64,000 nt of DNA from an uncultured Dechloromonas sp. (lineage in GTDB: Bacteria; Pseudomonadota; Gammaproteobacteria; Burkholderiales; Rhodocyclaceae). The stretch is taken from NCBI RefSeq assembly GCF_945957265.1, contig NZ_CAMFKO010000001.1:62001-126000 (forward strand). Reading direction: 5' to 3'. The position numbers were made by a program, and so were the translations under genes. Under the pieces are notes generated by a model. The model made no database searches. It was given only the letters and a program-made list of their open reading frames with translations, and was not told where the DNA came from. The first letter of the stretch is position 1. Each line of letters starts with the position of its first letter. Positions 1-64,000 of the stretch are shown in pieces.

Positions 1-685
1 GCTTCGGCAGCGGAAAGAGCTTGAGCACGGCGGCCGTGATAACACCGAGCGTTCCCTCGGCGCCGATGAACAGGTGTTTCAGGTCGTAGCCGGTATTGTC
101 CTTGCGCAGTCCGCGCAGGCCGTCCCAGACTTCACCGTCGGGCAGCACGACCTCCAGGCCGAGCGTCAGTTCGCGGGTATTGCCGTAGCGCAGCACCTGG
201 ACGCCGCCGGCGTTGGTCGACAGGTTGCCGCCGATCTGGCACGTTCCCTCGGAAGCGAGCGCCAGCGGAAACAGGCGGTCGGCGGCGCGTGCCGCTTCCT
301 GCACGGCGGCCAGGGTACACCCGGCTTCGACGGTGATGGTGTTGTTGCCGGTGTCCACCGCCCGCACGCGGTTCAGCCGCCCCAGGCTGAGGACGACCGC
401 CTGGCCTGCCGCATCCGGCGTCGCCGCGCCGCACAGGCTGGTATTGCCGCCCTGCGGCACGATGGCCGCGCCGGCCGCGGCGCAGGCGCGAACCACGGCC
501 GCCACTTCGGCGGCGCTGCCCGGGCGGACCACGCATTGCGCCGCGCCGCAGTAACGGCCGCGCCAGTCGGTGACGAAGGGCGCGACATCGGCCGGCCCGG
601 TCAGCACCTGGGCGGTGCCGACGATGCCGGCCAGGGTGGCGATCAGGTCAGGCGAGCTGGGCGTAGAGGTCGTGGTGGTCGGCAT
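1..685 (-). CDS. FAD-linked oxidase (GlcD / D-2-hydroxyacid dehydrogenase type), 3' end outside window
   Basis: Reading the minus strand gives an open frame that runs off the left edge. It contains the PP-loop FAD-binding signature ([11 protein letters not shown]) near residue 70 and the later block [18 protein letters not shown], both typical of FAD_binding_4 oxidases related to GlcD, D-lactate and D-2-hydroxyglutarate dehydrogenases. Such enzymes oxidise a 2-hydroxy acid to a 2-oxo acid. I place the start at the ATG at 685, which lies inside the end of rimO and gives a 38-bp overlap; no in-frame ATG nearer the domain is as suitable. The overlap suggests co-transcription with rimO. The substrate cannot be told, because the C-terminal domain is missing from the window. 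Confidence 0.85.
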
Positions 686-1970
686 CGATGACCCTGACCT
701 TCAGGAAATCGCCCGGCTGGGCGTCGAAATGCCCGTCGAGATAGACCAGGCCGTCGATTTCCGGCGCATCGGCCTTGGAACGGGCGATCGTGCCCTCCTC
801 GTCCACCTCGTCGACCAGCACGTCGATGACGGTGTCGATCTTGGCGGCCAGCTTCTCGGCGGAAATGTCTTCCTGCACCTGCATCAGCCAGCGCCGGCGA
901 TCCTCGCGCACGTCTTCCGGCAGCAGCAGGCCGAGGTCGTTGGCGACCGCGCCTTCGACCGGCGAGTAGGCGAAGGCGCCGACGCGGTCGAGGCGGGCAT
1001 CCTCGAGGAACTGGATGAGCTGGTCGAAATCCTCCTCGGTTTCGCCGGGGAAGCCGGTGATGAAGGTCGAGCGGATGACGATTTCCGGGCAGATCTCGCG
1101 CCACTTGCGGATGCGCTCCAGCGTGTTCTCGGCCGAGGCCGGGCGCTTCATGGCCTTGAGGATCTTCGGGCTGGCGTGCTGGAAGGGCACGTCGAGGTAA
1201 GGCAGGATCTTGCCCTCGGCCATCAGCGGAATGACGTCGTCGACCGAGGGGTAGGGATAGACGTAGTGCAGGCGGACCCAGATGCCGAACTGCGCCATCG
1301 CCTCGCACAATTCCTTGAGGCGGGTCTTGACCGGCTTGCCGCCCCAGAAGGCGGTGCGGTATTTGACGTCGACGCCGTAGGCCGAGGTGTCCTGCGAGAT
1401 GACCAGCAGTTCCTTGACGCCGGCGCGGGCGAGGTTCTCGGCTTCGGCCAGCACGTCGCCGACCGGGCGCGAGACCAGCGAGCCGCGCAGCGACGGGATG
1501 ATGCAGAAGGTGCAGCTGTGGTTGCAGCCTTCGGAAATCTTCAGGTAGGCGTAGTGGTCCGGCGTCAGGCGCACGCCCTGCGGCGGCACGAGGTCGGTAT
1601 AGGGATCGTGCGGCTTGGGCAGGTGCTGGTGCACGTAGCCCATCACCTCGTCGGCGGCATGCGGGCCGGTGACGGCGAGCACGGACGGGTGCGTGCTCTG
1701 CACGATGTCGCCCTTGGCGCCCAGGCAGCCGGTGACGATGACCTTGCCGTTTTCGTTGAGCGCCTCGCCGATGGCGTCGAGCGACTCTTCCACCGCGGCG
1801 TCGATGAAGCCGCAGGTGTTGACGATGACCAGGTCGGCGTCGTCGTAGTTGGGCGACAGGTTGTAGCCTTCGGCGCGCAACTTGGTGAGGATGCGTTCGG
1901 TGTCGGAACCGGCCTTCGGGCAGCCGAGCGATACGATGCCGACGGTCGGCACTTTGAGTTCAGTAGTCAT
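648..1970 (-). CDS. rimO: Ribosomal protein uS12 methylthiotransferase RimO
   Basis: 440 aa, the usual length of RimO. This radical-SAM enzyme adds a methylthio group to a conserved aspartate of ribosomal protein S12. The N-terminal UPF0004 domain has its three cluster cysteines (C17 in SLGCPKA, C53 in NTCGF, C82 in TGCLG). The radical-SAM motif CNHSCTFC gives C149, C153 and C156, and a TRAM domain occupies the C-terminus. The motif after SLGCPK reads AGSDTE where family members usually have a variant of NLVDSE, so residues there differ slightly. The gene sits upstream of, and overlaps, the FAD-linked oxidase. Confidence 0.96.
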
Positions 1971-2015
1971 GCGATAAAACCTTGTCCGGCGTCGCCGGCG
2001 AGCAAAGCGCGTATT

Positions 2016-3398
2016 TTACCGGGAGAAGTCGCCGGGCAGGCGTTCGATGGCTTGCTTGAGCGCCTCGAAACACTGCGGGTCGATGGCCGTGCCCACGTTT
2101 TCGGCCATGATCTCCAGGGTCTTGGGGATCGGAACCGCCCCGCGATAGGGGCGTTCGGCGGTAATCGCATCGAAGATGTCGGCCGTCGTGATGATCCGGG
2201 TTTCCAGGCAAATTTCGTCGGCCGTCAGGCCGCGCGGGTAGCCCTTGCCGTCCAGCCGCTCATGGTGCGCGGCGGAGACGCGCGCCAGCTCGGCAAAGGC
2301 GTCGATCCGCGACAGGATGGCCTCGGTGTAGGCGGCATGCGCCTGGACGGCCGCCCATTCGTCGGCATCGAGCTTGCCCGGCTTGTCGAGGATGCTGTTG
2401 CTCACCCCCAGCTTGCCGACATCGTGCAGCAAGGCGCCGCGTTTCAGCCAGCGGCGCCGCGCCGGCGACAGGCCGAGCGTCTCGGCGATAAGGTCGGCAT
2501 ACAGCGCGACCCGCAGGCTGTGGCCGCTGGTGTAGGGGCTTTTCGAGTCGACCACCTGGCCGAAGGCGGTCGCGATGTCGTCGAGGTAGTCGTCGTCGAG
2601 CGCGACGATGTGGGAGGCCGGCTCCAGCGCGAGGACCGCGGCCATCACGTCGGGGTGGGCCAGGGTTTCCCAGAAGGCGTCGTCGGCAACCATCTCGAAG
2701 GTCTCGACCAGCGCCGGATCGAACCAGCGCCCGGCACGCAGGCGAATCTCGTCCAGCGCGGCCTGCCTGCCGCCCTCGGTGTGAAACACGTCGATCACCT
2801 GGGCCAGCAGGGCGATGCGCGAGTAAAGCGGGATCGCCTCGCCGGCCAGGCGCTCGGGCTTGCCCTGCCCGTTGAAATGCTCGTCCAGGCTGTAGATGCC
2901 GGCCGACACGCGCTCCGGAAAGCGCAGCAGGCGGGCGATTTCGGCGCCGCGCTGGCAGCGCGTGGCAATCAGTTCCTGGGCGATTTCGCTGCCGTCGCGC
3001 ACGATGTTCATGACGCTGCGGAAACGCTCGGCCAGCGGCGCCTTCAAGCCGGTATGCCCCAACACGAAGCTGAGCACTTGCGGCAGGCTGTCGCCCACCG
3101 TCTTGAAATCGCGCTTGAAACTCAGGTCGTCGGTCAGGTACAGCTCGCAGATGCGCGCCGCGTTGCTGCTGCAGCCGAGATCCTTGAGCAGCAAGGTGTA
3201 GTAGAGGTCCCACAGATCGCCCTCGCCCAGCCCCAGGCGGCGCCCGATGTGCATGCCGATCCAGCAGCAGCGGACGCAATGCCCTTCCGGCTGGCCTTCG
3301 GTGATGTCGAGGGCGTGACTGAGCGCCGAAATCAGCTCGGACAGCTTGAGGTCGGAAACCTGCGCGGGGAGTGAAGCGAACGTCGAGGCGATATTCAT
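2016..3398 (-). CDS. HD-GYP domain protein (putative c-di-GMP phosphodiesterase)
   Basis: 460 aa if started at the ATG at 3398; the open frame continues upstream to 3485, but those 29 residues look like translated leader. The C-terminal half carries the HD-GYP signature: HDVGKLGVSN followed by HHERLDGKGYPRGL, so both the metal-binding HD and the GYP triplet are intact. This family hydrolyses cyclic di-GMP. The N-terminal about 230 residues are soluble, show no transmembrane segment and have no domain I can name; they probably sense a signal. The gene stands alone between rimO and the kup terminator. Confidence 0.88.
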   Translation of the reverse strand: MNIASTFASLPAQVSDLKLSELISALSHALDITEGQPEGHCVRCCWIGMHIGRRLGLGEGDLWDLYYTLLLKDLGCSSNAARICELYLTDDLSFKRDFKTVGDSLPQVLSFVLGHTGLKAPLAERFRSVMNIVRDGSEIAQELIATRCQRGAEIARLLRFPERVSAGIYSLDEHFNGQGKPERLAGEAIPLYSRIALLAQVIDVFHTEGGRQAALDEIRLRAGRWFDPALVETFEMVADDAFWETLAHPDVMAAVLALEPASHIVALDDDYLDDIATAFGQVVDSKSPYTSGHSLRVALYADLIAETLGLSPARRRWLKRGALLHDVGKLGVSNSILDKPGKLDADEWAAVQAHAAYTEAILSRIDAFAELARVSAAHHERLDGKGYPRGLTADEICLETRIITTADIFDAITAERPYRGAVPIPKTLEIMAENVGTAIDPQCFEALKQAIERLPGDFSR

Positions 3399-3483
3399 GG
3401 ACAAGCCCGGTGAGCCGAAAACCCAAGGCTCAAACCATACGCCAAATTTGCCGCGCCTTGATTCCGAAATGACCGGCGGAAAC

Positions 3484-3511
3484 AAAAAAGGCGGCCAGCA
3501 GACCGGCCGCC
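3484..3511 (-). terminator. Rho-independent terminator of kup
   Basis: GGCGGCC at 3490-3496 pairs perfectly with GGCCGCC at 3505-3511. On the minus strand the stem is followed by a run of six T, 20 bp beyond the kup stop codon. Confidence 0.8.
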
Positions 3512-3530
3512 CTCCTCGCCCACGGGCAGG

Positions 3531-5390
3531 TCAAATCACCAGCTGAGTTCCCAGCTCGACCACGCGGTTGGTCGGAATCTGGAAGAAATCGCTGGCGCTG
3601 GTGGCGTTCTTCGACATCGTCGCGAACAGGCGGGCGCGGAGCAGCGTCATCCGCCGGGTCATGGAGGGAACGATGGTTTCGCGCGACAGGTAGAAGGTCG
3701 TTTCCATCATGTCGAAACGTTCGCCCTGGTGCTTGCACATCTCCAGGACCGCGGGAATATCCGGGCTTTCCATGAATCCGTAACGCACGATGAGGCGCAT
3801 GAAGCCCTTGCCCATGCGGTGCAGGTAGATGCGATCCATGTCGTTGACGTGCGGCGTGTCGGCCGTCTGCACCGTCACCAGCACCACGCGGTCATGCAGG
3901 ACCTGGTTGTGCTTGAGGTTGTGCAGCAGCGCCGGCGGCACGCCCTCCTTCGAGCTGGTCATGAACACCGCCGTGCCGTTGATGCGATGCACGTCGTCGA
4001 TGGCGGTGATGAAGTCCTCCATCGGAATGCTCTGCTTGGCCATTTCCTGCGACACCAGGCGGCGGCCGCGGCGCCAGGTGGTCAGCACGGAGAAGGAAAT
4101 CAGGCCCATGGCGATGGGGAACCAGCCGCCCTCGGGAATCTTGATGGCGTTGGCGGCGAAGAAGGCGATATCGACCGTCAGGAAGAAGCCAGCTACCGCG
4201 ATCACCGCCGTCCAGTGCCATTTCCACATCAGCGCCATGACGAAGGCGACCAGGATGGTATCGATCAGCATCGTCCCGGTCACCGCGATCCCGTAGGCCG
4301 CGGCCAGGTTGGACGAGGACTTGAAGCCGATGACCAGCGCGACGACCGCGAAATACAGGCTCCAGTTGGTGAAGGGCACGTAGATCTGCCCCTCCTCGTG
4401 GCCGGAGGTATGGATGATCTGCATGCGCGGCAGCAGGCCCATCTGCACCGACTGGCGCGCCACCGAAAAGGCGCCCGAAATAACGGCCTGCGAGGCGATC
4501 ACCGTCGCCAGCGTGGCCAGCCCCAACATCGGGATCAATGCCCAGTCCGGCGCCAGATGGAAGAAGGGATTTTCGATCGCCTCCGGTTCGGCCAGCAGCA
4601 AAGCGCCCTGGCCGAAATAGTTGAGGACCAGCGCCGGCATGACGAAGGCGAACCAGGCCAGGCGGATGGGGAAGCGCCCGAAATGCCCCATGTCGGTATA
4701 GAGCGCCTCGCCGCCGGTGACGGCGAGCACCACCGAACCCAGGGCCAGGAAGGCGAGGCCGGGATGGGCACCGATGAAGCCGAGGGCATGCAGCGGATTC
4801 AAGGCGGCCAGCACGCTGGGGTTATGCGCGATCTGGAGCACGCCGAGCAGACCCAGGATGGCGAACCAGCCGGTCATGACCGGTCCGAAGAACATGCCGA
4901 CCGAGCCGGTGCCGCGCTTCTGGATGAAAAACAGGCCGGTCAGGATGATCAGGGTGATCGGGATCACATACGGCTTCAGCGTCGGCGTCACCAGTTCCAT
5001 GCCTTCGACGGCGGAGAGCACCGAAATCGCCGGCGTGATCATGCTGTCGCCGTAGAACAGCGCCGCCGCGAAAATGCCGAGCAGCGTGACCACCCAGGCC
5101 AGGCGCGGGTTCTTGGCGCGCTCGGTGACCAGCGCCAGCAGGGCCAGCGAACCGCCCTCGCCGCGGTTGTCGGCGCGCATGATGACCAGCACGTATTTGA
5201 GCGAAACCAGCAGCATGATCGACCAGAACACCATCGACAGGATGCCGAGGATGTTGTCCGGCGTCACCGGAATAGGATGGTGGCCATTGAAGATTTCCTT
5301 CAATGCGTAGAGCGGACTGGTGCCGATATCGCCGAAGACGACGCCGATGGCGCCCAGTGTCAGCGTGGACAAGGCCTGACGTGACTGCAT
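3531..5390 (-). CDS. kup: Low-affinity potassium transporter Kup
   Basis: 619 aa, the family length. Kup is an inner-membrane potassium uptake protein thought to work by proton symport. The start at 5390 follows a clear ribosome site (AGGGGGA) and gives the characteristic N-terminus [23 protein letters not shown]. About twelve hydrophobic segments fill the first 440 residues, followed by the soluble C-terminal domain ending in a motif typical of the family ([10 protein letters not shown]). The frame is open a further 1.2 kb upstream through the next gene in another phase; that extension is not real. A terminator follows directly. Confidence 0.96.
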
Positions 5391-5513
5391 GATTCCCCCT
5401 GTCGGTGGGTTTACACCGGATTTCTTCGAATACCGCCTTCGGTCAAGCCAAAGGCAATCGAAAGAATCTAGCACCGCAAGCTGACTCGAGCATGACGACA
5501 CGCCACGAACGAC

Positions 5514-5535
5514 AAGGGCGGCCGCAGCCGCCCTT
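5514..5535 (-). terminator. Terminator-like hairpin after the NhaD-like gene
   Basis: AAGGGCGGC at 5514-5522 pairs with GCCGCCCTT at 5527-5535 around a 4-nt loop, 35 bp downstream of the stop of the 5570-6895 gene. There is no long T run, so it may act as a weak or processing hairpin. Confidence 0.5.
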
Positions 5536-5569
5536 CGAAACTGCCGGCCGATTCCCGGCCGACTTCCGG

Positions 5570-6895
5570 CTACTGCGCCGGTGCCGCCACCGGCGTTTCC
5601 ACCGTCACCGCCTCGCCGACCTTCTTGTGCCCGGTATCCGGATGCCAGCCGAGCACGGCCAGCATGACCATGAAGCCGACCACGTAGGCGACCACCACGT
5701 GCCAGCCATGGCGCAGCCACTGCGCCGCCGACTTGGCTTCCGGGAACATGTTGGACAGCGCGACGCCGGCCGAGGAGCCGAACCACAGCATCGAACCGCC
5801 GAAGCCGACGGCGTAGGCCAGAAAGCCCCAGTCGAAGCCGCCCTGGCGCAGGGCCAGCGCGGTGAGCGGGATGTTGTCGAAGACGGCGGAGACGAAGCCG
5901 AGGACGAAGGCGGATTGCCAGGAGGCCGGCGGCAGTTCCTCGACCGGCATCATCGAGGCGCAGAGCACCAGCGAGAGCAGGAAGATGGAGCCCTTGATGG
6001 TTTCCGGCAGCAGTTCCCAGTCGTGACGACGCACCGGGATGGTGAGGATGATGGCGAGCCAGACGGCGACGCCGATGAAGGGGAAGTGTTCGGCCAGTTC
6101 GGGGAACTTGAGGTTGATGGTGATGTTGGTGGCGACGGCGAAGACGAGCATGGTGGCGACGATGAAGATGCGGCCCCAGTCGACCTTGGTATGGCCGTGC
6201 GCGTGCTTGATGATCGGGCAGTAGGCGTGCTGCTGCCTGGCGCCGAAGTAGCCGATGATGAGCAGCGCGACGCCGGCGGCGACGTAGGCGTCGACGACGA
6301 TGAGGGGGCTGATGCCGTCGATCCACATCATGGTGGTGGTGGTGTCGCCGACGACCGAGCCGGAGCCGCCGGCGTTGGAGGCGGCGACGATGGCGGCGAG
6401 GAAGCCGATGTGGACTTTGCCCTTGAACAGCTGGTGGGCCATGGCGCCGCCGATCAGGGCGGCGGCGATGTTGTCGAGGAAGCTGGAGATGACGAAGACC
6501 ATGACCAGCAATACGAAGCCGCCTTTCCAGTCGTCGGGCAGGAACTTGGGCAGGATGACCGGGACGTGGCTTTTTTCGAAATGGCGGGCAAGCAGCGCGA
6601 AGCCGGTGAGCAGGCAGAACAGGTTGGCGATGGTGACCCATTCGTGGCCGAGGTGGCCGAACCAGCCGGCGACGCCCAGCCCGGTCTTGAAGCCGGTGAA
6701 CAGGATCTTGTACAGGCTGATGGTGACCAGGCCGGTGAGCGCGACATACAAGGTGGCATGGTGGAACAGCGCGACGCCGAGGAGCGTCAGGGCAAAGAGG
6801 ATGAAGTCGATGGGGATGCCGCCGACCGTGGGCAGGGAACCGGCCGCGAAGGCGCTGGCGGGCAGCAGAAGGAATGCAGGCAATAGACGGTGCAT
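5570..6895 (-). CDS. NhaD / ArsB-superfamily ion antiporter
   Basis: 441 aa with about twelve hydrophobic segments and a signal-like N-terminus. The motifs [14 protein letters not shown] and [15 protein letters not shown], repeated in weaker form as [14 protein letters not shown], are the paired helix-break motifs of the ion-transporter superfamily that includes NhaD sodium/proton antiporters and CitM/ArsB permeases. A role in sodium or pH homeostasis is likely by family, but the exact ion is not proven. I chose the ATG at 6895; a TTG at 6907 in the same frame is possible. Neither has a strong ribosome site. It is transcribed away from tRNA-Val and towards kup. Confidence 0.75.
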
Positions 6896-7070
6896 GGCTG
6901 TTCGCAAAAAAGGGATTCTGGATTCGACGCCATCAAAGGAACGACAGCGGCCCGGAAAAGTAGCGCATTGTCGGGGGTTCGGCCCCGTGCATCAAGTTCG
7001 GACTTTCCCGTAGTGTTCGAAAGCGCCCCGAAAAAAACCGGTGCTTTCTCGCGTTTCATGCGACAAAAGC

Positions 7071-7098
7071 TCGACATCCGGCAGATATCGGTTACAAT
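7071..7098 (+). promoter_or_regulatory. tRNA-Val promoter
   Basis: TCGACA at 7071-7076 and TACAAT at 7093-7098 are separated by 16 bp and fit a sigma-70 promoter. The downstream GCGCCCC before the tRNA is a GC-rich discriminator of the kind seen at stringently controlled stable-RNA promoters. Confidence 0.7.
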
Positions 7099-7110
7099 GC
7101 GCCCCCTTTC

Positions 7111-7186
7111 GCGTCCTTAGCTCAGTTGGTAGAGCGTCGCCCTTACAAGGCGAATGTCGGCGGTTCGACCCCGTCAGGACGCACCA
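7111..7186 (+). tRNA. tRNA-Val (anticodon TAC)
   Basis: 76 nt with encoded CCA. The acceptor stem GCGTCCT/AGGACGC, D stem GCTC/GAGC, anticodon stem TCGCC/GGCGA around the loop CTTACAA, and T stem GGCGG/CCGTC all pair (one G-T). Its 3' 20 bases are the left attachment site of the island. Confidence 0.96.
7167..7186 (+). repeat. attL: island attachment site in the 3' end of tRNA-Val
   Basis: The 20 bp GACCCCGTCAGGACGCACCA reappear at 55298-55316 with a single base missing (GACCCCGTCAGGAGCACCA). Tyrosine integrases of the P4 type commonly recombine at tRNA 3' ends, and such an integrase begins 195 bp further on. Confidence 0.85.
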
Positions 7187-7217
7187 AATACTTATCTAAC
7201 GTGATCCACGGTAGTTC

Positions 7218-7245
7218 AAAAAACCCCGCCAGTGCGGGGTTTTTT
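7218..7245 (+). terminator. Rho-independent terminator downstream of tRNA-Val
   Basis: CCCCGC at 7224-7229 pairs with GCGGGG at 7234-7239, flanked by A5 and T6 runs that extend the stem. It lies inside the island, so the tRNA transcript now ends in island DNA. Confidence 0.85.
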
Positions 7246-7300
7246 ATTGCCCACTTGTCCAATACGGTCTAAAGTTGTTTTACCAAATACCGACACTTTT

Positions 7301-7339
7301 GACGGTATGAATGACGGTATCTCAGAGGACTGACGGTAT
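7301..7339 (+). repeat. Three GACGGTAT repeats, probable integrase arm-type sites (left end)
   Basis: GACGGTAT occurs at 7301-7308, 7313-7320 and 7332-7339, between attL and the integrase start. Two further copies lie near the right end (55222-55241). The pairing of the octamers with both ends suggests accessory binding sites for the integrase or AlpA; this is inference. Confidence 0.55.
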
Positions 7340-7380
7340 ACGCCCTCAAATACCGCCAAATTCTCGAAACGAGGCACACC

Positions 7381-8595
7381 ATGGCGCTCACCGATCTATC
7401 AGTCAGAACGGCAAAACCAAGCGAGAAAGCCCGCAAGCTGGCCGATGAAAAAGGGATGTATCTCTTGATCCAGTCGAGCGGCGCAAAGCTCTGGCGCATG
7501 GACTATCGTTTCGACAGCAAGCGCAAGACCCTCGCGCTCGGCACTTATCCAGAAACCAGCCTCGCCCAAGCCAGAGAAAAGCGCGACGAAGCGCGCAAGC
7601 TATTGGCCCAGGACATTGACCCATCGGCCCAGCGCAAGCAGGACAAGGCTGAGCGCCGTGACGCACAGGCCAATACCTTCGAGGCCATCGCGCGAGACTG
7701 GATGAAGGTGCGGGGCAAAGAATGGAGCGAGACCTATGCGGGTAAAACCAAGGCTTGCCTGGAGCGCCACGCTTTTCCAGTAATCGGGAGCAAGCCTATC
7801 AAGAGCATCAATGCCCCCGAACTACTGGCCATGCTACGGGCCATTGAGAAACGCGGCACGGTTGACATGGCACACCGCATCCAGCAGCACTGCGGTGCCG
7901 TGTTCCGCTACGCCATCAGCACCGGCCTTGCTGAGGTCGATCCGACACCTAGTCTTCACGGTGCATTGTCGACGGTAAAGGCCAAGCACTACCCTGCCCT
8001 CACCGATCCAAAGGATTTTGCTGAATTGCTTCGCTCCATCGACGAATATCGCGGCGAAGTGACCACCAAGATTGCGATGCTGATGCTTGCCTACACCTTC
8101 CAGCGCACGAAGGAAATCCGCTTTGCCGAGTGGTCGCAGTTCGACTTCGACGCTGCCCTTTGGCGCATTCCGAAGGAAGTCATGAAGATGCGTGAGGCTC
8201 ACATCGTGCCACTCAGCAAGCAAGTCATTGAGCATCTCAAAGAACTACATTGCCTCACAGGTACCGGTCGCCTGCTCTTCCCTTCAATGGCCAATAGGGA
8301 TCGCCCCATCTCCGAAAATACCGTGACCTATGCCCTCGCCCGAATGGGATTCAAAGGACAGATGACTGGCCACGGTTTTCGTTCAGTTGCGTCAACCATC
8401 CTGAACGAACAAGGCTACCGGCATGACGTTATCGAACGGCAACTTGCTCACTCGGAGCAAAACCAAGTACGAGCCGCCTACAACCGAGCCGAGTACCTTC
8501 CTGAACGGAAGAAAATGATGAAGGAATGGGCAGACTATCTGGATAAGCTAAAAGCAGGCGCGCAGATTGTCAAATTTGCAGGCAACGCAGCCTAG
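7381..8595 (+). CDS. int: P4-type tyrosine site-specific integrase
   Basis: 404 aa, typical length for P4-like integrases. The N-terminal DUF4102 arm-binding domain (LSVRTAKPSEKARKLADEKGMYL) is followed by a core-binding SAM-like domain and a catalytic domain. Visible catalytic features are the arginine in the block QRTKEIRF, the HGFRS box, the later histidine in LAHSEQ and the probable nucleophile Y367 in AAYNRAEY. It catalyses integration and excision of the island at tRNA-Val. No frameshift is seen, so it may be active. It is preceded by three GACGGTAT repeats and directed into the island. Confidence 0.95.
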   Translation: MALTDLSVRTAKPSEKARKLADEKGMYLLIQSSGAKLWRMDYRFDSKRKTLALGTYPETSLAQAREKRDEARKLLAQDIDPSAQRKQDKAERRDAQANTFEAIARDWMKVRGKEWSETYAGKTKACLERHAFPVIGSKPIKSINAPELLAMLRAIEKRGTVDMAHRIQQHCGAVFRYAISTGLAEVDPTPSLHGALSTVKAKHYPALTDPKDFAELLRSIDEYRGEVTTKIAMLMLAYTFQRTKEIRFAEWSQFDFDAALWRIPKEVMKMREAHIVPLSKQVIEHLKELHCLTGTGRLLFPSMANRDRPISENTVTYALARMGFKGQMTGHGFRSVASTILNEQGYRHDVIERQLAHSEQNQVRAAYNRAEYLPERKKMMKEWADYLDKLKAGAQIVKFAGNAA

Positions 8596-9049
8596 CCAAG
8601 CTACTTGCATAACCCCAGCTGCGCCTTTCAAAACCAAATTGGACGATATCGGAACAGACCTTACCCAACTTGGGTATGCGCCTGCATCAGTCGCAAATTG
8701 TGCAGGCGGTCGGTGACAGGGTGACGAAGTGAGGAAAAATTCTTTCAGGTTAGGAGCAGTACGGCACATGGACTGCTGAAACCACTGATCACTGGAAAGA
8801 AAACAACAGCCTAGTGCTACAAGTGGGATACACCTCCCTGCCACTGCTCTCTCAAGAAACCCTCTCGCAAGCGAAGTCGGGCATCTTGCCGCTCATTTTG
8901 GGCGAAAAAAAGCACTCCAAAAGCCCATGCAAATATCGCAACAGTTATTCTGAGCCGTGAGGGCTCATGTGCGAATTTACATCCTGCCCTTGGCGCTTCA
9001 CCACTAACTGATAGCGACCTTATCCGCTCGTTGAACCAAGGAGTTTTCG
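8596..9049. other. 454-bp intergenic region before the fabI-like operon
   Basis: I see no convincing gene here. It carries one near-consensus copy of the island palindrome (8891-8903) 146 bp upstream of the fabI-like start. A possible half-site (AAAAGCCCATGC) lies around 8920. Confidence 0.5.
8891..8903. promoter_or_regulatory. Island palindrome site 1 (GCTCATTTTGGGC)
   Basis: One mismatch to the consensus GCCCATTTTGGGC. It precedes the plus-strand unit 9050-11185. Confidence 0.6.
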
Positions 9050-9835
9050 ATGGCCAAGTACCCCAAGCAAAGCAGCGTCCTCAAAGGCAAGAAGGCATTG
9101 ATTGTTGGAGTCGCAAACGAGAATTCGATTGCTTATGGCTGCGCGCGCGCTTTTCATGAAGCGGGATGCGACTTGGCTATCACCTACCTGAACGAGAAAG
9201 CCAAGCCTCATGTCGAGCCGCTCGCCAAGCAGGTCGAGGCCAGTATTTTCGCCCCGCTGGATGTCTCCAAGCCGGATGAGATGGAGGCACTGTTCAAGCA
9301 GATAGAAAAGAAATGGGGGCAACTGGATATCGTCGTCCACTCCATTGCTTCGGCCAAAAAGGAAGACATCAAGGGCGGGTTGCTTGATTGCTCGGCCGAC
9401 GGATTTGCGCTTGCCATGGATGTCTCGGTTCACTCGTTCATTCGCATGGCCAAACTGGCCGCACCGCTGATGAAGGACGGCGGAAGTATCTTTGCGATGA
9501 GCTATCTCGGCGCCACCAAGGTTATCCCCAACTACAACGTCATGGGACCGGTCAAAGCCGCTCTCGAAGCATCCTGCCGCTACCTGGCTTATGAACTTGG
9601 CCCGAAGAAAATTCGGGTTCATGCCATTTCTCCCGGCCCACTCAAAACCCGTGCAGCTTCGGGTCTGAAGGATTTCGACTTGTTGCTCAACCAATCGATC
9701 AAGCGCGCACCGGTCGGCGAATTGGTCGACATCATGGATGTCGGTTTTGCCGTGGCCTACCTCGCCACACCTTATGCCAGGCGACTGACCGGCGATACGC
9801 TGTATGTTGATGGCGGTGTCAATATCATGGGGTAA
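9050..9835 (+). CDS. FabI-like enoyl-ACP reductase (NADH)
   Basis: 261 aa, the FabI length. It is a short-chain dehydrogenase fold enzyme expected to reduce enoyl-ACP in fatty-acid elongation. The nucleotide-binding loop reads GVANENSIAYG (residues 20-30), a FabI-specific variant. The active-site pattern SYLGA...NYNVMGPVK gives Y152, Y162 and K169, corresponding to Y146, Y156 and K163 of E. coli FabI. It is the first gene of a three-gene plus-strand unit with a hotdog-like protein (9858) and an alpha/beta hydrolase (10328). Being island-borne, it is probably an extra copy; possible roles are a specialised acyl product or tolerance to FabI inhibitors. The ribosome site AAGGAG precedes the ATG. 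Confidence 0.88.
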   Translation: MAKYPKQSSVLKGKKALIVGVANENSIAYGCARAFHEAGCDLAITYLNEKAKPHVEPLAKQVEASIFAPLDVSKPDEMEALFKQIEKKWGQLDIVVHSIASAKKEDIKGGLLDCSADGFALAMDVSVHSFIRMAKLAAPLMKDGGSIFAMSYLGATKVIPNYNVMGPVKAALEASCRYLAYELGPKKIRVHAISPGPLKTRAASGLKDFDLLLNQSIKRAPVGELVDIMDVGFAVAYLATPYARRLTGDTLYVDGGVNIMG

Positions 9836-9857
9836 TGCCCACTTGCCGAGGAATGTC

Positions 9858-10295
9858 ATGCAGAAAACGTTTGAACGCAAAATCAGCCTTACGTTGAACG
9901 ATGCGGGTTATGGCATGCAAATCCGCAAGGGACAATTTATCGATAAGGCGCATCTGGCGCGCCATGAATTTTTTGCTGAAATAGGCTGGGCGAATGTCAG
10001 CCATGAAGGCGTTGCCTGTACAACAGAGGTCATTCAGGACACCATCAACTATGGTGGCCAGGCGCAAATCCTCGAAACGCTATTGCTGAACCTATCGCTC
10101 GAACACATGGCTGATGATCGGACATCCTGCGTCTTGCGTTGGGATTTTCGGCGTGAAGATGGCCAACCGGTGATCATTGTTTGCAGCGAACTGGTCTGGC
10201 TGCGTAGCGATAACGGAGAAAGTGTTCCGGCCCCGGCCGGCCTTGTGGATTGCCTGAACAGCCTGCCCGCTGCACCTGGCCACTTCGCAAGCTGA
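9858..10295 (+). CDS. Probable hotdog-fold thioesterase-like protein
   Basis: 145 aa, starting 22 bp after the fabI-like gene. The alternating strand and helix pattern, with the block HLARHEFFAEIGWANVSHEG followed by a long amphipathic strand series ending in ELVWL, resembles 4HBT/FabA-type hotdog proteins such as acyl-CoA or acyl-ACP thioesterases. No catalytic residue can be assigned with certainty. The position between an enoyl reductase and an ester hydrolase fits acyl-thioester chemistry. A non-catalytic hotdog protein is an alternative. Confidence 0.55.
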   Translation: MQKTFERKISLTLNDAGYGMQIRKGQFIDKAHLARHEFFAEIGWANVSHEGVACTTEVIQDTINYGGQAQILETLLLNLSLEHMADDRTSCVLRWDFRREDGQPVIIVCSELVWLRSDNGESVPAPAGLVDCLNSLPAAPGHFAS

Positions 10296-10327
10296 AGTCT
10301 GTCCGGATCAAGCATCGCGGAGATTCC

Positions 10328-11185
10328 ATGCCTCGTATTCAGACCGGCGACATCGCCCTCAACTATGTCGAACATGGGCAAGGCGAGACCATTGTCCTCG
10401 CCATCCACGGCAATCTGGGTTGCGCGGACTGGCTGAATCTTGCCCTGCCACTGCTACCTGACAATATTCGCGTCATCGCAGCAGAATGGCGTGGCTGTGG
10501 AGATTCGGACAAACCGGAACCGGCGCCGGATTATTCAAATTACACGATGGCCTGCCACGCCCGCGACCATCTTGCATTGCTCGATGCCCTGAAGATAAAG
10601 CGTTGTCACCTATACGGTCATTCGACCGGCGGCATCATCATCTCGCACATGCTAACCATGGCCCCCGAGCGCATCGACAAGGTGCTCATGCTCGACCCGG
10701 TCAGCCCGCTCGGTCTGCAACTGAATCCAGGGCAAATCAATGTACTGACAGCGATGAAGACCGACCCCGACGTCTGCTTCGCCGGCCTGGCCAGTGCGGT
10801 CCCCACACTGTTCCGGCCTGAAACCATGGTAGCCGGCCTAACCCCACAGTTTGCCGATGCTACCAGCTCGGCACAAAAAGCGCTTTTCAAGCACATTATC
10901 GAATGCACCCGCCAGCTGTCGGATGGCATCTGGTTCGGAACGCCGCACAATCTCGGCCAGGAATGGGAGTCCGGCGACCTCGCCAAGCTCATGCCGGAAA
11001 TGCCCCAGGAACACCTGATCCTGTTCGGCAAGATGGATTACTGGATTCCCCGCGAGCATCTCGACATCATGGTCAGTCGACTGCCCAATGCCCGGCTCGA
11101 GGTATTTCCGTATGTCGGCCACTCGATGAATATCGAACAACCGCTGTTGTTCGCACGAATCTTCGGCGATTACTTCCGTAGCTGA
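10328..11185 (+). CDS. Cytoplasmic alpha/beta hydrolase
   Basis: 285 aa, no signal peptide. The fold markers are the oxyanion motif IHGNLG near residue 27, the nucleophile elbow GHSTGG with S99, and the final histidine H265 in VGHSMN; the acid is probably the aspartate in GKMDYW. It is the third gene of the fabI-like unit and converges on the hydrolase/porin operon, with a terminator between them. The substrate is unknown; it is likely an ester or thioester linked to the upstream genes. Confidence 0.8.
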   Translation: MPRIQTGDIALNYVEHGQGETIVLAIHGNLGCADWLNLALPLLPDNIRVIAAEWRGCGDSDKPEPAPDYSNYTMACHARDHLALLDALKIKRCHLYGHSTGGIIISHMLTMAPERIDKVLMLDPVSPLGLQLNPGQINVLTAMKTDPDVCFAGLASAVPTLFRPETMVAGLTPQFADATSSAQKALFKHIIECTRQLSDGIWFGTPHNLGQEWESGDLAKLMPEMPQEHLILFGKMDYWIPREHLDIMVSRLPNARLEVFPYVGHSMNIEQPLLFARIFGDYFRS

Positions 11186-11187
11186 GT

Positions 11188-11223
11188 AAAAAAGAGGGAA
11201 GACCGCCCGCGGGCGGCCCTCCC
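11188..11223 (-). terminator. Terminator between convergent operons
   Basis: The GC-rich stem centres on CCGCC (11203-11207) and GGCGG (11212-11216). On the minus strand it is followed by CTC and T6, fitting termination of the operon that ends at 11240. Confidence 0.7.
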
Positions 11224-11239
11224 AAGTCACACCAATCAA

Positions 11240-12592
11240 TTACTTGGCCAAGCCGGAAGGCTTGGCAGCTGCTGTCGACACACCACCGCCACTGCTGCCA
11301 GTTCCTGGCAACGTCGTCGTAAAAACATCTTCGACAAAAGCCTGCACGGTCTGCCGCAATACGTTCGGCGCCTTGAACACGCCATAGTGGGCCGTCGGAT
11401 CTGGGAAGGAGGCAAAGAATGCGCCATTGACCTGCCCGGCAGCCTTTCGAGCGTTGTCCACCATCAACCACTGATCGGTGTCGACATGCACAACCAGCGT
11501 GCGCGCCTTGATTCGCTTCAAGTCATTGTTGATGTTGTAGCCGAAGCCGCCTTCATTGCGATACCAGTAGTCGACCGGGTCCTCGTTCCGGGTGCGCGCA
11601 ATGAAAGTTGCAGTCTGCTCGCCTTGCGGCTCCCAATAGAACACCTCCTTCTGCACGTTGGCCCAGGGCGAGGCCGAGCGTATCGGAAAGGTCAGTCCGG
11701 TCAACTGCAAGGTGGACCACATGAACTGAAGACCACGCTTGGGATGCTGATCGACTGGCAAATGGTAGTAGTTGCCGTTGGTTTGCCGCCACACCGGATC
11801 GCTCTCGATCGCCGCCTGTGCGAGACGGAAAGTCCACTGCCCGACCGGATCATCGCCGTCGGAAGTCGTGGTGCCGCCGATGGGCATGATCGCCTTGACG
11901 AAGCCGCTCGGTGAGTACATCACGCCCCAGACCCAGGTCTGGGTGCCTCCCATCGATACCCCGGTCGCCAACTCGACCTGCGCCACCTTCAAATGCTCGC
12001 GGAGCAGTCGGTAATTGGCCTGGACCATGTCGAAATAGCTGTACTGCGGGAATTTTCGCCCCAGCCCCTCCGAAGGCTTGGAAGCCCCCCACAAACCCAG
12101 CGCATCGAGGAAAACCACATAGTATTTGTTGGTGTCGATGACCCTTCCTGGCCCAACGACGGCACCTCCCGAAAAGGCATTAGCCGGCTGCCCCTCGAAC
12201 CATGTGTTGTACATGAAGGTCGAATCACCGGAGTAGAAGGTATTGACCACCACGGCATTGACGATTTCGCCCCGTTCGTTACGCCTGGGCGTACCCACGG
12301 CAATGTAGGCGACCTTGAGCGGGCTGGCGCCCAGCGATTCAAGGGTCTTGCCCCCCTCGCCACCATCCCGCCAACTTGCGGGGTCAGCATCCAGGTTGTA
12401 TCTGCCGCCGATGCGGAAATTTGGAATCTCGTAATAGTGCTTGAGCTTGTCCTGGGCCTGCACCGACGAAGCAGGCGTCAGAGACACCCTCTCCCCGGCA
12501 GCCCAGGCCAGCCCGCCGAAGCCCAGCGTGGTGGCAACGGCGATTGCGACGGCATGCGTTCTCACGGCTGATGTCCTCTTGTTTGTGTTCAT
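11240..12592 (-). CDS. Secreted MetX-like alpha/beta hydrolase with Ala-rich KPSGLAK tail
   Basis: 450 aa with an N-terminal signal peptide ending near AWAAG (residue 33). The body resembles the homoserine O-acetyltransferase (MetX) branch of alpha/beta hydrolases: SGGAVVGPG, a product-binding loop DALGLWGASKPS, the nucleophile elbow GVSMGGTQ (S213), then HVDTDQW and PTAHYG supplying acid and histidine. Export makes an amino-acid biosynthetic role unlikely; an esterase acting in the periplasm or outside is more plausible. The start at 12592 follows TGAGGT. It lies 8 bp after the 841-aa gene, whose first domain is its paralogue, and both proteins end in the same KPSGLAK after an alanine-rich stretch. 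Confidence 0.75.
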   Translation of the reverse strand: MNTNKRTSAVRTHAVAIAVATTLGFGGLAWAAGERVSLTPASSVQAQDKLKHYYEIPNFRIGGRYNLDADPASWRDGGEGGKTLESLGASPLKVAYIAVGTPRRNERGEIVNAVVVNTFYSGDSTFMYNTWFEGQPANAFSGGAVVGPGRVIDTNKYYVVFLDALGLWGASKPSEGLGRKFPQYSYFDMVQANYRLLREHLKVAQVELATGVSMGGTQTWVWGVMYSPSGFVKAIMPIGGTTTSDGDDPVGQWTFRLAQAAIESDPVWRQTNGNYYHLPVDQHPKRGLQFMWSTLQLTGLTFPIRSASPWANVQKEVFYWEPQGEQTATFIARTRNEDPVDYWYRNEGGFGYNINNDLKRIKARTLVVHVDTDQWLMVDNARKAAGQVNGAFFASFPDPTAHYGVFKAPNVLRQTVQAFVEDVFTTTLPGTGSSGGGVSTAAAKPSGLAK

Positions 12593-12600
12593 GGCACACC

Positions 12601-15126
12601 TCACTTGGCAAGTCCGGACGGCTTGGCAGAACCCGCCGCCGCGTTTGCAGCGGCCGGCGCATTACCGTTTATGAGCGCATCGACGATGTCAGCCGAAGCC
12701 GTATCGACATGACCTGTCTTCATGAAGTCCACCGTATCCTTGGCAAACTCGTAAGGCACATCCGTATGGATGAAGTGCCCAACCTTCGGATAGATCTTGA
12801 CCTGTGGCGTATTGCCGACGGCTGCCATGCGTTGCTTGAACGGTGTAACGATGCTCTTCGCCATATCTGTCCAGCCATTGAGCGCAGTTCCCGGAATGAA
12901 CGGTTCCTTGGCGCCGAAGGCGAGGAAGATCGGCGCCTTGATCGTCGGCAAACGCTTGTAGATCGAGTTCGGATCTTCCTTGACGTTCTCCGAGCAAATC
13001 GAATACAGATCGTAGGTGAACATGAACGCCCACTGCTCGAATTCACGCTTGTTTCCGCTAATCATGGCAATGCGCTGGTCGGTATGCAGGCGGGCGTATT
13101 CGGTGTCGTTGAAGAAATAGCCCGCCGCACTTGGCAACTCATTCCCCGCCGCATCGCGCTTCTTGAAATAGAAGAAATCGCGCACGGCTTGCGGCGATCG
13201 CTTCAGTTCCCCCTGCACCAGCCCCATCGGATCGTAAGCCGCATTCCAGGCGCGCAGGTCATAGGCAATCGACGGATCGCAGATCGGGTAGGACTTGTCG
13301 CCGAGTTCGATGAATTTCGGGTATTCCTCAAGCCCGGCCGGCCCTTCGAGAATCAGGCCGGCAACGTTGTCAGGATAACGCATGGCGTAACCGAGGACCG
13401 TTTGCCCGCCCAGCGAATGCCCATGGTAGAAGGCTTTCTTGATGCCCAGCTTGCCCACCACCAAGGCCTGGAAGGCGTCGCGCACATCGTTCAGCGTCCG
13501 CGTCATCGGCTTGTCGAGATTGCCTGGGCCGGACATACCCCACTGCGGCATGTCCGGTGCTATGACGCGGAAACCGCGCTCGACGGCATATTTGATCAGG
13601 TAGCCGTAATGCGCACCGAATGCCCCCTTGCCATGAACCACCACGAGTACCGGCGGATTCCGCGACTTGCCGCAGTATTCGTCCATGTAGCCCAGTTCCC
13701 ATTCGACACCGCGCTTGTCCTTCACCTTGGCGTACTTGACTGGGAACGGCGACACCATCTCGTCTTTCCAGAACGACTTGTTGGGGTTGGGCTTCATATT
13801 GATCTTCGGCGAGCGGTAGTTCTTCGCCTCGCAAACGATACTCTTGTCCTCGATGATGCCGATGTCGCGCAGATAGCTATCGACGATCGGATTCGTCTTA
13901 AGCGTATTAAGTGCCTTGAACACCGCGTAGTGCGCCGTCGGATCGGAGAAGCCGGCATACTGGCCGCCGGGAATAGCCTGAGCTGCTGCCCTAGCCTTGT
14001 CGGAAATCAGCCATTGGTCGTTGTCGATGTGTACGACCAGTGTGCGTGCTTTCATCTGGGGAAGCAGGGCGTTGATGTTGTGGATCTCGCCCACCGTATC
14101 GCGATACCACAGGTCGACAGCATCAAACAGGCTGGCCAGTTTTTTCAGGTTTGTACCGGCATTGTTTCCCATGCGCGAATCCGACTGCCAGGAAAACACC
14201 TCCTGGCTCACCGCCTCCCAACCCAGCGACTGGCGATAAGCCAACTCGTAGCCGGTCAGGGAAAGCATCGACCAGTGAAACTCGACGCCCTTGTTCGGAT
14301 GTTTGTCCTTGGGCAGGTCGTAGTAGGCGCCCTTCGTCTCGATCCAGGCCGGGTCGGACTCCAGGGCAGCCTTGGCCAACTGGAACGTCCAGGCCGCGAC
14401 CGGCCCGTCGCCATCGGTTGCCGTCGCCCCGCCAATCGGCACCACGGTCTTGACGAAGCCGGGATACATCAAGCCCCAGTAATAGGCCTGTGTGCCCCCC
14501 ATGGATGCCCCCGTCGCCATCACCACCTGGCCGATTTTGAGGTGATCGCGCAATAGGCGGTAGTTGAGCTGGACGACGTCGTAGTAGCTGTAGACCGGAA
14601 ATTTGCGACCCAAGCCATCGGAAGGTTTCGATGCCCCCCATAGTCCCAAGGCATCGACAAACACGACATAGAAACGATTGGTATCAAAGAGCAGTCCAGG
14701 ACCAACCAGCGCGCCACCCGAGAAGCCGTTCCCCGGCTGGCCGGCATACCAGTTGTTGTACATCGCCGTCGCATCGCCCGAGTAATACGAATTGATGACG
14801 ATGGCGTTGATGATTTCACCCTTGTCGTTGCGCTTTGCTGTTCCAACGGCGATGTAGGCTGTCTTCGCAGGGCTGGCACCGAGCGATTCCAATGTCGTAC
14901 CGCCATCGCCCCCCAAGTCGAAGGACTTCGGATTGGCCAGATCGTATTTGCCACCGATCCTGAACTGCTTGACTTCATAGGTCTGCTTGAGTGCATCGTG
15001 CGCCGGTACTACCGAACGCGGCGTCAGGGCTTGCTGGGCGTCAGCAGCGCTGGCCAATAACAGCGCCAAAACGGCCGAGGCCAACCCAAGCTTGAAACGC
15101 AGGCAGAACAGCGATCTGGTCATCAT
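12601..15126 (-). CDS. Secreted double alpha/beta hydrolase (MetX-like + second hydrolase domain)
   Basis: 841 aa. A signal peptide (to about residue 30, ASAADAQQ) follows a strong ribosome site (AGGAGGAG). Domain 1 (about 31-425) is MetX-like, paralogous to the 450-aa neighbour, with nucleophile S208 in GASMGGTQ, DND near 370 and the histidine in PTAHY near 399. Domain 2 (about 440-800) is a second complete alpha/beta hydrolase with VVVHGKG, nucleophile S571 in GHSLGGQ and the late histidine in KVGHFIH. The chain ends in an alanine-rich linker and KPSGLAK. Two apparently complete active sites in one exported chain suggest sequential cleavage of one polymer or diester. It is the middle gene of the porin operon. 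Confidence 0.78.
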   Translation of the reverse strand: MMTRSLFCLRFKLGLASAVLALLLASAADAQQALTPRSVVPAHDALKQTYEVKQFRIGGKYDLANPKSFDLGGDGGTTLESLGASPAKTAYIAVGTAKRNDKGEIINAIVINSYYSGDATAMYNNWYAGQPGNGFSGGALVGPGLLFDTNRFYVVFVDALGLWGASKPSDGLGRKFPVYSYYDVVQLNYRLLRDHLKIGQVVMATGASMGGTQAYYWGLMYPGFVKTVVPIGGATATDGDGPVAAWTFQLAKAALESDPAWIETKGAYYDLPKDKHPNKGVEFHWSMLSLTGYELAYRQSLGWEAVSQEVFSWQSDSRMGNNAGTNLKKLASLFDAVDLWYRDTVGEIHNINALLPQMKARTLVVHIDNDQWLISDKARAAAQAIPGGQYAGFSDPTAHYAVFKALNTLKTNPIVDSYLRDIGIIEDKSIVCEAKNYRSPKINMKPNPNKSFWKDEMVSPFPVKYAKVKDKRGVEWELGYMDEYCGKSRNPPVLVVVHGKGAFGAHYGYLIKYAVERGFRVIAPDMPQWGMSGPGNLDKPMTRTLNDVRDAFQALVVGKLGIKKAFYHGHSLGGQTVLGYAMRYPDNVAGLILEGPAGLEEYPKFIELGDKSYPICDPSIAYDLRAWNAAYDPMGLVQGELKRSPQAVRDFFYFKKRDAAGNELPSAAGYFFNDTEYARLHTDQRIAMISGNKREFEQWAFMFTYDLYSICSENVKEDPNSIYKRLPTIKAPIFLAFGAKEPFIPGTALNGWTDMAKSIVTPFKQRMAAVGNTPQVKIYPKVGHFIHTDVPYEFAKDTVDFMKTGHVDTASADIVDALINGNAPAAANAAAGSAKPSGLAK

Positions 15127-15181
15127 GACAGACTCCTCCTGGTTGGGTATCGGATATACGGCTGATCGAATGCAGCGCGAA

Positions 15182-16570
15182 TCAGTTGAACGGGATATTC
15201 AGTCCGAGATCGAAACGGATATCGTCTGTTCGCTTTTCGCCGACCAGTGGCCCTCCCGTCTCCCAAACCTTGGCGTAGCGTGCCCGGGCACGCAGGTTCT
15301 TGAAAAAGCCATCTTGCGGGAAGATATAGACGAGATCAGTCGCCAGTTCATCCCAGTCGCTCGCCTTGCTTGCACCCGCAGCGGTCACGGTATGGCGATT
15401 GCGCCTCTGGCCGTAGTTCATGTCGAACTGCAGGCCCTTGGCCCCCATGCTTCCGAAATCAAAGATGGCGCCGACAATCCAGGTCCGTTCGCCAGCCTTG
15501 GAGTTTTCGCCGATCCGCTGCACTAGGTAGGATGGACCTATCGAATAGGGCGAGCGAATATCCTCGTCCTTGGAGGTCATGCCAGCCATCGCGTAAGGGA
15601 TCAGCCATGGCAGCAGGCGAACTTCACCGTACACGCCCCAATAATCGGTGCTGAAATCACGCCCACCGGTTATCCGGTTGGCACCGTTGCCGCTCTGGTA
15701 CATGTACTGCGTGCCAAGACGAACATAGTTTTTGTCGGCCAGGCGGAAGACGTAGTCAAAGTCGACATAGACCATGTTCAGCATGTCCTGGAAGGCATAG
15801 TAGGAGCCTTCCAGCATCATGTTCTTGTTCGGCTTCCATTGCAGCCCGGCATAGGCGGCCCCATCCGAATCGCCCTGCTTGCTGCACGGCGTCGGGTTGC
15901 TCTCCCAGCATGTCGTTTCGTAGGCCGCCGAATAAAGATTGCGGAACTGGTTGTCGTTGATTTGACGCGCCTTCCACACGTAGCCGCCGTAATAACGAAC
16001 GGTATCCTCCGCCAGGCGCCCCTGTACGGTTGCCGCCTCGTACTGGATCGGGTGCATGGCTCGCACATCGCGCCGGCCGATCATGCTTTGATCGAGCTTG
16101 TTGTAGAAGCGCACGACATCTTCCATGTACCAGGCTTGGTTGATCGATTGCCGACCAACGACCAGCGCATGATTTCCGAGGCGCAACTTGGCATTGATTT
16201 CACCCAGCGCACTGACCGCATCCTGACCCGGATCACGCAGGATGTAGTTGTAAGACGTATCGGAGGGGGCATGGAGCGGAACGACAAAATCGTACGCAGC
16301 GCCGAAGGACAAAACCTGCCCGATTTCACCGGTGTTTCCGTAAAGCCAGCCACCGAGGCCCCAGCCTTGTTGCCGGAAATTGCCCGCCCCGCTGCCATCG
16401 CCAGCTGACCGCCGGTCGAAATACGACGAGCGGGCAACCAACCCTGCCTTAGCGTCATCGATGAAGGCATTGCCCGTTTGGGCATGCACTGAAACCGCCG
16501 GCAGAGTGCAGATCAGACCGGCCAGCAAGCTAGCGGTCGAGCGGTGAGACAAATGAAACGCAGTGTCCAT
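15182..16570 (-). CDS. OprD-like outer-membrane porin
   Basis: 462 aa, with a signal peptide ending at VHAQ. Repeated amphipathic strands with aromatic girdles, WLYGNTGEIGQVLSFGAAYDFVVPL near the N-terminus and VVGRQSINQAWYMEDVVRFY, are typical of the OprD substrate-specific porin family. It should let a small substrate cross the outer membrane. The start at 16570 follows AGGAGGAG. It is the first gene of an operon with two exported hydrolases, suggesting uptake of their hydrolysis products. The last residue is asparagine (IPFN), not the usual phenylalanine. Confidence 0.78.
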   Translation of the reverse strand: MDTAFHLSHRSTASLLAGLICTLPAVSVHAQTGNAFIDDAKAGLVARSSYFDRRSAGDGSGAGNFRQQGWGLGGWLYGNTGEIGQVLSFGAAYDFVVPLHAPSDTSYNYILRDPGQDAVSALGEINAKLRLGNHALVVGRQSINQAWYMEDVVRFYNKLDQSMIGRRDVRAMHPIQYEAATVQGRLAEDTVRYYGGYVWKARQINDNQFRNLYSAAYETTCWESNPTPCSKQGDSDGAAYAGLQWKPNKNMMLEGSYYAFQDMLNMVYVDFDYVFRLADKNYVRLGTQYMYQSGNGANRITGGRDFSTDYWGVYGEVRLLPWLIPYAMAGMTSKDEDIRSPYSIGPSYLVQRIGENSKAGERTWIVGAIFDFGSMGAKGLQFDMNYGQRRNRHTVTAAGASKASDWDELATDLVYIFPQDGFFKNLRARARYAKVWETGGPLVGEKRTDDIRFDLGLNIPFN

Positions 16571-16726
16571 GACTCCTCCTTTTATTGATATCGTTTTTCT
16601 CGACCTCGGATGCCCCCATACGCACCTGGCAACCCAACGACTCATCCGATCACTGCGGAGCTAAGGTCGACCATTTCAGATTAAGAACAAAGAACCTAGC
16701 GGGCAATCGGTACAGCAGGGGATTTC

Positions 16727-16739
16727 GCCCATTCTGGGC
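16727..16739. promoter_or_regulatory. Island palindrome site 2 (GCCCATTCTGGGC)
   Basis: One mismatch to consensus. It lies in the divergent region between the porin operon (start 16570) and the hydrolase at 16830. A weaker relative with shorter spacing, GCCAATTGGGC, follows at 16763-16773. Confidence 0.65.
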
Positions 16740-16829
16740 GCTTTCACCTTGGCCAGGACCAAGCCAATTGGGCAATCGGCATAGAATTTGTGCGTAATTT
16801 CCAGTGACTGCAGCTTCGACGGAACTGAC

Positions 16830-17810
16830 ATGCCCCTTCTTCGCACCAGCCACCAGCAAATTCATTACGAACTGATCGGCGATCCCGACCTGCCGGTCAT
16901 CACCTTCCTCAATGGTCTGACCCAGAATGCACGCCTGTGGACGGCCTACGCCGATCATTTTGTGCCACGTGGCTACCGCGTACTGGCTTACGACATGCTG
17001 GGCCAAGGCCGATCCTCGAAGCCAGTCATCGACATTCCACTGGCCAGTCACGCCGAGCTGCTCGACCAGCTGCTGACGCATTTGCAAATCGAGAAAACCC
17101 ACCTGGCTAGCATTTCCTTCGGCGGCACCATTGCGCTGGATTTCGCCATCCGCTTCGGCCATCGCCTGCATAGCCTGGTGGTCATGAGTAGCTTTGCCGA
17201 ACTGACTCCCCAGCTTGAATTGCTTGGTGCCGTCATGTTGGAAGGCCTGACCGATGTCGGTCTGCCCTACCTGCAGAGCATGCTTTACCCGATGAACATG
17301 AGCTCAGACTGGATTGCCGCCAACCGCGAACGCATCCCGGCCATGAAACGGGCTGGCTACATCAGCAACGACGGCTATGCCATGCAGAACCTGATGGAGT
17401 CCTTCGCCGCATTCAAGCCGTTGACAGCAGACCTGGACAGAATCAAAGTGCCAACGCTGATCCTGAACGGCGAGTTCGATTTCTTCACGCCACGTGCATG
17501 CCACGAGGTCATTCGGCGGAACATTGCCAACTCGCGCCTGGTCATCATGCCGCGGGCCTACCACGCCTTCACGCTGGAAATGCCGGCGCTCACGCTCCGC
17601 CAACTGGAAGTTTTCCTGAATCAGATCGACGAAGGAATCTGGCAAGGCGACCAAAGTGTCTGGCTGGCCAATGATGACCCGAAGATAGCAGAAGCCTGGC
17701 TACCGATCCACGGCGATTGGATGCGGGCTGCCCAGCCGGCCACACCAATGACCGACAGCACCAAGCCCGCCTCACGCCGCAAACCTACCCCCCGGAAGAA
17801 AATCCCATGA
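16830..17810 (+). CDS. RhlA/PhaG-like alpha/beta hydrolase (possible 3-hydroxyacyl transferase)
   Basis: 326 aa from the ATG at 16830; the frame extends upstream without support. The nucleophile elbow is SISFGG (S96) in place of GxSxG, as in RhlA and PhaG (SxSWGG), and the oxyanion strand reads FLNGLTQNARLW, like their NG...TxxxF motif. A histidine in PRAYHAFTLE completes the triad. RhlA makes 3-(3-hydroxyalkanoyloxy)alkanoates and PhaG transfers 3-hydroxyacyl groups, so a role in 3-hydroxy fatty acids is plausible. The C-terminal 60 residues after the fold are extra, ending in a basic, proline-rich tail. It overlaps the next gene by 4 bp. Confidence 0.6.
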   Translation: MPLLRTSHQQIHYELIGDPDLPVITFLNGLTQNARLWTAYADHFVPRGYRVLAYDMLGQGRSSKPVIDIPLASHAELLDQLLTHLQIEKTHLASISFGGTIALDFAIRFGHRLHSLVVMSSFAELTPQLELLGAVMLEGLTDVGLPYLQSMLYPMNMSSDWIAANRERIPAMKRAGYISNDGYAMQNLMESFAAFKPLTADLDRIKVPTLILNGEFDFFTPRACHEVIRRNIANSRLVIMPRAYHAFTLEMPALTLRQLEVFLNQIDEGIWQGDQSVWLANDDPKIAEAWLPIHGDWMRAAQPATPMTDSTKPASRRKPTPRKKIP

Positions 17811-18421
17811 TCGATCCCGACCTGTACGACAAGGCACGCGACCACATTGCACATGCCGGATTCTCGCCGGAAGTTCAAACCAAGATTGCACTGACGCTCT
17901 GCGCTGCCAAGGCTGGTAACCAGGCATTTCACAACGCCGTGCAGTGGCTCCCCAATCTGGGTGTGGTTCAGCAGTTCATGATCTCGCAAGCCGCCCGCGA
18001 ACTCGAGGCAATCAACTTGCTGACGCGCACGACGCAGTGGTCGGCCCGGCCCAATCTCGCCATGACGGCGCTACGCACCACCGCACCGCTTACTTTGGCC
18101 TGGACGCAAATCATGATGCCGCCCGGACCGCTGTTCAATCCGCCGGCAATCTATCAAGGTCTATCGCTCGGCCACGCCCAACTGGCCCGCCTGCGCCTGC
18201 TGCCGCTAATTCCGGAGGATGCCAACCCGTTCAATCCGTTTGTCGTTGCCCTGCAACGGATCGAGCAGGATAACGGGCGCATGCTGCAAACCCAGATTCG
18301 ACTGCTGAAAAGAATGGGGGAAAATATTCCACTGGATGCCCGTGAGCAGATGCTCGAACGCGACCAGCAAGTCGTTGATCAGGTCTTCAGCGAATTCATG
18401 TCCTGGCTGGTCGAACCATAA
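17807..18421 (+). CDS. Conserved-looking protein of unknown function
   Basis: 204 aa, starting at an ATGA overlap with the RhlA/PhaG-like gene, so the two are translationally coupled. It is mainly alpha-helical by appearance, with a proline-rich centre (MMPPGPLFNPPAIYQG) and a charged C-terminal helix. No signal peptide or clear transmembrane segment is seen. I do not recognise the family. Tight coupling suggests a partner or accessory protein for the upstream enzyme. Confidence 0.65.
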   Translation: MIDPDLYDKARDHIAHAGFSPEVQTKIALTLCAAKAGNQAFHNAVQWLPNLGVVQQFMISQAARELEAINLLTRTTQWSARPNLAMTALRTTAPLTLAWTQIMMPPGPLFNPPAIYQGLSLGHAQLARLRLLPLIPEDANPFNPFVVALQRIEQDNGRMLQTQIRLLKRMGENIPLDAREQMLERDQQVVDQVFSEFMSWLVEP

Positions 18422-18434
18422 GGCCGGCTGGCCG

Positions 18435-19009
18435 TTAGAGAGGCCAAACAACCTGTAAAAGCGGAACACTGACGACCACAATCAGGATTTCCAGTGGCAG
18501 CCCCAGTCGCCAATAGTCGCCAAAACGAAATCCCCCCGGCCCCAGGATCAGGGTGTTGTTTTGATGACCGATCGGCGTCAGGAAAGCGCAGGATGCGCCA
18601 ATGGCCACCGCCATCAGGAATGAGTCGGGATTGACGCCCAACTGCGCGGCTGTTCCCAGCGCAATTGGACACATCACGGCGGCGGTTGCCGCATTGTTAA
18701 TGAAGTCCGACAAAGTCATAGTAACCACGAGAATCAGCGCCAAAACTATGACCGGTTCACCGCTGCCGACTGTTTTCAGCATCAGCGCGGTAAGCATGTC
18801 GGCGGTGCCGGTCGTCGTCATCGCACCGGCCACTGTCACCATCGCCGGATGTCCAAAACTGAAGAAGGGCTCGCTACGCGACAAGAGGCCAGCCATAACT
18901 AGGCTAGCAAGGCTGCGATGGCGATAAGATCATGACGCCAGCCTCCATGGAGAAAGAGCCCAACCACCCCGGCAAGAATTGCCGATAGCAATAACTGATC
19001 GTTGGTCAT
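18435..19009 (-). pseudogene. SLC13/CitT-type permease remnant (frameshift and internal deletion)
   Basis: The N-terminus is readable from an ATG at 19009 (MTNDQLLLSAILAGVVGLFLHGG...) and meets a TAG after ALLA. One inserted base there would rejoin it to the frame starting at 18896 (MAGLLSRSEPFFSFGHPAMVTVAG). That frame then jumps directly to the C-terminal permease motif LSDFINNAATAAVMCPIALG and TPIGHQNNTLI. The whole reads about 190 residues, against the usual 430-600, so the middle of the permease is missing as well. The residues that remain belong to the DASS/SLC13 dicarboxylate/sulfate transporter family. It lies at the end of the msrP-msrQ-TAXI unit. Confidence 0.75.
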
Positions 19010-19088
19010 CAAGGCATTTCAGTCCAAGGCAGATCCTGCAATACGCTTACGGCCAGAGATGGCTTATACGTAACGGACAACACCGGGC

Positions 19089-20432
19089 TCAACCCTTTGG
19101 TTGTTCGTTGGTTTTGGCCTCCACCTCGCGCCGAACGAACCTAACATGTTCACGCAAGGCATAGGCTTCGTTGGCAAAACTAGACGGAATTTTCATGCTG
19201 CCCGCACTGCGTTCGATTCGCTCCAGCGTGGCCAGCCAGCGGGTAGTCGACGTCTTGTCTGTGGCCGCATCGACTTCACGTTCAAGCAACGCAAGTTCAC
19301 CATAGAGCAGGTGAATACGCCGCATGATGATCGTCTTGAATACCTGCCAGCAAAATTCGATCAGCGGAATCAGGACAACCACCAGCGGCACCAGCAACAC
19401 AAACACGCGCTCGACATAGCTGGCGGCCACCAAGGGCATGTAGCGTTGCAACATCTTCGGACCAAAGCGCAAATGCCGCATCGCATCAACCGATACCGGA
19501 ATATCGACCGGCATAGTGTTGGGGAATTCTGCCGGTTCCTCAAAAAACCCCTGCGTGGCGTGGACTTCGCGTGCGGCATCAAGCAGCAACTGAACCAGCG
19601 GGAATGCTAATCCCTCGCGAGCAACCAGCATGGCCTTGGTACCAATCAATTGAATTTCCTTGTCAGGAACTTGCTTGGCAAAGTCTACCGACCCTGGGGG
19701 CAGGGATAGCTTCGTGATATAGGGGAAACGTCTTTGATAAGCTTCGGCCCCACTCAGACTCATTAGTTTGAACCCAGGTTCGTTGAGGGCCGCCCAAACC
19801 GGTCCGGCGTGAATGGGGCCGAGCAATAAAATGACATCGACCTCACCATTCCGCAACGCTGCCACCGCATCGAGATGACCTCGCAAATCGAAAGTCGTAT
19901 TGGCGACAGAAACATCGTTGGCTACTAACAACGGTTCGGCAAAAGCACGAACACTACTCTCTGGCGTACCCACAGCAACCCGCTTTTGGCGCAAGTCGCT
20001 CAACTGCGTCAAATTTGCATCACCGCGATAAAAAACCCACAGCGGCTCGTAATACAACGTCGCCAGCATCAGGATCCGGCGATCCTCTTTGGCCCTGACA
20101 ATTCCCCCCGGAATAATGGCCATGTCCACCCCGGAATCGGCTTCAAGCAGCAGGCGAAGGTTTTCTGCTCCGCCAGCCGTCAGTCTCTCTTCCAGCGAGA
20201 CGCCATCGCGGGCAAGAATCCGTCCGTAACGCTGCGCATGAAGATGATTGACGCCGAACTCGGTACCGGAGGCCACTACGGCATGGCGAGGAACCGTACC
20301 CTCCAGATACCAGGCCCCCAATAGCGCAATAGACAATGCGACCACCAGCATCAACGCAGCACGACGCACTCTCGGGTGACTGTCGCCCAAGGATTCTTCC
20401 TGATGTGCCAACGCTTCGTTATGAATAGTCAT
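19089..20432 (-). CDS. TAXI-type solute-binding protein, membrane-anchored
   Basis: 447 aa. One transmembrane helix near residues 25-45 is followed by a periplasmic type II binding-protein domain of the TRAP-TAXI type (GGAENLRLLLEADSGVDMAIIPGG; PLWVFYRG; VAVGTPESSVRAFA; NGEVDVILLLG). A second hydrophobic helix (VFVLLVPLVVVLIPLIEF) near 350 leads to a cytoplasmic coiled tail. TAXI proteins usually deliver solute to a DctM-type permease; none is adjacent, and this double-anchored form is more likely a sensor or an orphan. It sits downstream of msrQ and upstream of the broken SLC13 gene. Confidence 0.75.
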   Translation of the reverse strand: MTIHNEALAHQEESLGDSHPRVRRAALMLVVALSIALLGAWYLEGTVPRHAVVASGTEFGVNHLHAQRYGRILARDGVSLEERLTAGGAENLRLLLEADSGVDMAIIPGGIVRAKEDRRILMLATLYYEPLWVFYRGDANLTQLSDLRQKRVAVGTPESSVRAFAEPLLVANDVSVANTTFDLRGHLDAVAALRNGEVDVILLLGPIHAGPVWAALNEPGFKLMSLSGAEAYQRRFPYITKLSLPPGSVDFAKQVPDKEIQLIGTKAMLVAREGLAFPLVQLLLDAAREVHATQGFFEEPAEFPNTMPVDIPVSVDAMRHLRFGPKMLQRYMPLVAASYVERVFVLLVPLVVVLIPLIEFCWQVFKTIIMRRIHLLYGELALLEREVDAATDKTSTTRWLATLERIERSAGSMKIPSSFANEAYALREHVRFVRREVEAKTNEQPKG

Positions 20433-20477
20433 TGGTAACCGATTTTGACTGATGGAACTGGCTGCTAGCCGGGCTGG

Positions 20478-21077
20478 CTAGCTCCTGGCACGCTTCAATA
20501 TCCGCCAGCCAAACAGGACGGCGAGGACGGTCGCATAGCCAATTGGCCAAAGTAGCGCCGTTCCCTTAGAAAGCCAGAAATAGTGAACCGCCCCCAGCAC
20601 AGCCACCACGTAGGCCAGACGCTGTAAAACTTGCCAGCGTCGCCCGCCAAGCAACTTGATAGCCCAGTTGGACGACGTTGCAGCCAGCGGCAGCAACAAC
20701 AACCATGCCAGGAAACCAACTGCAATGAAACGTCGGTCACGAATATCCTGGAGAATTCCGGCCAACTCAAGCGAATGATCGAAGAAGACAAACGAGAACA
20801 GATGAAGCAAGCCGTAGAAAAAGGCAAAAAGGCCAATCATGCGGCGGAAGCGAACCAGCCATGAAAGTCCGGAGATGTCGCGCAGTGGGCTGATGCTAAG
20901 CGCGAGCATCAGGAAATTGAACGTCCAGATACCCGTCCTGCGCTGCAATGTTTCCACCGGATTGGGGCCGAGCTGGTCATTGAATGTTTCCCAGCCGAGA
21001 AGTACAAAAGGGACGAGAGCCAAGACAAATAGGACAAACTTGCCAAGGAAAATATTTCGATCAGCTGAAGAAGCCAT
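20478..21077 (-). CDS. msrQ: MsrQ, haem-containing membrane subunit of periplasmic methionine sulfoxide reductase
   Basis: 199 aa with about six transmembrane helices and the family histidines (FYGLLHLFSF; VLGAVHYFW). MsrQ is the inner-membrane cytochrome b that passes electrons to the molybdoenzyme MsrP. It starts 3 bp after msrP ends, so the two are one operon. The length equals typical YedZ/MsrQ. Confidence 0.92.
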   Translation of the reverse strand: MASSADRNIFLGKFVLFVLALVPFVLLGWETFNDQLGPNPVETLQRRTGIWTFNFLMLALSISPLRDISGLSWLVRFRRMIGLFAFFYGLLHLFSFVFFDHSLELAGILQDIRDRRFIAVGFLAWLLLLPLAATSSNWAIKLLGGRRWQVLQRLAYVVAVLGAVHYFWLSKGTALLWPIGYATVLAVLFGWRILKRARS

Positions 21078-21080
21078 CGA

Positions 21081-22022
21081 TCAGAACCACTTACGCAAAT
21101 CCATCCCGGCATACAGGCTGGCGACCTGCTCGGCATAGCCGTTGAACGGCAAGGTTTTGCGTTTGCGAAACTCTCCCAGCCTGCGTTCGCTCGACTGACT
21201 CCAGCGACGGTGCGGGACATCCGGATTGACGTTGGCGTAGAAACCGTATTCGGCGGCAGCCGCCTTGATCCAGGTGGTCTGCGGCATTTCGCTGACAAAG
21301 CGAATCTTGACAATCGATTTCGCACTCTTGAAGCCATATTTCCAAGGCACCACCAAACGAACCGGAGCGCCATTCTGGTTGGGCAGTACTTCTCCGTAGA
21401 GTCCGACCGCAAGAATGGTCAGCGGGTGCATGGCCTCATCCATCCGTAGCGCCTCCATGTAAGGCCAATCCAGCAGAGGGAAGCGGATGTAGGGCATCTG
21501 CTCTTGATCGGCCAGCGTGTAGAACTCGATGAATTTTGCGTTGCCCGTCATGCCAACCCGCTTGATGATTTCGATCATGGGTATCCCGACCCAGGGAACG
21601 ACCATGCTCCATCCTTCGACACAACGCATTCGATAAATACGCTCCTCCAACGGAGCAAGTTTGAGCAGATCATCGATATCAATCACCTGTGGCCGCATCA
21701 CCTCGCCTTCGATGCTGATGCTCCACGGTCGGGTTTGCAGGCGATGGGCATTGCGCTGCGGACTATCCTTGTCGGGCCCGAACTCGTAGTAATTGCAATA
21801 GCTGGAGATGGTGTTGAGCGGAGTGGGCTTGTCCGGAAGCGTCCATACGCTTCTCTGGACATCCGACAATTTCTCCCCCGCCTCTGCTCTGGCTCCCGTC
21901 AGGCCAAGAGCGCCCGCAACCATGCCTGCACCAGCCGCCTGAACGAATCGACGCCGCTGTTTATAGATGTCAGGAGAAGTGATCTCCGATGGAAGGATGT
22001 CGCTGGGCTTGGGGAACGGCAT
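21081..22022 (-). CDS. msrP: MsrP, periplasmic methionine sulfoxide reductase catalytic subunit
   Basis: 313 aa from the ATG at 22022; a longer frame begins at 22061. A twin-arginine signal ([12 protein letters not shown]) near residue 20 directs folded export. The molybdopterin-binding sulfite-oxidase fold is clear, with the molybdenum-ligand cysteine in [19 protein letters not shown] and the later motif [19 protein letters not shown]. MsrPQ repairs oxidised methionines in envelope proteins, which is known for the family. It heads a minus-strand unit msrP-msrQ-TAXI-SLC13 remnant, with a perfect island palindrome 145 bp upstream. Confidence 0.93.
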
Positions 22023-22166
22023 AGCGTGACTCCGTTTACAGAAGCGACCGGTTCTGGACATGCCGACCGACGAAGCCTCTATGTTCTTGTTGGAAACCTG
22101 CTTGGCGGGAACTCACTTAACGCTATCAATCATGCCAAGAAAATTGCAGACACAAGCACACGCATC

Positions 22167-22179
22167 GCCCATTTTGGGC
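22167..22179. promoter_or_regulatory. Island palindrome site 3 (perfect, GCCCATTTTGGGC)
   Basis: Exact copy of the consensus, 145 bp upstream of msrP. Confidence 0.75.
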
Positions 22180-22343
22180 AGAACTACTCACCCCCCCGGC
22201 AGGTACGCTCCTTCTTGCAATTCAAGTGATTCCTCAAGCCTCCCCCAAGTGGAAAAACACTTGGTGCTCCTTTTTGACTTGCCGCCCACAGTGAAGAGGA
22301 ACGTGGCGTTCATAGCACTTGCACGAACCTACCCGAATTGGAT

Positions 22344-22356
22344 GCCCAAAATAGGC
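22344..22356. promoter_or_regulatory. Island palindrome site 4 (GCCCAAAATAGGC)
   Basis: One mismatch to consensus, with the flanks TGCCC...GGCA also symmetric. It lies 186 bp upstream of the exported protein gene at 22542. Confidence 0.65.
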
Positions 22357-22541
22357 AAAACAGGAAGCTTCACAAGTTCATAGTCTGGTCGCTACGCCTA
22401 AGATGCGTACTTGGGCATTGTCCAGCATTGGCAAAACACGACCAGGCATCAGGATGCCCCGTGCCCAACAAAGCTTCACGCTTGCTTTCCACAATCGCTG
22501 CACGTATCCCCTACAGCCTTTCACCCCCAATCGGAGAACCC

Positions 22542-23129
22542 ATGAAAAACAAATTCCTTGTTGCAATCCTTGCTTCGACTAGCCTTGTCATCGGTAGCGC
22601 GATAGCTGCCAATGCCCCCTCCGCCACCACACAAACCGTTCCAGCAGTCATTTTGGGTGGCGCCATCAAGGCAGCAGTTGAAGTTGTCTCGGTAGACCAA
22701 AAAGCTCGCAAGCTTAGCTTTAGGACAGAAGATGGAAACGTCCGAGAGGTGGTCGTTGGCAAGGAAATGCGCAATCTGGCACAAGTCAAGGCTGGGGATC
22801 ACGCTGTTGTCCAGTTCAGCCAATTCCTGGCCATGCGTCTGAAGAAAAGCCCCGGTGTGCGTGTCACCGAAGAACGCGAAGGGAGCGTCCGCGCTCCTAT
22901 TGGCGAGAAGCCTGGCGCCGCTGCATTAGCCGAAATCAGCTTCATCGCCGATGTAATCGCAGTCGACACAAAGAAAGGGGTTATCACGATCAAGGGCGCC
23001 AAGGGGAACATTACCGACCTGAAGCTCAGAGACAAGGCTGTCATCGCCGAAATCAAGATTGGTGACCAGGTTGAAGGCACCTATCGCGAAGTCCTGTCCA
23101 TGCAAATTCTGTCGCCCGCTGCTCGTTGA
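22542..23129 (+). CDS. Exported protein with two repeated beta modules
   Basis: 195 aa with a signal peptide (to about residue 23, AIAAN). The mature part has two copies of a roughly 50-residue pattern: VVSVDQKARKLSFRTEDG...VKAGDHAVVQF and VIAVDTKKGVITIKGAKG...IKIGDQVEGTY. This resembles small beta-barrel repeats seen in periplasmic proteins, but I cannot name the family. It forms a single-gene unit divergent from msrP, preceded by a good ribosome site (CGGAGAA). Confidence 0.75.
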   Translation: MKNKFLVAILASTSLVIGSAIAANAPSATTQTVPAVILGGAIKAAVEVVSVDQKARKLSFRTEDGNVREVVVGKEMRNLAQVKAGDHAVVQFSQFLAMRLKKSPGVRVTEEREGSVRAPIGEKPGAAALAEISFIADVIAVDTKKGVITIKGAKGNITDLKLRDKAVIAEIKIGDQVEGTYREVLSMQILSPAAR

Positions 23130-23268
23130 GCACGCAGGAGACTCGAACCCGAGAACCCAGGCGGCTAATCGCCGCCTCTTTCGTTCCAAAAACCGCTTCC
23201 CCACTGGCGAAAATCACGGTTTCGAAAAATCCTACAAGAAGTAGGTGCAAACCTCGAGGGAGCGTTCC

Positions 23269-24447
23269 TCATTCATGAGTACCGAATCGACCAACCGACC
23301 GGCCCGCAAGCAGCAACCAGAGATACCCTAGCCCACCGGAGCACAACGAAGCTACCAGAATGGCCAACTTGGACGAATTGACCGCCCCGGCTTGATCGGC
23401 GAAGGCAAGGTTGGTGATGAAGATCGACATCGTAAAGCCAATACCAGCCAGCAACCCGGAGCCGAAGATATGCTTCCAGCGAAGATCCGGCGGCAGTTTG
23501 GTAACTCCGATCAATACGGCGAACAGACAAAGCAGCGTGACCCCGAGCGGCTTTCCGAGAACAAGCCCACCAATAATTCCGAGGCTGTTGTTCGACAAAA
23601 GCTCCTGCGTTGCCCCGGCGCCGATGACAACCCCGGTATTGGCCAGTGCAAAAATTGGCAAAATGCAAAAGGCTACAGGCTTGTGGAGGAAGTGCTCCAG
23701 GCGATGCGATGGGGATGAAATATCTTCCGAGCGACTGGAGAAAGGAATGACGAAGGCGAGAAGAACGCCCGCAACCGTCGCATGAACCCCGGATTTGAGC
23801 ATCAGGAACCACATCACCGCACCACCCAGCAAATAGGGCGTCAAACTCATGATGCGCCAGATGCGATTCAGGCAGATTAGAAATGCCAGGATGGCCAGGC
23901 TGCCACTTAAATAGATTAGCGACAGATTGGCTGTATAAAAAACGGCAATCACGACGATTGCAACCAGATCGTCGATAACAGCCAGAGCCGTCAGGAATAC
24001 CTTGAGTGAAGCCGGAACACGGCTACCGAGTATGGCCAGAACCCCGAGCGCGAAAGCGATATCCGTCGCCATGGGGATACCGATACCGGCCTGTGTCGGC
24101 GTTCCACGATTCAGCGCAAAATGAATGAGTGCGGGAACGGCTACCCCACCCAATGCCGCAATAACCGGTAGCAAGGCATCTCGAAAATTCGATAATTCAC
24201 CGCTGTAGACTTCGCGTTCAAGTTCAAGTCCGATCAACAAAAAAAATATCGCCATCAGGCCGTCATTCACCCAATGCTCGATGCTCAATCCCAAGATATT
24301 GGCATGCCAGAACTCGAGATACGGGGTCGATATGGCGCTATTCGCGATAGACAGCGATATCGCCGTGCAGAAAATCAGAAAAATCCCCGCACTTTTCTCG
24401 GATTCGAAAAAGCTCTTGAATGTGGCGGATAGGGTCATGGGAGGCAT
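23269..24447 (-). CDS. nhaA: NhaA sodium/proton antiporter
   Basis: 392 aa, the NhaA length, with about twelve transmembrane helices. Key family blocks are HWVNDGLMAIFFLLIGLELERE, PMATDIAFALGVLAILG and the paired aspartates in LTALAVIDDLVAIVVIA, which bind sodium. It exports sodium in exchange for protons at the inner membrane. The ATG at 24447 follows GAGGAAAG and is preferred over an ATG at 24438. It lies downstream of the GGDEF gene on the same strand, with a 128-bp gap. Confidence 0.95.
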   Translation of the reverse strand: MPPMTLSATFKSFFESEKSAGIFLIFCTAISLSIANSAISTPYLEFWHANILGLSIEHWVNDGLMAIFFLLIGLELEREVYSGELSNFRDALLPVIAALGGVAVPALIHFALNRGTPTQAGIGIPMATDIAFALGVLAILGSRVPASLKVFLTALAVIDDLVAIVVIAVFYTANLSLIYLSGSLAILAFLICLNRIWRIMSLTPYLLGGAVMWFLMLKSGVHATVAGVLLAFVIPFSSRSEDISSPSHRLEHFLHKPVAFCILPIFALANTGVVIGAGATQELLSNNSLGIIGGLVLGKPLGVTLLCLFAVLIGVTKLPPDLRWKHIFGSGLLAGIGFTMSIFITNLAFADQAGAVNSSKLAILVASLCSGGLGYLWLLLAGRSVGRFGTHE

Positions 24448-24575
24448 TGTTCCGCACTTTCCTCGTTGAAATGGTTGATATCGCGTCGGAACATTCGGAC
24501 TTTTACCCGAAGCACCAATCCCACGAAACACTGCCCTGAAATTATCTTCATAAGCCCATGCACCGTTGTCTGTCG

Positions 24576-25457
24576 CTAGAGGACCTGCTGAACAATATGG
24601 TCCCGGCCATCGCGTTTGACCTGATACATCAGCTTATCCGCGCATTTGAGCAACGCGTCAAAATCCTGAGGAGCTGCACCATAGCTGGCGACCCCCACAC
24701 TGAAAGTCACCGGCCAGTGCTGTTGCTGCATGGCCAACAGCAAACTTTCACGCAATCTATCCACGTAAGTTGACGCCGATGTGGCACTCATGTTCGGTAA
24801 CAGCAGGGCAAATTCGTCCCCTCCCAGGCGGGCGGGAATATCGCTCGTCCGAATATGCTGGCGAATGACATCAGCCACCGAAACCAGCAACCGATCACCG
24901 CAATCATGGCCTAGCGTGTCATTGACCTCCTTGAAACGGTCGAGATCAATGAATACCGCCGTAACTGGCGCATGCTGTCGTTGTGCCTGCGCCAGGGCCT
25001 GACGCCCACGCTCCTGAAACTCACGACGATTGGGCAATCGAGTCAGGACATCCTCCCGCGCCATGCAGTATTCACGTAACAGAATCCGATGAATTTCTCC
25101 AATTAGTCGTGCAATAACAATAAAAATTGCCAACCGCATCACCGTATTGAAGAAAAGTGGCAGGGAACTTGCTTGCTCGCCAGCCAGCGCAAGATCTGCC
25201 GCAAACCATGCACCGCTTGAAAGCAGAGCCAGGAAGTAGGCCACACGGACACCAATAAACCAACTGGTTATCAATACTGGCAGAATGAAAAAAACGTGGA
25301 ACTCATAGGCCATACCAGTCAATGTATGGACATAACCCACCAACATGGCTATCAGGACACAGAGCATCAAAATTCCGATTCGGATGAAAATGCTCGGTTG
25401 CCAAAGCAAACGCTCTTTCAGTGTCACTGGGGGCTCCCTATTCATTACGATTGCCAT
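24576..25457 (-). CDS. Membrane diguanylate cyclase (GGDEF)
   Basis: 293 aa from the ATG at 25457. The frame runs open to 25613, but that would cover the two palindromes and part of the divergent promoter. Four to five transmembrane helices fill the first 130 residues. The C-terminal GGDEF domain has an intact active site (ARLGGDEFALLLP) and an inhibitory RxxD site (RTSD) five residues upstream, so it should make cyclic di-GMP and be feedback-controlled. It heads a minus-strand unit with nhaA. Confidence 0.88.
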   Translation of the reverse strand: MAIVMNREPPVTLKERLLWQPSIFIRIGILMLCVLIAMLVGYVHTLTGMAYEFHVFFILPVLITSWFIGVRVAYFLALLSSGAWFAADLALAGEQASSLPLFFNTVMRLAIFIVIARLIGEIHRILLREYCMAREDVLTRLPNRREFQERGRQALAQAQRQHAPVTAVFIDLDRFKEVNDTLGHDCGDRLLVSVADVIRQHIRTSDIPARLGGDEFALLLPNMSATSASTYVDRLRESLLLAMQQQHWPVTFSVGVASYGAAPQDFDALLKCADKLMYQVKRDGRDHIVQQVL

Positions 25458-25489
25458 CGTTACCCATGCTAACCCGCATAAGTAGGCAT

Positions 25490-25517
25490 GCTCAAATTGA
25501 GCATTCCCAAAATGGGC
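25490..25517. promoter_or_regulatory. Island palindrome sites 5 and 6 in tandem
   Basis: GCTCAAATTGAGC (25490-25502, a perfect palindrome but a variant of the consensus) and TCCCAAAATGGGC (25505-25517, one mismatch) stand 15 bp apart centre to centre. They lie between the divergent GGDEF-nhaA and SYLF units. Confidence 0.65.
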
Positions 25518-25588
25518 AATGCAGTGTTGTAACGCACCTCCGTTCTTCCTAAAGTGGAAGGCAATTTTTCCTAAAATGTGACGTTGCC

Positions 25589-26185
25589 ATGGAAAGCATG
25601 CAAAAAAAATCAACCTCGCGCCGCACCATAATTCGATTTCTTGGCCTGCTACCTTTAGCGACGTGGTCTTTACTCGCCCAGGGCAAAGAAGGCAGCAAAA
25701 AAGAAAAGCGATGGGAAGTCCGCAAGATGGCCAGTTCTGTTCTGCGCCGCCTGTACCGGATGCAACCTGGTTCGCGCCAGGCCATCGCCGGCTCGGTGGG
25801 CTACGCGGTTTTCAGTAACTTCGGACTCAAGATATTTTTTGCAGGTGGAGGCTCCGGTCAAGGTCTTGTCGTGGACAACACGAACAAGCGGGAGACCTTC
25901 ATGAAAATGTTCGAACTCCAGGCAGGAATCGGAATAGGCATCAAGAAATTTAGTGTTGTTTTCGTTTTTGAAACGCATGATGCGCTACAAAACTTCATCG
26001 ACTCGGGATGGGAGTTTGGTGCCCAAGGTACGGCGGCTGCGACACTGGATAACAAAGGTAAAAGTTACCAAGGCGCCATCTCGGTTGCGCCGGATGTCTG
26101 GCTGTATCAGCTGACAGATAAAGGCCTGGCCCTTGAGCTAAGCGCCAAAGGAAGCAAGTATTACCGGGATGACGATCTCAACTGA
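25589..26185 (+). CDS. SYLF (Ysc84-like) lipid-binding protein
   Basis: 198 aa. A twin-arginine-like or ordinary signal (SRRTIIRFLGLLPLATWSLLAQG) comes first. The SYLF domain is visible: AGSVGYAVFSNFG, GGGSGQGLVVDN, QAGIGIGIKKFSVVFVFET and a final SVAPDVWLYQLTDKGLAL. The family binds phosphoinositides in eukaryotes and probably lipids in bacteria, where the proteins are exported. It is followed by a strong terminator and by the phospholipase gene. Confidence 0.85.
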   Translation: MESMQKKSTSRRTIIRFLGLLPLATWSLLAQGKEGSKKEKRWEVRKMASSVLRRLYRMQPGSRQAIAGSVGYAVFSNFGLKIFFAGGGSGQGLVVDNTNKRETFMKMFELQAGIGIGIKKFSVVFVFETHDALQNFIDSGWEFGAQGTAAATLDNKGKSYQGAISVAPDVWLYQLTDKGLALELSAKGSKYYRDDDLN

Positions 26186-26206
26186 AGATCGACCGCCTCA
26201 TCAGCC

Positions 26207-26249
26207 CCAAAAACAATATCCGCCCAAAATGGGCGGATATTGTTTTTGG
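26207..26249. terminator. Long perfect hairpin, terminator containing an island palindrome core
   Basis: Two perfect 20-nt arms (26207-26226 and 26230-26249) surround AAA. The GC-rich part of the stem is followed by TGTTTTT on the plus strand and by the same on the minus strand, which fits a bidirectional terminator after the SYLF gene. Its centre, 26222-26234, is an exact GCCCAAAATGGGC, so it may also serve as site 7 of the island palindrome, 84 bp upstream of the phospholipase. Confidence 0.75.
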
Positions 26250-26317
26250 GATATCGCTTTAGTCAGGAGAATTCAAACTTCCCTTCCATCGCTCCACTTG
26301 CCAGACAAGGATCTCGC

Positions 26318-27406
26318 ATGAACGCCCTAGCCCTGCCAACACCATCCAAGCTGAAATGCAGAACAGGGGGCTACGTGATTCGTACGTTCATGCTGACTGG
26401 ACTATTTGCTAGCCAGCTTGCGGTAGGCGCAAACAACGCCGATCTGAGCGCTTGCGGCAAGATCAAGGACGATCAACAGCGACTAGGCTGCTATGACTTG
26501 GCGGTTCGACAAGTCGACACAGCGAAGGATTCGCTGACTGTCGCAATTTCAGACAACGCGGGTAGCTCGGTTCCCCTGCGCGTGGCTAGGACACTGGATG
26601 TCACACCGCTATCGAAGCATTGGGAAATTGATCCGGAAAGTAAGAACGGGCTCTGGTCGTTCCGGGCCCACAAGCCTAATTATTTTCTACTTGGCCGCTA
26701 CACCGACAAGATAAATTACCAACCCTACGAGACATATTTCAGGGCGGTCAACGACCCGAATATCGGCCTGAACCATACGGAATCCAAGTTTCAACTCAGC
26801 TTCAAGCTCAAGGCCGCCGAAGACCTGTTCGGACGTGGCATCGATCTCTGGCTAGGCTACACCCAACAAAACTACTGGCAGGTTTACAACAAAAATATCT
26901 CGGCGCCCTTCCGCGAAACCAATTACGAGCCAGAGGCTTTTGTAACGATCCCAACCGATTACAACCTCCTCGGCTTGAATGGGCGCTTCGTCAATATCGG
27001 TTTTGTTCACCAGTCGAATGGCCAAAGTTACCTGTTGTCTCGCAGTTGGAATCGAATCTATGCTCAAGCTGGATTCGAATACGGCGACAACTTCAGTCTG
27101 CTTTTCAAGCCTTGGTACCGCATCCCTGAAAAAGCCACGAATGACGACAATCCACACATTACGGACTATATGGGCAACTTCGAGTTGGTTGCCAACTACA
27201 AACTCGGAAAGCACAGCTTCTCGGCACTCGGGCGCAGCACCTTCGACTTCAATCGCGGTCACCTGCAACTGGACTGGAGCTATCCGCTTTATCAGAAGCT
27301 CCGGGGTTATGTGCAATTCACGACCGGCTATGGCGAGAGCCTGATCGATTACAACCACCATCAGAACACATTCGGGATCGGTGTCATGCTGACCGACTGG
27401 AAATAA
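26318..27406 (+). CDS. pldA: Outer-membrane phospholipase A (OMPLA)
   Basis: 362 aa. After a signal peptide there is an N-terminal extension of about 110 residues, including a short cysteine pair region (ACGKIKDDQQRLGCYD). The OMPLA barrel follows, with the catalytic motif VHQSNGQSYLLSRSWNR, which provides the histidine-serine pair and the SRSWNR signature. OMPLA is a calcium-dependent dimeric enzyme that removes phospholipids misplaced in the outer leaflet. It heads a plus-strand unit with the genes at 27428 and 27990. Confidence 0.92.
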   Translation: MNALALPTPSKLKCRTGGYVIRTFMLTGLFASQLAVGANNADLSACGKIKDDQQRLGCYDLAVRQVDTAKDSLTVAISDNAGSSVPLRVARTLDVTPLSKHWEIDPESKNGLWSFRAHKPNYFLLGRYTDKINYQPYETYFRAVNDPNIGLNHTESKFQLSFKLKAAEDLFGRGIDLWLGYTQQNYWQVYNKNISAPFRETNYEPEAFVTIPTDYNLLGLNGRFVNIGFVHQSNGQSYLLSRSWNRIYAQAGFEYGDNFSLLFKPWYRIPEKATNDDNPHITDYMGNFELVANYKLGKHSFSALGRSTFDFNRGHLQLDWSYPLYQKLRGYVQFTTGYGESLIDYNHHQNTFGIGVMLTDWK

Positions 27407-27427
27407 TCCCCTCCGGCAACGAACGCC

Positions 27428-27934
27428 ATGAAAGACACCCAACTTATGCATTCACTGCTTCGACGCTTCTTAGCCGTCGTTTTGTTCCTAGGCCAGGCAA
27501 TCGCCTACGCTGCGCCCGCTAATGAACAAGAAACACTGGATTTCCTGAAAAACTCATTCAGCCAGGTCGATATCAACCGGATCAGCCGCATCAGCCAGGA
27601 AATGTCGCTGGAACCGGATGTCGCAGCCAAATTCTGGCCGCGTTATCAGGAATACCTGCATCGGCAAATCGCCTTGCGCGACCAGCAACTCGCCACCTTG
27701 ACCGTTTATGCTAATCTGCTGAATCGAAAAAAACTGGATGGCAAGGCGGCGAAGGATTTGCTGCGAGAGAGCCTAGCGCAGGAAGAGCGGCGCGTGGCAA
27801 GCCGCAAGCAACTTATCACCCGAATAAGCGACACCTTGACTCCCATGCAGCAGATACGCCTGTACCAGATCGAACTGCTCCTTGATGCGCAGATTCGCTC
27901 TGGTTTGCTGGCACAGGTTCCATTGGCAGAATAA
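27428..27934 (+). CDS. Small exported helical protein
   Basis: 168 aa, with a signal peptide ending at AYAAP (about residue 29); an internal ATG at 27446 is an alternative start. The mature part is strongly helical, with heptad-like leucines and a final SDTLTPMQQIRLYQIELLLDAQIRSG. The 'L(T/S)PxQ' motif recalls Spy/CpxP-type periplasmic chaperones and related helical hairpin proteins, but the match is weak. It lies 21 bp after pldA and before the regulator, so it is probably part of one unit. Confidence 0.7.
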   Translation: MKDTQLMHSLLRRFLAVVLFLGQAIAYAAPANEQETLDFLKNSFSQVDINRISRISQEMSLEPDVAAKFWPRYQEYLHRQIALRDQQLATLTVYANLLNRKKLDGKAAKDLLRESLAQEERRVASRKQLITRISDTLTPMQQIRLYQIELLLDAQIRSGLLAQVPLAE

Positions 27935-27989
27935 ATCGGCTGAAAGCACGCACTCCCAGCCACTAAACTAGCTTTTCTCAGGGGATACA

Positions 27990-28514
27990 GTGGCTAATTC
28001 CAAAACTCGTGATCAATTCATCACCGAAGATTTCGATGTGCGTTTTCAGAGAGCCTTCGGACTGCTCGCCTTCTCGGTCAATCGACACATTGTCGACCAC
28101 ATGCGGCGCATCTGCATAGAACTCTCCATGGATCCGGAATCGGCCCAGATATGGGGATCGCTGGCGCACATGAACGTCTTGCCCAATCTGCCCCTGGGGG
28201 CAGACCCGATGGTATTTCTTGATGAATTGGGGCGAAAAAACGATATGACGCTGGTCCCGATTCGCCTGACCGAGTTGACTCAGATTACCGGCCTTCCTCG
28301 CGAGACAGTCCGCCGAAAGCTCGAGAACCTCCGCAAACTGGGCAAGGTTGAACGTACCGACGATGGCAAATGGTTTTACTTAAATTCAGGGGTCACCGAA
28401 TCCGACCGTGAATTCACCCGAAATACGGTCAAACAATTACTCATGACGGCACAAAGCCTGCTGTCGATTCTTGACATGGTCGACACCCAGCAAGTGAACA
28501 ACGGTTCACAATAG
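27990..28514 (+). CDS. Crp-type winged-helix DNA-binding regulator, candidate master regulator of the island cargo
   Basis: 174 aa from a GTG at 27990 preceded by AGGGGA. The N-terminal 85 residues are helical and are not a cyclic-nucleotide domain. The C-terminal part has a Crp-like helix-turn-helix: RLTELTQITGLPRETVRRKLENLRKLGKVER, followed by a wing (DDGKWFYLNSG) and a last amphipathic helix. The recognition helix keeps the R-E-x-x-x-R pattern that E. coli CRP uses to read its half-site. It is the only regulator other than the AlpA proteins encoded in the island and lies within the region of repeated palindromes. Its control of them is inference. Confidence 0.78.
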   Translation: MANSKTRDQFITEDFDVRFQRAFGLLAFSVNRHIVDHMRRICIELSMDPESAQIWGSLAHMNVLPNLPLGADPMVFLDELGRKNDMTLVPIRLTELTQITGLPRETVRRKLENLRKLGKVERTDDGKWFYLNSGVTESDREFTRNTVKQLLMTAQSLLSILDMVDTQQVNNGSQ

Positions 28515-28559
28515 ACAAAAGACGACGCAAGCGCCGCCTTTTGCTTCAACGAGCGCTGG

Positions 28560-29195
28560 TCAACGACCAGCGGCACGCTCGCTGGCCAAGTCGTCAGCCA
28601 AACGCTCCGAGGCGTTGTCGATGATCTTTTCGGCGACCGCCCAACGACCGAAGGCCACCGTCGCATCGACACCTGGCCGGCTACGGGTAGCTACGAAAGC
28701 GACGCTGGGCTCATTGGCGGCCCCTTCGTAAAGTTCCCCGGCCAAGGTAATGGAACCCAGGAAAGCACCTTTGGGGGAGAGCATGTTGACCAAGGCAAAA
28801 GGCGGAACCAACATTGCCAGTTGTGCCTTGCTGGTCGGTTCGAGATCGAGGATGCGGAAACGCACGCTGAGCACATCGGCCGCCGGCTCGTTAACCAGGG
28901 TCATGCCTGTACCCAGAGTCTTCTTCAGTCGCTGCTCGGCATAGCGTGCCAATTTGCTCGACTCGTCATCGGAAACATCCTTGGTTCCTTGTTCATTGCT
29001 GATCTGCACCAATACCGGGGCGACGTAGGCCTTCGTGTATTTACCAAGATTCAGGTTCTGCTTGGAGAACAGCAGGGTGTTGGGCTCATCGGCCTTGACG
29101 TTCAGTTGGGGATAGTCGGCCGGCGCCTTGAGGGTAGTAGAAGAGCAACCGGCAAGGGCAATGCCTAGTGCGATTGCAGACAGCGTGGCTTTCAT
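28560..29195 (-). CDS. DUF3313-like lipoprotein
   Basis: 211 aa from the ATG at 29195, which follows AAGGAAAACC. The lipobox LAGC near residue 17 predicts a lipid-anchored protein. The pattern AYVAPVLVQISNEQGTK...RYAEQRLKKTLGTG...VRFRILDLEPTSK fits DUF3313-type lipoproteins. It is the last gene of the long unit starting at 36462. Confidence 0.75.
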   Translation of the reverse strand: MKATLSAIALGIALAGCSSTTLKAPADYPQLNVKADEPNTLLFSKQNLNLGKYTKAYVAPVLVQISNEQGTKDVSDDESSKLARYAEQRLKKTLGTGMTLVNEPAADVLSVRFRILDLEPTSKAQLAMLVPPFALVNMLSPKGAFLGSITLAGELYEGAANEPSVAFVATRSRPGVDATVAFGRWAVAEKIIDNASERLADDLASERAAGR

Positions 29196-29232
29196 TGGTT
29201 TTCCTTTGCTAGGGGTAAAAAAACGGGGAGAT

Positions 29233-30486
29233 TTACTCGGTCTGCTCTCTACTTTTGGCCGTGAGTAGCAAGCCATTGATATACGCCACCGCTTCCTCGG
29301 ACTCGAGGATGCTCATGTGATCCTCGTCAAAACCTCGTAGCGATACGGCTTGAAGCTGTGCTTCACGACGCAGTTGGCTAGCCAGTGTGATTGTTCCATC
29401 GCCGCTGGCCTTGCCGACCAAGGCGGTGTTGCGATAACCAAAAACCAGATGATGGGGCACGTTCCTGGGCAGTTTGTTGGCGAACAAACTGTTCAGGAAC
29501 GGGCTACCCGGTGCCAGGTTGCGCCAGGCAGGCACCACCACCGGCGCGTAAGTGACACCACTTTGCGCAGCGTCATGCCCCCCAAAGGGGCTGGATATCG
29601 AGGTAAACGACCGGAGATAGGTGCAATTTTTGCTCTTTACGCAAGCCGACAAGTAAGAACGCGTCAGCAATCCCCCCATGCTGTGCGCGACCAGATGCAT
29701 GCGTTTGAAGGGGTAACGATGATGCAACTCACTAATCATCCCTAGCATGCCATCGCCCAGGGCCGCGAGATCGATTCCCGATGGGTAATAGAGAAACCAT
29801 GGCTGAAATTTCTCTTTATCCAGGCTGACGACAATGCTCGAGAAATGACGCGGCGTTCCGTTGATGCCGTGAACAAAGAGAACCGGCGTCTTGGCCGGGT
29901 CGAAAGCTTGCAGGAAGTAGATACCGGCGTGGCCCTCTTTCATGAACCGCAAGGGTTGCCACATGCCCAGGTCGGCCACATCCTGATCGAAACGAGGATC
30001 GTCAAGGCTGGCCATAGCTCCCAGTTCGACATCGATTGCCCCTAGCGTCATGCCGCGCATGTCGAACAGGTTGCCGAACCCCGGTGCCTCGGTATTAGCC
30101 TGGCTGAGAGTCAGCTCGATACCATCCGCGCGCATTCCCGCCTTGAAGATCTTGGGCAACTCCACCCAGCCGCTCGGCTCGCCTGGCTGATATTCGAAGT
30201 CATTGTTCAGGTCATTGAAGCCGAACAAGTAGCGCGAGCCACCAAAGGTCACCATCTCGAAATTACCGGGCCGCTCATAGACGCGATAGGTATGAACCCG
30301 CTCATCATCCCGCGCCCCGACCGCCACCAGAACGGTCGGGCAGCTGGCGCAGGCCGGCGACACCACCCTTCCGGCCAATCGCCCCAGTTGGGACCGCGAC
30401 TCCTGCAGTTCCTCACGCAAACCACTGAAGTTGGTGCACCCGCTCAGAAGCGACAGACCCAGCAGCAGGGAAAGCAGGCGGATCAT
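29233..30486 (-). CDS. Lipoprotein alpha/beta hydrolase (PGAP1/lipase-like)
   Basis: 417 aa. The lipobox LLSGC near residue 17 predicts membrane anchoring. The hydrolase part has PVLFVHGINGTPRHF and the nucleophile elbow LVAHSMGGLL, followed by a late DGTITLASQL and DEDHMSILES, giving a full lipase-type triad. Family members cleave lipids or lipid-linked esters in the envelope. It overlaps the previous gene by 4 bp and is tightly coupled to the Pqi set. Confidence 0.8.
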   Translation of the reverse strand: MIRLLSLLLGLSLLSGCTNFSGLREELQESRSQLGRLAGRVVSPACASCPTVLVAVGARDDERVHTYRVYERPGNFEMVTFGGSRYLFGFNDLNNDFEYQPGEPSGWVELPKIFKAGMRADGIELTLSQANTEAPGFGNLFDMRGMTLGAIDVELGAMASLDDPRFDQDVADLGMWQPLRFMKEGHAGIYFLQAFDPAKTPVLFVHGINGTPRHFSSIVVSLDKEKFQPWFLYYPSGIDLAALGDGMLGMISELHHRYPFKRMHLVAHSMGGLLTRSYLSACVKSKNCTYLRSFTSISSPFGGHDAAQSGVTYAPVVVPAWRNLAPGSPFLNSLFANKLPRNVPHHLVFGYRNTALVGKASGDGTITLASQLRREAQLQAVSLRGFDEDHMSILESEEAVAYINGLLLTAKSREQTE

Positions 30487-31079
30487 GGCTTACCGCCCGG
30501 AAGAGAACGCAAGCGCTCGGCGATTTCCATCGCTACCGTCGCCAGGGCTCGGCGTTGCGCGGCGACTAGGGCTGCGGTATCCCCGCCGCCTGCCGGTTCG
30601 CGAACCTGGCTACGCCCGACAACAACCTTGCCCGTCCGTGGCTCAAGCCGCCACAGCACATCAACCTCAGCCCCATTCCCTGAATTGGCCTCCAGATGCT
30701 GCACATCGAGGAGCAAGCGAAAATCTGCATCGAACCCCTGCCCGTCGACTGGCACGGAAACCACGCGACTGGAGCCAAGCAGGCGCCCAAGGTCATCGGC
30801 CATGACCCGTGGAATCTGCCGCCGCAACGGCTCCGCCCAGCGTTGATACTCGCTGACGCGTACCTGATTATCGGCAGTTCTGAGTACCAACTGGGGGCGA
30901 TCGATCAATTCGGGCAAGCTGATCTGGGTCACCGCAATGCTCGGTGCCTGCCCTTGCGCTTGGAAATGAGGCATTCCCTGATCCAGCGTGTAGTAGGAAG
31001 GCGCTGGCGTACCAGCGCACCCGGCCAGTGTTCCGATCAGGCCAAAAATTGCCATCGACATGGATAGTTTCATCATCAC
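30483..31079 (-). CDS. pqiC: PqiC-like ABC-transport auxiliary lipoprotein
   Basis: 198 aa with a lipobox (LAGC near residue 21) and the ABC_trans_aux pattern PSYYTLDQ, IAVTQISLPELIDRPQLVLRT, WAEPLRRQIPRVMADDLGRLL. In E. coli PqiC is an outer-membrane lipoprotein that caps the PqiB tube. It is coupled by 4-bp overlaps to the genes on both sides. Confidence 0.85.
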   Translation of the reverse strand: MMMKLSMSMAIFGLIGTLAGCAGTPAPSYYTLDQGMPHFQAQGQAPSIAVTQISLPELIDRPQLVLRTADNQVRVSEYQRWAEPLRRQIPRVMADDLGRLLGSSRVVSVPVDGQGFDADFRLLLDVQHLEANSGNGAEVDVLWRLEPRTGKVVVGRSQVREPAGGGDTAALVAAQRRALATVAMEIAERLRSLPGGKP

Positions 31080-32674
31080 TCCCCTTTCTTGCCGGTCAGC
31101 AGCGCTTCGGGCTGGCGCTCCAGCAAGTCAGCCAGATTGCGAACTGCCGTCGCCGCCTTGGCGACCTCACGCAAGGTTTCACGCATTTCAAGTTGCAGCG
31201 GTGCGTCGCTGACCAAAGCCTTGTCAGCAGCCCCCAGCATCCGGTCGGCGCTATCCAGGGTCTTGCGCGCATCGCGCAAGGTGCCGGCCAATTCCGGAGC
31301 AACCTCCTTGTCTAGACGAACAACCAGTTGATCGACGTGGCCTAGGGTATGGCGCAGCGATTCGACGATGGCCAGCAACTGATCTTGCAGGGAATCAAGC
31401 GTCCCTGGTTGCACCGGCAGTTCCGGTCGCCGGCGACTCCAATCGACCTTGCCGGCCTTGGCATTGTTGAAGAAATCGAGCGCGATATAGCGCTGACCGG
31501 TCAACATGTTACCGGTACGCAGCTGGGCACGAAAGCCCTTGGCGACCATCTTGTCCAGAATCTCCCGCGACGCTGATTCGGAGACCGCTTTCCCCGTGTA
31601 ATTCCGGGTTTTCTGGGCAAACCGATCAGGATAGAGATTGATTTCCACCTGCATGGAAAAATCTGTCTTTTCTTTTTCGAATTTCAAGTCGATGCGCGAC
31701 ACCTCACCGGCGACAAGGCCACGAAAATCGACCGGGGCCCCGACCGTCAGCCCGCGCAGGGATTCGCGGAAGGTCAGGACATACCGTTGCACCCGCGTTT
31801 CGGGAATTCTGGTTGCCGTCGCCTGGTCAGGATGGAGGACAAAATTGGCGCCCGGATCGGCGCGCGGCGTCGGCTCGTCTTCGTTGCCGGGCGGTGACGA
31901 AAAGGCAATGCCGCCGATTGCCACACTGAGCAGGGACTGCGTGTCGAACTTGAGGCCATCGGAATTGAGCGACAAGTCAATCCCGCTGGCGTGCCAGAAA
32001 CGAGAAGCCTGAGTCACGAATTCGTCGTAGGGCGCGTCGATAAATATCTGGACATCGACGCCCTTCCCCTCTTTCTGCATCGCGTAACCGATCACACGCC
32101 CCACCTGGATACGGCGATAAAAGATCGGCGTCCCGATGTCCAGTGAGCCCAGATCATCGGCGGCCAGATGAAACCGTCGCCCCGGGGTATTGCTCGTCAC
32201 CTGAGGGGGCACCTCGAGACCGACAAAATCATGTCGTGCCTGCTTGGATTTGCCGGGATCCAGTGCAATGTACGACCCCGACAACAGGGTCGCCAGTCCG
32301 GACACCCCGCCCGCCACGACCCGCGGACGAACCACCCAGAAACGGGTGTCATCGACCAGCAAGCCCTCGGCCTGCTTGTCCATCTGGACAACCACTTGCA
32401 CCGAATTACGGTCGGCACTCAGGGAAATAGCCTTCACCGTACCGATCTCGACATCCTTGAACTTGATGCGCGTCTTATTCGCCTCAAGCCCTTCGGCCGC
32501 TACGAACTGCAAGGTGATTTCCGGACCTTTGGCCCGAATCGCCTGCACGGCCAGACCGATGCCCACCAGAATGGCCAGCAGTGGAACGATCCAGATCATG
32601 GTGATTCGCTGGCGCGGCTTCACCACTTTTCCGGACGGAAGTTCGTCAGGCAAGGGAACTTCGTTTTGGGTCAC
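31076..32674 (-). CDS. pqiB: PqiB-like MCE protein
   Basis: 532 aa from a GTG at 32674 with GAGGA upstream; a longer frame to 32710 lacks such a site. One N-terminal transmembrane helix (MIWIVPLLAILVGIGLAVQAI) is followed by three MCE domains, starting near ITLQFVAAEGLEANKTRIKFKDVEIGTV, near GRRFHLAADDLGSLDIGTPIFYRRIQVG and near VLTFRESLRGLTVGAPVDFRGLVAG. A helical C-terminus comes last. PqiB forms a needle-like tunnel for lipid traffic across the periplasm. It overlaps pqiA2 by 29 bp. Confidence 0.92.
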   Translation of the reverse strand: MTQNEVPLPDELPSGKVVKPRQRITMIWIVPLLAILVGIGLAVQAIRAKGPEITLQFVAAEGLEANKTRIKFKDVEIGTVKAISLSADRNSVQVVVQMDKQAEGLLVDDTRFWVVRPRVVAGGVSGLATLLSGSYIALDPGKSKQARHDFVGLEVPPQVTSNTPGRRFHLAADDLGSLDIGTPIFYRRIQVGRVIGYAMQKEGKGVDVQIFIDAPYDEFVTQASRFWHASGIDLSLNSDGLKFDTQSLLSVAIGGIAFSSPPGNEDEPTPRADPGANFVLHPDQATATRIPETRVQRYVLTFRESLRGLTVGAPVDFRGLVAGEVSRIDLKFEKEKTDFSMQVEINLYPDRFAQKTRNYTGKAVSESASREILDKMVAKGFRAQLRTGNMLTGQRYIALDFFNNAKAGKVDWSRRRPELPVQPGTLDSLQDQLLAIVESLRHTLGHVDQLVVRLDKEVAPELAGTLRDARKTLDSADRMLGAADKALVSDAPLQLEMRETLREVAKAATAVRNLADLLERQPEALLTGKKGE

Positions 32675-33302
32675 TTTGAATTTCCTCGTTATTATCGACA
32701 ATCCGGGCATCCCAGATCAGCCGCGGATCAAAAGCCATCGTCGCCATCATGCTGAGTACGACCACCGCACCGAAAGCCAGCACACCAGGCCCCGGGGCCA
32801 TGGAGGCCAGGGACTGCGCCTGGACAAGCGCAACCAGTACGGCAACGACATAGACATCGAGCATCGACCAGCGGCCGATCAGCTCCAGCAGACGATACAG
32901 CCGTGCGTGCTGCGTCGGCGCACCTACTCGGCGACGCTGGACGGCAACGAGCAGTACCGACAGCGTCAGCAATTTCAGGAGTGGAACCACCACACTGGCA
33001 ATAAAAACAATCAAGGCTAATACCCAGGAGCCGGAAAGCCACAAGTAGGCCACGCCGCTCATGATCGTGTCGCGCTGGACGCCGAACAATGAGCGTGTTT
33101 CCATGATCGGCAGCAGATTGGCCGGTAGATAAAGCACATAGGCGGCAATGAGCAAAGCCCAGGCGCGCTCGATACTGTGCGGTTTGCGCAAATGTAGTCG
33201 GGTACCACAGCGCGAGCAGCGGGCATCCCCCGCCGTGTCGCCCAGGCGACCGCATACCTCGCAATGCGCGATACCCTGCTCGGCGGCAGTTCTCCAAATC
33301 AT
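32646..33302 (-). CDS. PqiA-like membrane protein, second half
   Basis: 218 aa. It begins at an ATGA overlap with the preceding gene. An N-terminal zinc ribbon (CEVCGRLG...CSRCGTRL) is followed by four transmembrane helices with YLPANLLPIM and the GRWSMLDVYVVAVLVAL motif. E. coli PqiA is one protein with two such modules; here the modules are separate genes. It is expected to be the inner-membrane partner of PqiB. Confidence 0.9.
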   Translation of the reverse strand: MIWRTAAEQGIAHCEVCGRLGDTAGDARCSRCGTRLHLRKPHSIERAWALLIAAYVLYLPANLLPIMETRSLFGVQRDTIMSGVAYLWLSGSWVLALIVFIASVVVPLLKLLTLSVLLVAVQRRRVGAPTQHARLYRLLELIGRWSMLDVYVVAVLVALVQAQSLASMAPGPGVLAFGAVVVLSMMATMAFDPRLIWDARIVDNNEEIQSDPKRSSLA

Positions 33303-33910
33303 GCCTCGGCAGCCTCCCAGGCACTCCACAAGGCCTGGTGATCAAGAATCGAACTGAGGACCGACAACACCAGCATCAATGCGCCGAAGCACCAGATTGC
33401 CGGCCCGGGCAGGACATCGGCGAGATGGGACAGCTTGACCAGTGAAACCAGGACGCCAAGGATGAACACTTCCACCATCGCCCACGGGTGCGCAAGCTGC
33501 AGCGCCCGAAAGACCGGGGCAAACCACCGCGGGCGGTAGCCACGCCACAATGGCAGGAGGAGCCAACCAAGCGCGCATAGTTCGATCAACGGCATCAGGA
33601 CAGTCGTCAGCAACAGCAAGGTGGCCACGATGGGCATGTCGTCACGCCAGAGCTGGCGGGCGGCGCCGAACACCGTGGTCTCGACCTGATGTCCCTGGAT
33701 GTTCAAGCCGACAATGGGGAACAGATTGGCAATCAGGAGCAGCACGAGCGCCGCGCAAGTCAAGGCCAGGCACTTTTCCAGGGTATTTCGCCCAACGCGA
33801 TGCAACTCGGCACCACACCGTGGGCAGATGACAACGCCAGTAGCCCCGGCCATGCACGTCTCGCGCAGCAACAGATCGCACTCGTAGCAGGCAGTCAGGT
33901 TCTGGTTCAA
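33299..33910 (-). CDS. PqiA-like membrane protein, first half
   Basis: 203 aa with a zinc ribbon (CYECDLLL...CPRCGAEL) and four transmembrane helices including ANLFPIVGLNIQG and the motif HPWAMVEVFILGVLVSLVKL. It starts at a 4-bp overlap with the MscS-type gene. Together with the next gene it equals one full-length PqiA. Confidence 0.9.
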   Translation of the reverse strand: MNQNLTACYECDLLLRETCMAGATGVVICPRCGAELHRVGRNTLEKCLALTCAALVLLLIANLFPIVGLNIQGHQVETTVFGAARQLWRDDMPIVATLLLLTTVLMPLIELCALGWLLLPLWRGYRPRWFAPVFRALQLAHPWAMVEVFILGVLVSLVKLSHLADVLPGPAIWCFGALMLVLSVLSSILDHQALWSAWEAAEA

Positions 33911-36207
33911 GCCCTGGCCTCCGTCAGCACGACTGGCAACGGCTGTACGACATCAAGATGAACGTCCTGTTGCGGGAACGAAATGACAACCCCGGCCTCG
34001 GCCAGGCCTTGGTAGATCGTATGGCGAACGTCGCTGTCGACCCGCCGTGCGACCGTGCCACCGCCCAGTTCGACCCAATAGACAAGAACCATCAGCAATG
34101 CGCTGTCGGCAAAGTCTTCAAAATACACTTCCGGGGCCGGAATTTTCAGAATCGACGGATGGCCGACCGCGGCCTTGACCATGACCGACTCAGCCAGTCG
34201 CGCATCGCTGCCATACGCCACGCCAACAGACAGTTCGCGCCGAATCTGCGGATTCGAGTAGGTCCAGTTGACCACCTGGTTTTCCAGGAAATTGGAATTG
34301 GGCACCAAGGCCTCGACCCCGTTGAAACCGCGGACCGTGGTTGCCCGCAGATCGACCGCCGTGACATGACCAGTCATGCCGGCCAATTCGATGATGTCGC
34401 CAACGCGGATCTTGCGCTCGAACAAAATGATGATGCCGCTGATAAAGTTCTTGATGATGGTCTGCGTACCAAAGCCCAGACCGATCGCCAGCGCACCGCC
34501 CATGAAGGCGAAAACCGTCAGCGGAATACGCGCCAGATTGAGAATGAAAATGATCAGTCCAATCGCCATGACGATCATCACCCAACGCCGAATCACCGAA
34601 GCCAGTTGAGTATTGATACCGAAGCGACTGATCAACACGGTTTGCAAAAACCGGGAGAGGCGCGAGAACAACCAGTAGCCGAAGACGAACAGCAGCAAGG
34701 CACCTATGCTCTTGCCGACGGTGACACCATAGCTGACGGAAACCTTTCGCCCCGCAACCTCGGACACATCCTCTACGGCAAATAGCTCGTATTGCCAGAA
34801 GGCCCGCAGCATCGCCCGCGCACGCTCGCCGAGCACCTGTGCGCTCTTCCCCAGGCCGCTCCCTTCAGCCTGATTAAAGTCGGTCAGCCAGCGAGCCAGT
34901 TGACGCTCCAATCGGCTGGCCGCCAATTCGAGTCGTTCGTGCATATTCGACCGCTCGCGCAACAAGGCAAGGATATCCCGTTGCCGTTGCTGCTCTCTGC
35001 TGTCTGGCGAGAGATTGGCCAGACGCGTTTCCTGATCGCGGATCGACACCGCCAGCGCATCGCGCTGTTCCTGCGATAAACGCTTGCGCCCCTGCAGCCC
35101 TTGGTAAATCTTGGTGAGCGAGGCCAGCGCCTGCTCTTTCCGCTCAGCATCGTCGGACGACAACACGACATAACGCTTTTCCCAGACATCGGTCGTCACC
35201 GCGACCAGCATCTCCAGCCCCCGCAGGCCCTCGATCAAAATACGGTCGGTCACCAAGGCCTGATCCAGGAAAGCCAACTGTTGAGCTTGCTCGCTGCCGA
35301 CTGCAGGCGCTTGTTTGAAAATTGCCTCGCGCTCGGCTTCGTGGGTTTTCTGGCGCTGCAGTGCCTTGTGCATTTCCGGCGCCAATCGCTCTGCAATCGC
35401 AGCCATCCGCTCGCGCAAGCTGGCGAGGTCAGCCTCGGCCAGACGCTGATCCGGCAAGACCCTGACCAGCAGTCTGCGCATTTCCTCGGTTTGCATGCCC
35501 AAGCTATCCCGCTGCAACTTGAGCTTGTCGATTTCAATCGCCAATACGGCCAGCTCTGCCTCGGCAATCCGCCGCCGAAGTTCGGACTGTTCTTGCGTCC
35601 AACGAGCCGCACTTTTCTCCGAATCGCTCTTCCCCTGCACCAAGCGATCATTGGCCAGCCGGCTTCCTTCTTCGGCACGGCGCAATTGCTCAAGCAGAAC
35701 CTGTTTTTCCGTTTCGCGAATTGCCAGCCCAGAATCGAGCGCCTTGAGCTTATCGCTCAAGCCAGCCAGTTCGTCACGCAAAGCATCGACGGTTAGCGCT
35801 GAATAGGGCGGCGCATCGCCCAGCGCCTGAACGACAGGCAGCGAGGTAATCGCAACGGGTGGCGCCTTCTGCAAGGCAGCCAGTTCGTCCAGTTTCTTGA
35901 TTCGCTCTGCCTGCATGAAAGTCAGGCGGTCCAGCGAACGCTGTCGGTCGGCAGACCTGACCGATTCGGCACTGGCAAATTCACTGCTGACAGGAACTTC
36001 TGCCTCGCGTTGCCGCTGCGTCTCAATCAGCAAGCCTTCGGCCTTAGCCCGCTCCTCGGCAATTGGACTTTGCTCACCGACAACAGCCTTGGGCCCGACA
36101 TTACCGGGCAAGGCCAGTTGAGCCTGCACAAGCGAGGCAGGAAACAACAAGGCCAGGCAAAACGCCAGCCGGGTTCCGCGCTGCAGGATTCGGTCAAAAC
36201 CAGCCAT
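33907..36207 (-). CDS. Large MscS-family mechanosensitive channel (MscK/YjeP-like)
   Basis: 766 aa. A signal peptide (ASLVQAQ) comes first, then about 420 residues of periplasmic coiled-coil. Several transmembrane helices from about residue 490 lead into the MscS core: ALAIGLGFGTQTIIKNFISGIIILFERKIRVGD, followed by the beta domain. Such channels open under membrane tension and protect from osmotic downshock. Its placement as first large gene in a lipid-transport operon couples tension sensing with lipid traffic. Confidence 0.9.
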   Translation of the reverse strand: MAGFDRILQRGTRLAFCLALLFPASLVQAQLALPGNVGPKAVVGEQSPIAEERAKAEGLLIETQRQREAEVPVSSEFASAESVRSADRQRSLDRLTFMQAERIKKLDELAALQKAPPVAITSLPVVQALGDAPPYSALTVDALRDELAGLSDKLKALDSGLAIRETEKQVLLEQLRRAEEGSRLANDRLVQGKSDSEKSAARWTQEQSELRRRIAEAELAVLAIEIDKLKLQRDSLGMQTEEMRRLLVRVLPDQRLAEADLASLRERMAAIAERLAPEMHKALQRQKTHEAEREAIFKQAPAVGSEQAQQLAFLDQALVTDRILIEGLRGLEMLVAVTTDVWEKRYVVLSSDDAERKEQALASLTKIYQGLQGRKRLSQEQRDALAVSIRDQETRLANLSPDSREQQRQRDILALLRERSNMHERLELAASRLERQLARWLTDFNQAEGSGLGKSAQVLGERARAMLRAFWQYELFAVEDVSEVAGRKVSVSYGVTVGKSIGALLLFVFGYWLFSRLSRFLQTVLISRFGINTQLASVIRRWVMIVMAIGLIIFILNLARIPLTVFAFMGGALAIGLGFGTQTIIKNFISGIIILFERKIRVGDIIELAGMTGHVTAVDLRATTVRGFNGVEALVPNSNFLENQVVNWTYSNPQIRRELSVGVAYGSDARLAESVMVKAAVGHPSILKIPAPEVYFEDFADSALLMVLVYWVELGGGTVARRVDSDVRHTIYQGLAEAGVVISFPQQDVHLDVVQPLPVVLTEARA

Positions 36208-36222
36208 GCCAGGTACTAACTA

Positions 36223-36462
36223 TCAATGCAGCAACAAACGGGCATTGATCATGTGACCGTTATGCCAGTAATCGGTAACCCGGGAAGTCAGACTGTAAGC
36301 CTGAGCATCACTGATATCCATCTGCACAATGACCACGGGAGCCTTGGCATCACCATCCCGAATGATGGAAACAGAATGAACCGGGCCCACCTTCTCCAGC
36401 GACTCCCTGACAGCCTCTTCGGTCACATCCGGAAGCAAACCGGTGAACATGATTTTTTTCAT
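36223..36462 (-). CDS. Small RRM-like protein
   Basis: 79 aa, started at the ATG at 36462 (one at 36474 is also possible). The fold pattern is that of an RNA-recognition motif: KIMFTGLLPDVTEEAVRESLEKVGPV corresponds to strand 1 (RNP2) and helix 1, then VSIIRDG and APVVIVQMD for strand 3 (RNP1), and a last helix and strand. RNP1 lacks the usual aromatic residues, so RNA binding is uncertain. It lies 15 bp upstream of the MscS-type gene and is the first gene of the lipid-transport unit. Confidence 0.75.
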   Translation of the reverse strand: MKKIMFTGLLPDVTEEAVRESLEKVGPVHSVSIIRDGDAKAPVVIVQMDISDAQAYSLTSRVTDYWHNGHMINARLLLH

Positions 36463-36533
36463 CGTTAAATCCATTCTGAATATCACGCGAAAGGCCATCT
36501 TACCTAGGCATCAGCAACTTGCGCATGCTTGCC

Positions 36534-36546
36534 GCCCAAAATGGGC
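36534..36546. promoter_or_regulatory. Island palindrome site 8 (perfect, GCCCAAAATGGGC)
   Basis: Exact consensus in the 173-bp divergent region between the RRM-MscS-Pqi unit and the RND efflux unit, 72 and 90 bp from the two start codons. Confidence 0.75.
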
Positions 36547-36635
36547 GATTCGACAAATCTGCTGACATTGATGGTGATTATGATGTAGGGTTTGTCGAAT
36601 GCCAATCGAGCGCCCAGCGCAAGGAGCCTTAGCCC

Positions 36636-37763
36636 ATGTCCGGCCAGAACCACACTTTTTCTCGAACACTGCCTCTCGTCATCACAGTGTTTCTGGGCAT
36701 GAGCGCTTGCAAGGAAGAAGCCAAAATGGTTTCCGCCCCACCTCCCGAGGTGGTCGTACAAACGGTCGCCGCCCGAACCACACCGCTGACGGTCGACCTG
36801 GTAGCCGAGATCAAGGCGTATCGCGAAGTCGATCTTTACCCGCGCGTCTCCGGGCAGGTCATCAAGCAGAACTTCAAGCCCGGGCAGAAGGTCAAGGAAG
36901 GCGAACTGCTGTTCAGCATCGACCCGCGCGCGTACGACGAGGCCATCATCGATGCCCAGGCCAAGCTGGCCGAGGCCGAAGCGGTACTCGCCCGCACCCG
37001 CCAGGATGTCGAACGCTACAAGCCATTGCTGCCGGACAATGCCATCCCCCGCCAGACCTACGATCAGGCGGTCGCCTCCGAACGACAGAACGGTGCTGTC
37101 GTCCAAGCACGCCGCGCCGGGCTGGAGAAGGTTCGCCTCGACCGCTCCTACGCCGACGTGCGCTCTCCCATCGCCGGCCAGATTGGCCTGCAGAAGATCG
37201 AAGTCGGTGCGCTGGCGACAGCCGGACAGACCGTGCTGGCCACGGTATCGACGCTGGATCCGGTGGTCGCTTACTTCAGCATCCCGGAAATCGATTACCT
37301 CAATTTCGCCAGGCGCTTCCAGGCCACCAAACGCGAGGATAAGGCGCCAATCGAACTGATCCTCGCCGATGGCAGCACCTATGCGCAGAGCGGCCAACTC
37401 GATTTCGCCGACCGGGCGCTCAACCCGGCCACTGGCACCCTGACGCTACGCGCTGTCTTCCCCAACGCCAGCGGCTTGCTCCGCCCCGGCTTGAATGCCC
37501 GTGTCCGCATCGTCCATGAAGTTGCTCAGAATGCATTGCTGATCCCTCAGAAAGCCGTCACCGAACTGCTCGGAAAGCAGTTCGCCAGCGTCGTAGCGGC
37601 GGGCGACAAGATCGAGCAACGCCCGATCCGTACTGGCGCCCGTATCGGCGAATTGTGGCTGGTCGAGGATGGTCTGAAGGCCGGCGAGCGTATCGTCGTC
37701 GATGGACTGCAGAAGGCACGCCCAGGCACGGTGGTTAAACCGGTCGCTGTAGCCCAGCCGTAA
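36636..37763 (+). CDS. RND efflux periplasmic adaptor (membrane fusion protein)
   Basis: 375 aa with a lipobox-like end to the signal (GMSAC near residue 25). The HlyD-type arrangement is visible: barrel-sandwich lipoyl halves (YPRVSGQVIKQNFKPGQKVKEGELLFSIDP and VRSPIAGQIGLQKIEVGALATAGQ) flanking a helical hairpin, then a beta-barrel and membrane-proximal domain. It links the inner-membrane pump at 37773 with the outer-membrane factor at 40898. It is the first gene of the RND unit. Confidence 0.93.
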   Translation: MSGQNHTFSRTLPLVITVFLGMSACKEEAKMVSAPPPEVVVQTVAARTTPLTVDLVAEIKAYREVDLYPRVSGQVIKQNFKPGQKVKEGELLFSIDPRAYDEAIIDAQAKLAEAEAVLARTRQDVERYKPLLPDNAIPRQTYDQAVASERQNGAVVQARRAGLEKVRLDRSYADVRSPIAGQIGLQKIEVGALATAGQTVLATVSTLDPVVAYFSIPEIDYLNFARRFQATKREDKAPIELILADGSTYAQSGQLDFADRALNPATGTLTLRAVFPNASGLLRPGLNARVRIVHEVAQNALLIPQKAVTELLGKQFASVVAAGDKIEQRPIRTGARIGELWLVEDGLKAGERIVVDGLQKARPGTVVKPVAVAQP

Positions 37764-37772
37764 GGAGCCAGC

Positions 37773-40700
37773 ATGGCCAGGTTCTTCATCTTCCGGCCGG
37801 TGTTCGCTATCGTCACCGCCATTGTCCTGACGCTGGCCGGGATCATCGCCGGCATCAGCTTGCCGATTGCCCAGTATCCACAGATCACCCTGCCGACCAT
37901 CCGCGTCAGCGCCGTCTATCCGGGCGCCAGCGCCGAAATCGTCGAGCAGGCGCTTGCCCAGCCCATCGAGGAGCAGGTCAACGGCATCGAAGGCATGCTC
38001 TACATGAGCTCCAGCTCGGCAGGCAACGGCGGCTATAACCTCGATATCACCTTCGGACTCGACAGCGATGCCGACATCGCCGCCGTGCAGGTCCAGAACC
38101 GTGCTTCGCAGGCAAACGCCCGCCTGCCTTCGGAAGCGATCAGCGCCGGCATCACCACCAAGAAACAGACCCCCGACGTCCTGATGTACTTGGCTCTGGT
38201 TTCGCCGAAAGGTACTTACGACGAACTGTTCCTGGCCAACTACGCCACGATCAACGTTGTCGAAGCCATCAAGCGGGTCAAAGGTGTCGGCAACGTCAGC
38301 CTGTTCGGCGCCGAATTCGGCATGCGTATCTGGCTGAAGCCGGACCGGATGGCCAGCCTCGGCATTACGCCGACCGATGTGCATCGAGCCATCCAGGAGC
38401 AGAATGCCCAGGCACCGGCCGGCCAGGTCGGACAGATGCCTGCCCCGAAAACCCAGCAATTCCAGTACGGTGTGGAAGTTCGCGGTCGCTTGTCGGAAGT
38501 GAGTGAATTCGAGGAGATTATCGTCCGCGCCAAGCCGGATGGTTCCTTCATCCGTGTCCGCGATGTCGCCCGCGTCGAACTGGGCGCCAAGGAATACGTC
38601 TTCCAGTCGCGCCTGAACGGCCAACCGGCGGCGGCCTTTTCGATCAACCTGACGCCGGATGCCAGCGCCATCGAGACCGCCGACCTGATCAACGCCGAGT
38701 TGAAGCGTCTGGCCACGGCCTTCCCGGCCGACATGAACTACGACGTGGTACTCGATAACACGGTCTTCGTCAAAGCCTCGCTCAACGAGGTCAAGAACAC
38801 CTTCATCGAAGCGCTGATCCTCGTGCTGGTCGTCGTTTTCATCTTCCTGCAGAACTGGCGGGCGACGATCATTCCGATGCTCGCCGTGCCCGTATCGCTG
38901 GTTGCCACCTTCGCCGCCTTTACCGTACTCGGCTTCACCATCAACACCCTGACCCTATTCGGCATGGTACTGGCCATCGGTATCGTGGTCGATGATGCCA
39001 TCGTGGTTGTCGAAGCGGTCGAACATCACATGGAACATAGCGGCCTGAATGCCCGCGATGCCACCCTGAAGGCGATGGAAGAAGTCTCCGGCCCGGTGGT
39101 TGCCATGGCGCTGATCCTGTGCGCGGTCTTCGTACCAGTCGCCTTCCTCGGGGGCATTTCCGGCGTGATGTACAAGCAGTTCGCCATCACGATTGCCGTG
39201 TCCACGGCCCTTTCCGGTTTCGTCGCCCTGTCGCTGACCCCTGCCTTGTGCGCCACGATGCTGAAACCGAAGGACAAGACTGCGGCCAACCGTGGCTTCT
39301 TCGGTGCCTTCAACCGGGTCTTCGACCGCCTGACCGATGGCTATGAGCGCAAGGTACAGATGATGATCCGGCGCAGCTTGCTCTCGTTGGCCATGCTTGG
39401 CATCCTGATCTTCGTCGCGGTCGGCCTGATGAATCGTGTTCCCGGCGGTTTCGTGCCCTCGGAAGACCAGGGTTATTTCCTCGGCAGCGTGCAGCTCCCC
39501 GCCGCCGCTTCGCTCAACCGAACCCTGGCCGTGACCGAAAAAGTCGATGACATTCTCAAGAGCTACGATGCCGTCGACAAGCGCCTGATCATCAATGGCT
39601 ACAACATCCTGAACGGCGCCCCGCAGTCGGACAGCGCCCTGTTCGTCACCACTCTGAAGCCTTGGTCTGAACGTGCCACGGATTCGCTGAAGACCGTCCT
39701 GCTCGGCACCTACCAGCAGGGTGGCAAATTGCCGGAAGCCGTAGTTCTGGGATTCAACCCACCGCCGATTCCCGGCCTGGGCGCAACAGGAGGATTCTCT
39801 TTCAAGCTGCAGGATCGCTCCGGTGGCACACCGCAGGAACTGGCCAAAGTCGCCGATGACTTCATGGCTGCCGCCCGACAGCGGCCCGAAATTGCCAGCA
39901 TCTACTCCAAGTTCAATCCGCGTACGCCGGCCTTCCGGCTGGCGGTCGACCGGGAGAAAGCCAAGAAACTGGGCGTACCGGTATCCGACATCACCAACGC
40001 CTTACAGACCTTCCTCGGCGGCTTGAATGTCAACGACTTCAGCCGTTTCGGCCGTACCTACAAGGTCACCATGCAGGCCGAGCCGGAATACCGCAGCGAT
40101 ATCCAGGGTATCGGGCTGTTCCACGTGCGCAATGGCGACAACCAGATGATCCCCTTGTCGACCTTCGTGACGCCAATGCCGACCAGCGCCCCGACCGTGC
40201 TCGAACGCTACAACCTGTACCGCACGGCCGAGCTCGGTGGTAATCCGGGCGCCGGCTTTAGTTCCAGCGAAGCCATCCAGGCCATGGAGGAAATCGCCGC
40301 AACCGCCCTGCCGCCCGGCTACGGTTTCGAGTGGTCAGGTATCAGCCGCCAGGAAAAGGAATCAGCCGGCAAGGCGCCCATCGTCTTCGCGATGGCCATC
40401 GTTTTCGTCTTCCTGTTCCTCGCCGCCCTGTACGAAAGCTGGGCGATCCCCTTCGCCGTCCTGCTCGCCGTGCCGCTTGGTGTATTTGGCGCCATGCTCG
40501 GCCTGTGGCTAACCGGGCTGACGAACAACATCTATGCCCAGATCGGCCTGGTCCTGCTCATCGGCCTGGCAGCGAAAAACGCTATCCTGATCGTCGAATT
40601 CGCCAAGATGAAGCGTGAGCAAGGCGAAGATGCAGTGACCGCCGCTGTCGGCGCGGCGAAGCTGCGTCTTCGCCCGATCCTGATGACCTCCTTCGCGTTC

Positions 40701-40901
40701 ATCCTTGGCGTGGTGCCGCTGATCATATCCGCCGGGGCCGGCGCCGCAGCGCGTGTATCGATGGGTATCACCGTCTTTGGCGGCATGCTGGCGGCAACGC
40801 TGCTCGCCATCTTCATGGTGCCGGTGCTCTTCGTGGCCGTCGACCGCATCGTCGCGCGCTTTGCGAAAAAGCCTGCCGGCCAACAGGAGACACAGGCATG
40901 A
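37773..40901 (+). CDS. RND multidrug efflux transporter (HAE1 family)
   Basis: 1042 aa, full length. It has twelve transmembrane helices and two large periplasmic loops. The proton-relay aspartates are in GIVVDDAIVVVEAVE on helix 4, and the family motifs (N-terminal IFRPVFAIVTAIVLTLAG, GLAAKNAILIVEFAK on helix 10) are intact. It exports hydrophobic compounds using the proton gradient. The stop overlaps the next start by 4 bp. Confidence 0.96.
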   Translation: MARFFIFRPVFAIVTAIVLTLAGIIAGISLPIAQYPQITLPTIRVSAVYPGASAEIVEQALAQPIEEQVNGIEGMLYMSSSSAGNGGYNLDITFGLDSDADIAAVQVQNRASQANARLPSEAISAGITTKKQTPDVLMYLALVSPKGTYDELFLANYATINVVEAIKRVKGVGNVSLFGAEFGMRIWLKPDRMASLGITPTDVHRAIQEQNAQAPAGQVGQMPAPKTQQFQYGVEVRGRLSEVSEFEEIIVRAKPDGSFIRVRDVARVELGAKEYVFQSRLNGQPAAAFSINLTPDASAIETADLINAELKRLATAFPADMNYDVVLDNTVFVKASLNEVKNTFIEALILVLVVVFIFLQNWRATIIPMLAVPVSLVATFAAFTVLGFTINTLTLFGMVLAIGIVVDDAIVVVEAVEHHMEHSGLNARDATLKAMEEVSGPVVAMALILCAVFVPVAFLGGISGVMYKQFAITIAVSTALSGFVALSLTPALCATMLKPKDKTAANRGFFGAFNRVFDRLTDGYERKVQMMIRRSLLSLAMLGILIFVAVGLMNRVPGGFVPSEDQGYFLGSVQLPAAASLNRTLAVTEKVDDILKSYDAVDKRLIINGYNILNGAPQSDSALFVTTLKPWSERATDSLKTVLLGTYQQGGKLPEAVVLGFNPPPIPGLGATGGFSFKLQDRSGGTPQELAKVADDFMAAARQRPEIASIYSKFNPRTPAFRLAVDREKAKKLGVPVSDITNALQTFLGGLNVNDFSRFGRTYKVTMQAEPEYRSDIQGIGLFHVRNGDNQMIPLSTFVTPMPTSAPTVLERYNLYRTAELGGNPGAGFSSSEAIQAMEEIAATALPPGYGFEWSGISRQEKESAGKAPIVFAMAIVFVFLFLAALYESWAIPFAVLLAVPLGVFGAMLGLWLTGLTNNIYAQIGLVLLIGLAAKNAILIVEFAKMKREQGEDAVTAAVGAAKLRLRPILMTSFAFILGVVPLIISAGAGAAARVSMGITVFGGMLAATLLAIFMVPVLFVAVDRIVARFAKKPAGQQETQA

Positions 40902-42274
40902 TCCGCCGTACCCCCATTGCCGCCATGCTGGCCTGCCTGTTCGTGACCGGCTGCGCCCTTGGCCCGGACTACCAGCGTCCTGCCATCGACTTGCCTGAAG
41001 TTCACAGCGGCAGTTCCGCCCGGGCTACCGGCGAAACCTCTTCCCTGGCCAAGCAGAATTGGCGCGATGTGTTCACCGACCCGGCCCTCAAGGCCTTGAT
41101 CGACGAAGCGCTCACGGCCGGGCCGGATGCGCTGCTGGCAGCGGCCAGGCTGCGCGAAGCGGAGGCCCTGGCCGGCGTCAGCCGAGCACCGCTATTGCCA
41201 CAAGCCTCTCTCTCGCTGAATACCTCGCCCACCGTGCGCCAGCCCGGCGAACGCTTCACCGCCAGCTATCTCGGCGGGGCCGGCATTTCCTGGGAAATCG
41301 ACCTGTGGGGACGCTATCGCCGCGCCAGCGAGGCAGCCCAGGCCGAACTGCTGGCGAGTGACGAAGCCCGCCATGGCATGCAGGCTTCGTTGATCGCCAG
41401 CGTCGCCCGCTATTATTTCCAACTCGCCACGCTGCATGAGACGCTGACCGTGACCGAGCGCAGCGCCAAAAACCAGGCGGAAGTCCTGCGACTGATCAAG
41501 CGCCTCTCTGCCGCCGGCATTTCCTCAGCCGCCGAAGAACGCCAGCAGGAAAGCGCCCTGGCGACCACGGAAGCCAGCCTGCCGCCCCTGCGCCGGCAGA
41601 TCGCCGAAACCGAGAATGCACTGGCCATACTGCTCGGTCGAGCCCCCGGCGCGCTGCGCCTGGAGTCGCCGCCACAACTGGCGCTACCGGGTTTTATCCC
41701 GCCCGGCTTGCCCTCCTCTCTACTGGAACAGCGACCGGACATCCGCCAGGCGGAAGCACGTCTGATGGCAGCCAACGCACGTGTTGGCGAAGCGAGAGCC
41801 CTGTTCTTCCCCAGCCTGTCGCTGACCGCAATCTTTGGCGGAGTCAGTACCAGCCTGGCCGATGTCGTACATGGCCGAGCACCCGCCGTCGCTTCCGTCG
41901 GCCCCAATCTGCTCCAACCCCTGTTCGCTGGCGGCCAGATCTACTTCAACAAGCAGGCCGCCGAAGCCCGGCTGGAGCAAGCAGTAATCAGCTACCGCAA
42001 AACCATCCTGAATGCGCTGGGCGAAGTCGCCAATGGCTTGGTCGCCTACGAAACCGGCAACGACCTGATGGATATCCAGGCGCGCCGTGTCGCCGCTTCG
42101 CGGGAGGCGATGCGCCTCGCCGACCTGCGCTTCCGCGCCGGCACGACGAACTTCCTCGAAGTACTCGACGCGCAGCGCCAACTGCTCGCCGCCGAGACCC
42201 AGGAAGCCCAGGCCCTGCTGGAAAAACGGCTAGCGCTGGTCAACGTCTACCTGGCCCTGGGAGGCGGCTGGTAA
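40898..42274 (+). CDS. RND outer-membrane factor (OprM/NodT type lipoprotein)
   Basis: 458 aa with a lipobox (FVTGC, residue 19) followed by ALGPDYQRP, the signature opening of NodT-family channels. Two helical repeats (LIDEALTAGPDALLAAARLREAEA and LLEQRPDIRQAEARLMAANARVGEARA) mark the outer-membrane-factor domains. It completes the tripartite pump. Confidence 0.95.
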   Translation: MIRRTPIAAMLACLFVTGCALGPDYQRPAIDLPEVHSGSSARATGETSSLAKQNWRDVFTDPALKALIDEALTAGPDALLAAARLREAEALAGVSRAPLLPQASLSLNTSPTVRQPGERFTASYLGGAGISWEIDLWGRYRRASEAAQAELLASDEARHGMQASLIASVARYYFQLATLHETLTVTERSAKNQAEVLRLIKRLSAAGISSAAEERQQESALATTEASLPPLRRQIAETENALAILLGRAPGALRLESPPQLALPGFIPPGLPSSLLEQRPDIRQAEARLMAANARVGEARALFFPSLSLTAIFGGVSTSLADVVHGRAPAVASVGPNLLQPLFAGGQIYFNKQAAEARLEQAVISYRKTILNALGEVANGLVAYETGNDLMDIQARRVAASREAMRLADLRFRAGTTNFLEVLDAQRQLLAAETQEAQALLEKRLALVNVYLALGGGW

Positions 42275-42293
42275 GCCACTCGCTGAGCAAACC

Positions 42294-43556
42294 ATGAGTG
42301 CCATCCAGACCATCGCCTCGATCCGCTGGATGTTGTTGCGCAGGCTACTGGCAGTCTGGCTCGTCGTATCGCTAGTAGCCGCCGGCATGACCTACTACCT
42401 CGAAGTATCCCGCTTCGAGGAGGGTCTGGTTGCCATCGCCAGCGAGGAAGTCCGGCATCTCTCGACCTCGCCCGCTGGCGATACAGACGAAGCGCAAAGC
42501 CTGTTGGCCAACGAAACGCGGCAATTCATCAGCACCCACTACCTCTGGATCAAGGTGCATGACGATCAAGGCAAGCTGGTTCGCGAACTTGCCAACCCGA
42601 CATTCGAGAAACTGACCGATCAACTCCAGCCCAGCATTCAGGCAATGGCACGGGATGGCCGACGCCATTTCGAGAAACTGCAGATTGGCGAGCAACCGGT
42701 CATTCGAATTCTGGTGACAGTGCCTGCGCCGGAAGGAAAACTGTTCCTGGAGGGTGCATTTCTTCTCGACCGCCTGACCTTGCAGCAGCAACGTGCAAAA
42801 ACTTGGCGCACCATCGGTTTCGTTCTGCTCTCCAGCCTGCTGACCGCCCTTGCCCTGTACCCGGTGGTACTGCTCCTTTACCGTTCGCTGATCAAGGCAT
42901 CGAAAGAAATCCTGCGCGGCAACCTCGAAATCGCCGCGGTGCTGGGCAGTGCCATCGCCAAGCGGGATTCCGATACCGGCGAGCACAATTACCGAGTCAC
43001 CCTGTATGCGATTCATCTGGCGAAAGCTGTAGAAGCCCCGACTGAGGCTATGCGCGGCCTGATCATCGGCTCCTTCCTGCACGATGTGGGCAAGATCGGC
43101 ATCCCCGATGCGATCCTGCTGAAGCCAGGCAGACTGGATGATCAGGAATTTGCCGAAATGCGGGAGCATGTCCGCCTGGGCCTTGAAATCGTCGCCGATT
43201 CGCATTGGCTCAAGATTGCCCGCGACATCATTGGCCATCATCACGAAAAATATGACGGCAGCGGCTATCCAAAGGGCTTGCGGGGCGATGAAATTCCTTT
43301 CGCAGCACGCATTTTCGCCATCGTCGATGTGTTCGATGCCTTGACCTCACGCCGCCCGTACAAGGAGGCGCTGACCGCCCAGCAAGCCCTGGAAATTCAG
43401 GGAGAAGGTGCGGGCAGCCATTTCGACCCCAGCCTGCTGGAACAATTTAGGCGCATCGCTAGCCAGCTACATTCGGAAATCCACGACAAAAACGAGGCCG
43501 AGCTTCGTGAATCGCTGACTGGCCTGCTGCCCCGTTACTTCCTGAAACTCAACTGA
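42294..43556 (+). CDS. Membrane HD-GYP protein (putative c-di-GMP phosphodiesterase)
   Basis: 420 aa. Two transmembrane helices (about 16-36 and 170-195) bracket a periplasmic sensor domain. The HD-GYP domain is complete, with DTGEHNYRVTLYA, SFLHDVGKIGIPD and HHHEKYDGSGYPKGL. It lies 19 bp after the efflux genes and is probably co-transcribed, which links cyclic di-GMP breakdown to efflux. It opposes in function the GGDEF enzyme at 24576. Confidence 0.88.
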   Translation: MSAIQTIASIRWMLLRRLLAVWLVVSLVAAGMTYYLEVSRFEEGLVAIASEEVRHLSTSPAGDTDEAQSLLANETRQFISTHYLWIKVHDDQGKLVRELANPTFEKLTDQLQPSIQAMARDGRRHFEKLQIGEQPVIRILVTVPAPEGKLFLEGAFLLDRLTLQQQRAKTWRTIGFVLLSSLLTALALYPVVLLLYRSLIKASKEILRGNLEIAAVLGSAIAKRDSDTGEHNYRVTLYAIHLAKAVEAPTEAMRGLIIGSFLHDVGKIGIPDAILLKPGRLDDQEFAEMREHVRLGLEIVADSHWLKIARDIIGHHHEKYDGSGYPKGLRGDEIPFAARIFAIVDVFDALTSRRPYKEALTAQQALEIQGEGAGSHFDPSLLEQFRRIASQLHSEIHDKNEAELRESLTGLLPRYFLKLN

Positions 43557-43564
43557 TTGGTGCC

Positions 43565-44797
43565 ATGGAACAGGATCTCGTCACTCGTGCAAGGCAATAC
43601 GCCGTCGAATTCCATGAGCGTATCGACCAACGGCGCAAGTACTCCGGACAACCGTACGAAGCCCACTTGAAAGCGGTCGCCGATATCGTTGCTGGCGTGT
43701 CCGACGACCCGGCCACCCTGGCGGCAGCCTGGCTCCACGATGTCGTCGAAGACACCCCCGCCACCATAGAAGATGTGGCCCACGAATTTGGCACTGATAT
43801 TGCAGAATTGGTCGACGCGCTGACCGATGTCAGCCGTCCCTCCGACGGTAACCGAAAGGAACGCCGGGCAATCGACTGCGCACATCTGGCCAGCGCGCCG
43901 CCCCGCGCCCAGACCGTCAAATTGGCCGATCTGATCGACAACTGCGACGACATCTGTCGGGCTGACCCACGTTTTGGCATGGTGTTTCTCCAGGAAGCGA
44001 ATGATCTCGTCGGCGTCTTGAAGGCAGGCGATCCCCGCTTGATCGAGCGGGTGAAAAAACTGATCGGGTACTGGAGCAAAAAACTCGCTGGAGAATCAAC
44101 AGACTTCGAAAATTCCGGCAATCACCAGACAGGGCCTCACCAACGTCAAATTCTGAGCGTGATACTGAACCGCTTCGAAGCCAGGGATCTCGGACGCCCA
44201 TTGGACAAGCGCAAAACCTGGAAGCCTTCACAAGTCGTCAAAGGTAACGCCTCCTTCATCGACATCGTCAATGTGCTGACCCGCCATCAAAACTGCATTG
44301 TCGAAAGAGATGACGATGCACCGCTGCTGGTCACGCGTGATGATTTCAGCAGCCCCCTAGCCCGCATGTGGCTGTTCGGTATCCTGACCTCAATCGAAAT
44401 GGACATGAAATGGCACATCCGGCGAACGATGGATGCGGAGCAATGGGCCAACGGACTATCCGACGGAAGACTCCGGATGCTCAGCCAATTGATGGAAGTG
44501 CGGAGCCGCCGAAATCAGCCGTGCGACCTCCTCGACTGCCTGCAACTAAGCGATCTGCTATCGCTGATCATTCACCAGGCAGGCCATCCCGGCGCCCTGG
44601 GGTTCAAGTCACGAAGAAGCGTAAAACGGGCTTTTGGCGATATCGAGACCTTGCGTAACTACATTGCCCACAGCCAGGAAATCGGTGATCCGCTTTGGCC
44701 CAGCATTGCTCGTTTGGCGCGCCACTTCTGGACCAACAGCGAATCATCGGGCAGCAACAATGAAATTGAGGATTGCCAAGGTAGAGAGGCGATTTAG
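43565..44797 (+). CDS. HD (RelA/SpoT-type hydrolase)-CBS-like-HEPN-like fusion protein
   Basis: 410 aa, 8 bp after the HD-GYP gene. The N-terminal domain matches small ppGpp hydrolases: H34, the pair H58-D59 in WLHDVVEDT with E62-D63, and KLADLIDN with D122 and N126. A second part from about residue 230 resembles a degenerate CBS segment (SFIDIVNVLTRHQNCIVERD...LLVTRDDFSSPLARMWLFG). The C-terminal helical part has SVKRAFGDIETLRNYIAH, where R364-N365-x3-H369 matches the RNase motif of HEPN domains. Predicted roles are (p)ppGpp hydrolysis with a nucleotide-sensing part and a possible RNase end; none is proven. Confidence 0.75.
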   Translation: MEQDLVTRARQYAVEFHERIDQRRKYSGQPYEAHLKAVADIVAGVSDDPATLAAAWLHDVVEDTPATIEDVAHEFGTDIAELVDALTDVSRPSDGNRKERRAIDCAHLASAPPRAQTVKLADLIDNCDDICRADPRFGMVFLQEANDLVGVLKAGDPRLIERVKKLIGYWSKKLAGESTDFENSGNHQTGPHQRQILSVILNRFEARDLGRPLDKRKTWKPSQVVKGNASFIDIVNVLTRHQNCIVERDDDAPLLVTRDDFSSPLARMWLFGILTSIEMDMKWHIRRTMDAEQWANGLSDGRLRMLSQLMEVRSRRNQPCDLLDCLQLSDLLSLIIHQAGHPGALGFKSRRSVKRAFGDIETLRNYIAHSQEIGDPLWPSIARLARHFWTNSESSGSNNEIEDCQGREAI

Positions 44798-44854
44798 CCT
44801 CCACTGTGCTATCACTTTGAAATGAGCATGGCTACCGATGCTCGTTTCAAGCTG

Positions 44855-44867
44855 ACCCAAATTGGGC
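44855..44867. promoter_or_regulatory. Island palindrome site 9 (ACCCAAATTGGGC)
   Basis: Two differences from the consensus; the symmetric core CCCAAATTGGG is a perfect palindrome. It lies 107 bp upstream of gltS. Confidence 0.6.
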
Positions 44868-44973
44868 AACTCAAGGTTTGGAATCCAAATTCAAACACCG
44901 AGAATACGTATTTATCGAATAGAGCCAGTCAGCCGTTCCGGCAACCTTCTGTGTTCACACTTTCATTTCTCGA

Positions 44974-46167
44974 ATGATTACTCTCGATGGCTACGGCACA
45001 CTGGTTGCCGCTTCTTTTGTACTACTCGTTGGCCGCAGGCTATTACATGGGATTAAATTCTTACGTGCTTACTCGATTCCTGAACCCGTCGCCGGCGGTT
45101 TGATTGCGGCGCTCGGGCTATATGCCAGTAAATTATTATTTAACTTTGAGGTGCGCTTCGACACTGCGCTGAACACTCCATTAATGCTGGCCTTTTTTGC
45201 CAGCATCGGACTTAACGCGAACCTTGCTAGCCTGAAACGAGGTGGACGGCCTCTTTTGCTACTGTTTGCTGTTGTTATTGCTTTCCTCATCACGCAAAAT
45301 TTTGTGGGCGTAACTCTGGCGCATCTGCTTGGCTTTCCATCGCAGATTGGTCTTCTAGCTGGTTCAATATCTCTTTCCGGCGGTCATGGCACTGGGGCTG
45401 CTTGGGGAAGCGTTTTCAGCGAAAAATATGGCCTTACGTCCGCTCCTGAAGTAGCTATCGCCTGCGCCACTTTCGGACTGATACTTGGCGGTCTAATCGG
45501 AGGCCCAGTGGCAAGCTACCTGGCCCATAAAATCAAAGATCAGGCACCTCATCTGACCACAGAACAATTAGGAGCATTTGAAGCTCCTGGTACCACTCGC
45601 CTAATCACTGCGCCAGCAATGATCGAAGCATTAGCCTTGTTTGCAGTCTGCCTGCTGATAGGTAACGAAATTTCGCGTGCGCTTAAGGGTAGTTCGCTTG
45701 AATTACCTGCTTTTGTCTGCGTGTTGTTTGTCGGCGTCATATTGCGCAATATTCTGTCGAAATTTGGCGGTTACGAAGTCTTCGAACGCTGTAATTCCGT
45801 ACTTGGAAACGTTTCGCTAGCCTTGTTCTTGGCAATGGCCCTAATGTCGCTGCGGCTTTGGGAACTGACTTCGCTTGCACTACCGATGTTTATTCTCCTC
45901 GGCGCTCAGACTTTGCTAATGGTGGCTTGGGCAATTTTCATCACTTTCCGTGTGATGGGTGCAAACCACGACGCCATAGTCATTGCTGCTGGCCACTGTG
46001 GGTTCGGTCTCGGAGCCACCCCGACTGCCATCGCAAACATGCAAGCGGTGTCTGAACAACGTGGCCATTCTCAGCTTGCATTTCTGATCGTTCCGATGGT
46101 GGGTGCTTTTTTTATTGACATTGCCAATGCCGTTGTGATCAAACTATTTCTCTTTGCGCTTACATAA
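44974..46167 (+). CDS. gltS: Sodium/glutamate symporter GltS
   Basis: 397 aa, the family length. The two re-entrant loop motifs are present: SLSGGHGTGAAWGSVF near residue 130 and AAGHCGFGLGATPTAIANMQ near residue 340. GltS takes up glutamate with sodium at the inner membrane. Codon use is clearly more AT-rich (TTATTATTTAAC, GCTGTTGTTATT) than in its neighbours, pointing to a separate origin. It is the last cargo gene, alone behind its own palindrome. Confidence 0.93.
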   Translation: MITLDGYGTLVAASFVLLVGRRLLHGIKFLRAYSIPEPVAGGLIAALGLYASKLLFNFEVRFDTALNTPLMLAFFASIGLNANLASLKRGGRPLLLLFAVVIAFLITQNFVGVTLAHLLGFPSQIGLLAGSISLSGGHGTGAAWGSVFSEKYGLTSAPEVAIACATFGLILGGLIGGPVASYLAHKIKDQAPHLTTEQLGAFEAPGTTRLITAPAMIEALALFAVCLLIGNEISRALKGSSLELPAFVCVLFVGVILRNILSKFGGYEVFERCNSVLGNVSLALFLAMALMSLRLWELTSLALPMFILLGAQTLLMVAWAIFITFRVMGANHDAIVIAAGHCGFGLGATPTAIANMQAVSEQRGHSQLAFLIVPMVGAFFIDIANAVVIKLFLFALT

Positions 46168-46711
46168 AAGTAAAGAGATGTCGTTGCAACATTACGCCCG
46201 AGAAATTTTGATCGCTAGATTTTTTCCGTATTCGGTTTCAGTTTTGGTGTTTTCGTAGCGATCCCGTACAGGATGGTGTCCGAATTATTGTGCAACCCGG
46301 TCGTTGGCTAGCTCAAGGCAAAAAAATCTGCTTGGCCAACCTCCTGTCCATTAGTCGAGCCAAGAAACCGCTCATCTTTGGAACCTGCTGTTGGACTGCC
46401 GAGGTGGTCAATGGTCGGATTGGGCACGCAGCACTCATTAGCGAATATTGGAAGCAGCCATTCGAGCACACTCCAAATCCTACGACTGCTGACCAGCCCA
46501 TTGCCGCCGTTGGTGGCGCAGCACCCCACTGACCGCTGTGGCCGACAACCGGCCGGTTCAACTCATCAATTTTTTAACGGATTCCAGCATTCACCTAAAG
46601 GCAAAGGATCAATAGCCCGAAAGCCCGAGTCAAAATCAAGAAAAAGAAAAACGCATGCTAAAAAGCAGACCTCCCCGGAGATATCACTCCAGGAAAGCCC
46701 GTCTCTCAAGC
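46168..46711. other. 544-bp stretch without a supported gene
   Basis: The short frames here, on both strands, have no recognisable domains and poor starts. The stretch separates the cargo from the recombination genes and may be a junction or remnant. Confidence 0.4.
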
Positions 46712-47623
46712 CTAAGAAGATTTCTCAGAGTTCGTCATAGCAACCCTCTCCCCCAACCGCTCAACCAGTGACGAAGGATTCACGAACGAAGAGCTCGAAA
46801 CTTCAAGATTGTCAGCGACCTCCCCCGATGTAAAAAACTCCTCAACCACCGCCCCGCCCTCCTCCTCGCTCTCCTCAAATGCCCCATTACCAAATCCGAA
46901 TCTAGCAACAGCATCCAGCGCGACTTGATCGAACCCGGCCAATAGCCGATCCGCCTCCTTCCGTTTCGCCTCTGCAAACATCTCATCAACGGACATCCCG
47001 CTTCTCGGGGTGATATCCACGTAAAAGATCGGCGTGCCATGGCTCTGCCGGGTCGATTTACCCCGCAGCCGTAGTTCCAGTGGCAAACAAGACAGCCGAT
47101 CACCAGAAATCGCCTGGAAGTAGTGCAACCTGGCAACTAACGTCCGGATACTGTTGAATCCCGTCGTCCGGAAGATGAAACTACCCAGAGGGTCGTCATC
47201 GCCGATACTGACATTCAGGCGACCATAGGGTTTGCAGGCATTGCCCTTGGCCAGTGGACAACCATCCGGTGACGGACAGGGCAAACTCTGTATTCCATCC
47301 TCGCTTTGCCGTTTGCAGGTTTCGCCATTACCGACGCAAAGTGGCCGGCCGGTGGTACGGTCAAACAAGCTGTACTCGGCCCGGAAATTCAATGCCGGAT
47401 CGTTGAACAGCAGTTGAATCGGAATGCTGCGTATCTTGCCCCCCTGCTCCTTGCGCAAGCCCTCATCGAAGGGATGCGGTAGCCAGCCATCCTTACCCTG
47501 GACCTGGCTGGTAATGGTGAATTGATCGTCCTTCTCCGGCAGTCGCTTGCCAGCCTTCTCGATGACCTTGCCAATCGAGATCCGCCCGAGAATCGGCGGG
47601 GTGATACTGAGTCCTTTCAACAT
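46712..47623 (-). CDS. Plasmid/ICE-type RDF-like or 'hydrolase or metal-binding' protein
   Basis: 303 aa from the ATG at 47623 after AAGGAG. It has a central cysteine cluster (CVGNGETC...CPSPDGCPLAKGNACKPYG) likely to bind metal. It is of the type found beside YqaJ and DUF932 genes on plasmids and integrative elements and often annotated as recombination directionality factor-like or 'hydrolase or metal-binding protein'. The true activity is unknown. A perfect hairpin lies 23 bp upstream of the start. Confidence 0.65.
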   Translation of the reverse strand: MLKGLSITPPILGRISIGKVIEKAGKRLPEKDDQFTITSQVQGKDGWLPHPFDEGLRKEQGGKIRSIPIQLLFNDPALNFRAEYSLFDRTTGRPLCVGNGETCKRQSEDGIQSLPCPSPDGCPLAKGNACKPYGRLNVSIGDDDPLGSFIFRTTGFNSIRTLVARLHYFQAISGDRLSCLPLELRLRGKSTRQSHGTPIFYVDITPRSGMSVDEMFAEAKRKEADRLLAGFDQVALDAVARFGFGNGAFEESEEEGGAVVEEFFTSGEVADNLEVSSSSFVNPSSLVERLGERVAMTNSEKSS

Positions 47624-47645
47624 TGTTGTACTCCTTCGATCAATG

Positions 47646-47675
47646 ACCATTCCGGCCTTGCGAGGCCGGAATGGT
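47646..47675. other. Perfect 13-bp-arm hairpin upstream of the 46712-47623 gene
   Basis: ACCATTCCGGCCT (47646-47658) pairs with AGGCCGGAATGGT (47663-47675). On the plus strand it is followed by TTT only, on the minus strand by no T run, so it need not be a terminator. Confidence 0.6.
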
Positions 47676-47697
47676 TTTGGGGGTATGGTGAATTTCG

Positions 47698-48708
47698 TCA
47701 AGCGACGAGGAAACGTCGGCTGCCGGGTTTGGTGGTGGCGTAGCGTTGCTGGAATTCCGGGTAATCCTTGAGCAACTGGGTGATATCGAGTCCCATGCTG
47801 TCCTTGGCCTTCTTCCAGGTCACGGCGCCGGTTTCGAACAGGGCTTTGCTGGCGTCGCCCATGGCCTGCTGTAGCGTCTGCTTCAACTTGGCTTCAATCG
47901 CTTCGGTGTCGACGAGGGTTTGCCGTATCGACAGCCAATCGGCAAAGGTGGCTGACAGGTTCCGGTCATCACTGAAATCGACCGTCGTTCCGCTATCGCA
48001 GGGATACAGTGCCTTGAGTGCCGTATCAGCGGATTCTGAACCATCGGCCGAAGGTGGCGTATCGGTCTCGACGTAGTGCCAGAAACGCCGTTCGAGTTCG
48101 ATCAATCGGCCAATCAGGAGGTCATCACGTTCAAGGCGATGAATCTCCAGATGCTGACCTCCGATCAGGACAGCCACATCGGCCGCTCGCTTGCCGGTGA
48201 CGGCAAGCTGGTGCATGACCTGTAGCTGGACGTATTCGGGAACACCATCCTTCCACAACCGGGCCCCATTGATACCAGCCGTCTTGCATTCGAGGACGTG
48301 GACGTCCGGTACGCCGATGATTTCCCGGTCGATGTTGGCCAGCATCCAGTGCTTGTCGGCATCGGGATGCTGGAGGACGGCATTGATCCGCCGGACACGG
48401 TGCCCTGTTCGCTTGGTGTAGTGGGCTGCAACAATGGGTTCAAGCAGGGTTCCCCAATACAGCGGCGACTCTTCGTCGTGCGGATCGACTTTGGGCAGAT
48501 TGCTATCCCGGCCCGTCTTCTCCAGCCACAGTTCGAGCGGTGATTTGTATGGATTGAGGCCGACAGCGGCAGCCGCATCGGAACTGCCGATACCTTGCTT
48601 GCGCACATCGAGCCACAACGCACGGGACAGGTTGTGGGTCTTGACCAGTTTCAGGGCCGGACGGGGCCGAGTGACCGGAAGCGGTGGTACAGGGTGACTG
48701 AGTGCCAT
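47698..48708 (-). CDS. YqaJ-type viral recombinase / lambda-Exo-like nuclease
   Basis: 336 aa from the ATG at 48708, which follows GGAGA. Nuclease motifs are in order: GIGSSDAAAAVGLNPYKSPLELWLEKTG (helix 1), ESPLYWGTLLEPIVAAHYTKRTG (glutamate), and MLANIDREIIG...VHVLECKTA (aspartate, E-x-K). Such 5'-3' exonucleases work with single-strand annealing proteins in recombination. No RecT/Bet is adjacent. A terminator-like hairpin lies 24 bp upstream. Confidence 0.85.
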   Translation of the reverse strand: MALSHPVPPLPVTRPRPALKLVKTHNLSRALWLDVRKQGIGSSDAAAAVGLNPYKSPLELWLEKTGRDSNLPKVDPHDEESPLYWGTLLEPIVAAHYTKRTGHRVRRINAVLQHPDADKHWMLANIDREIIGVPDVHVLECKTAGINGARLWKDGVPEYVQLQVMHQLAVTGKRAADVAVLIGGQHLEIHRLERDDLLIGRLIELERRFWHYVETDTPPSADGSESADTALKALYPCDSGTTVDFSDDRNLSATFADWLSIRQTLVDTEAIEAKLKQTLQQAMGDASKALFETGAVTWKKAKDSMGLDITQLLKDYPEFQQRYATTKPGSRRFLVA

Positions 48709-48727
48709 GACATTCTCCATCAAAGGG

Positions 48728-48758
48728 AAAAACCCGGCCTGCACAAGCAGCGCCGGGT
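48728..48758 (-). terminator. Hairpin with T run upstream of the YqaJ gene
   Basis: ACCCGGC (48732-48738) pairs with GCCGGGT (48752-48758) and on the minus strand is followed by T5. It could terminate the 48797-49165 transcript or attenuate transcription into the YqaJ gene. Confidence 0.65.
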
Positions 48759-48796
48759 ATCAGGGGGGTGATGAACGACAGGGGGAAGCGAATACA

Positions 48797-49165
48797 TTAG
48801 GCCGTCAGGCCAAAGCTTTCTTTCAGGTCGGCAATGGGCTGTGCCTCGCTGTTGAGTACGACATCCGTGTGCTTGAGATAGGCGGAGAACCAGAATTCGG
48901 TGTCGGAGACATTCAGGCGATCTGCTTCGGTAACGAATTGGCTTGCCTGGCCTCCGTTAGCCTCGCCGGGATTGGCTTCGGCTGTCCGGGTGTAATGGGC
49001 ACGGAAGTCGAATTTCTCGACCTTGTAGAGACCGTGCGTCTTGACCAGAGCAGACAGCCTGAGGATTTCAAGGGCGCTCTCGTCGTCGATACAGAAAGTG
49101 ACGCAATCGGGAAGATCTCCGGCATCGAAGGGATGCCAGATCGGGGTACGGTAGAACTTTTCCAT
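48797..49165 (-). CDS. Small hypothetical protein of the recombination cluster
   Basis: 122 aa, mixed alpha/beta, acidic. Blocks such as FCIDDESALEILRLSALVKTHGLYKVEKFDFRA do not match a family I know. It lies between the YqaJ and DUF932 genes, where such elements often carry small accessory proteins. It has no clear ribosome site. Confidence 0.6.
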   Translation of the reverse strand: MEKFYRTPIWHPFDAGDLPDCVTFCIDDESALEILRLSALVKTHGLYKVEKFDFRAHYTRTAEANPGEANGGQASQFVTEADRLNVSDTEFWFSAYLKHTDVVLNSEAQPIADLKESFGLTA

Positions 49166-49182
49166 TTGGGAACTTGGATAGA

Positions 49183-49214
49183 AAAATGCCTGGTCTCCCT
49201 CTCGGGAGCCAGGC
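49183..49214 (-). terminator. Hairpin with T run between the DUF932 and 48797-49165 genes
   Basis: GCCTGG...TCCC (49188-49199) pairs with GGGA...CCAGGC (49204-49214), followed on the minus strand by A and T5. It ends 23 bp from the next start codon. Confidence 0.65.
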
Positions 49215-49237
49215 AGGGGATGGATGGAGACGACGGC

Positions 49238-50194
49238 TCAGGCAGCGAGGGCCAGGGCCTCCGAAAGGGCTTTTCCCTTGATCGTTGCCCCTTGTCCGAA
49301 CCAAGCTGAGTCGAGACGATGATCGACACTGCGCGCCCGACGTTCGTGGTCGACGTACTGGGTGACGGCATTGAGCAAACCCCAGGCCGTGCCGTTGGCC
49401 GAGGAGAGTTCGGCGCCCCGGCCCTGGCCGCTGTACAGGGCATGCACCTGCTGCAACGCCTTCTGGTTCGGTTGATCGGCCAGCGGCAGGTTCGGATCGC
49501 CAAGCACCTTGACCAGGAAGTTCATGGCTTCAAACTTGTGGATGGGACGATCGGCCAGGCGCTTGATGTCGGTAACAAAACGATCCCAGGACGACAAGCC
49601 AAGCCCCAAGGTTTCCTTGACGGCTTGGGGATCGAAGATCGTACTATGCGGCACTTTCACCGCGCCGGTGGAATTGCCTACCGCCATCTGCAGGGTGTTG
49701 TTGCAGACTACCCGGACCGAGGTGAACTGGGCCGTGGTGCACAAGGTGCCATCGCAACTGGTGGCCAGCAGCAGATAGGCACCGACCTGATCACCACCCC
49801 GCAATTGGGTTTCCTGGCCAGTCTTGGCCAAGGCCCAGAGCTTGCGCCCTTCCTTCAGTACGCCAGCCGTTTCCAGCGTAAAGCCACCGGCTTCGGTGAG
49901 ATCGCGGTAGAACTCCAGGACTTCGTTCGGCTGGACGACGTTGTAGCGCTTGGAGACGACAGACAGGTGGGCGTGGGTATCGGAGCGATACAACACCTTG
50001 GCATCCGGGTTGGATTTGACATGCAGGCCGCTGTCGCCCGCGACGTTGTAGAGAACAGGTGTTTCGTGGATGTGCCAGTTCATGCCGGCGGCTTCCTGCC
50101 AGGTTTCCAACGTGGCTTCAGCCGGCAAGAGATTACCAAAGCCATGCCAAGGTTCGGCACCGGCATAGGCCATGGTTTGGACGAGATGGGCCAT
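49238..50194 (-). CDS. DUF932 (YfjQ/phage-plasmid-like) protein
   Basis: 318 aa, with a good ribosome site (AAAGGAAAC). The sequence fits DUF932: EPWHGFGNLL, YRSDTHAHLSVVSKRYNVVQPNEVLEFYRDL, LVVNNTLQ-like VRVVCNNTLQMAV, and a C-terminal GLLNAVTQYVDHERRARSVDHRLDSAWFGQG. Function is unknown; it accompanies recombination genes on plasmids and islands. Confidence 0.88.
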   Translation of the reverse strand: MAHLVQTMAYAGAEPWHGFGNLLPAEATLETWQEAAGMNWHIHETPVLYNVAGDSGLHVKSNPDAKVLYRSDTHAHLSVVSKRYNVVQPNEVLEFYRDLTEAGGFTLETAGVLKEGRKLWALAKTGQETQLRGGDQVGAYLLLATSCDGTLCTTAQFTSVRVVCNNTLQMAVGNSTGAVKVPHSTIFDPQAVKETLGLGLSSWDRFVTDIKRLADRPIHKFEAMNFLVKVLGDPNLPLADQPNQKALQQVHALYSGQGRGAELSSANGTAWGLLNAVTQYVDHERRARSVDHRLDSAWFGQGATIKGKALSEALALAA

Positions 50195-50241
50195 GGTGTT
50201 TCCTTTCGAATTTGGGATCAGGTGGGATGTCGAGATCAGAG

Positions 50242-50616
50242 TCAGCGACGGTGCGGTAGGGGCGGTTGCTCGTTCAGCGTGTCGGCCTCGGGATCGGTAC
50301 TGAAGGTGTGACCACAGTTCAGGCAGTGGTTGTTTTCCAGATAGCGCTCATCGATGACCTGGCCAATCTTGGCGCCAGCCGCACCGCCTGCAGTGCCGCC
50401 CAGCAAAGCGCCGAGAATCGCGCCGGCAATACCGCCGACACCGATGCCGACGGGGCCAGCCATCGCACCGACACTGGCGCCCAGTCGGGCACCGCTCATG
50501 GCTCCGGCAGCACCGCTGGCCGCACCGCCGACAACACCGATGGTGGCGCCGGTCTTCTTGCCGTAGTCGAGGGTTTCAATATTTCTGGAGTTGCAGATCG
50601 GGCATTTCAAAGTCAT
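50242..50616 (-). CDS. Zinc-ribbon plus glycine-zipper small protein
   Basis: 124 aa. The N-terminus has CPICNSRN and the C-terminus HCLNCGHTF, together a split CxxC pair. Between them lies a long Gly/Ala-rich segment (GAAGAMSGARLGASVGAMAGPVGIGVGGIAGAILGALLGG) with glycine-zipper spacing that could insert in or associate with membranes. The family is not known to me. It lies 47 bp upstream of the DUF932 gene on the same strand. Confidence 0.7.
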   Translation of the reverse strand: MTLKCPICNSRNIETLDYGKKTGATIGVVGGAASGAAGAMSGARLGASVGAMAGPVGIGVGGIAGAILGALLGGTAGGAAGAKIGQVIDERYLENNHCLNCGHTFSTDPEADTLNEQPPLPHRR

Positions 50617-50644
50617 GTTTTATCTCCGGTGTTCATGGGTAATG

Positions 50645-50675
50645 GGCAGACGGGCCAAGCGAGCCCGTATCTGCC
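50645..50675. other. Hairpin 29 bp upstream of the zinc-ribbon gene
   Basis: GGCAGACGGGC (50645-50655) pairs with GCCCG (50663-50667) and CTGCC (50671-50675), with a small bulge. No T run follows on the minus strand. Confidence 0.45.
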
Positions 50676-50704
50676 GTGAGGTGAACTGCTTGGAAAGCGC
50701 ACAT

Positions 50705-50738
50705 GAAAAAGCCCACTCCGCCAGTGACGGAGTGGGCT
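50705..50738 (-). terminator. Terminator upstream of the recombination genes
   Basis: AGCCCACTCCG (50710-50720) pairs perfectly with CGGAGTGGGCT (50728-50738), with T5 on the minus strand. It would stop minus-strand transcripts entering the 50616 unit from the control region. Confidence 0.75.
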
Positions 50739-51579
50739 AAGGATTTATGTGCCGAGAGAAGCTAGTTTTTGAAGAAAGAGACAGGCCTCACTGGTTTCCA
50801 CAATAAATGTACGTGGCTAAAGAATTTTAGAAACAGGATTCGCTCTCGTGTTTTGTCGGCATGAAACCTACTTCGGACTGAGTACCAGGCGATGAGAAAA
50901 ATCCAGGGCAGGATGATGTTTTGGAGCCCCAGAATGCCGCTGTCCGTCCGCTATTCGCAGGCAGCCAAAATCTTGCATAGTTAGCCCACAGGCCCATTCT
51001 TTGCGACTTCCAGGGCTGGTACTTGCTCAACTAAGCAAGCCATGTAGTCGAGTAGTGCCCACGATCACGCCTAGCGGTAGCGAGTGTTTTGCTGCAAGGG
51101 AATTTACTTCTTCGGTTGACAGATGCCCAATTTACCGGATAAATTTTCAGAAAGTTTCAACATTCCGGGAGGTGAGCACACCTGACGTTTTTCGAGAAAT
51201 ACCTCACCACCAGATTTAGTTTTCGCCGCTAAGGCGAAATGTAAATATTTCGGGCAACTCCCGAATTTTTCCTCCGAGTTCCAAGTCGAATTTTCGATCT
51301 TTGCGAGCTTTGCGATCTTTGATGCGGTCTGCAACACGCATGACACGCCTCAGAACTGGGTAACCAGTTTATTTGCCACGCCTTCAAGTAAATCATTGAT
51401 TTTCTTGGCGTATATATGCACAAACGATGCTAGGCATCGGCTGGGCAAAATCTCCCTTTTGCAGTTGCTGTGCCATTCCTAGCGGTTTCGCTGGGATTGA
51501 ATTCATTCGGCTGCCCGTATTCCAACCATAAAGACGGGCGCCCTCGTACCCCGCAAGGGGCATGGAGAGGATGTTTCAT
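50739..51579. other. Non-coding region with hairpins, possible replication or control region
   Basis: Roughly 840 bp without a supported gene and AT-richer than the flanks. It contains a TTTCGCC/GGCGAAA hairpin (51221-51239), a TTCGGG/CCCGAA hairpin followed by T5 (51249-51270, terminator-like on the plus strand) and a 9-bp direct repeat CGATCTTTG at 51295 and 51313. It sits directly upstream of the AlpA and Gp2-like genes, so an origin or operator is plausible but not shown. Confidence 0.4.
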
Positions 51580-52116
51580 ATGTCAAGCCAATTCATCCGA
51601 CTGCCCGACGTAAAGCGTCTGACCGGGCTGTCGCGGTATTCCATCTACAATCGGGTCGGCACTTCCAGCTACAGCGATCCCGACTTTCCCCGTCCAATTC
51701 CGCTGTCGCCATCAGGACGTGGCGCGTTGGGATGTGACATCGCTGAAGTCGAGGACTGGATGGCAAAAAAAGGGGGAGGCACGCCGATGATTCGCCTCAC
51801 GATTCTGCCGCCAACTTTGCAAAATCAAAATACCGAGAACCCTAGGGAGGATTTGATTTTTATCCCGAGCAACACACGCCTAAATTTCGTTGTAGAACGC
51901 GGATTTATTTACTATACGGAGGTAAAAACAAACAATACCAATGGACTAAATAACCAGAAACCCATCAGGAACGGAGCAAATTTCCAGGAAAAAGACCATT
52001 TTCAACAAGAGAAGCAGCAATCGGATCGTCGCAATAGTATTCCGAGAATTGAGGATATAGCACAGGACAGCAGTAACCGTTTGATGGCGGAGGTGGGCTA
52101 TGTCGGTCGAGCCTGA
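51580..52116 (+). CDS. AlpA-family regulator with long C-terminal extension
   Basis: 178 aa from the ATG at 51580, with GGAGAGG nine bases upstream. The first 65 residues are an AlpA-type MerR-like helix-turn-helix: FIRLPDVKRLTGLSRYSIYNRV, SDPDFPRPIPLS and VEDWMAKK. AlpA proteins control island excision and replication genes. The remaining 110 residues are polar (Asn/Gln-rich) and unusual for the family, which is normally about 70 aa. Its end overlaps the next gene by 17 bp. Confidence 0.8.
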   Translation: MSSQFIRLPDVKRLTGLSRYSIYNRVGTSSYSDPDFPRPIPLSPSGRGALGCDIAEVEDWMAKKGGGTPMIRLTILPPTLQNQNTENPREDLIFIPSNTRLNFVVERGFIYYTEVKTNNTNGLNNQKPIRNGANFQEKDHFQQEKQQSDRRNSIPRIEDIAQDSSNRLMAEVGYVGRA

Positions 52117-53107
52117 CATCCTCAGCCCTTATTCGATTGCCAACCATGACTTTCGGGATGACGCCAATACCTCCATGCTGGCAGACCTTGGGCGCTTCGC
52201 TCCACTCCATGCTGCCTATCTAGACCGGTGTGCGATGCTTCTTCACATCACGAATCAGGTTTGCAGCGTTCAGTCTGACGCCTATCCAGCCCCCATTGAT
52301 GATCGTTCACTCCACGAACTGTGCCAGGAGATTTTGCGTACCAAGGTCAAGCCTTGCACGTTCATCAAACCGAGCCCCGCCGACACTGCGCTTGAAGGGG
52401 TATTGACGAAACTGGGCCTAAGGAATGGCGCCATCGAGCGTCTGTACGGCAAGGATATCGAAGCGACAAAAAAGGGGCGGGACTTCGTCCTTGACGGCTT
52501 TTTAACACGACTTAGGGAAGCGCTGCAAAGCGAAGGTTTTTGCAAAAAGCAGCGAGCCTGGCTGAAACCGGTCAACAAGAACCGAGAGACCTGTAACGGA
52601 GTGCTGGATGCCCTTGAAGCGTCCCCATCCCCTGTGTATTGCGTCCGTCATGAGGTGGTTCATTCGCTCGACCAGAAAGGTGCGTCACAACAAGATTGGC
52701 CTCGTACGCTGGCACAGGCGCTTTTTGAGCTACCGGCCGACCTAGGTCTGATCGCTGTCTTGTGTCGCGGCGAACGCCTGCCATCCGGGGATTTTCGGTG
52801 TCATGTCGTGATATTTTTTGGGGGAGGAACGAAGAGCAACCAGCAAGCCATCGAGACAGCAACCCGAGCGCGACTCTCGCGCATTCCGGATTCGACCTGC
52901 ACCAAGCCGCTGGGTTATCGATCCGTCGGGGAAGGACTACTGACCCCGGGTTGCAAGCCACTACGGCATTCCTTGCGAGCCATGCTTTCCCGGGATGAGT
53001 TCATTCGTTCCGACTGCTCGCCAGCCCTGAGTTTTTCTTTTCATAAACGAGACGACAAAGCGTTTCGTCTTCCTGCAAATTCCAGCGAGGTGGCCCGTGA
53101 AGGATGA
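52100..53107 (+). CDS. Unrecognised protein coupled to the Gp2-like gene
   Basis: 335 aa starting inside the AlpA gene with a GGAGG ribosome site. It is mixed alpha/beta; the segment from about 170 (VYCVRHEVVHSLDQ...GLIAVLCRGERLPSGDFRCHVVIFFGGG) looks like a beta-rich core. I cannot assign a family. It overlaps the downstream gene by 11 bp, so the two products probably act together, possibly in replication. Confidence 0.65.
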   Translation: MSVEPDILSPYSIANHDFRDDANTSMLADLGRFAPLHAAYLDRCAMLLHITNQVCSVQSDAYPAPIDDRSLHELCQEILRTKVKPCTFIKPSPADTALEGVLTKLGLRNGAIERLYGKDIEATKKGRDFVLDGFLTRLREALQSEGFCKKQRAWLKPVNKNRETCNGVLDALEASPSPVYCVRHEVVHSLDQKGASQQDWPRTLAQALFELPADLGLIAVLCRGERLPSGDFRCHVVIFFGGGTKSNQQAIETATRARLSRIPDSTCTKPLGYRSVGEGLLTPGCKPLRHSLRAMLSRDEFIRSDCSPALSFSFHKRDDKAFRLPANSSEVAREG

Positions 53108-54389
53108 TATTGAAACTTGTGTTGTGTCCGACAAGTCAGCGCTGATGGCCGATTCAATCATTAATTCGGGGTTATCGGAAACTCCCGACGAACTCAAAAA
53201 TCGCGCCATCGGTTCGCCATACCACTGTCACTATGACGTGAAATCTGCACCAGATGACGCCGCCAGAGCTTTGGCGACAACCCTGCAAAGACAGCGGACG
53301 CGCGATGAATATAAGCAGATTATCGCCTGGATGAACGACTTCCTTGAGTGGGCCTTATCGAGCACCGAGAAACCTGTTGTCCCCAAACTACTGCCGGGAC
53401 CTCTGCTCTCGCTGGATTTGAGCAACCTAGCTCAGCGTTATATCGCGCGTTTTCCCGTGATGGTCGAGGTGGCCGGGAAGTTTTCCGATCAGAACCGGTA
53501 CGACGAATACATTGAACTCTTCCGGAATACGTGCAGCCAATTGGGCTTGTACGAGGAAATATTGCTTCAACACCCCTCCTTTTGGTGCAACCTGGACAAG
53601 AGACCGCTCGACCAAACGACGGTGCCATGTGCAGCAATCTTTAATAATTTTGTCGAAACGCTGCGGAGCTTGGGGCGGGAAAATAACGCCGCTAGACGGC
53701 GTACTGAACGCTTGCGAGATGCCAGGGATCGCCATCGTGATTACTGTCGATACTTTAACTCGCTGATCACTCGTTTTCGTCGGCTGGAGGTGGTACGGGT
53801 CGAATTGGGATACCAGAAAACCGAATTCCAGCGCGAGATGAGTACTCTTAAGCGGGATTTTGACGCTTTTTTCCGAAGCAGAAGCTCAGACAAGAAGATT
53901 TTCAACGGTCTGGTCGGATACGTCGCCAAATTGGAGCACGGCGTAGACCGAGGGCCGCACATCCACTTGGTTCTAATCTTCGATGGTGACCTGCGGCAAG
54001 GTTGCGCAAAATTCTTTGCTCAAGAAATCGGGGAGGATTGGAAGAAGAGCACGAAAGGGAGAGGGAACTACCGTAACGGTCATCTTCACGACGAGGAATA
54101 CACCCGGCGGGGAACCCTGGGGATTGGATCAATCCGTGTCGACGATGTGAATAAACGGGAGAACTTTTGCAAGTACGTTTTGGCCTACCTATGCAAGGCC
54201 GATTCATTCGCCCACCCAAAAGAGATGATCGGCTTCAGGGTAATCCGGCGCGGTGAGCTACCAAAGAAGTCCTCTTCCCAGAAAAAATCCATCGTAGCCC
54301 ATAAAGCCAAGCTTGCGAAAGCCAAAAACCGTTCGCCTGTTGCTCCGCTTACGGGGCAGGCTGTCAACATCGGCGGAGGAATCATTTAG
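53097..54389 (+). CDS. Inovirus Gp2 / YagK-YfjJ-type HUH protein (replication initiator-like)
   Basis: 430 aa from a GTG at 53097. The C-terminal domain is of YagK/YfjJ (DUF3296) type: YFNSLITRFRRLEVVRVELGYQK, then VAKLEHGVDRGPHIHLVLIFDG with H288 and H290 forming the hydrophobic-H-x-H metal site, and a later FCKYVLAYLCKAD with a candidate tyrosine. This is the HUH nuclease arrangement of rolling-circle initiators. It lies with AlpA, as in CP4-like islands and inovirus-related satellites. Confidence 0.75.
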   Translation: MKDDIETCVVSDKSALMADSIINSGLSETPDELKNRAIGSPYHCHYDVKSAPDDAARALATTLQRQRTRDEYKQIIAWMNDFLEWALSSTEKPVVPKLLPGPLLSLDLSNLAQRYIARFPVMVEVAGKFSDQNRYDEYIELFRNTCSQLGLYEEILLQHPSFWCNLDKRPLDQTTVPCAAIFNNFVETLRSLGRENNAARRRTERLRDARDRHRDYCRYFNSLITRFRRLEVVRVELGYQKTEFQREMSTLKRDFDAFFRSRSSDKKIFNGLVGYVAKLEHGVDRGPHIHLVLIFDGDLRQGCAKFFAQEIGEDWKKSTKGRGNYRNGHLHDEEYTRRGTLGIGSIRVDDVNKRENFCKYVLAYLCKADSFAHPKEMIGFRVIRRGELPKKSSSQKKSIVAHKAKLAKAKNRSPVAPLTGQAVNIGGGII

Positions 54390-54573
54390 AACGTGTAGTT
54401 TCCGACTGATTTGCGCTGTGGGTGCCATATCGTCAGATGGGTGTCTGCGACGTTACGCATGATGCGTGACTTCCATTAATCAGCCCCGATGAATCGATAT
54501 GTGCGGGGGGATTCCGATGCTGTTGGACGAAATCCGTAGGTACAACACAGCAGAAAAGCTTGAGAGGGTTGTT

Positions 54574-54605
54574 GGGCGCACCACCCCAGTGAAGTGGGTG
54601 CGCCC
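54574..54605 (-). terminator. Hairpin downstream of the second AlpA gene
   Basis: GGGCGCACC (54574-54582) pairs with GGTGCGCCC (54597-54605), beginning 9 bp after the stop codon at 54615 on the minus strand. No T run follows. Confidence 0.5.
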
Positions 54606-54614
54606 TATCCTTGG

Positions 54615-54845
54615 TCAGGCGCGTGCAGCCATACGTTCGGCAATCCACGCTTCCACTTCGGATTCGACCCATGCCACAGCTCCCCGACCATTTGCATGGC
54701 CGGAGAGCTTGATGGGTCGGGGGAACGAAGGATCGTAGTACGGCGACTTAGGGTCAAGTCGCAGGTATACGGTTGAACGACTGCACGCAAGGAGCAGCAG
54801 CAACTCGGCAAGCCGAATTAACCTTAAACGGTTTGTTGTGGTCAT
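54615..54845 (-). CDS. AlpA-family regulator
   Basis: 76 aa from the ATG at 54845, the standard AlpA length. The sequence RLIRLAELLLLLACSRSTVYLRL, YDPSFPRPIKLSG and VAWVESEVEAWIAERMA shows the whole MerR-like helix-turn-helix. It probably controls integrase or the replication genes. It faces the first AlpA unit. Confidence 0.88.
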   Translation of the reverse strand: MTTTNRLRLIRLAELLLLLACSRSTVYLRLDPKSPYYDPSFPRPIKLSGHANGRGAVAWVESEVEAWIAERMAARA

Positions 54846-55119
54846 ATTTACACCCGTGATACACGGCGACCACAAGCAAGCGAGTCTGACCATTAGGACG
54901 CTCACTGTGGACTTAACGAAGCGAAGCTGGCACAGCAAATACCTCAAGAGGTTTGCTGCCAGTTGTAGCGCTCAATCGCGCTATGGGTGCAATATTTACG
55001 TCAGATGGGTGTATTTAAGCCACGCGTGAATCTTGGCGGGCGATTAAATTAAAGCTGAAAAGCCGAATGTTGGCAAGCTGGAATTACAACTCGCTGGAAT
55101 AAAAATATTCTGCGTTATC

Positions 55120-55147
55120 TTCCCAAGGCGACTTTCACTGTTACAAT
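55120..55147 (+). promoter_or_regulatory. Stable-RNA-type promoter inside the right end of the island
   Basis: TTCCCA (55120-55125), 16 bp, TACAAT (55142-55147), then GCGCCCCGCTTCGCG. The block GTTACAATGCGCCCC at 55140 is the same as at 7091, in front of tRNA-Val. No gene follows until tRNA-Thr 170 bp on, so it may drive that tRNA. Confidence 0.6.
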
Positions 55148-55221
55148 GCGCCCCGCTTCGCGCCGTGACAACCACTTGCGGTATTGGAATCTGATGTTAG
55201 AAACCCGAGCACAATGTATCT

Positions 55222-55241
55222 GACGGTATTTTTGACGGTAT
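55222..55241 (+). repeat. Two GACGGTAT repeats (right end)
   Basis: Copies at 55222-55229 and 55234-55241, matching the three at the left end; likely arm-type sites of the island recombination system. Confidence 0.55.
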
Positions 55242-55297
55242 CAAGAAGTTCGAACCGGACAAAACAACGCAAGCACGGCTAACACAGCCGTTACTTT

Positions 55298-55316
55298 GAC
55301 CCCGTCAGGAGCACCA
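55298..55316 (+). repeat. attR: imperfect copy of the tRNA-Val 3' end
   Basis: GACCCCGTCAGGAGCACCA equals the left site with one C deleted. The sequence 5' of it does not fold as a tRNA, so it is only the attachment core. Confidence 0.85.
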
Positions 55317-55320
55317 GGTT

Positions 55321-55395
<75 letters not shown>

Positions 55396-55452
55396 CCCTT
55401 TTCCGGTCGTTACGCGGCCGTGACTCCTCGAATATTCCGCTACCGTCGGCTT

Positions 55453-55653
55453 TCAGGCCTTGGCCGCGAGCATGCCGCGCTGTTTCATGGCGGCGAGGAA
55501 TTCGCCGAAATTGGCTTCGCGAACCGAAATGCCGCTCAGGGTATCGCGCAGGCTGAAGGCGCCGATTTCGTCCTGGCCGGATTGCATCATGGATTTGCCA
55601 GCGGCGGCGTCAGCAGGCTGCGGGCGTAACGTCTTGGAGTAAATGGCTGGCAT
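55453..55653 (-). CDS. Small hypothetical protein
   Basis: 66 aa (MPAIYSKTLRPQ...). No domain or signal can be recognised. The composition is ordinary coding-like and the stop and start are clean, but the ribosome site is weak. It lies alone between tRNA-Thr and modB. Confidence 0.4.
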   Translation of the reverse strand: MPAIYSKTLRPQPADAAAGKSMMQSGQDEIGAFSLRDTLSGISVREANFGEFLAAMKQRGMLAAKA

Positions 55654-55834
55654 GATGCGGCTTTCTTATTGGCTTGGCATCAGTTTCGCCCAAGCCCGAA
55701 AAAACCTCCGTGAGCAAATTCACATGGAATTGATTTTCGTGGCCACCGGGAGCGCATGCCGGGCTTTCAAGGCGCTTCGGTATCGCGCCAACCCTGTGTA
55801 AACTGCCGGAATTCTTCACCTGCCCCTGGCCCGC

Positions 55835-56509
55835 ATGGATAGCACCGATCTCGCCGCCGTCTGGCTGACCCTGAAACTGGCCACGATCGTCACCCTGCTG
55901 CTGCTCGTCGTCGGGACGCCGATCGCCTGGTGGCTGGCCCGCACCCGTTCTGTTTTCAAGGCTGCGGTCGGCGCCGTCGTGGCCCTGCCGCTGGTCCTGC
56001 CGCCGACGGTGCTCGGCTTCTACCTGCTCGTCACCATGGGGCCGAACGGGCCTGTCGGCCAGCTGACGCAGTCGCTCGGCCTCGGCTTGCTGCCCTTCAC
56101 CTTCCCCGGCCTGGTCATCGCCTCGGTGTTCTATTCCCTGCCCTTCGTCGTGCAACCCATACAGAACGCCTTCGAAGCCATCGGCGACGGGCCGCTGGAA
56201 GTCGCCGCCACCTTGCGCGCCAGCCCCTGGGATACCTTCTGGTCGGTGGCGGTGCCGCTCGCCAGGCCTGGCTTCCTGTCCGGCGCCATTCTCGGTTTTT
56301 CCCATACGGTGGGCGAATTCGGCATCGTGCTGATGATCGGCGGCAACATTCCGGACAAGACCCGCGTCGTATCGGTGCAGATCTACGATCATGTCGAGGC
56401 CCTGGAATATACCCAGGCCCATTGGCTGTCCGGTGGCATGGTCCTCTTCAGCTTCCTGGTGCTGATGGCCTTGTATACCTTCAACCCGGCACGCCGGAGC
56501 GCCTCATGA
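55835..56509 (+). CDS. modB: Molybdate ABC transporter permease ModB
   Basis: 224 aa, the usual length, with five to six transmembrane helices. The ABC permease loop [37 protein letters not shown] is complete, and the N-terminus ([34 protein letters not shown]) is typical of ModB. Its stop overlaps the modC start in ATGA. No modA is in the window upstream of it, so the binding protein must be encoded elsewhere. The molybdate it imports is needed for molybdoenzymes such as MsrP. Confidence 0.92.
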
Positions 56510-57582
56510 GCGGCGAAATCAGCGCGCGCTTCCATATCGAACGGGCCGGGTTTTCGCTCGATGTCGACCTGAGCCTGCCCGGGCAGGGCGTGACCGCGCT
56601 GTTCGGCCATTCCGGCTCGGGGAAAACCACCTGCCTGCGCGCCATGGCCGGCCTGGAACGGGCAGCCAAGGGCTACTTCGCCCTTGGCGAAGAGGTCTGG
56701 CAGGACGAAGCGCGCGGCCATTTCCTGCCGCCGCATCGGCGCGCCCTTGGCGTCGTGTTCCAGGATGCCGGCCTGTTTCCCCACCTGTCGGTGCGAGGAA
56801 ACATGGAATTCGGGCAACGCCGGACGCATGGCGCCAGCGCCCTGACCGTCGCCGATGTCGCCGACCTGCTCGGCATCGCCCATTTGCTCGAGCGTTCGCC
56901 CAAACAGCTGTCGGGGGGAGAGCGCCAGCGCGTGGCCATCGCCCGCGCCTTGCTGGCGGCCCCTCGCATCCTGCTGATGGACGAGCCGCTGGCCGCGCTC
57001 GATCTCCGGCGCAAGCACGAAATCCTGCCCTACCTCGAACGCCTGCACCGCGACCTGGATATTCCGATCATCTACGTCAGCCATGCCCCGGACGAGGTGG
57101 CCCGCCTGGCCGACCACCTGGTCCTGCTCGACAGCGGCAAGGCGGTCGCCAGCGGCCCCCTCAACGACGTGCTCGGCCGCATCGACCTGCCGGCGGCCTT
57201 CGCCGACGACGCCGGGGTCGTCATCGATGCCCGCATCGCGGCCCACGAGGCCGACGACCTCACGCGCCTGGAGTTCCCGGGCGGCATGATCTTCGTTTCC
57301 CGTCGCGACGAAGCCATCGGCACGACGCTGCGCTGCCGCATTCACGCCCGCGATGTCAGCCTGGCGCTGGTGCCGCAAATGCTGTCCAGCATCCTGAACT
57401 GCGTGACCGCCACCGTCGTCGGCCTGGCGCCGACCGACACCCCGGGCCACGTCATGGTCAAGCTGGAGGCCGGGGGCGAGCCCCTGCTCGCACGCATTAC
57501 CCGACGCTCCGCCGAGAAACTCGAGATACGGCCCGGCCTCGTCCTGCGCGCCCAGATCAAGGCCGTCGCCCTGCTCGGCTGA
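56506..57582 (+). CDS. modC: Molybdate ABC transporter ATP-binding protein ModC
   Basis: 358 aa from the ATG at 56506. Walker A is GHSGSGKTT, the signature [14 protein letters not shown], Walker [13 protein letters not shown], and the switch histidine lies in [10 protein letters not shown]. The C-terminal 70 residues form a single Mop/TOBE domain ([41 protein letters not shown]), which binds molybdate. Together this defines ModC among ABC ATPases. Confidence 0.94.
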
Positions 57583-57829
57583 GCGACGCACGGGGCACGC
57601 GCCCCGCTTGGCGGCGCCAGGCGCATGGATGTCCACCCGCCAGGAAGTCCGTCAGTCCACCTGAAGCGCCAAACGGCAGCCAACTACAATATTTAACATT
57701 TTTATAAGTAACCTTATCAATTCTTAGCCAATTCGGCTTGCATTATCAAAGCGGCAAGGTGAGAATCACAGGCGAATCCACAAATTAACAAAAACAATAT
57801 TTGTGACAGGGCGCGCACTGGAAACGAAG

Positions 57830-59953
57830 ATGAGATTTGCAAGCGGGTTGATAGCCATTCTTTCGGTCTTCTCGACGAACAGTCCGGCTGCCGACCCGTT
57901 TTTCGATGACCTCACGCTCGAAGAACTCGTCAAGACCGACATCACCTCCGTCTCGCGCAAAAGCCAGAGCATCTCCGACGTCGCCGCCGCGGCTTTCGTC
58001 ATTTCCTCCGAAGACATCCGGCGCTCCGGCGCGCAGGCCCTGCCCGACGTGTTGCGCATGGTGCCGGGCATCCAGGTCGCGCAGATCGACAACGGCCGCT
58101 ATGCGGTCACGGCGCGCAGCCACAACGGGCGATTCGCCACCAAGCTGCAAGTCCTGATCGACGGCCGCAGCATTTATCACCCGCTGTTCGCCGGCGTCAT
58201 GTGGGAACTCGACCCGATTCCGCTCGAGGACATCGAGCGCATCGAAGTCATTCGCGGGGCCGGCGCGGTGATGTGGGGCGCCAACGCCGTCAATGGCCTG
58301 ATCAACATCATCAGCAAGCCGACGCGCGGCCAGGCCGGCGCCGCGCTCAACGTCGCCGGCGGCACGCAGGGCAACGGCAACCTGTACGCCCGCTTCGGGC
58401 AGATCGTCAACGACAGCACCAGCTGGCGACTTTCCGCGCAGGGGCGCCATGTCGACAGCTCCCGCCAGCACGACTACCCGGAACGGGCGCGCGACCGCCT
58501 GGACAACCAGCTGGTCGACTTTCGCCTCGACCATGCGCTGGGCGGCGGCCGCGACCTCAGCCTCTGGGCCAACGCCACCCAGTCGAGAACCGGCGACATC
58601 TGGCGGACCAAACCCGACTGGAGCCAGCCCGGACTCCACGTTTCCCCCTATCTCCCGACCCAGGAACTGAACAGCCAGAGCCTGGTCGGCCGTTATCGCT
58701 GGCTGAGCGACGGCGGCATCGAGTCCTCGCTCCAGATGTCGGCAACCCGCTCCGGCATCGACATCACCGAGTTCCTCCGCGAGAGCCGCAACACCTACGA
58801 CATCGACTACCAGGGCCGCCTGGCGCTCAGTCGCCACGACCTGATCTGGGGCCTCAACCATCGCTCGTCGCAGGACGACATTTCGACCAACGAACCCTAC
58901 CTCAAGACGACCGGCTCTTCGTACAACCAGAAAAATACCGGCCTATTCCTGCACGACGACTGGACGCTGCTGGCCGACACCCTGAAACTCGGCCTGGGCG
59001 CACGCGCCGACGTGACCAGCCGGAACGGCACGAACTATTCGGCCAACGCCACCATGCTGTGGACCCCGACGCGCACCGACACCGCCTGGCTGAAACTGGC
59101 CCAGGCCCCGCGCACCTCGACGCGCGCCGAGCGCGACATTTCCATCGTCTCCCAGGCCTCCGTCACCCAGCAGGGCGGCTCCGCCATTCCGGTCATCACC
59201 TACGTCAACGCCAACCGCGACCTCGGCGCCGAGATGTCGCGCGGCCTCGAACTGGGCTACCGCAAGCAGTTCTCCAGCAACGCCAACGTCGACATCAGCG
59301 CCTATCGCTATCGCCTGACCAAGCAGCGCACCGGATCGCAGACCGGCACGTTCGGCTGCCACGCCTTCCTGCCGGCGCAGAACGTCGCCGCCTGCAACTA
59401 TTTCGGCGTTCCCACCGCCTTCCCGGGCACCCCGGTCATCTTCAACCTGATCCACACGGTGAACGAAGCGGCCGGCTGGAACGACGGCATCGAACTATCC
59501 GCCGACTGGCTGCTCGCACCGGCCTGGCGCCTGCAGTTGTCGTACGCCTGGAGCACGCTGAAGATGGACCGCAGCAGCGACCCCGTGGTCAATGGCGACG
59601 CCGAGATCAGCGAACGCGCCCACCCGAAGCACGTGGCCTCCTTGCGCTCGCAGTGGAACATCACCAGCCGCCAGCAGTTCGACCTGTGGCTGCGCGGCGC
59701 CAGCGGCTACCAGCAACTCCGCCTGGTCGACACGGTCCCCAATGCCGGCAGCGCCCCCCGCTTCGACCGGGTTGGCGGCTATGCCACCCTTGATCTGCGC
59801 TATGCCTACCGCTGGCGCAAGGATCTGGAATTCGCCCTGATCGGCCGCAACCTGATCGCCGCGAATCGTGTCGAAACCCTGTCGGACTACATCCCCACCC
59901 CATCCACCGAAATTCCGCGAACCTGGCTGGCCAGCACCCGCTGGACTTTCTGA
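57830..59953 (+). CDS. TonB-dependent outer-membrane receptor
   Basis: 707 aa from the ATG at 57830; a longer frame starts at 57803. After a signal peptide (NSPAADP) comes the plug domain: DLTLEELVKTDITSVSRKSQSISDVAAAAFVISSEDIRRSGAQALPDVLRMVPGIQV, and IERIEVIRGAGAVMWGANAVNGLINIISK. The 22-strand barrel ends in the aromatic STRWTF. No classic TonB box is clear. The ligand is unknown. It is followed by a YfiR-like gene and a hybrid kinase, a grouping that suggests a signalling rather than a nutrient role. Confidence 0.9.
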   Translation: MRFASGLIAILSVFSTNSPAADPFFDDLTLEELVKTDITSVSRKSQSISDVAAAAFVISSEDIRRSGAQALPDVLRMVPGIQVAQIDNGRYAVTARSHNGRFATKLQVLIDGRSIYHPLFAGVMWELDPIPLEDIERIEVIRGAGAVMWGANAVNGLINIISKPTRGQAGAALNVAGGTQGNGNLYARFGQIVNDSTSWRLSAQGRHVDSSRQHDYPERARDRLDNQLVDFRLDHALGGGRDLSLWANATQSRTGDIWRTKPDWSQPGLHVSPYLPTQELNSQSLVGRYRWLSDGGIESSLQMSATRSGIDITEFLRESRNTYDIDYQGRLALSRHDLIWGLNHRSSQDDISTNEPYLKTTGSSYNQKNTGLFLHDDWTLLADTLKLGLGARADVTSRNGTNYSANATMLWTPTRTDTAWLKLAQAPRTSTRAERDISIVSQASVTQQGGSAIPVITYVNANRDLGAEMSRGLELGYRKQFSSNANVDISAYRYRLTKQRTGSQTGTFGCHAFLPAQNVAACNYFGVPTAFPGTPVIFNLIHTVNEAAGWNDGIELSADWLLAPAWRLQLSYAWSTLKMDRSSDPVVNGDAEISERAHPKHVASLRSQWNITSRQQFDLWLRGASGYQQLRLVDTVPNAGSAPRFDRVGGYATLDLRYAYRWRKDLEFALIGRNLIAANRVETLSDYIPTPSTEIPRTWLASTRWTF

Positions 59954-59961
59954 CCCATTCC

Positions 59962-60504
59962 ATGCGCCTCCGCACCCTCCGCCGAATCGCCGCACCGCTG
60001 ACGCTAGCCTTCGGCCTGGCGCTGGCGATGTCGTCGACCTTCGGCGAGGTGACGTCGGAAGCGCAGCTGAAAGCGGCCTACCTGGTCAATTTCCTGAAAT
60101 ACGTGGAATGGCCGGGTAGCCGCAGCACGGTCAGCATCTGCCTGTTCGGACGCGAGAATCTCGGCCACTACCTGGCCAGCTACGAAGGGCGCCAGATCGC
60201 CGGCCGCGAACTGCGCGTCCGCAAGGTGAGCGGCCCGGACCAGCTCCCCGATTGCCAGGCCCTGTTCGTCCCCGATACCGAAGAAGCCCGCATTGGCGCG
60301 GTCTTGCGCTGGGTCGACCGGCAACCCATACTGACGGTCAGCGACGTCGAAACCTTCGTCCGGGATGGCGGCGCCATTGCCTTGATCCGCAATGACGGAC
60401 GCCTGCAATTCGACGTCAATGCCGAAACGATCAGTCGTGCCAACCTGAAAGCGAGTTCGCAAATGCTACGCCTCGCCCGCCAAGTCACCGGAGCCGCTCG
60501 ATGA
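59962..60504 (+). CDS. YfiR-family (DUF4154) periplasmic protein
   Basis: 180 aa with a signal peptide (ALAMSSTFG). The DUF4154 pattern is clear: [26 protein letters not shown]-like [20 protein letters not shown] region and a closing [31 protein letters not shown]. In Pseudomonas YfiR represses the cyclase YfiN in the periplasm. Here it precedes a hybrid kinase with a periplasmic loop and overlaps it by 4 bp. Confidence 0.88.
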
Positions 60505-63257
60505 AGCACGATTTGCCCATACGCCGCCGACTGGCGCTGATCATCACCGTATCGATCGGCATCAGCCTGCTGTGTACCGCGCTGTTCTTTGCCGCACGGC
60601 AGACCGAGCACCGGCGCTCGGCCAAGCTCAGCGAACTGCGCTCGATGGCCGAGGTGATCGCCTTCAACGCCACGGCGGTCGTCGAGTTCCAGGACGCCCC
60701 CGGCGCCGAACGCCTGTTTGCGGCCCTGTCCCGCCACCCGGATATCGTGGTCGGCCGCATGACCAACGCCGACGGCAAATTCACCTACGCCTACCAGCTC
60801 GCCGGGGCCGCCGCGCCCGCCATCGCCCACCGCCAGACGGCGCTCGCCAACGGGTCGGCAACGGTGGCCGACTGGAGCCACGTGACGAGCATCGTGCCGA
60901 TCTCCATGAACGGCACCGCCATCGGCATGGTTGCCCTGACCGCCAGCCTGGGCAGCGTCTGGCGCGAAATCGCGACCGACCTGGCGGCGTTCGGCACCGC
61001 CTCGCTGGTCGCCTTTGCGCTGGCCCTGCTCATTGCCAACCGGATGCAGCGCTCCCTGCTCTCCGCCCTCGGGTCGCTGACCAATACCGCCAACCGGGTG
61101 GCCGGCAGCAAGAACTTCAGCGAGCGGGCAACCAAGCACTCCAACGACGAAATCGGACAGCTGGCCGATGCCTTCAACACCATGCTCGTCGAAATTGCCA
61201 GCCGCGACGAAGCGCTGGAGCAATATCGCGAACACCTCGAGGAAGAAGTCGATCGGCGAACCCAGGAACTGGTCCTCGCCAAGGAAGCGGCGGAAGGCGC
61301 CAACCGCGCCAAGAGCGCCTTCCTCGCCAACATGAGCCACGAAATCCGCACCCCGATGAACGGCATCATCGGCGTCGCCGACCTGCTTGCCGCCGGCAAG
61401 CTCAGCGCCCACCAGCACAGCCAGCTGGCGACCCTGCGCGGCTCGGCCGACTCGCTGCTCTTCCTGCTCAACGACATTCTCGATTTCTCGCGTATCGAAG
61501 CCGGCGGCCTGCAACTGGAGAAGCTCCCCTTCCCCTTCCGCGACGTCATCGGCCAGGTCGCCCAGGCCTTCGCGCCGGCCGCGCGCAAGAAGGGGCTGGA
61601 ACTGTGGTTCGACATCGACCCCGACCTGCCGGACTACATCCTCGGCGACAAATACCGTCTCGGCCAGATCATCACCAACCTGCTCAACAATGCGATCAAA
61701 TTCACCAGCAACGGCGGCATCCGCATCTCCTGCCGACGCGCCCCGGGCGGCGGCAAGCAGCTGAGCATCGACGTCCAGGACACCGGCATCGGCATCAGCG
61801 AAGCCGCGCAACGCGACATTTTTTCCCCCTTCCGCCAGGCCGACAACAGCATGAGCCGCCGCTTCGGTGGCAGCGGGCTGGGGCTGGCCATCGTGCACGA
61901 CCTCATCCAGCTGATGGGCGGCCGGATCGCCGTCGCCAGCGCCCCCGGCCAGGGGTCGGTGTTTTCCATCACGCTGCCGCTGCTCGGTGCCGGCGGCGAC
62001 GCCCGCCGCCTGCCGGAATGGATGCCCGGCCTGCGCGGCCGGCATGTCGTCGTTTCCTGCAACAACGAGGCGCGCAACCAGCACTGGCTGAATCTGTTGC
62101 GCTGGGCCGGCATCGAGGCCATTTCCACGACCTGCATCGGCCAGGACCCGTCGGCGCCGACCCGTTTCAATACCGATACCGTCCTCGTCGAAGACAACAC
62201 CGATTTGCGCAGCATCCTCAAGCTGCGCGACACCTGGCCGACGGCACCGGCCCTGATCGTGCGCGGCGTGGCCAGCCCGGAAGGGCAGACCCTGCCGATG
62301 CCGGAATGGATCGAGGGCGAGTTGAGCGAACCCTTCGGCGACCTGGCGCTGTGGACCGAACTGGCCCAGATGTGGAGCCTGACCGAAGAAGACGAGGAGG
62401 AAACGGCGCAGGCCGGCGGCGCGCTGCATTTCGGGGCCGACGTGCTGATGGTCGAGGACAACGACACCAACCGCCTGATCCTCGAACAGATTCTGAATGC
62501 CCTGGGGTGCCAGACCAGCCATGCGATCAATGGGCAGGAAGCGCTGGACATCCTGCGCCAGCGGTCGTTCGACATGGTCCTGATGGATGTCCAGATGCCG
62601 GTCATGGACGGCCTGACGGCAACCCGCCGCATCCGCGAACGGGAGGCCGCCGAAGGCCTGCCGCGGCAGACGATCATCGCGCTGACCGCCAACGCGCTCG
62701 CCGGAGACCGCGAGATGTGCCTGCAGGCCGGCATGGACGACTACGTTGCCAAGCCGGTCACCATCGGCGGCATCAGCACGGCGATGCTGCGCTGGCTGCG
62801 GGCGACACGCATCGGCAACGAAATGGCGGACGAAATCGAGGAAGCGGAAGCGCTCCCCGCGCCGCCGCCCGAGGACAAGGTCGAGGCAGCCGCGCTGCCC
62901 AGCTTCGATTTCCGCGAGCTACGCACCAGCCTCGGCAAGGAGGCCGACCGCATCATCCCGAACGTGGTGAACTCGTACCTGCGGGAAGGCATGGCCCATA
63001 TCGAGGTGCTGTCGAACCTGAGCGGCGACTTCGATCTCGAACACATCACCCGCATCGTGCATAACCTGAAAAGCTCGAGCGCGGCGCTTGGGCTGATGGA
63101 TTTCTCGGCACGCTGCAAGGAAGCCGAGCAGGCGGCCCGCAATCAGCAGTCGGCGACGCTCCTCGGCCTGCTGCCGGGCATCGTCTCGGATTTCGTGCTG
63201 GTCCGCTCGGCGGCCGAGAAACTCCTCGAGGAACTCGGCCAGAAAAGGGGAGGATAA
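60501..63257 (+). CDS. Hybrid histidine kinase (CHASE8-like/HAMP/HisKA/HATPase/REC/HPt)
   Basis: 918 aa. Transmembrane helices near 11-31 and 160-180 bracket a CHASE8-like periplasmic sensor. A HAMP linker (about 182-235) and a coiled coil lead to HisKA with the phosphorylated H280 ([14 protein letters not shown]). The ATPase domain has [10 protein letters not shown] and [11 protein letters not shown] receiver domain follows near residue 650 with [14 protein letters not shown], and an HPt domain near residue 850 with [14 protein letters not shown]. Sequential phosphorelay to the next-encoded response regulator is likely. Confidence 0.93.
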
Positions 63258-63258
63258 A

Positions 63259-64000
63259 GTGGACAACGTCAAACCCCGCATCCTGATCGTCGATGACGAA
63301 CCGGTCATGCGCACCATCACCGAATCGGTGCTGGCCCAGCATGAGTTCGAAGTCAGCACGGCCAGCTCCGCCGAACAGGCCATCCTGATGATCAGCGAAG
63401 GCTACGTTCCCAGCCTGATCCTGCTCGACGTGCTGATGCCCGGCATGAACGGCTTCGAGGCCTGCCGCATCCTGCGCCGCAAGCATCGGCTGGAACATCT
63501 GCCGATCATCATGCTCACCGCGCTCGACGACCAGAAATCGATCGACGAAGCCTACCGCTGCGGCGCCACGGACTTCATCACCAAGCCGCTCAACATTCCG
63601 CTGATGCCGCACCGCATCCGCTACCTGCTGCGCTCCGCCTCGGCCATCCGCGAGCTGTACGACAGCCAGGCGACGCTGATCAACACCCAGCAGATCGCCC
63701 GTCTCGGCAACTGGACGACCGATACCGGGGGCAACATCGTTCGCGCCTCGCGGGAATACCTCGAAATCATCGGCGCCAGCCAGCTGCCCTTCCCCGACCA
63801 GCGCCTGATGGCCCGGGTGCACCGCGAAGACCGCACCCTGCTGCTGCGCCAGCGCGCCGAGCTGTGCATGGGGCGCCCGTACCAGATCGACTACCGCCTG
63901 CGCAACCAGGTCGACAGCAATGTCTGGCAGCACGTCCACGAACGCGGCTTTCCCCGCTTCGACGAGCGCCACCGCTACATCGGCGCCGAGGGCTTCACCC
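63259..64000 (+). CDS. Response regulator with PAS domain, 3' end outside window
   Basis: 247 residues are visible, starting at a GTG at 63259 after GGAGGA. The receiver domain (about 6-125) has the acidic pair in LIVDDEP, the phospho-aspartate in LILLDVLMPGMNGFEA and the lysine in ITKPLN. From about 140 a PAS_3-like domain begins (ARLGNWTTDTGGNIVRASREYLEIIG...RVHREDR...IDYRLR). An output domain such as GGDEF or EAL probably follows beyond the edge, which would fit the YfiR-like neighbour. It starts 1 bp after the hybrid kinase. Confidence 0.9.
   Translation, partial: MDNVKPRILIVDDEPVMRTITESVLAQHEFEVSTASSAEQAILMISEGYVPSLILLDVLMPGMNGFEACRILRRKHRLEHLPIIMLTALDDQKSIDEAYRCGATDFITKPLNIPLMPHRIRYLLRSASAIRELYDSQATLINTQQIARLGNWTTDTGGNIVRASREYLEIIGASQLPFPDQRLMARVHREDRTLLLRQRAELCMGRPYQIDYRLRNQVDSNVWQHVHERGFPRFDERHRYIGAEGFT

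Follow-up and report, generated by a model that had tools for sequence, protein, structure and literature searches.

Ten palindromic sites upstream of the cargo units of a Dechloromonas mobile island, and a predicted winged-helix regulator that would read them

What connects the cargo genes of a mobile island when they are divided among many separate units? The DNA island considered here is about 48 kb long (13% non-coding by the gene list of this analysis) and carries eleven cargo gene groups. It lies in the window, by which we mean the whole stretch of 64,000 nucleotides that was analysed. The original prediction held that a 13-bp palindrome stands upstream of every cargo unit, that the cargo forms a single regulon, and that the protein encoded at 27990-28514, here P0001, is its regulator. 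The island and its units are given below; for GGDEF, the RhlA-like hydrolase, pldA, and the 22542 gene, a start was chosen downstream of that of the longest open frame.

7111-7186, tRNA-Val, adjoining the integrase gene
7167-7179, attL-like 13-bp repeat GACCCCGTCAGGA, in the tRNA-Val 3′ end
7381-8595 (+), integrase, identity from reading of the sequence; operator absent
9050-11185 (+), unit of FabI-type enoyl-ACP reductase and hydrolase
11240-16645 (−), unit of OprD-like porin and hydrolase
16830-17810 (+), alpha/beta hydrolase, originally called RhlA-like; predicted start
18435-22061 (−), msrP-msrQ-TAXI unit, ending in a short piece of CitMHS type
22542-23129 (+), small protein of unknown family, with no Pfam or NCBIfam match; predicted start
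23269-25457 (−), GGDEF-nhaA unit; predicted start
25589-26185 (+), SYLF (Ysc84-type) protein
26318-27406 (+), pldA, phospholipase A1 (Pfam PF02253); predicted start
27428-27934 (+), 168-aa protein with a signal-like N end (by eye)
27990-28514 (+), predicted regulator P0001, 174 aa, last gene of the pldA unit, presumably co-transcribed
28560-36498 (−), rrm-mscS-pqiA-pqiA-pqiB-pqiC-hydrolase-DUF3313 unit
36636-44797 (+), mfp-rnd-oep-HD-HD unit, its RND protein of the AcrB/MexB class
44974-46167 (+), gltS
46712-54947, recombination/maintenance part (Gp3-like RDF, YqaJ, DUF932, two AlpA, Rep-like)
55298-55310, attR-like second copy of the 13-bp repeat

The palindrome and its distribution

The sites follow the consensus RCCCA-WWW-TGGGY, that is, two inverted 5-bp half-sites. 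We propose that the ten sites listed here are probably operators of P0001, making one regulon of the island's cargo, a reading that comes from sequence comparison.

8663-8675, tenth, newly found site ACCCAACTTGGGT, 374 bp upstream of fabI; matrix score 13.25
8891-8903, predicted operator of the fabI unit; one mismatch, score 15.1
16727-16739, predicted operator of the divergent OprD-like porin/hydrolases (−) and RhlA-like hydrolase (+); one mismatch
22167-22179, predicted operator of the msrP-msrQ-TAXI unit (−); exact
22344-22356, predicted operator of the small protein at 22542-23129 (+); one mismatch
25490-25502, second, weaker predicted operator of the GGDEF-nhaA/SYLF divergent region; score 12.6
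25505-25517, predicted operator of GGDEF-nhaA (−) and SYLF (+); one mismatch
26222-26234, predicted operator upstream of pldA-27428-regulator; exact
36534-36546, predicted operator of the divergent rrm-mscS-pqi (−) and mfp-rnd-oep-HD (+) units; exact
44855-44867, predicted operator ACCCAAATTGGGC of gltS; two mismatches

A search of the window bore out the copies reported originally: GCCCAAAATGGGC is present exactly at 22167 (−), 26222 (+), and 36534 (+), with one mismatch at 8891, 16727, 22344, and 25505, with two at 44855, and with three at 25490. The count of copies with up to three mismatches is uninformative, as 34 are seen against 30.1 expected in shuffles. The exact 13-mer occurs three times in the 4.02-Mb genome and all three copies are in the window, in agreement with the claim that three perfect copies exceed chance. 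Of the 11 places in the genome with at most one mismatch, 7 are likewise in the window, which makes up 1.6% of the sequence (binomial P ~8e-11). When 100 genomes including this one were sampled, the exact 13-mer was found in 21, with three copies in this genome only; a chromosome-wide regulon of the host genus is rejected, since none of the other sampled genomes has three.

The original prediction asked for a matrix scan. The matrix was trained on 36 sites, all from other genomes (37 chosen, 36 different), picked with at most one core mismatch, a choice that itself accounts in part for the near-invariance of the core. Its top ten matches in the window are the nine reported sites and 8663, scoring 23.3 to 12.6, and the eleventh scores 9.2 at 58388. 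As a control, 15 stretches of this genome, 258 kb in total, were scanned, 5 of which had been selected for a known match or the regulator's paralogue; they gave four sites of at least 14 (best 15.3), three in the selected stretches and all four inside open frames. The weakest two or three island sites (8891 at 15.1, 8663, and 25490) do not exceed the best of this background and therefore rest on position too. All ten sites are intergenic, as had been said of the nine, and nine of the ten are followed within 200 bp by a unit start. Each of the eleven cargo units has a site upstream, as foreseen, the gap from the nearest site to the start being 32-185 bp. The matrix scan of the window likewise agrees with the statement that the recombination part has none: there is no operator at 46712-54947, RDF and mobility genes included. 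The extent originally given needs amending. The regulon itself is supported, but its first site is 8663, in an island bounded by the repeats at 7167 and 55298. On genome-wide rarity, clustering, and matrix ranking, chance is rejected as the source of the sites.

Palindromes between genes could also be transcription terminators or RNA hairpins. The copy at 26222, between SYLF and pldA, lies in the middle of a perfect inverted repeat that has arms of 21 bases and a T-rich flank (fold −36.9 kcal/mol). The other sites, however, have by eye no T tract after them, and they lie upstream of starts, in three places between divergent genes. Their stems would have five pairs and three-base loops, and the outer pair is often not formed, being non-Watson–Crick in 17 of 37 sites (8 A-C, 8 G-T, and 1 G-A), which fits half-sites read by a protein and not an RNA stem read on either strand. 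Given the missing T tracts and failing outer pairs, hairpins are rejected as a general explanation, and we consider them very unlikely.

It had also been said that no described regulon has this operator, which is not quite right. A literature search matched the 13-mer or its reverse complement to published text in AcaCD work only; matches to six motif variants were, by title, unrelated to bacterial regulation. In the part of PMC5058578 available, the core of the AcaCD site of IncA/C plasmids is printed as a 13-mer identical to GCCCAAAATGGGC, and the activator, of FlhDC type and unrelated to P0001, serves transfer genes from unusually long sites (PMC5058578, PMC4207636, both in part). Might the window's sites then serve such an FlhDC-family activator, with the island tied to a conjugative helper in the manner of SGI1? 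Besides the shared core, the excerpts depict one regulator acting on many mobile-element operons in IncA/C plasmids and SGI1, and SGI1 with an AlpA-like gene (PMC5058578), of which the window's island has two. Yet the FlhC family (PF05280) has no match in this genome, which is 91% complete, in a search whose control finds that of E. coli, and the right-hand extensions of SGI1 sites, as given in Table 1 of PMC4207636 (seen in part), are not apparent by eye at the window's sites. The island has a winged-helix protein and cargo genes instead; its sites are at the cargo and none is at the RDF/mobility part, and the palindrome tracks the P0001 family across phyla. Control of the AcaCD type is thus disfavoured, and we regard it as extremely unlikely.

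The palindrome at genes of P0001 homologues

Preference for P0001 as the protein that reads the sites comes from its relatives. In P0001 a winged helix occupies about residues 93-130 and separates a helical N part from a helical C part; the structure model of the protein (pLDDT 91.6) has helices flanking the winged helix, the topology being judged by eye. P0001 belongs to a family of winged-helix regulators of which we found no description, and the string PRETVRRK had no match in the literature. A locus scan by protein similarity gave at least 596 stretches, of which 242 were confirmed and the best 80 used; the query alignment mixed members already known to have sites with members without them. 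Among these best 80 loci, GCCCA-N3-TGGGC is found at −300 to +60 of the start of the regulator match exactly in 13 and with at most one mismatch in 25, whereas 19 permuted half-sites gave at most 3 and 6, respectively. Of all 1,024 possible half-sites, GCCCA ranks first in the same 80 (13), ACCCA second (5), and the next has 3. Reduced to less than 60% identity, the best 80 leave 42 representatives, one without 300 bp upstream; the exact palindrome is at 7 of the remaining 41, where the mean for all half-sites is 0.04, and the one-mismatch form at 17 of 41, against at most 7 for other half-sites. With P0001 as the sole query, a palindrome with at most one mismatch lies just upstream of the homologue at 6 of 24 places in other genomes. 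In four Thauera loci, 23 bp separate the end of the site from the start of the regulator gene.

The pairing is partial. No site of at least 14 was found within 350 bp in 42 of 76 regulator-family loci among the best 80, a count in which some regulator sites had also served in matrix training. Of 36 sites in 23 other genomes, 20 are in a fetched regulator locus, a descriptive figure only, as the loci were mostly chosen for the site. Over whole genomes, the presence of regulator and of palindrome are weakly associated (8 of 23 against 89 of 376 genomes), since a lone copy often arises by chance. In relatives the regulator gene itself carries the predicted operator; in the window it does so only by way of the pldA unit (26222), with the presumed co-transcription. 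These comparisons strongly support the protein of 27990-28514 as the probable regulator. This unnamed family is paired with the palindrome not only in Proteobacteria but also in Verrucomicrobia and an acidobacterial MAG, and its targets should thereby be predictable wherever it occurs.

Could another protein be the reader, with P0001 merely linked to the sites? A paralogue in the same genome (C17) is 45% identical with nearly the same recognition segment and might be that reader, as might an unrecognised protein. In diverse phyla, however, the palindrome accompanies the homologous regulator gene, and scans for copies with at most one mismatch and with the matrix found no site near the paralogue locus. 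A reader other than P0001 is improbable. The sole plasmid homologue of the regulator found (35%) has no site with at most one mismatch at its gene, and plasmid DNA gave no match to window positions 8850-33000, a part of the island.

A homologous island and cargo homologues

A homologous island is found in MAG ppb04 (contig JACDZI010000028.1; loci L143 and L038), with much of the cargo in another order. Identities are 81% for rnd, 83% for gltS, 80% for fabI, 69% for pldA, 67% for nhaA, 66% for mfp, 57% for mscS, 55% for the regulator, 36-59% for pqiABC, and 38% for rrm. Both mfp and gltS are preceded by a site, and others separate the fabI-pldA side from the mscS side and pqiA from the regulator. 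The one at mfp is mismatched in its core, scores 12.4, and is inside an open frame, and the fabI link spans 875 bp. Conservation in related islands, which had been proposed as a check, thus holds at several units despite rearrangement, and this comparison favours the single cargo regulon. The island would be a case of mobile DNA whose cargo, nearly all of it, looks like one regulon and whose operators persist when gene order changes.

Cargo homologues in the best 80 loci rarely have sites of their own: mfp in 1 of 16, rnd in 0 of 17, oep in 0 of 13, 27428 in 0 of 5, ggdef in 0 of 9, mscS in 0 of 4, pldA in 1 of 3, hd4 in 0 of 3, and gltS in 0 of 1. Homologues of fabI have one in 3 of 10, all three being dehydrogenases of 24-27% identity, and the true Methyloversatilis fabI (71%) has none. 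For rrm, 6 of 8 homologues among the same loci have a site within 350 bp upstream; 4 of the 6, all in Thauera, are sites common with a divergent regulator gene. A homologue of the 27428 protein is in the regulator locus in five cases at E ≤ 1e-6 and four at 1e-8 (best 80 of 242 confirmed loci). Where pldA homologues have no regulator homologue in the stretch, a site of at least 11 was found in 0 of 6; the sample was 8 of 61 listed places, the other two (L143 and L149) being on regulator contigs and having sites. Papers on monoterpenes, seen in part, mention a Castellaniella island with RND pumps and regulators of MarR type (PMC4109377, PMC4847356); six open frames of locus L053 include no such genes.

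Probable mode of action and kinship of the predicted regulator

Given P0001 as reader of the sites, it probably acts as a repressor. A dimer would bind the palindrome, one half-site per subunit, by a helix in the region of the invariant P-ETxRRK segment. From its places on or close to promoters, P0001 would repress the eleven cargo units, and its own gene through the site before pldA. A signal tied to membrane-active or lipophilic compounds may release it, and the RND pump, MCE/Pqi lipid transporter, phospholipase, FabI, porin, mechanosensitive channel, and ion transporters would then come on together.

The same operator and regulator would also allow activation. Several units have gaps of 71-185 bp, which would suit an activator too, and at oprD, rhlA-like, msrP, 22542, mfp, and gltS the nearest site is 81-185 bp before the start, with room upstream of a −35. 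Against this, the site would fall on the promoter or transcript start at rrm (35 bp), GGDEF (32 bp), and the four Thauera regulators (23 bp). A sigma-70 scan near 36534 found a sole promoter-like match, on the rrm strand at 36605-36577 (10 of 12, 0.2 expected), which would put the site about 30 bp downstream of the −10; this place, like that of the Thauera sites, is suited to repression. The same scan over 22040-26400 was uninformative, with two promoter-like matches, the chance number, and none at a site. Activation by P0001 is unlikely, and we retain repression.

On a wider scale, we are inclined to see in P0001 a member of a phylum-crossing family of small winged-helix proteins with the near-invariant operator RCCCAWWWTGGGY. 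Islands would have collected units that bring or acquire RCCCAWWWTGGGY, giving large envelope-defence regulons, each under a single switch that is carried by the island and responds to lipophilic membrane stress. The recurring neighbours (RND pump, Pqi/MCE transport, phospholipase, FabI-type reductases, and RRM protein) suggest a role in tolerance to lipophilic compounds.

TtgV, a regulator of IclR type, controls an RND pump. The best solved-structure matches of the P0001 winged helix, although weak, are of this type: a Pca regulon regulator (8eju, E 0.0016) and TtgV (E 0.064). The PcaR/PcaU model matches 16 of 39 P0001 homologues at E ≤ 0.001, with bits far below the NCBIfam cut-offs, and P0001 scores 19.8 bits with the IclR HTH (PF09339), under the curated cut-off of 22. 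IclR proteins have a C-terminal effector domain; P0001, with 174 aa, has no Pfam match to it. Nor does P0001 match the MarR families PF01047 or PF12802 at E ≤ 0.01; a minority of its homologues do at E ≤ 0.001 (PF01047 in 2 of 39, MarR_2 in 10 of 39). The likeness to MarR proteins is that of a small regulator whose winged helix, in the P0001 model, would have helices on both sides.

Probable palindromic operator sites across the island

The sites are located in an island that carries an integrase and adjoins tRNA-Val, 13 bases of whose 3′ end are repeated at 55298; G+C drops from about 66% at the margins of the window (outermost 4 kb) to 51.5–62% between 8 and 56 kb. By Pfam, the cargo comprises FabI, hydrolases, an OprD-like porin, PldA, PqiABC, MscS, an AcrB-type RND system, MsrPQ, TAXI, NhaA, GGDEF, SYLF, RRM and HD proteins and GltS. 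The recombination part encodes a Gp3-like RDF, YqaJ, DUF932, two AlpA and a Rep-like protein. A CitMHS/SLC13-type piece of 153 aa at 18435–18896, below the length of the Pfam model, is probably a remnant.

The original prediction placed a 13-bp palindrome at the head of each cargo unit; its consensus, with two inverted 5-bp half-sites, is RCCCA-WWW-TGGGY. The positions that it gave for three exact and several near copies were all recovered in the window, and, with plausible start codons chosen, a site precedes each of the eleven units (11/11) at gaps of 32–185 bp, three sites or site pairs (16727, 25490/25505 and 36534) serving divergent units. The informative test of these sites is the genome-wide one: the window holds all three genome occurrences of the exact 13-mer, 7 of the 11 places with at most one mismatch, and 4 of the 11 perfect GCCCA-N3-TGGGC places. 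Across genomes, neither form rises above background: the exact 13-mer is matched in 21 of 100 sampled genomes, this one included, and the WWW form in 97 of 399 genomes of the host's order.

A matrix of 21 positions was trained on 36 sites, all from other genomes, so that scanning the window with it is not circular. A matrix scan of window and genome had been proposed; run with this matrix on the window and 258 kb elsewhere in the genome, it put ten island sites on top in the window (22167, 26222, 36534, 44855, 16727, 25505, 22344, 8891, 8663 and 25490, in rank order), after which the next score falls to 9.2. Outside the island, the highest score in these control stretches is 15.3, for ACCCATTTTGGGT at G000:C13:41871 (L127 6772, in the same genome), which lies within an open frame. 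One of the ten was absent from the original prediction, and another sits in a larger repeat:

8663–8675: tenth site, ACCCAACTTGGGT, between the integrase gene and fabI
26206–26250: perfect inverted repeat between SYLF and pldA, 21-base arms and 3-base centre, 26222 operator in the middle; it also resembles a two-way terminator

The putative regulator and its probable pairing with the palindrome

27990–28514 (+): P0001, 174-aa winged-helix protein, the putative regulator

This gene has no site immediately ahead of it; it is the terminal gene of the pldA unit, whose site is 26222. The structure of the protein is predicted with confidence (mean pLDDT 91.6), with helices within residues 15–66, a winged helix near 93–130 and a long helix at 137–163. 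Invariant in 39 homologues are D48, P103, E105, T106, R108, R109 and K110; most of these map to the predicted recognition helix, which agrees with the near-invariant CCC/GGG of the chosen sites.

Homologues, for which this protein was the query, are present in 23 of the 399 genomes of the order sample, and the palindrome stands just upstream at 6 of 24 places in other genomes (L010, L011, L014, L016, L018 and L020). A scan of named genomes used a 14-member alignment and the best 80 of 242 loci; when all 1,024 half-sites near the regulator start were compared in these loci, GCCCA ranked first and ACCCA second, and GCCCA kept its rank after redundancy reduction. Because protein similarity, rather than the presence of a site, decided which loci were taken, they are independent evidence for the pairing. 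Regulator-linked sites extend from Thauera to Verrucomicrobia, an acidobacterial MAG (L066) and Methylocystis. Speaking against this reading, a good site near the homologue is lacking at 42 of 76 family loci, more than half, and the genome-level association is weak (palindrome in 8 of 23 genomes with the regulator vs 89 of 376 without). Palindromes at the homologues' own genes support the proposal that the 27990–28514 protein would read the sites.

In a Rhizobiales MAG (L107, 679–1609), four perfect palindromes surround a regulator homologue in less than 1 kb. A paralogue, 45% identical, at G000:C17:6433–6813 (L032/L130) in the same genome as the window has nearly the same recognition segment and no site nearby.

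A rearranged island and the cargo in relatives

Contig JACDZI010000028.1 of MAG ppb04, 34,809 of whose 37,169 bases were covered in the comparison, holds most of the window cargo families in a different gene order. Eight places score at least 11 by the matrix:

880 and 17225: both within open frames
1523: one core mismatch, 12.4, 88 bp ahead of mfp, within a 552-aa open frame
6351: perfect, 118 bp ahead of the open frame preceding mscS; on the other side fabI–pldA is 875 bp away, with short open frames in between
10478: perfect, 69 bp ahead of the gltS frame
15181 and 17527: perfect, preceding open frames that have no counterpart in the window
24254: exact, between pqiA and the regulator gene

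The suggested comparison with related islands thus finds sites at several cargo units despite the reordering, although some fall within open frames. This retention, together with the palindrome at relatives' regulator genes, argues for the single island regulon originally proposed, which the 27990–28514 protein would read.

Genes met repeatedly near the regulator in the best 80 of 242 loci are those for RND components (often following the regulator), the 27428 protein, pqi, pldA, mscS and HD proteins. The most regular site partner there is rrm, with a site at 6 of 8 homologues, which in 4 cases is shared with the regulator; the small RRM-type protein, at 36223–36498 in the window, where a protein of RNA-binding type thus opens a pump/lipid regulon, has homologues in L037, L038 and L040–L044. 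An own site is mostly absent at the other cargo homologues in these loci (mfp 1/16, rnd 0/17, ggdef 0/9, mscS 0/4, 27428 protein 0/5), and the many-site layout is therefore so far found in two islands. Six stretches from the host's family carry pldA homologues (42–66%) but no regulator homologue, and in none of them does a site score at least 11.

Relation to AcaCD, proposed mode of action and possible signal

The original prediction knew of no described regulon with this operator, which is not entirely correct. In the open-access literature searched for the motif, its variants and the gene set, the sole bacterial regulatory use is that by AcaCD, the activator of IncA/C plasmids and SGI1, whose site core is the same 13-mer (PMC5058578). 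AcaCD is an unrelated protein with longer sites (PMC5058578, PMC4207636), and no FlhC-family protein was detected in the host genome, which is 91% complete; the likeness therefore looks like convergence. Matches of P0001 to Pfam and NCBIfam models are all below their cut-offs, and its homologues match generic HTH models in the DNA-binding part only (best E 1.2e-8). With such generic matches, and AcaCD alone in the literature, the regulon appears, from sequence, to be of an ordinary type with an unusual reach across the whole island, and no description of the regulator family was found in the literature or family models covered.

The palindrome suggests that the regulator would bind as a dimer. 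We favour a repressor rather than an activator, because sites lie near the start codons of rrm, GGDEF and four Thauera regulators and because of one promoter-like match. A lead to the signal, which may be acyl or lipophilic, comes from 30 neighbouring open frames scanned in relatives, 11 of them without a match. A thiolase, a 3-hydroxyacyl-CoA dehydrogenase, an enoyl-CoA hydratase, three SDRs, a lipoxygenase and two alginate-export-type porins would fit such a signal; a sulfatase, a TonB receptor, chemotaxis receptors, a PLP enzyme, a TPP enzyme, an HMGL-like synthase and a mutase have no particular fit. At L018 (1–2322), the frame of the regulator homologue, with the site GCCCATTTTGGGT upstream, continues without a stop into sequence that, judged by reading only, is alkane-hydroxylase-like.
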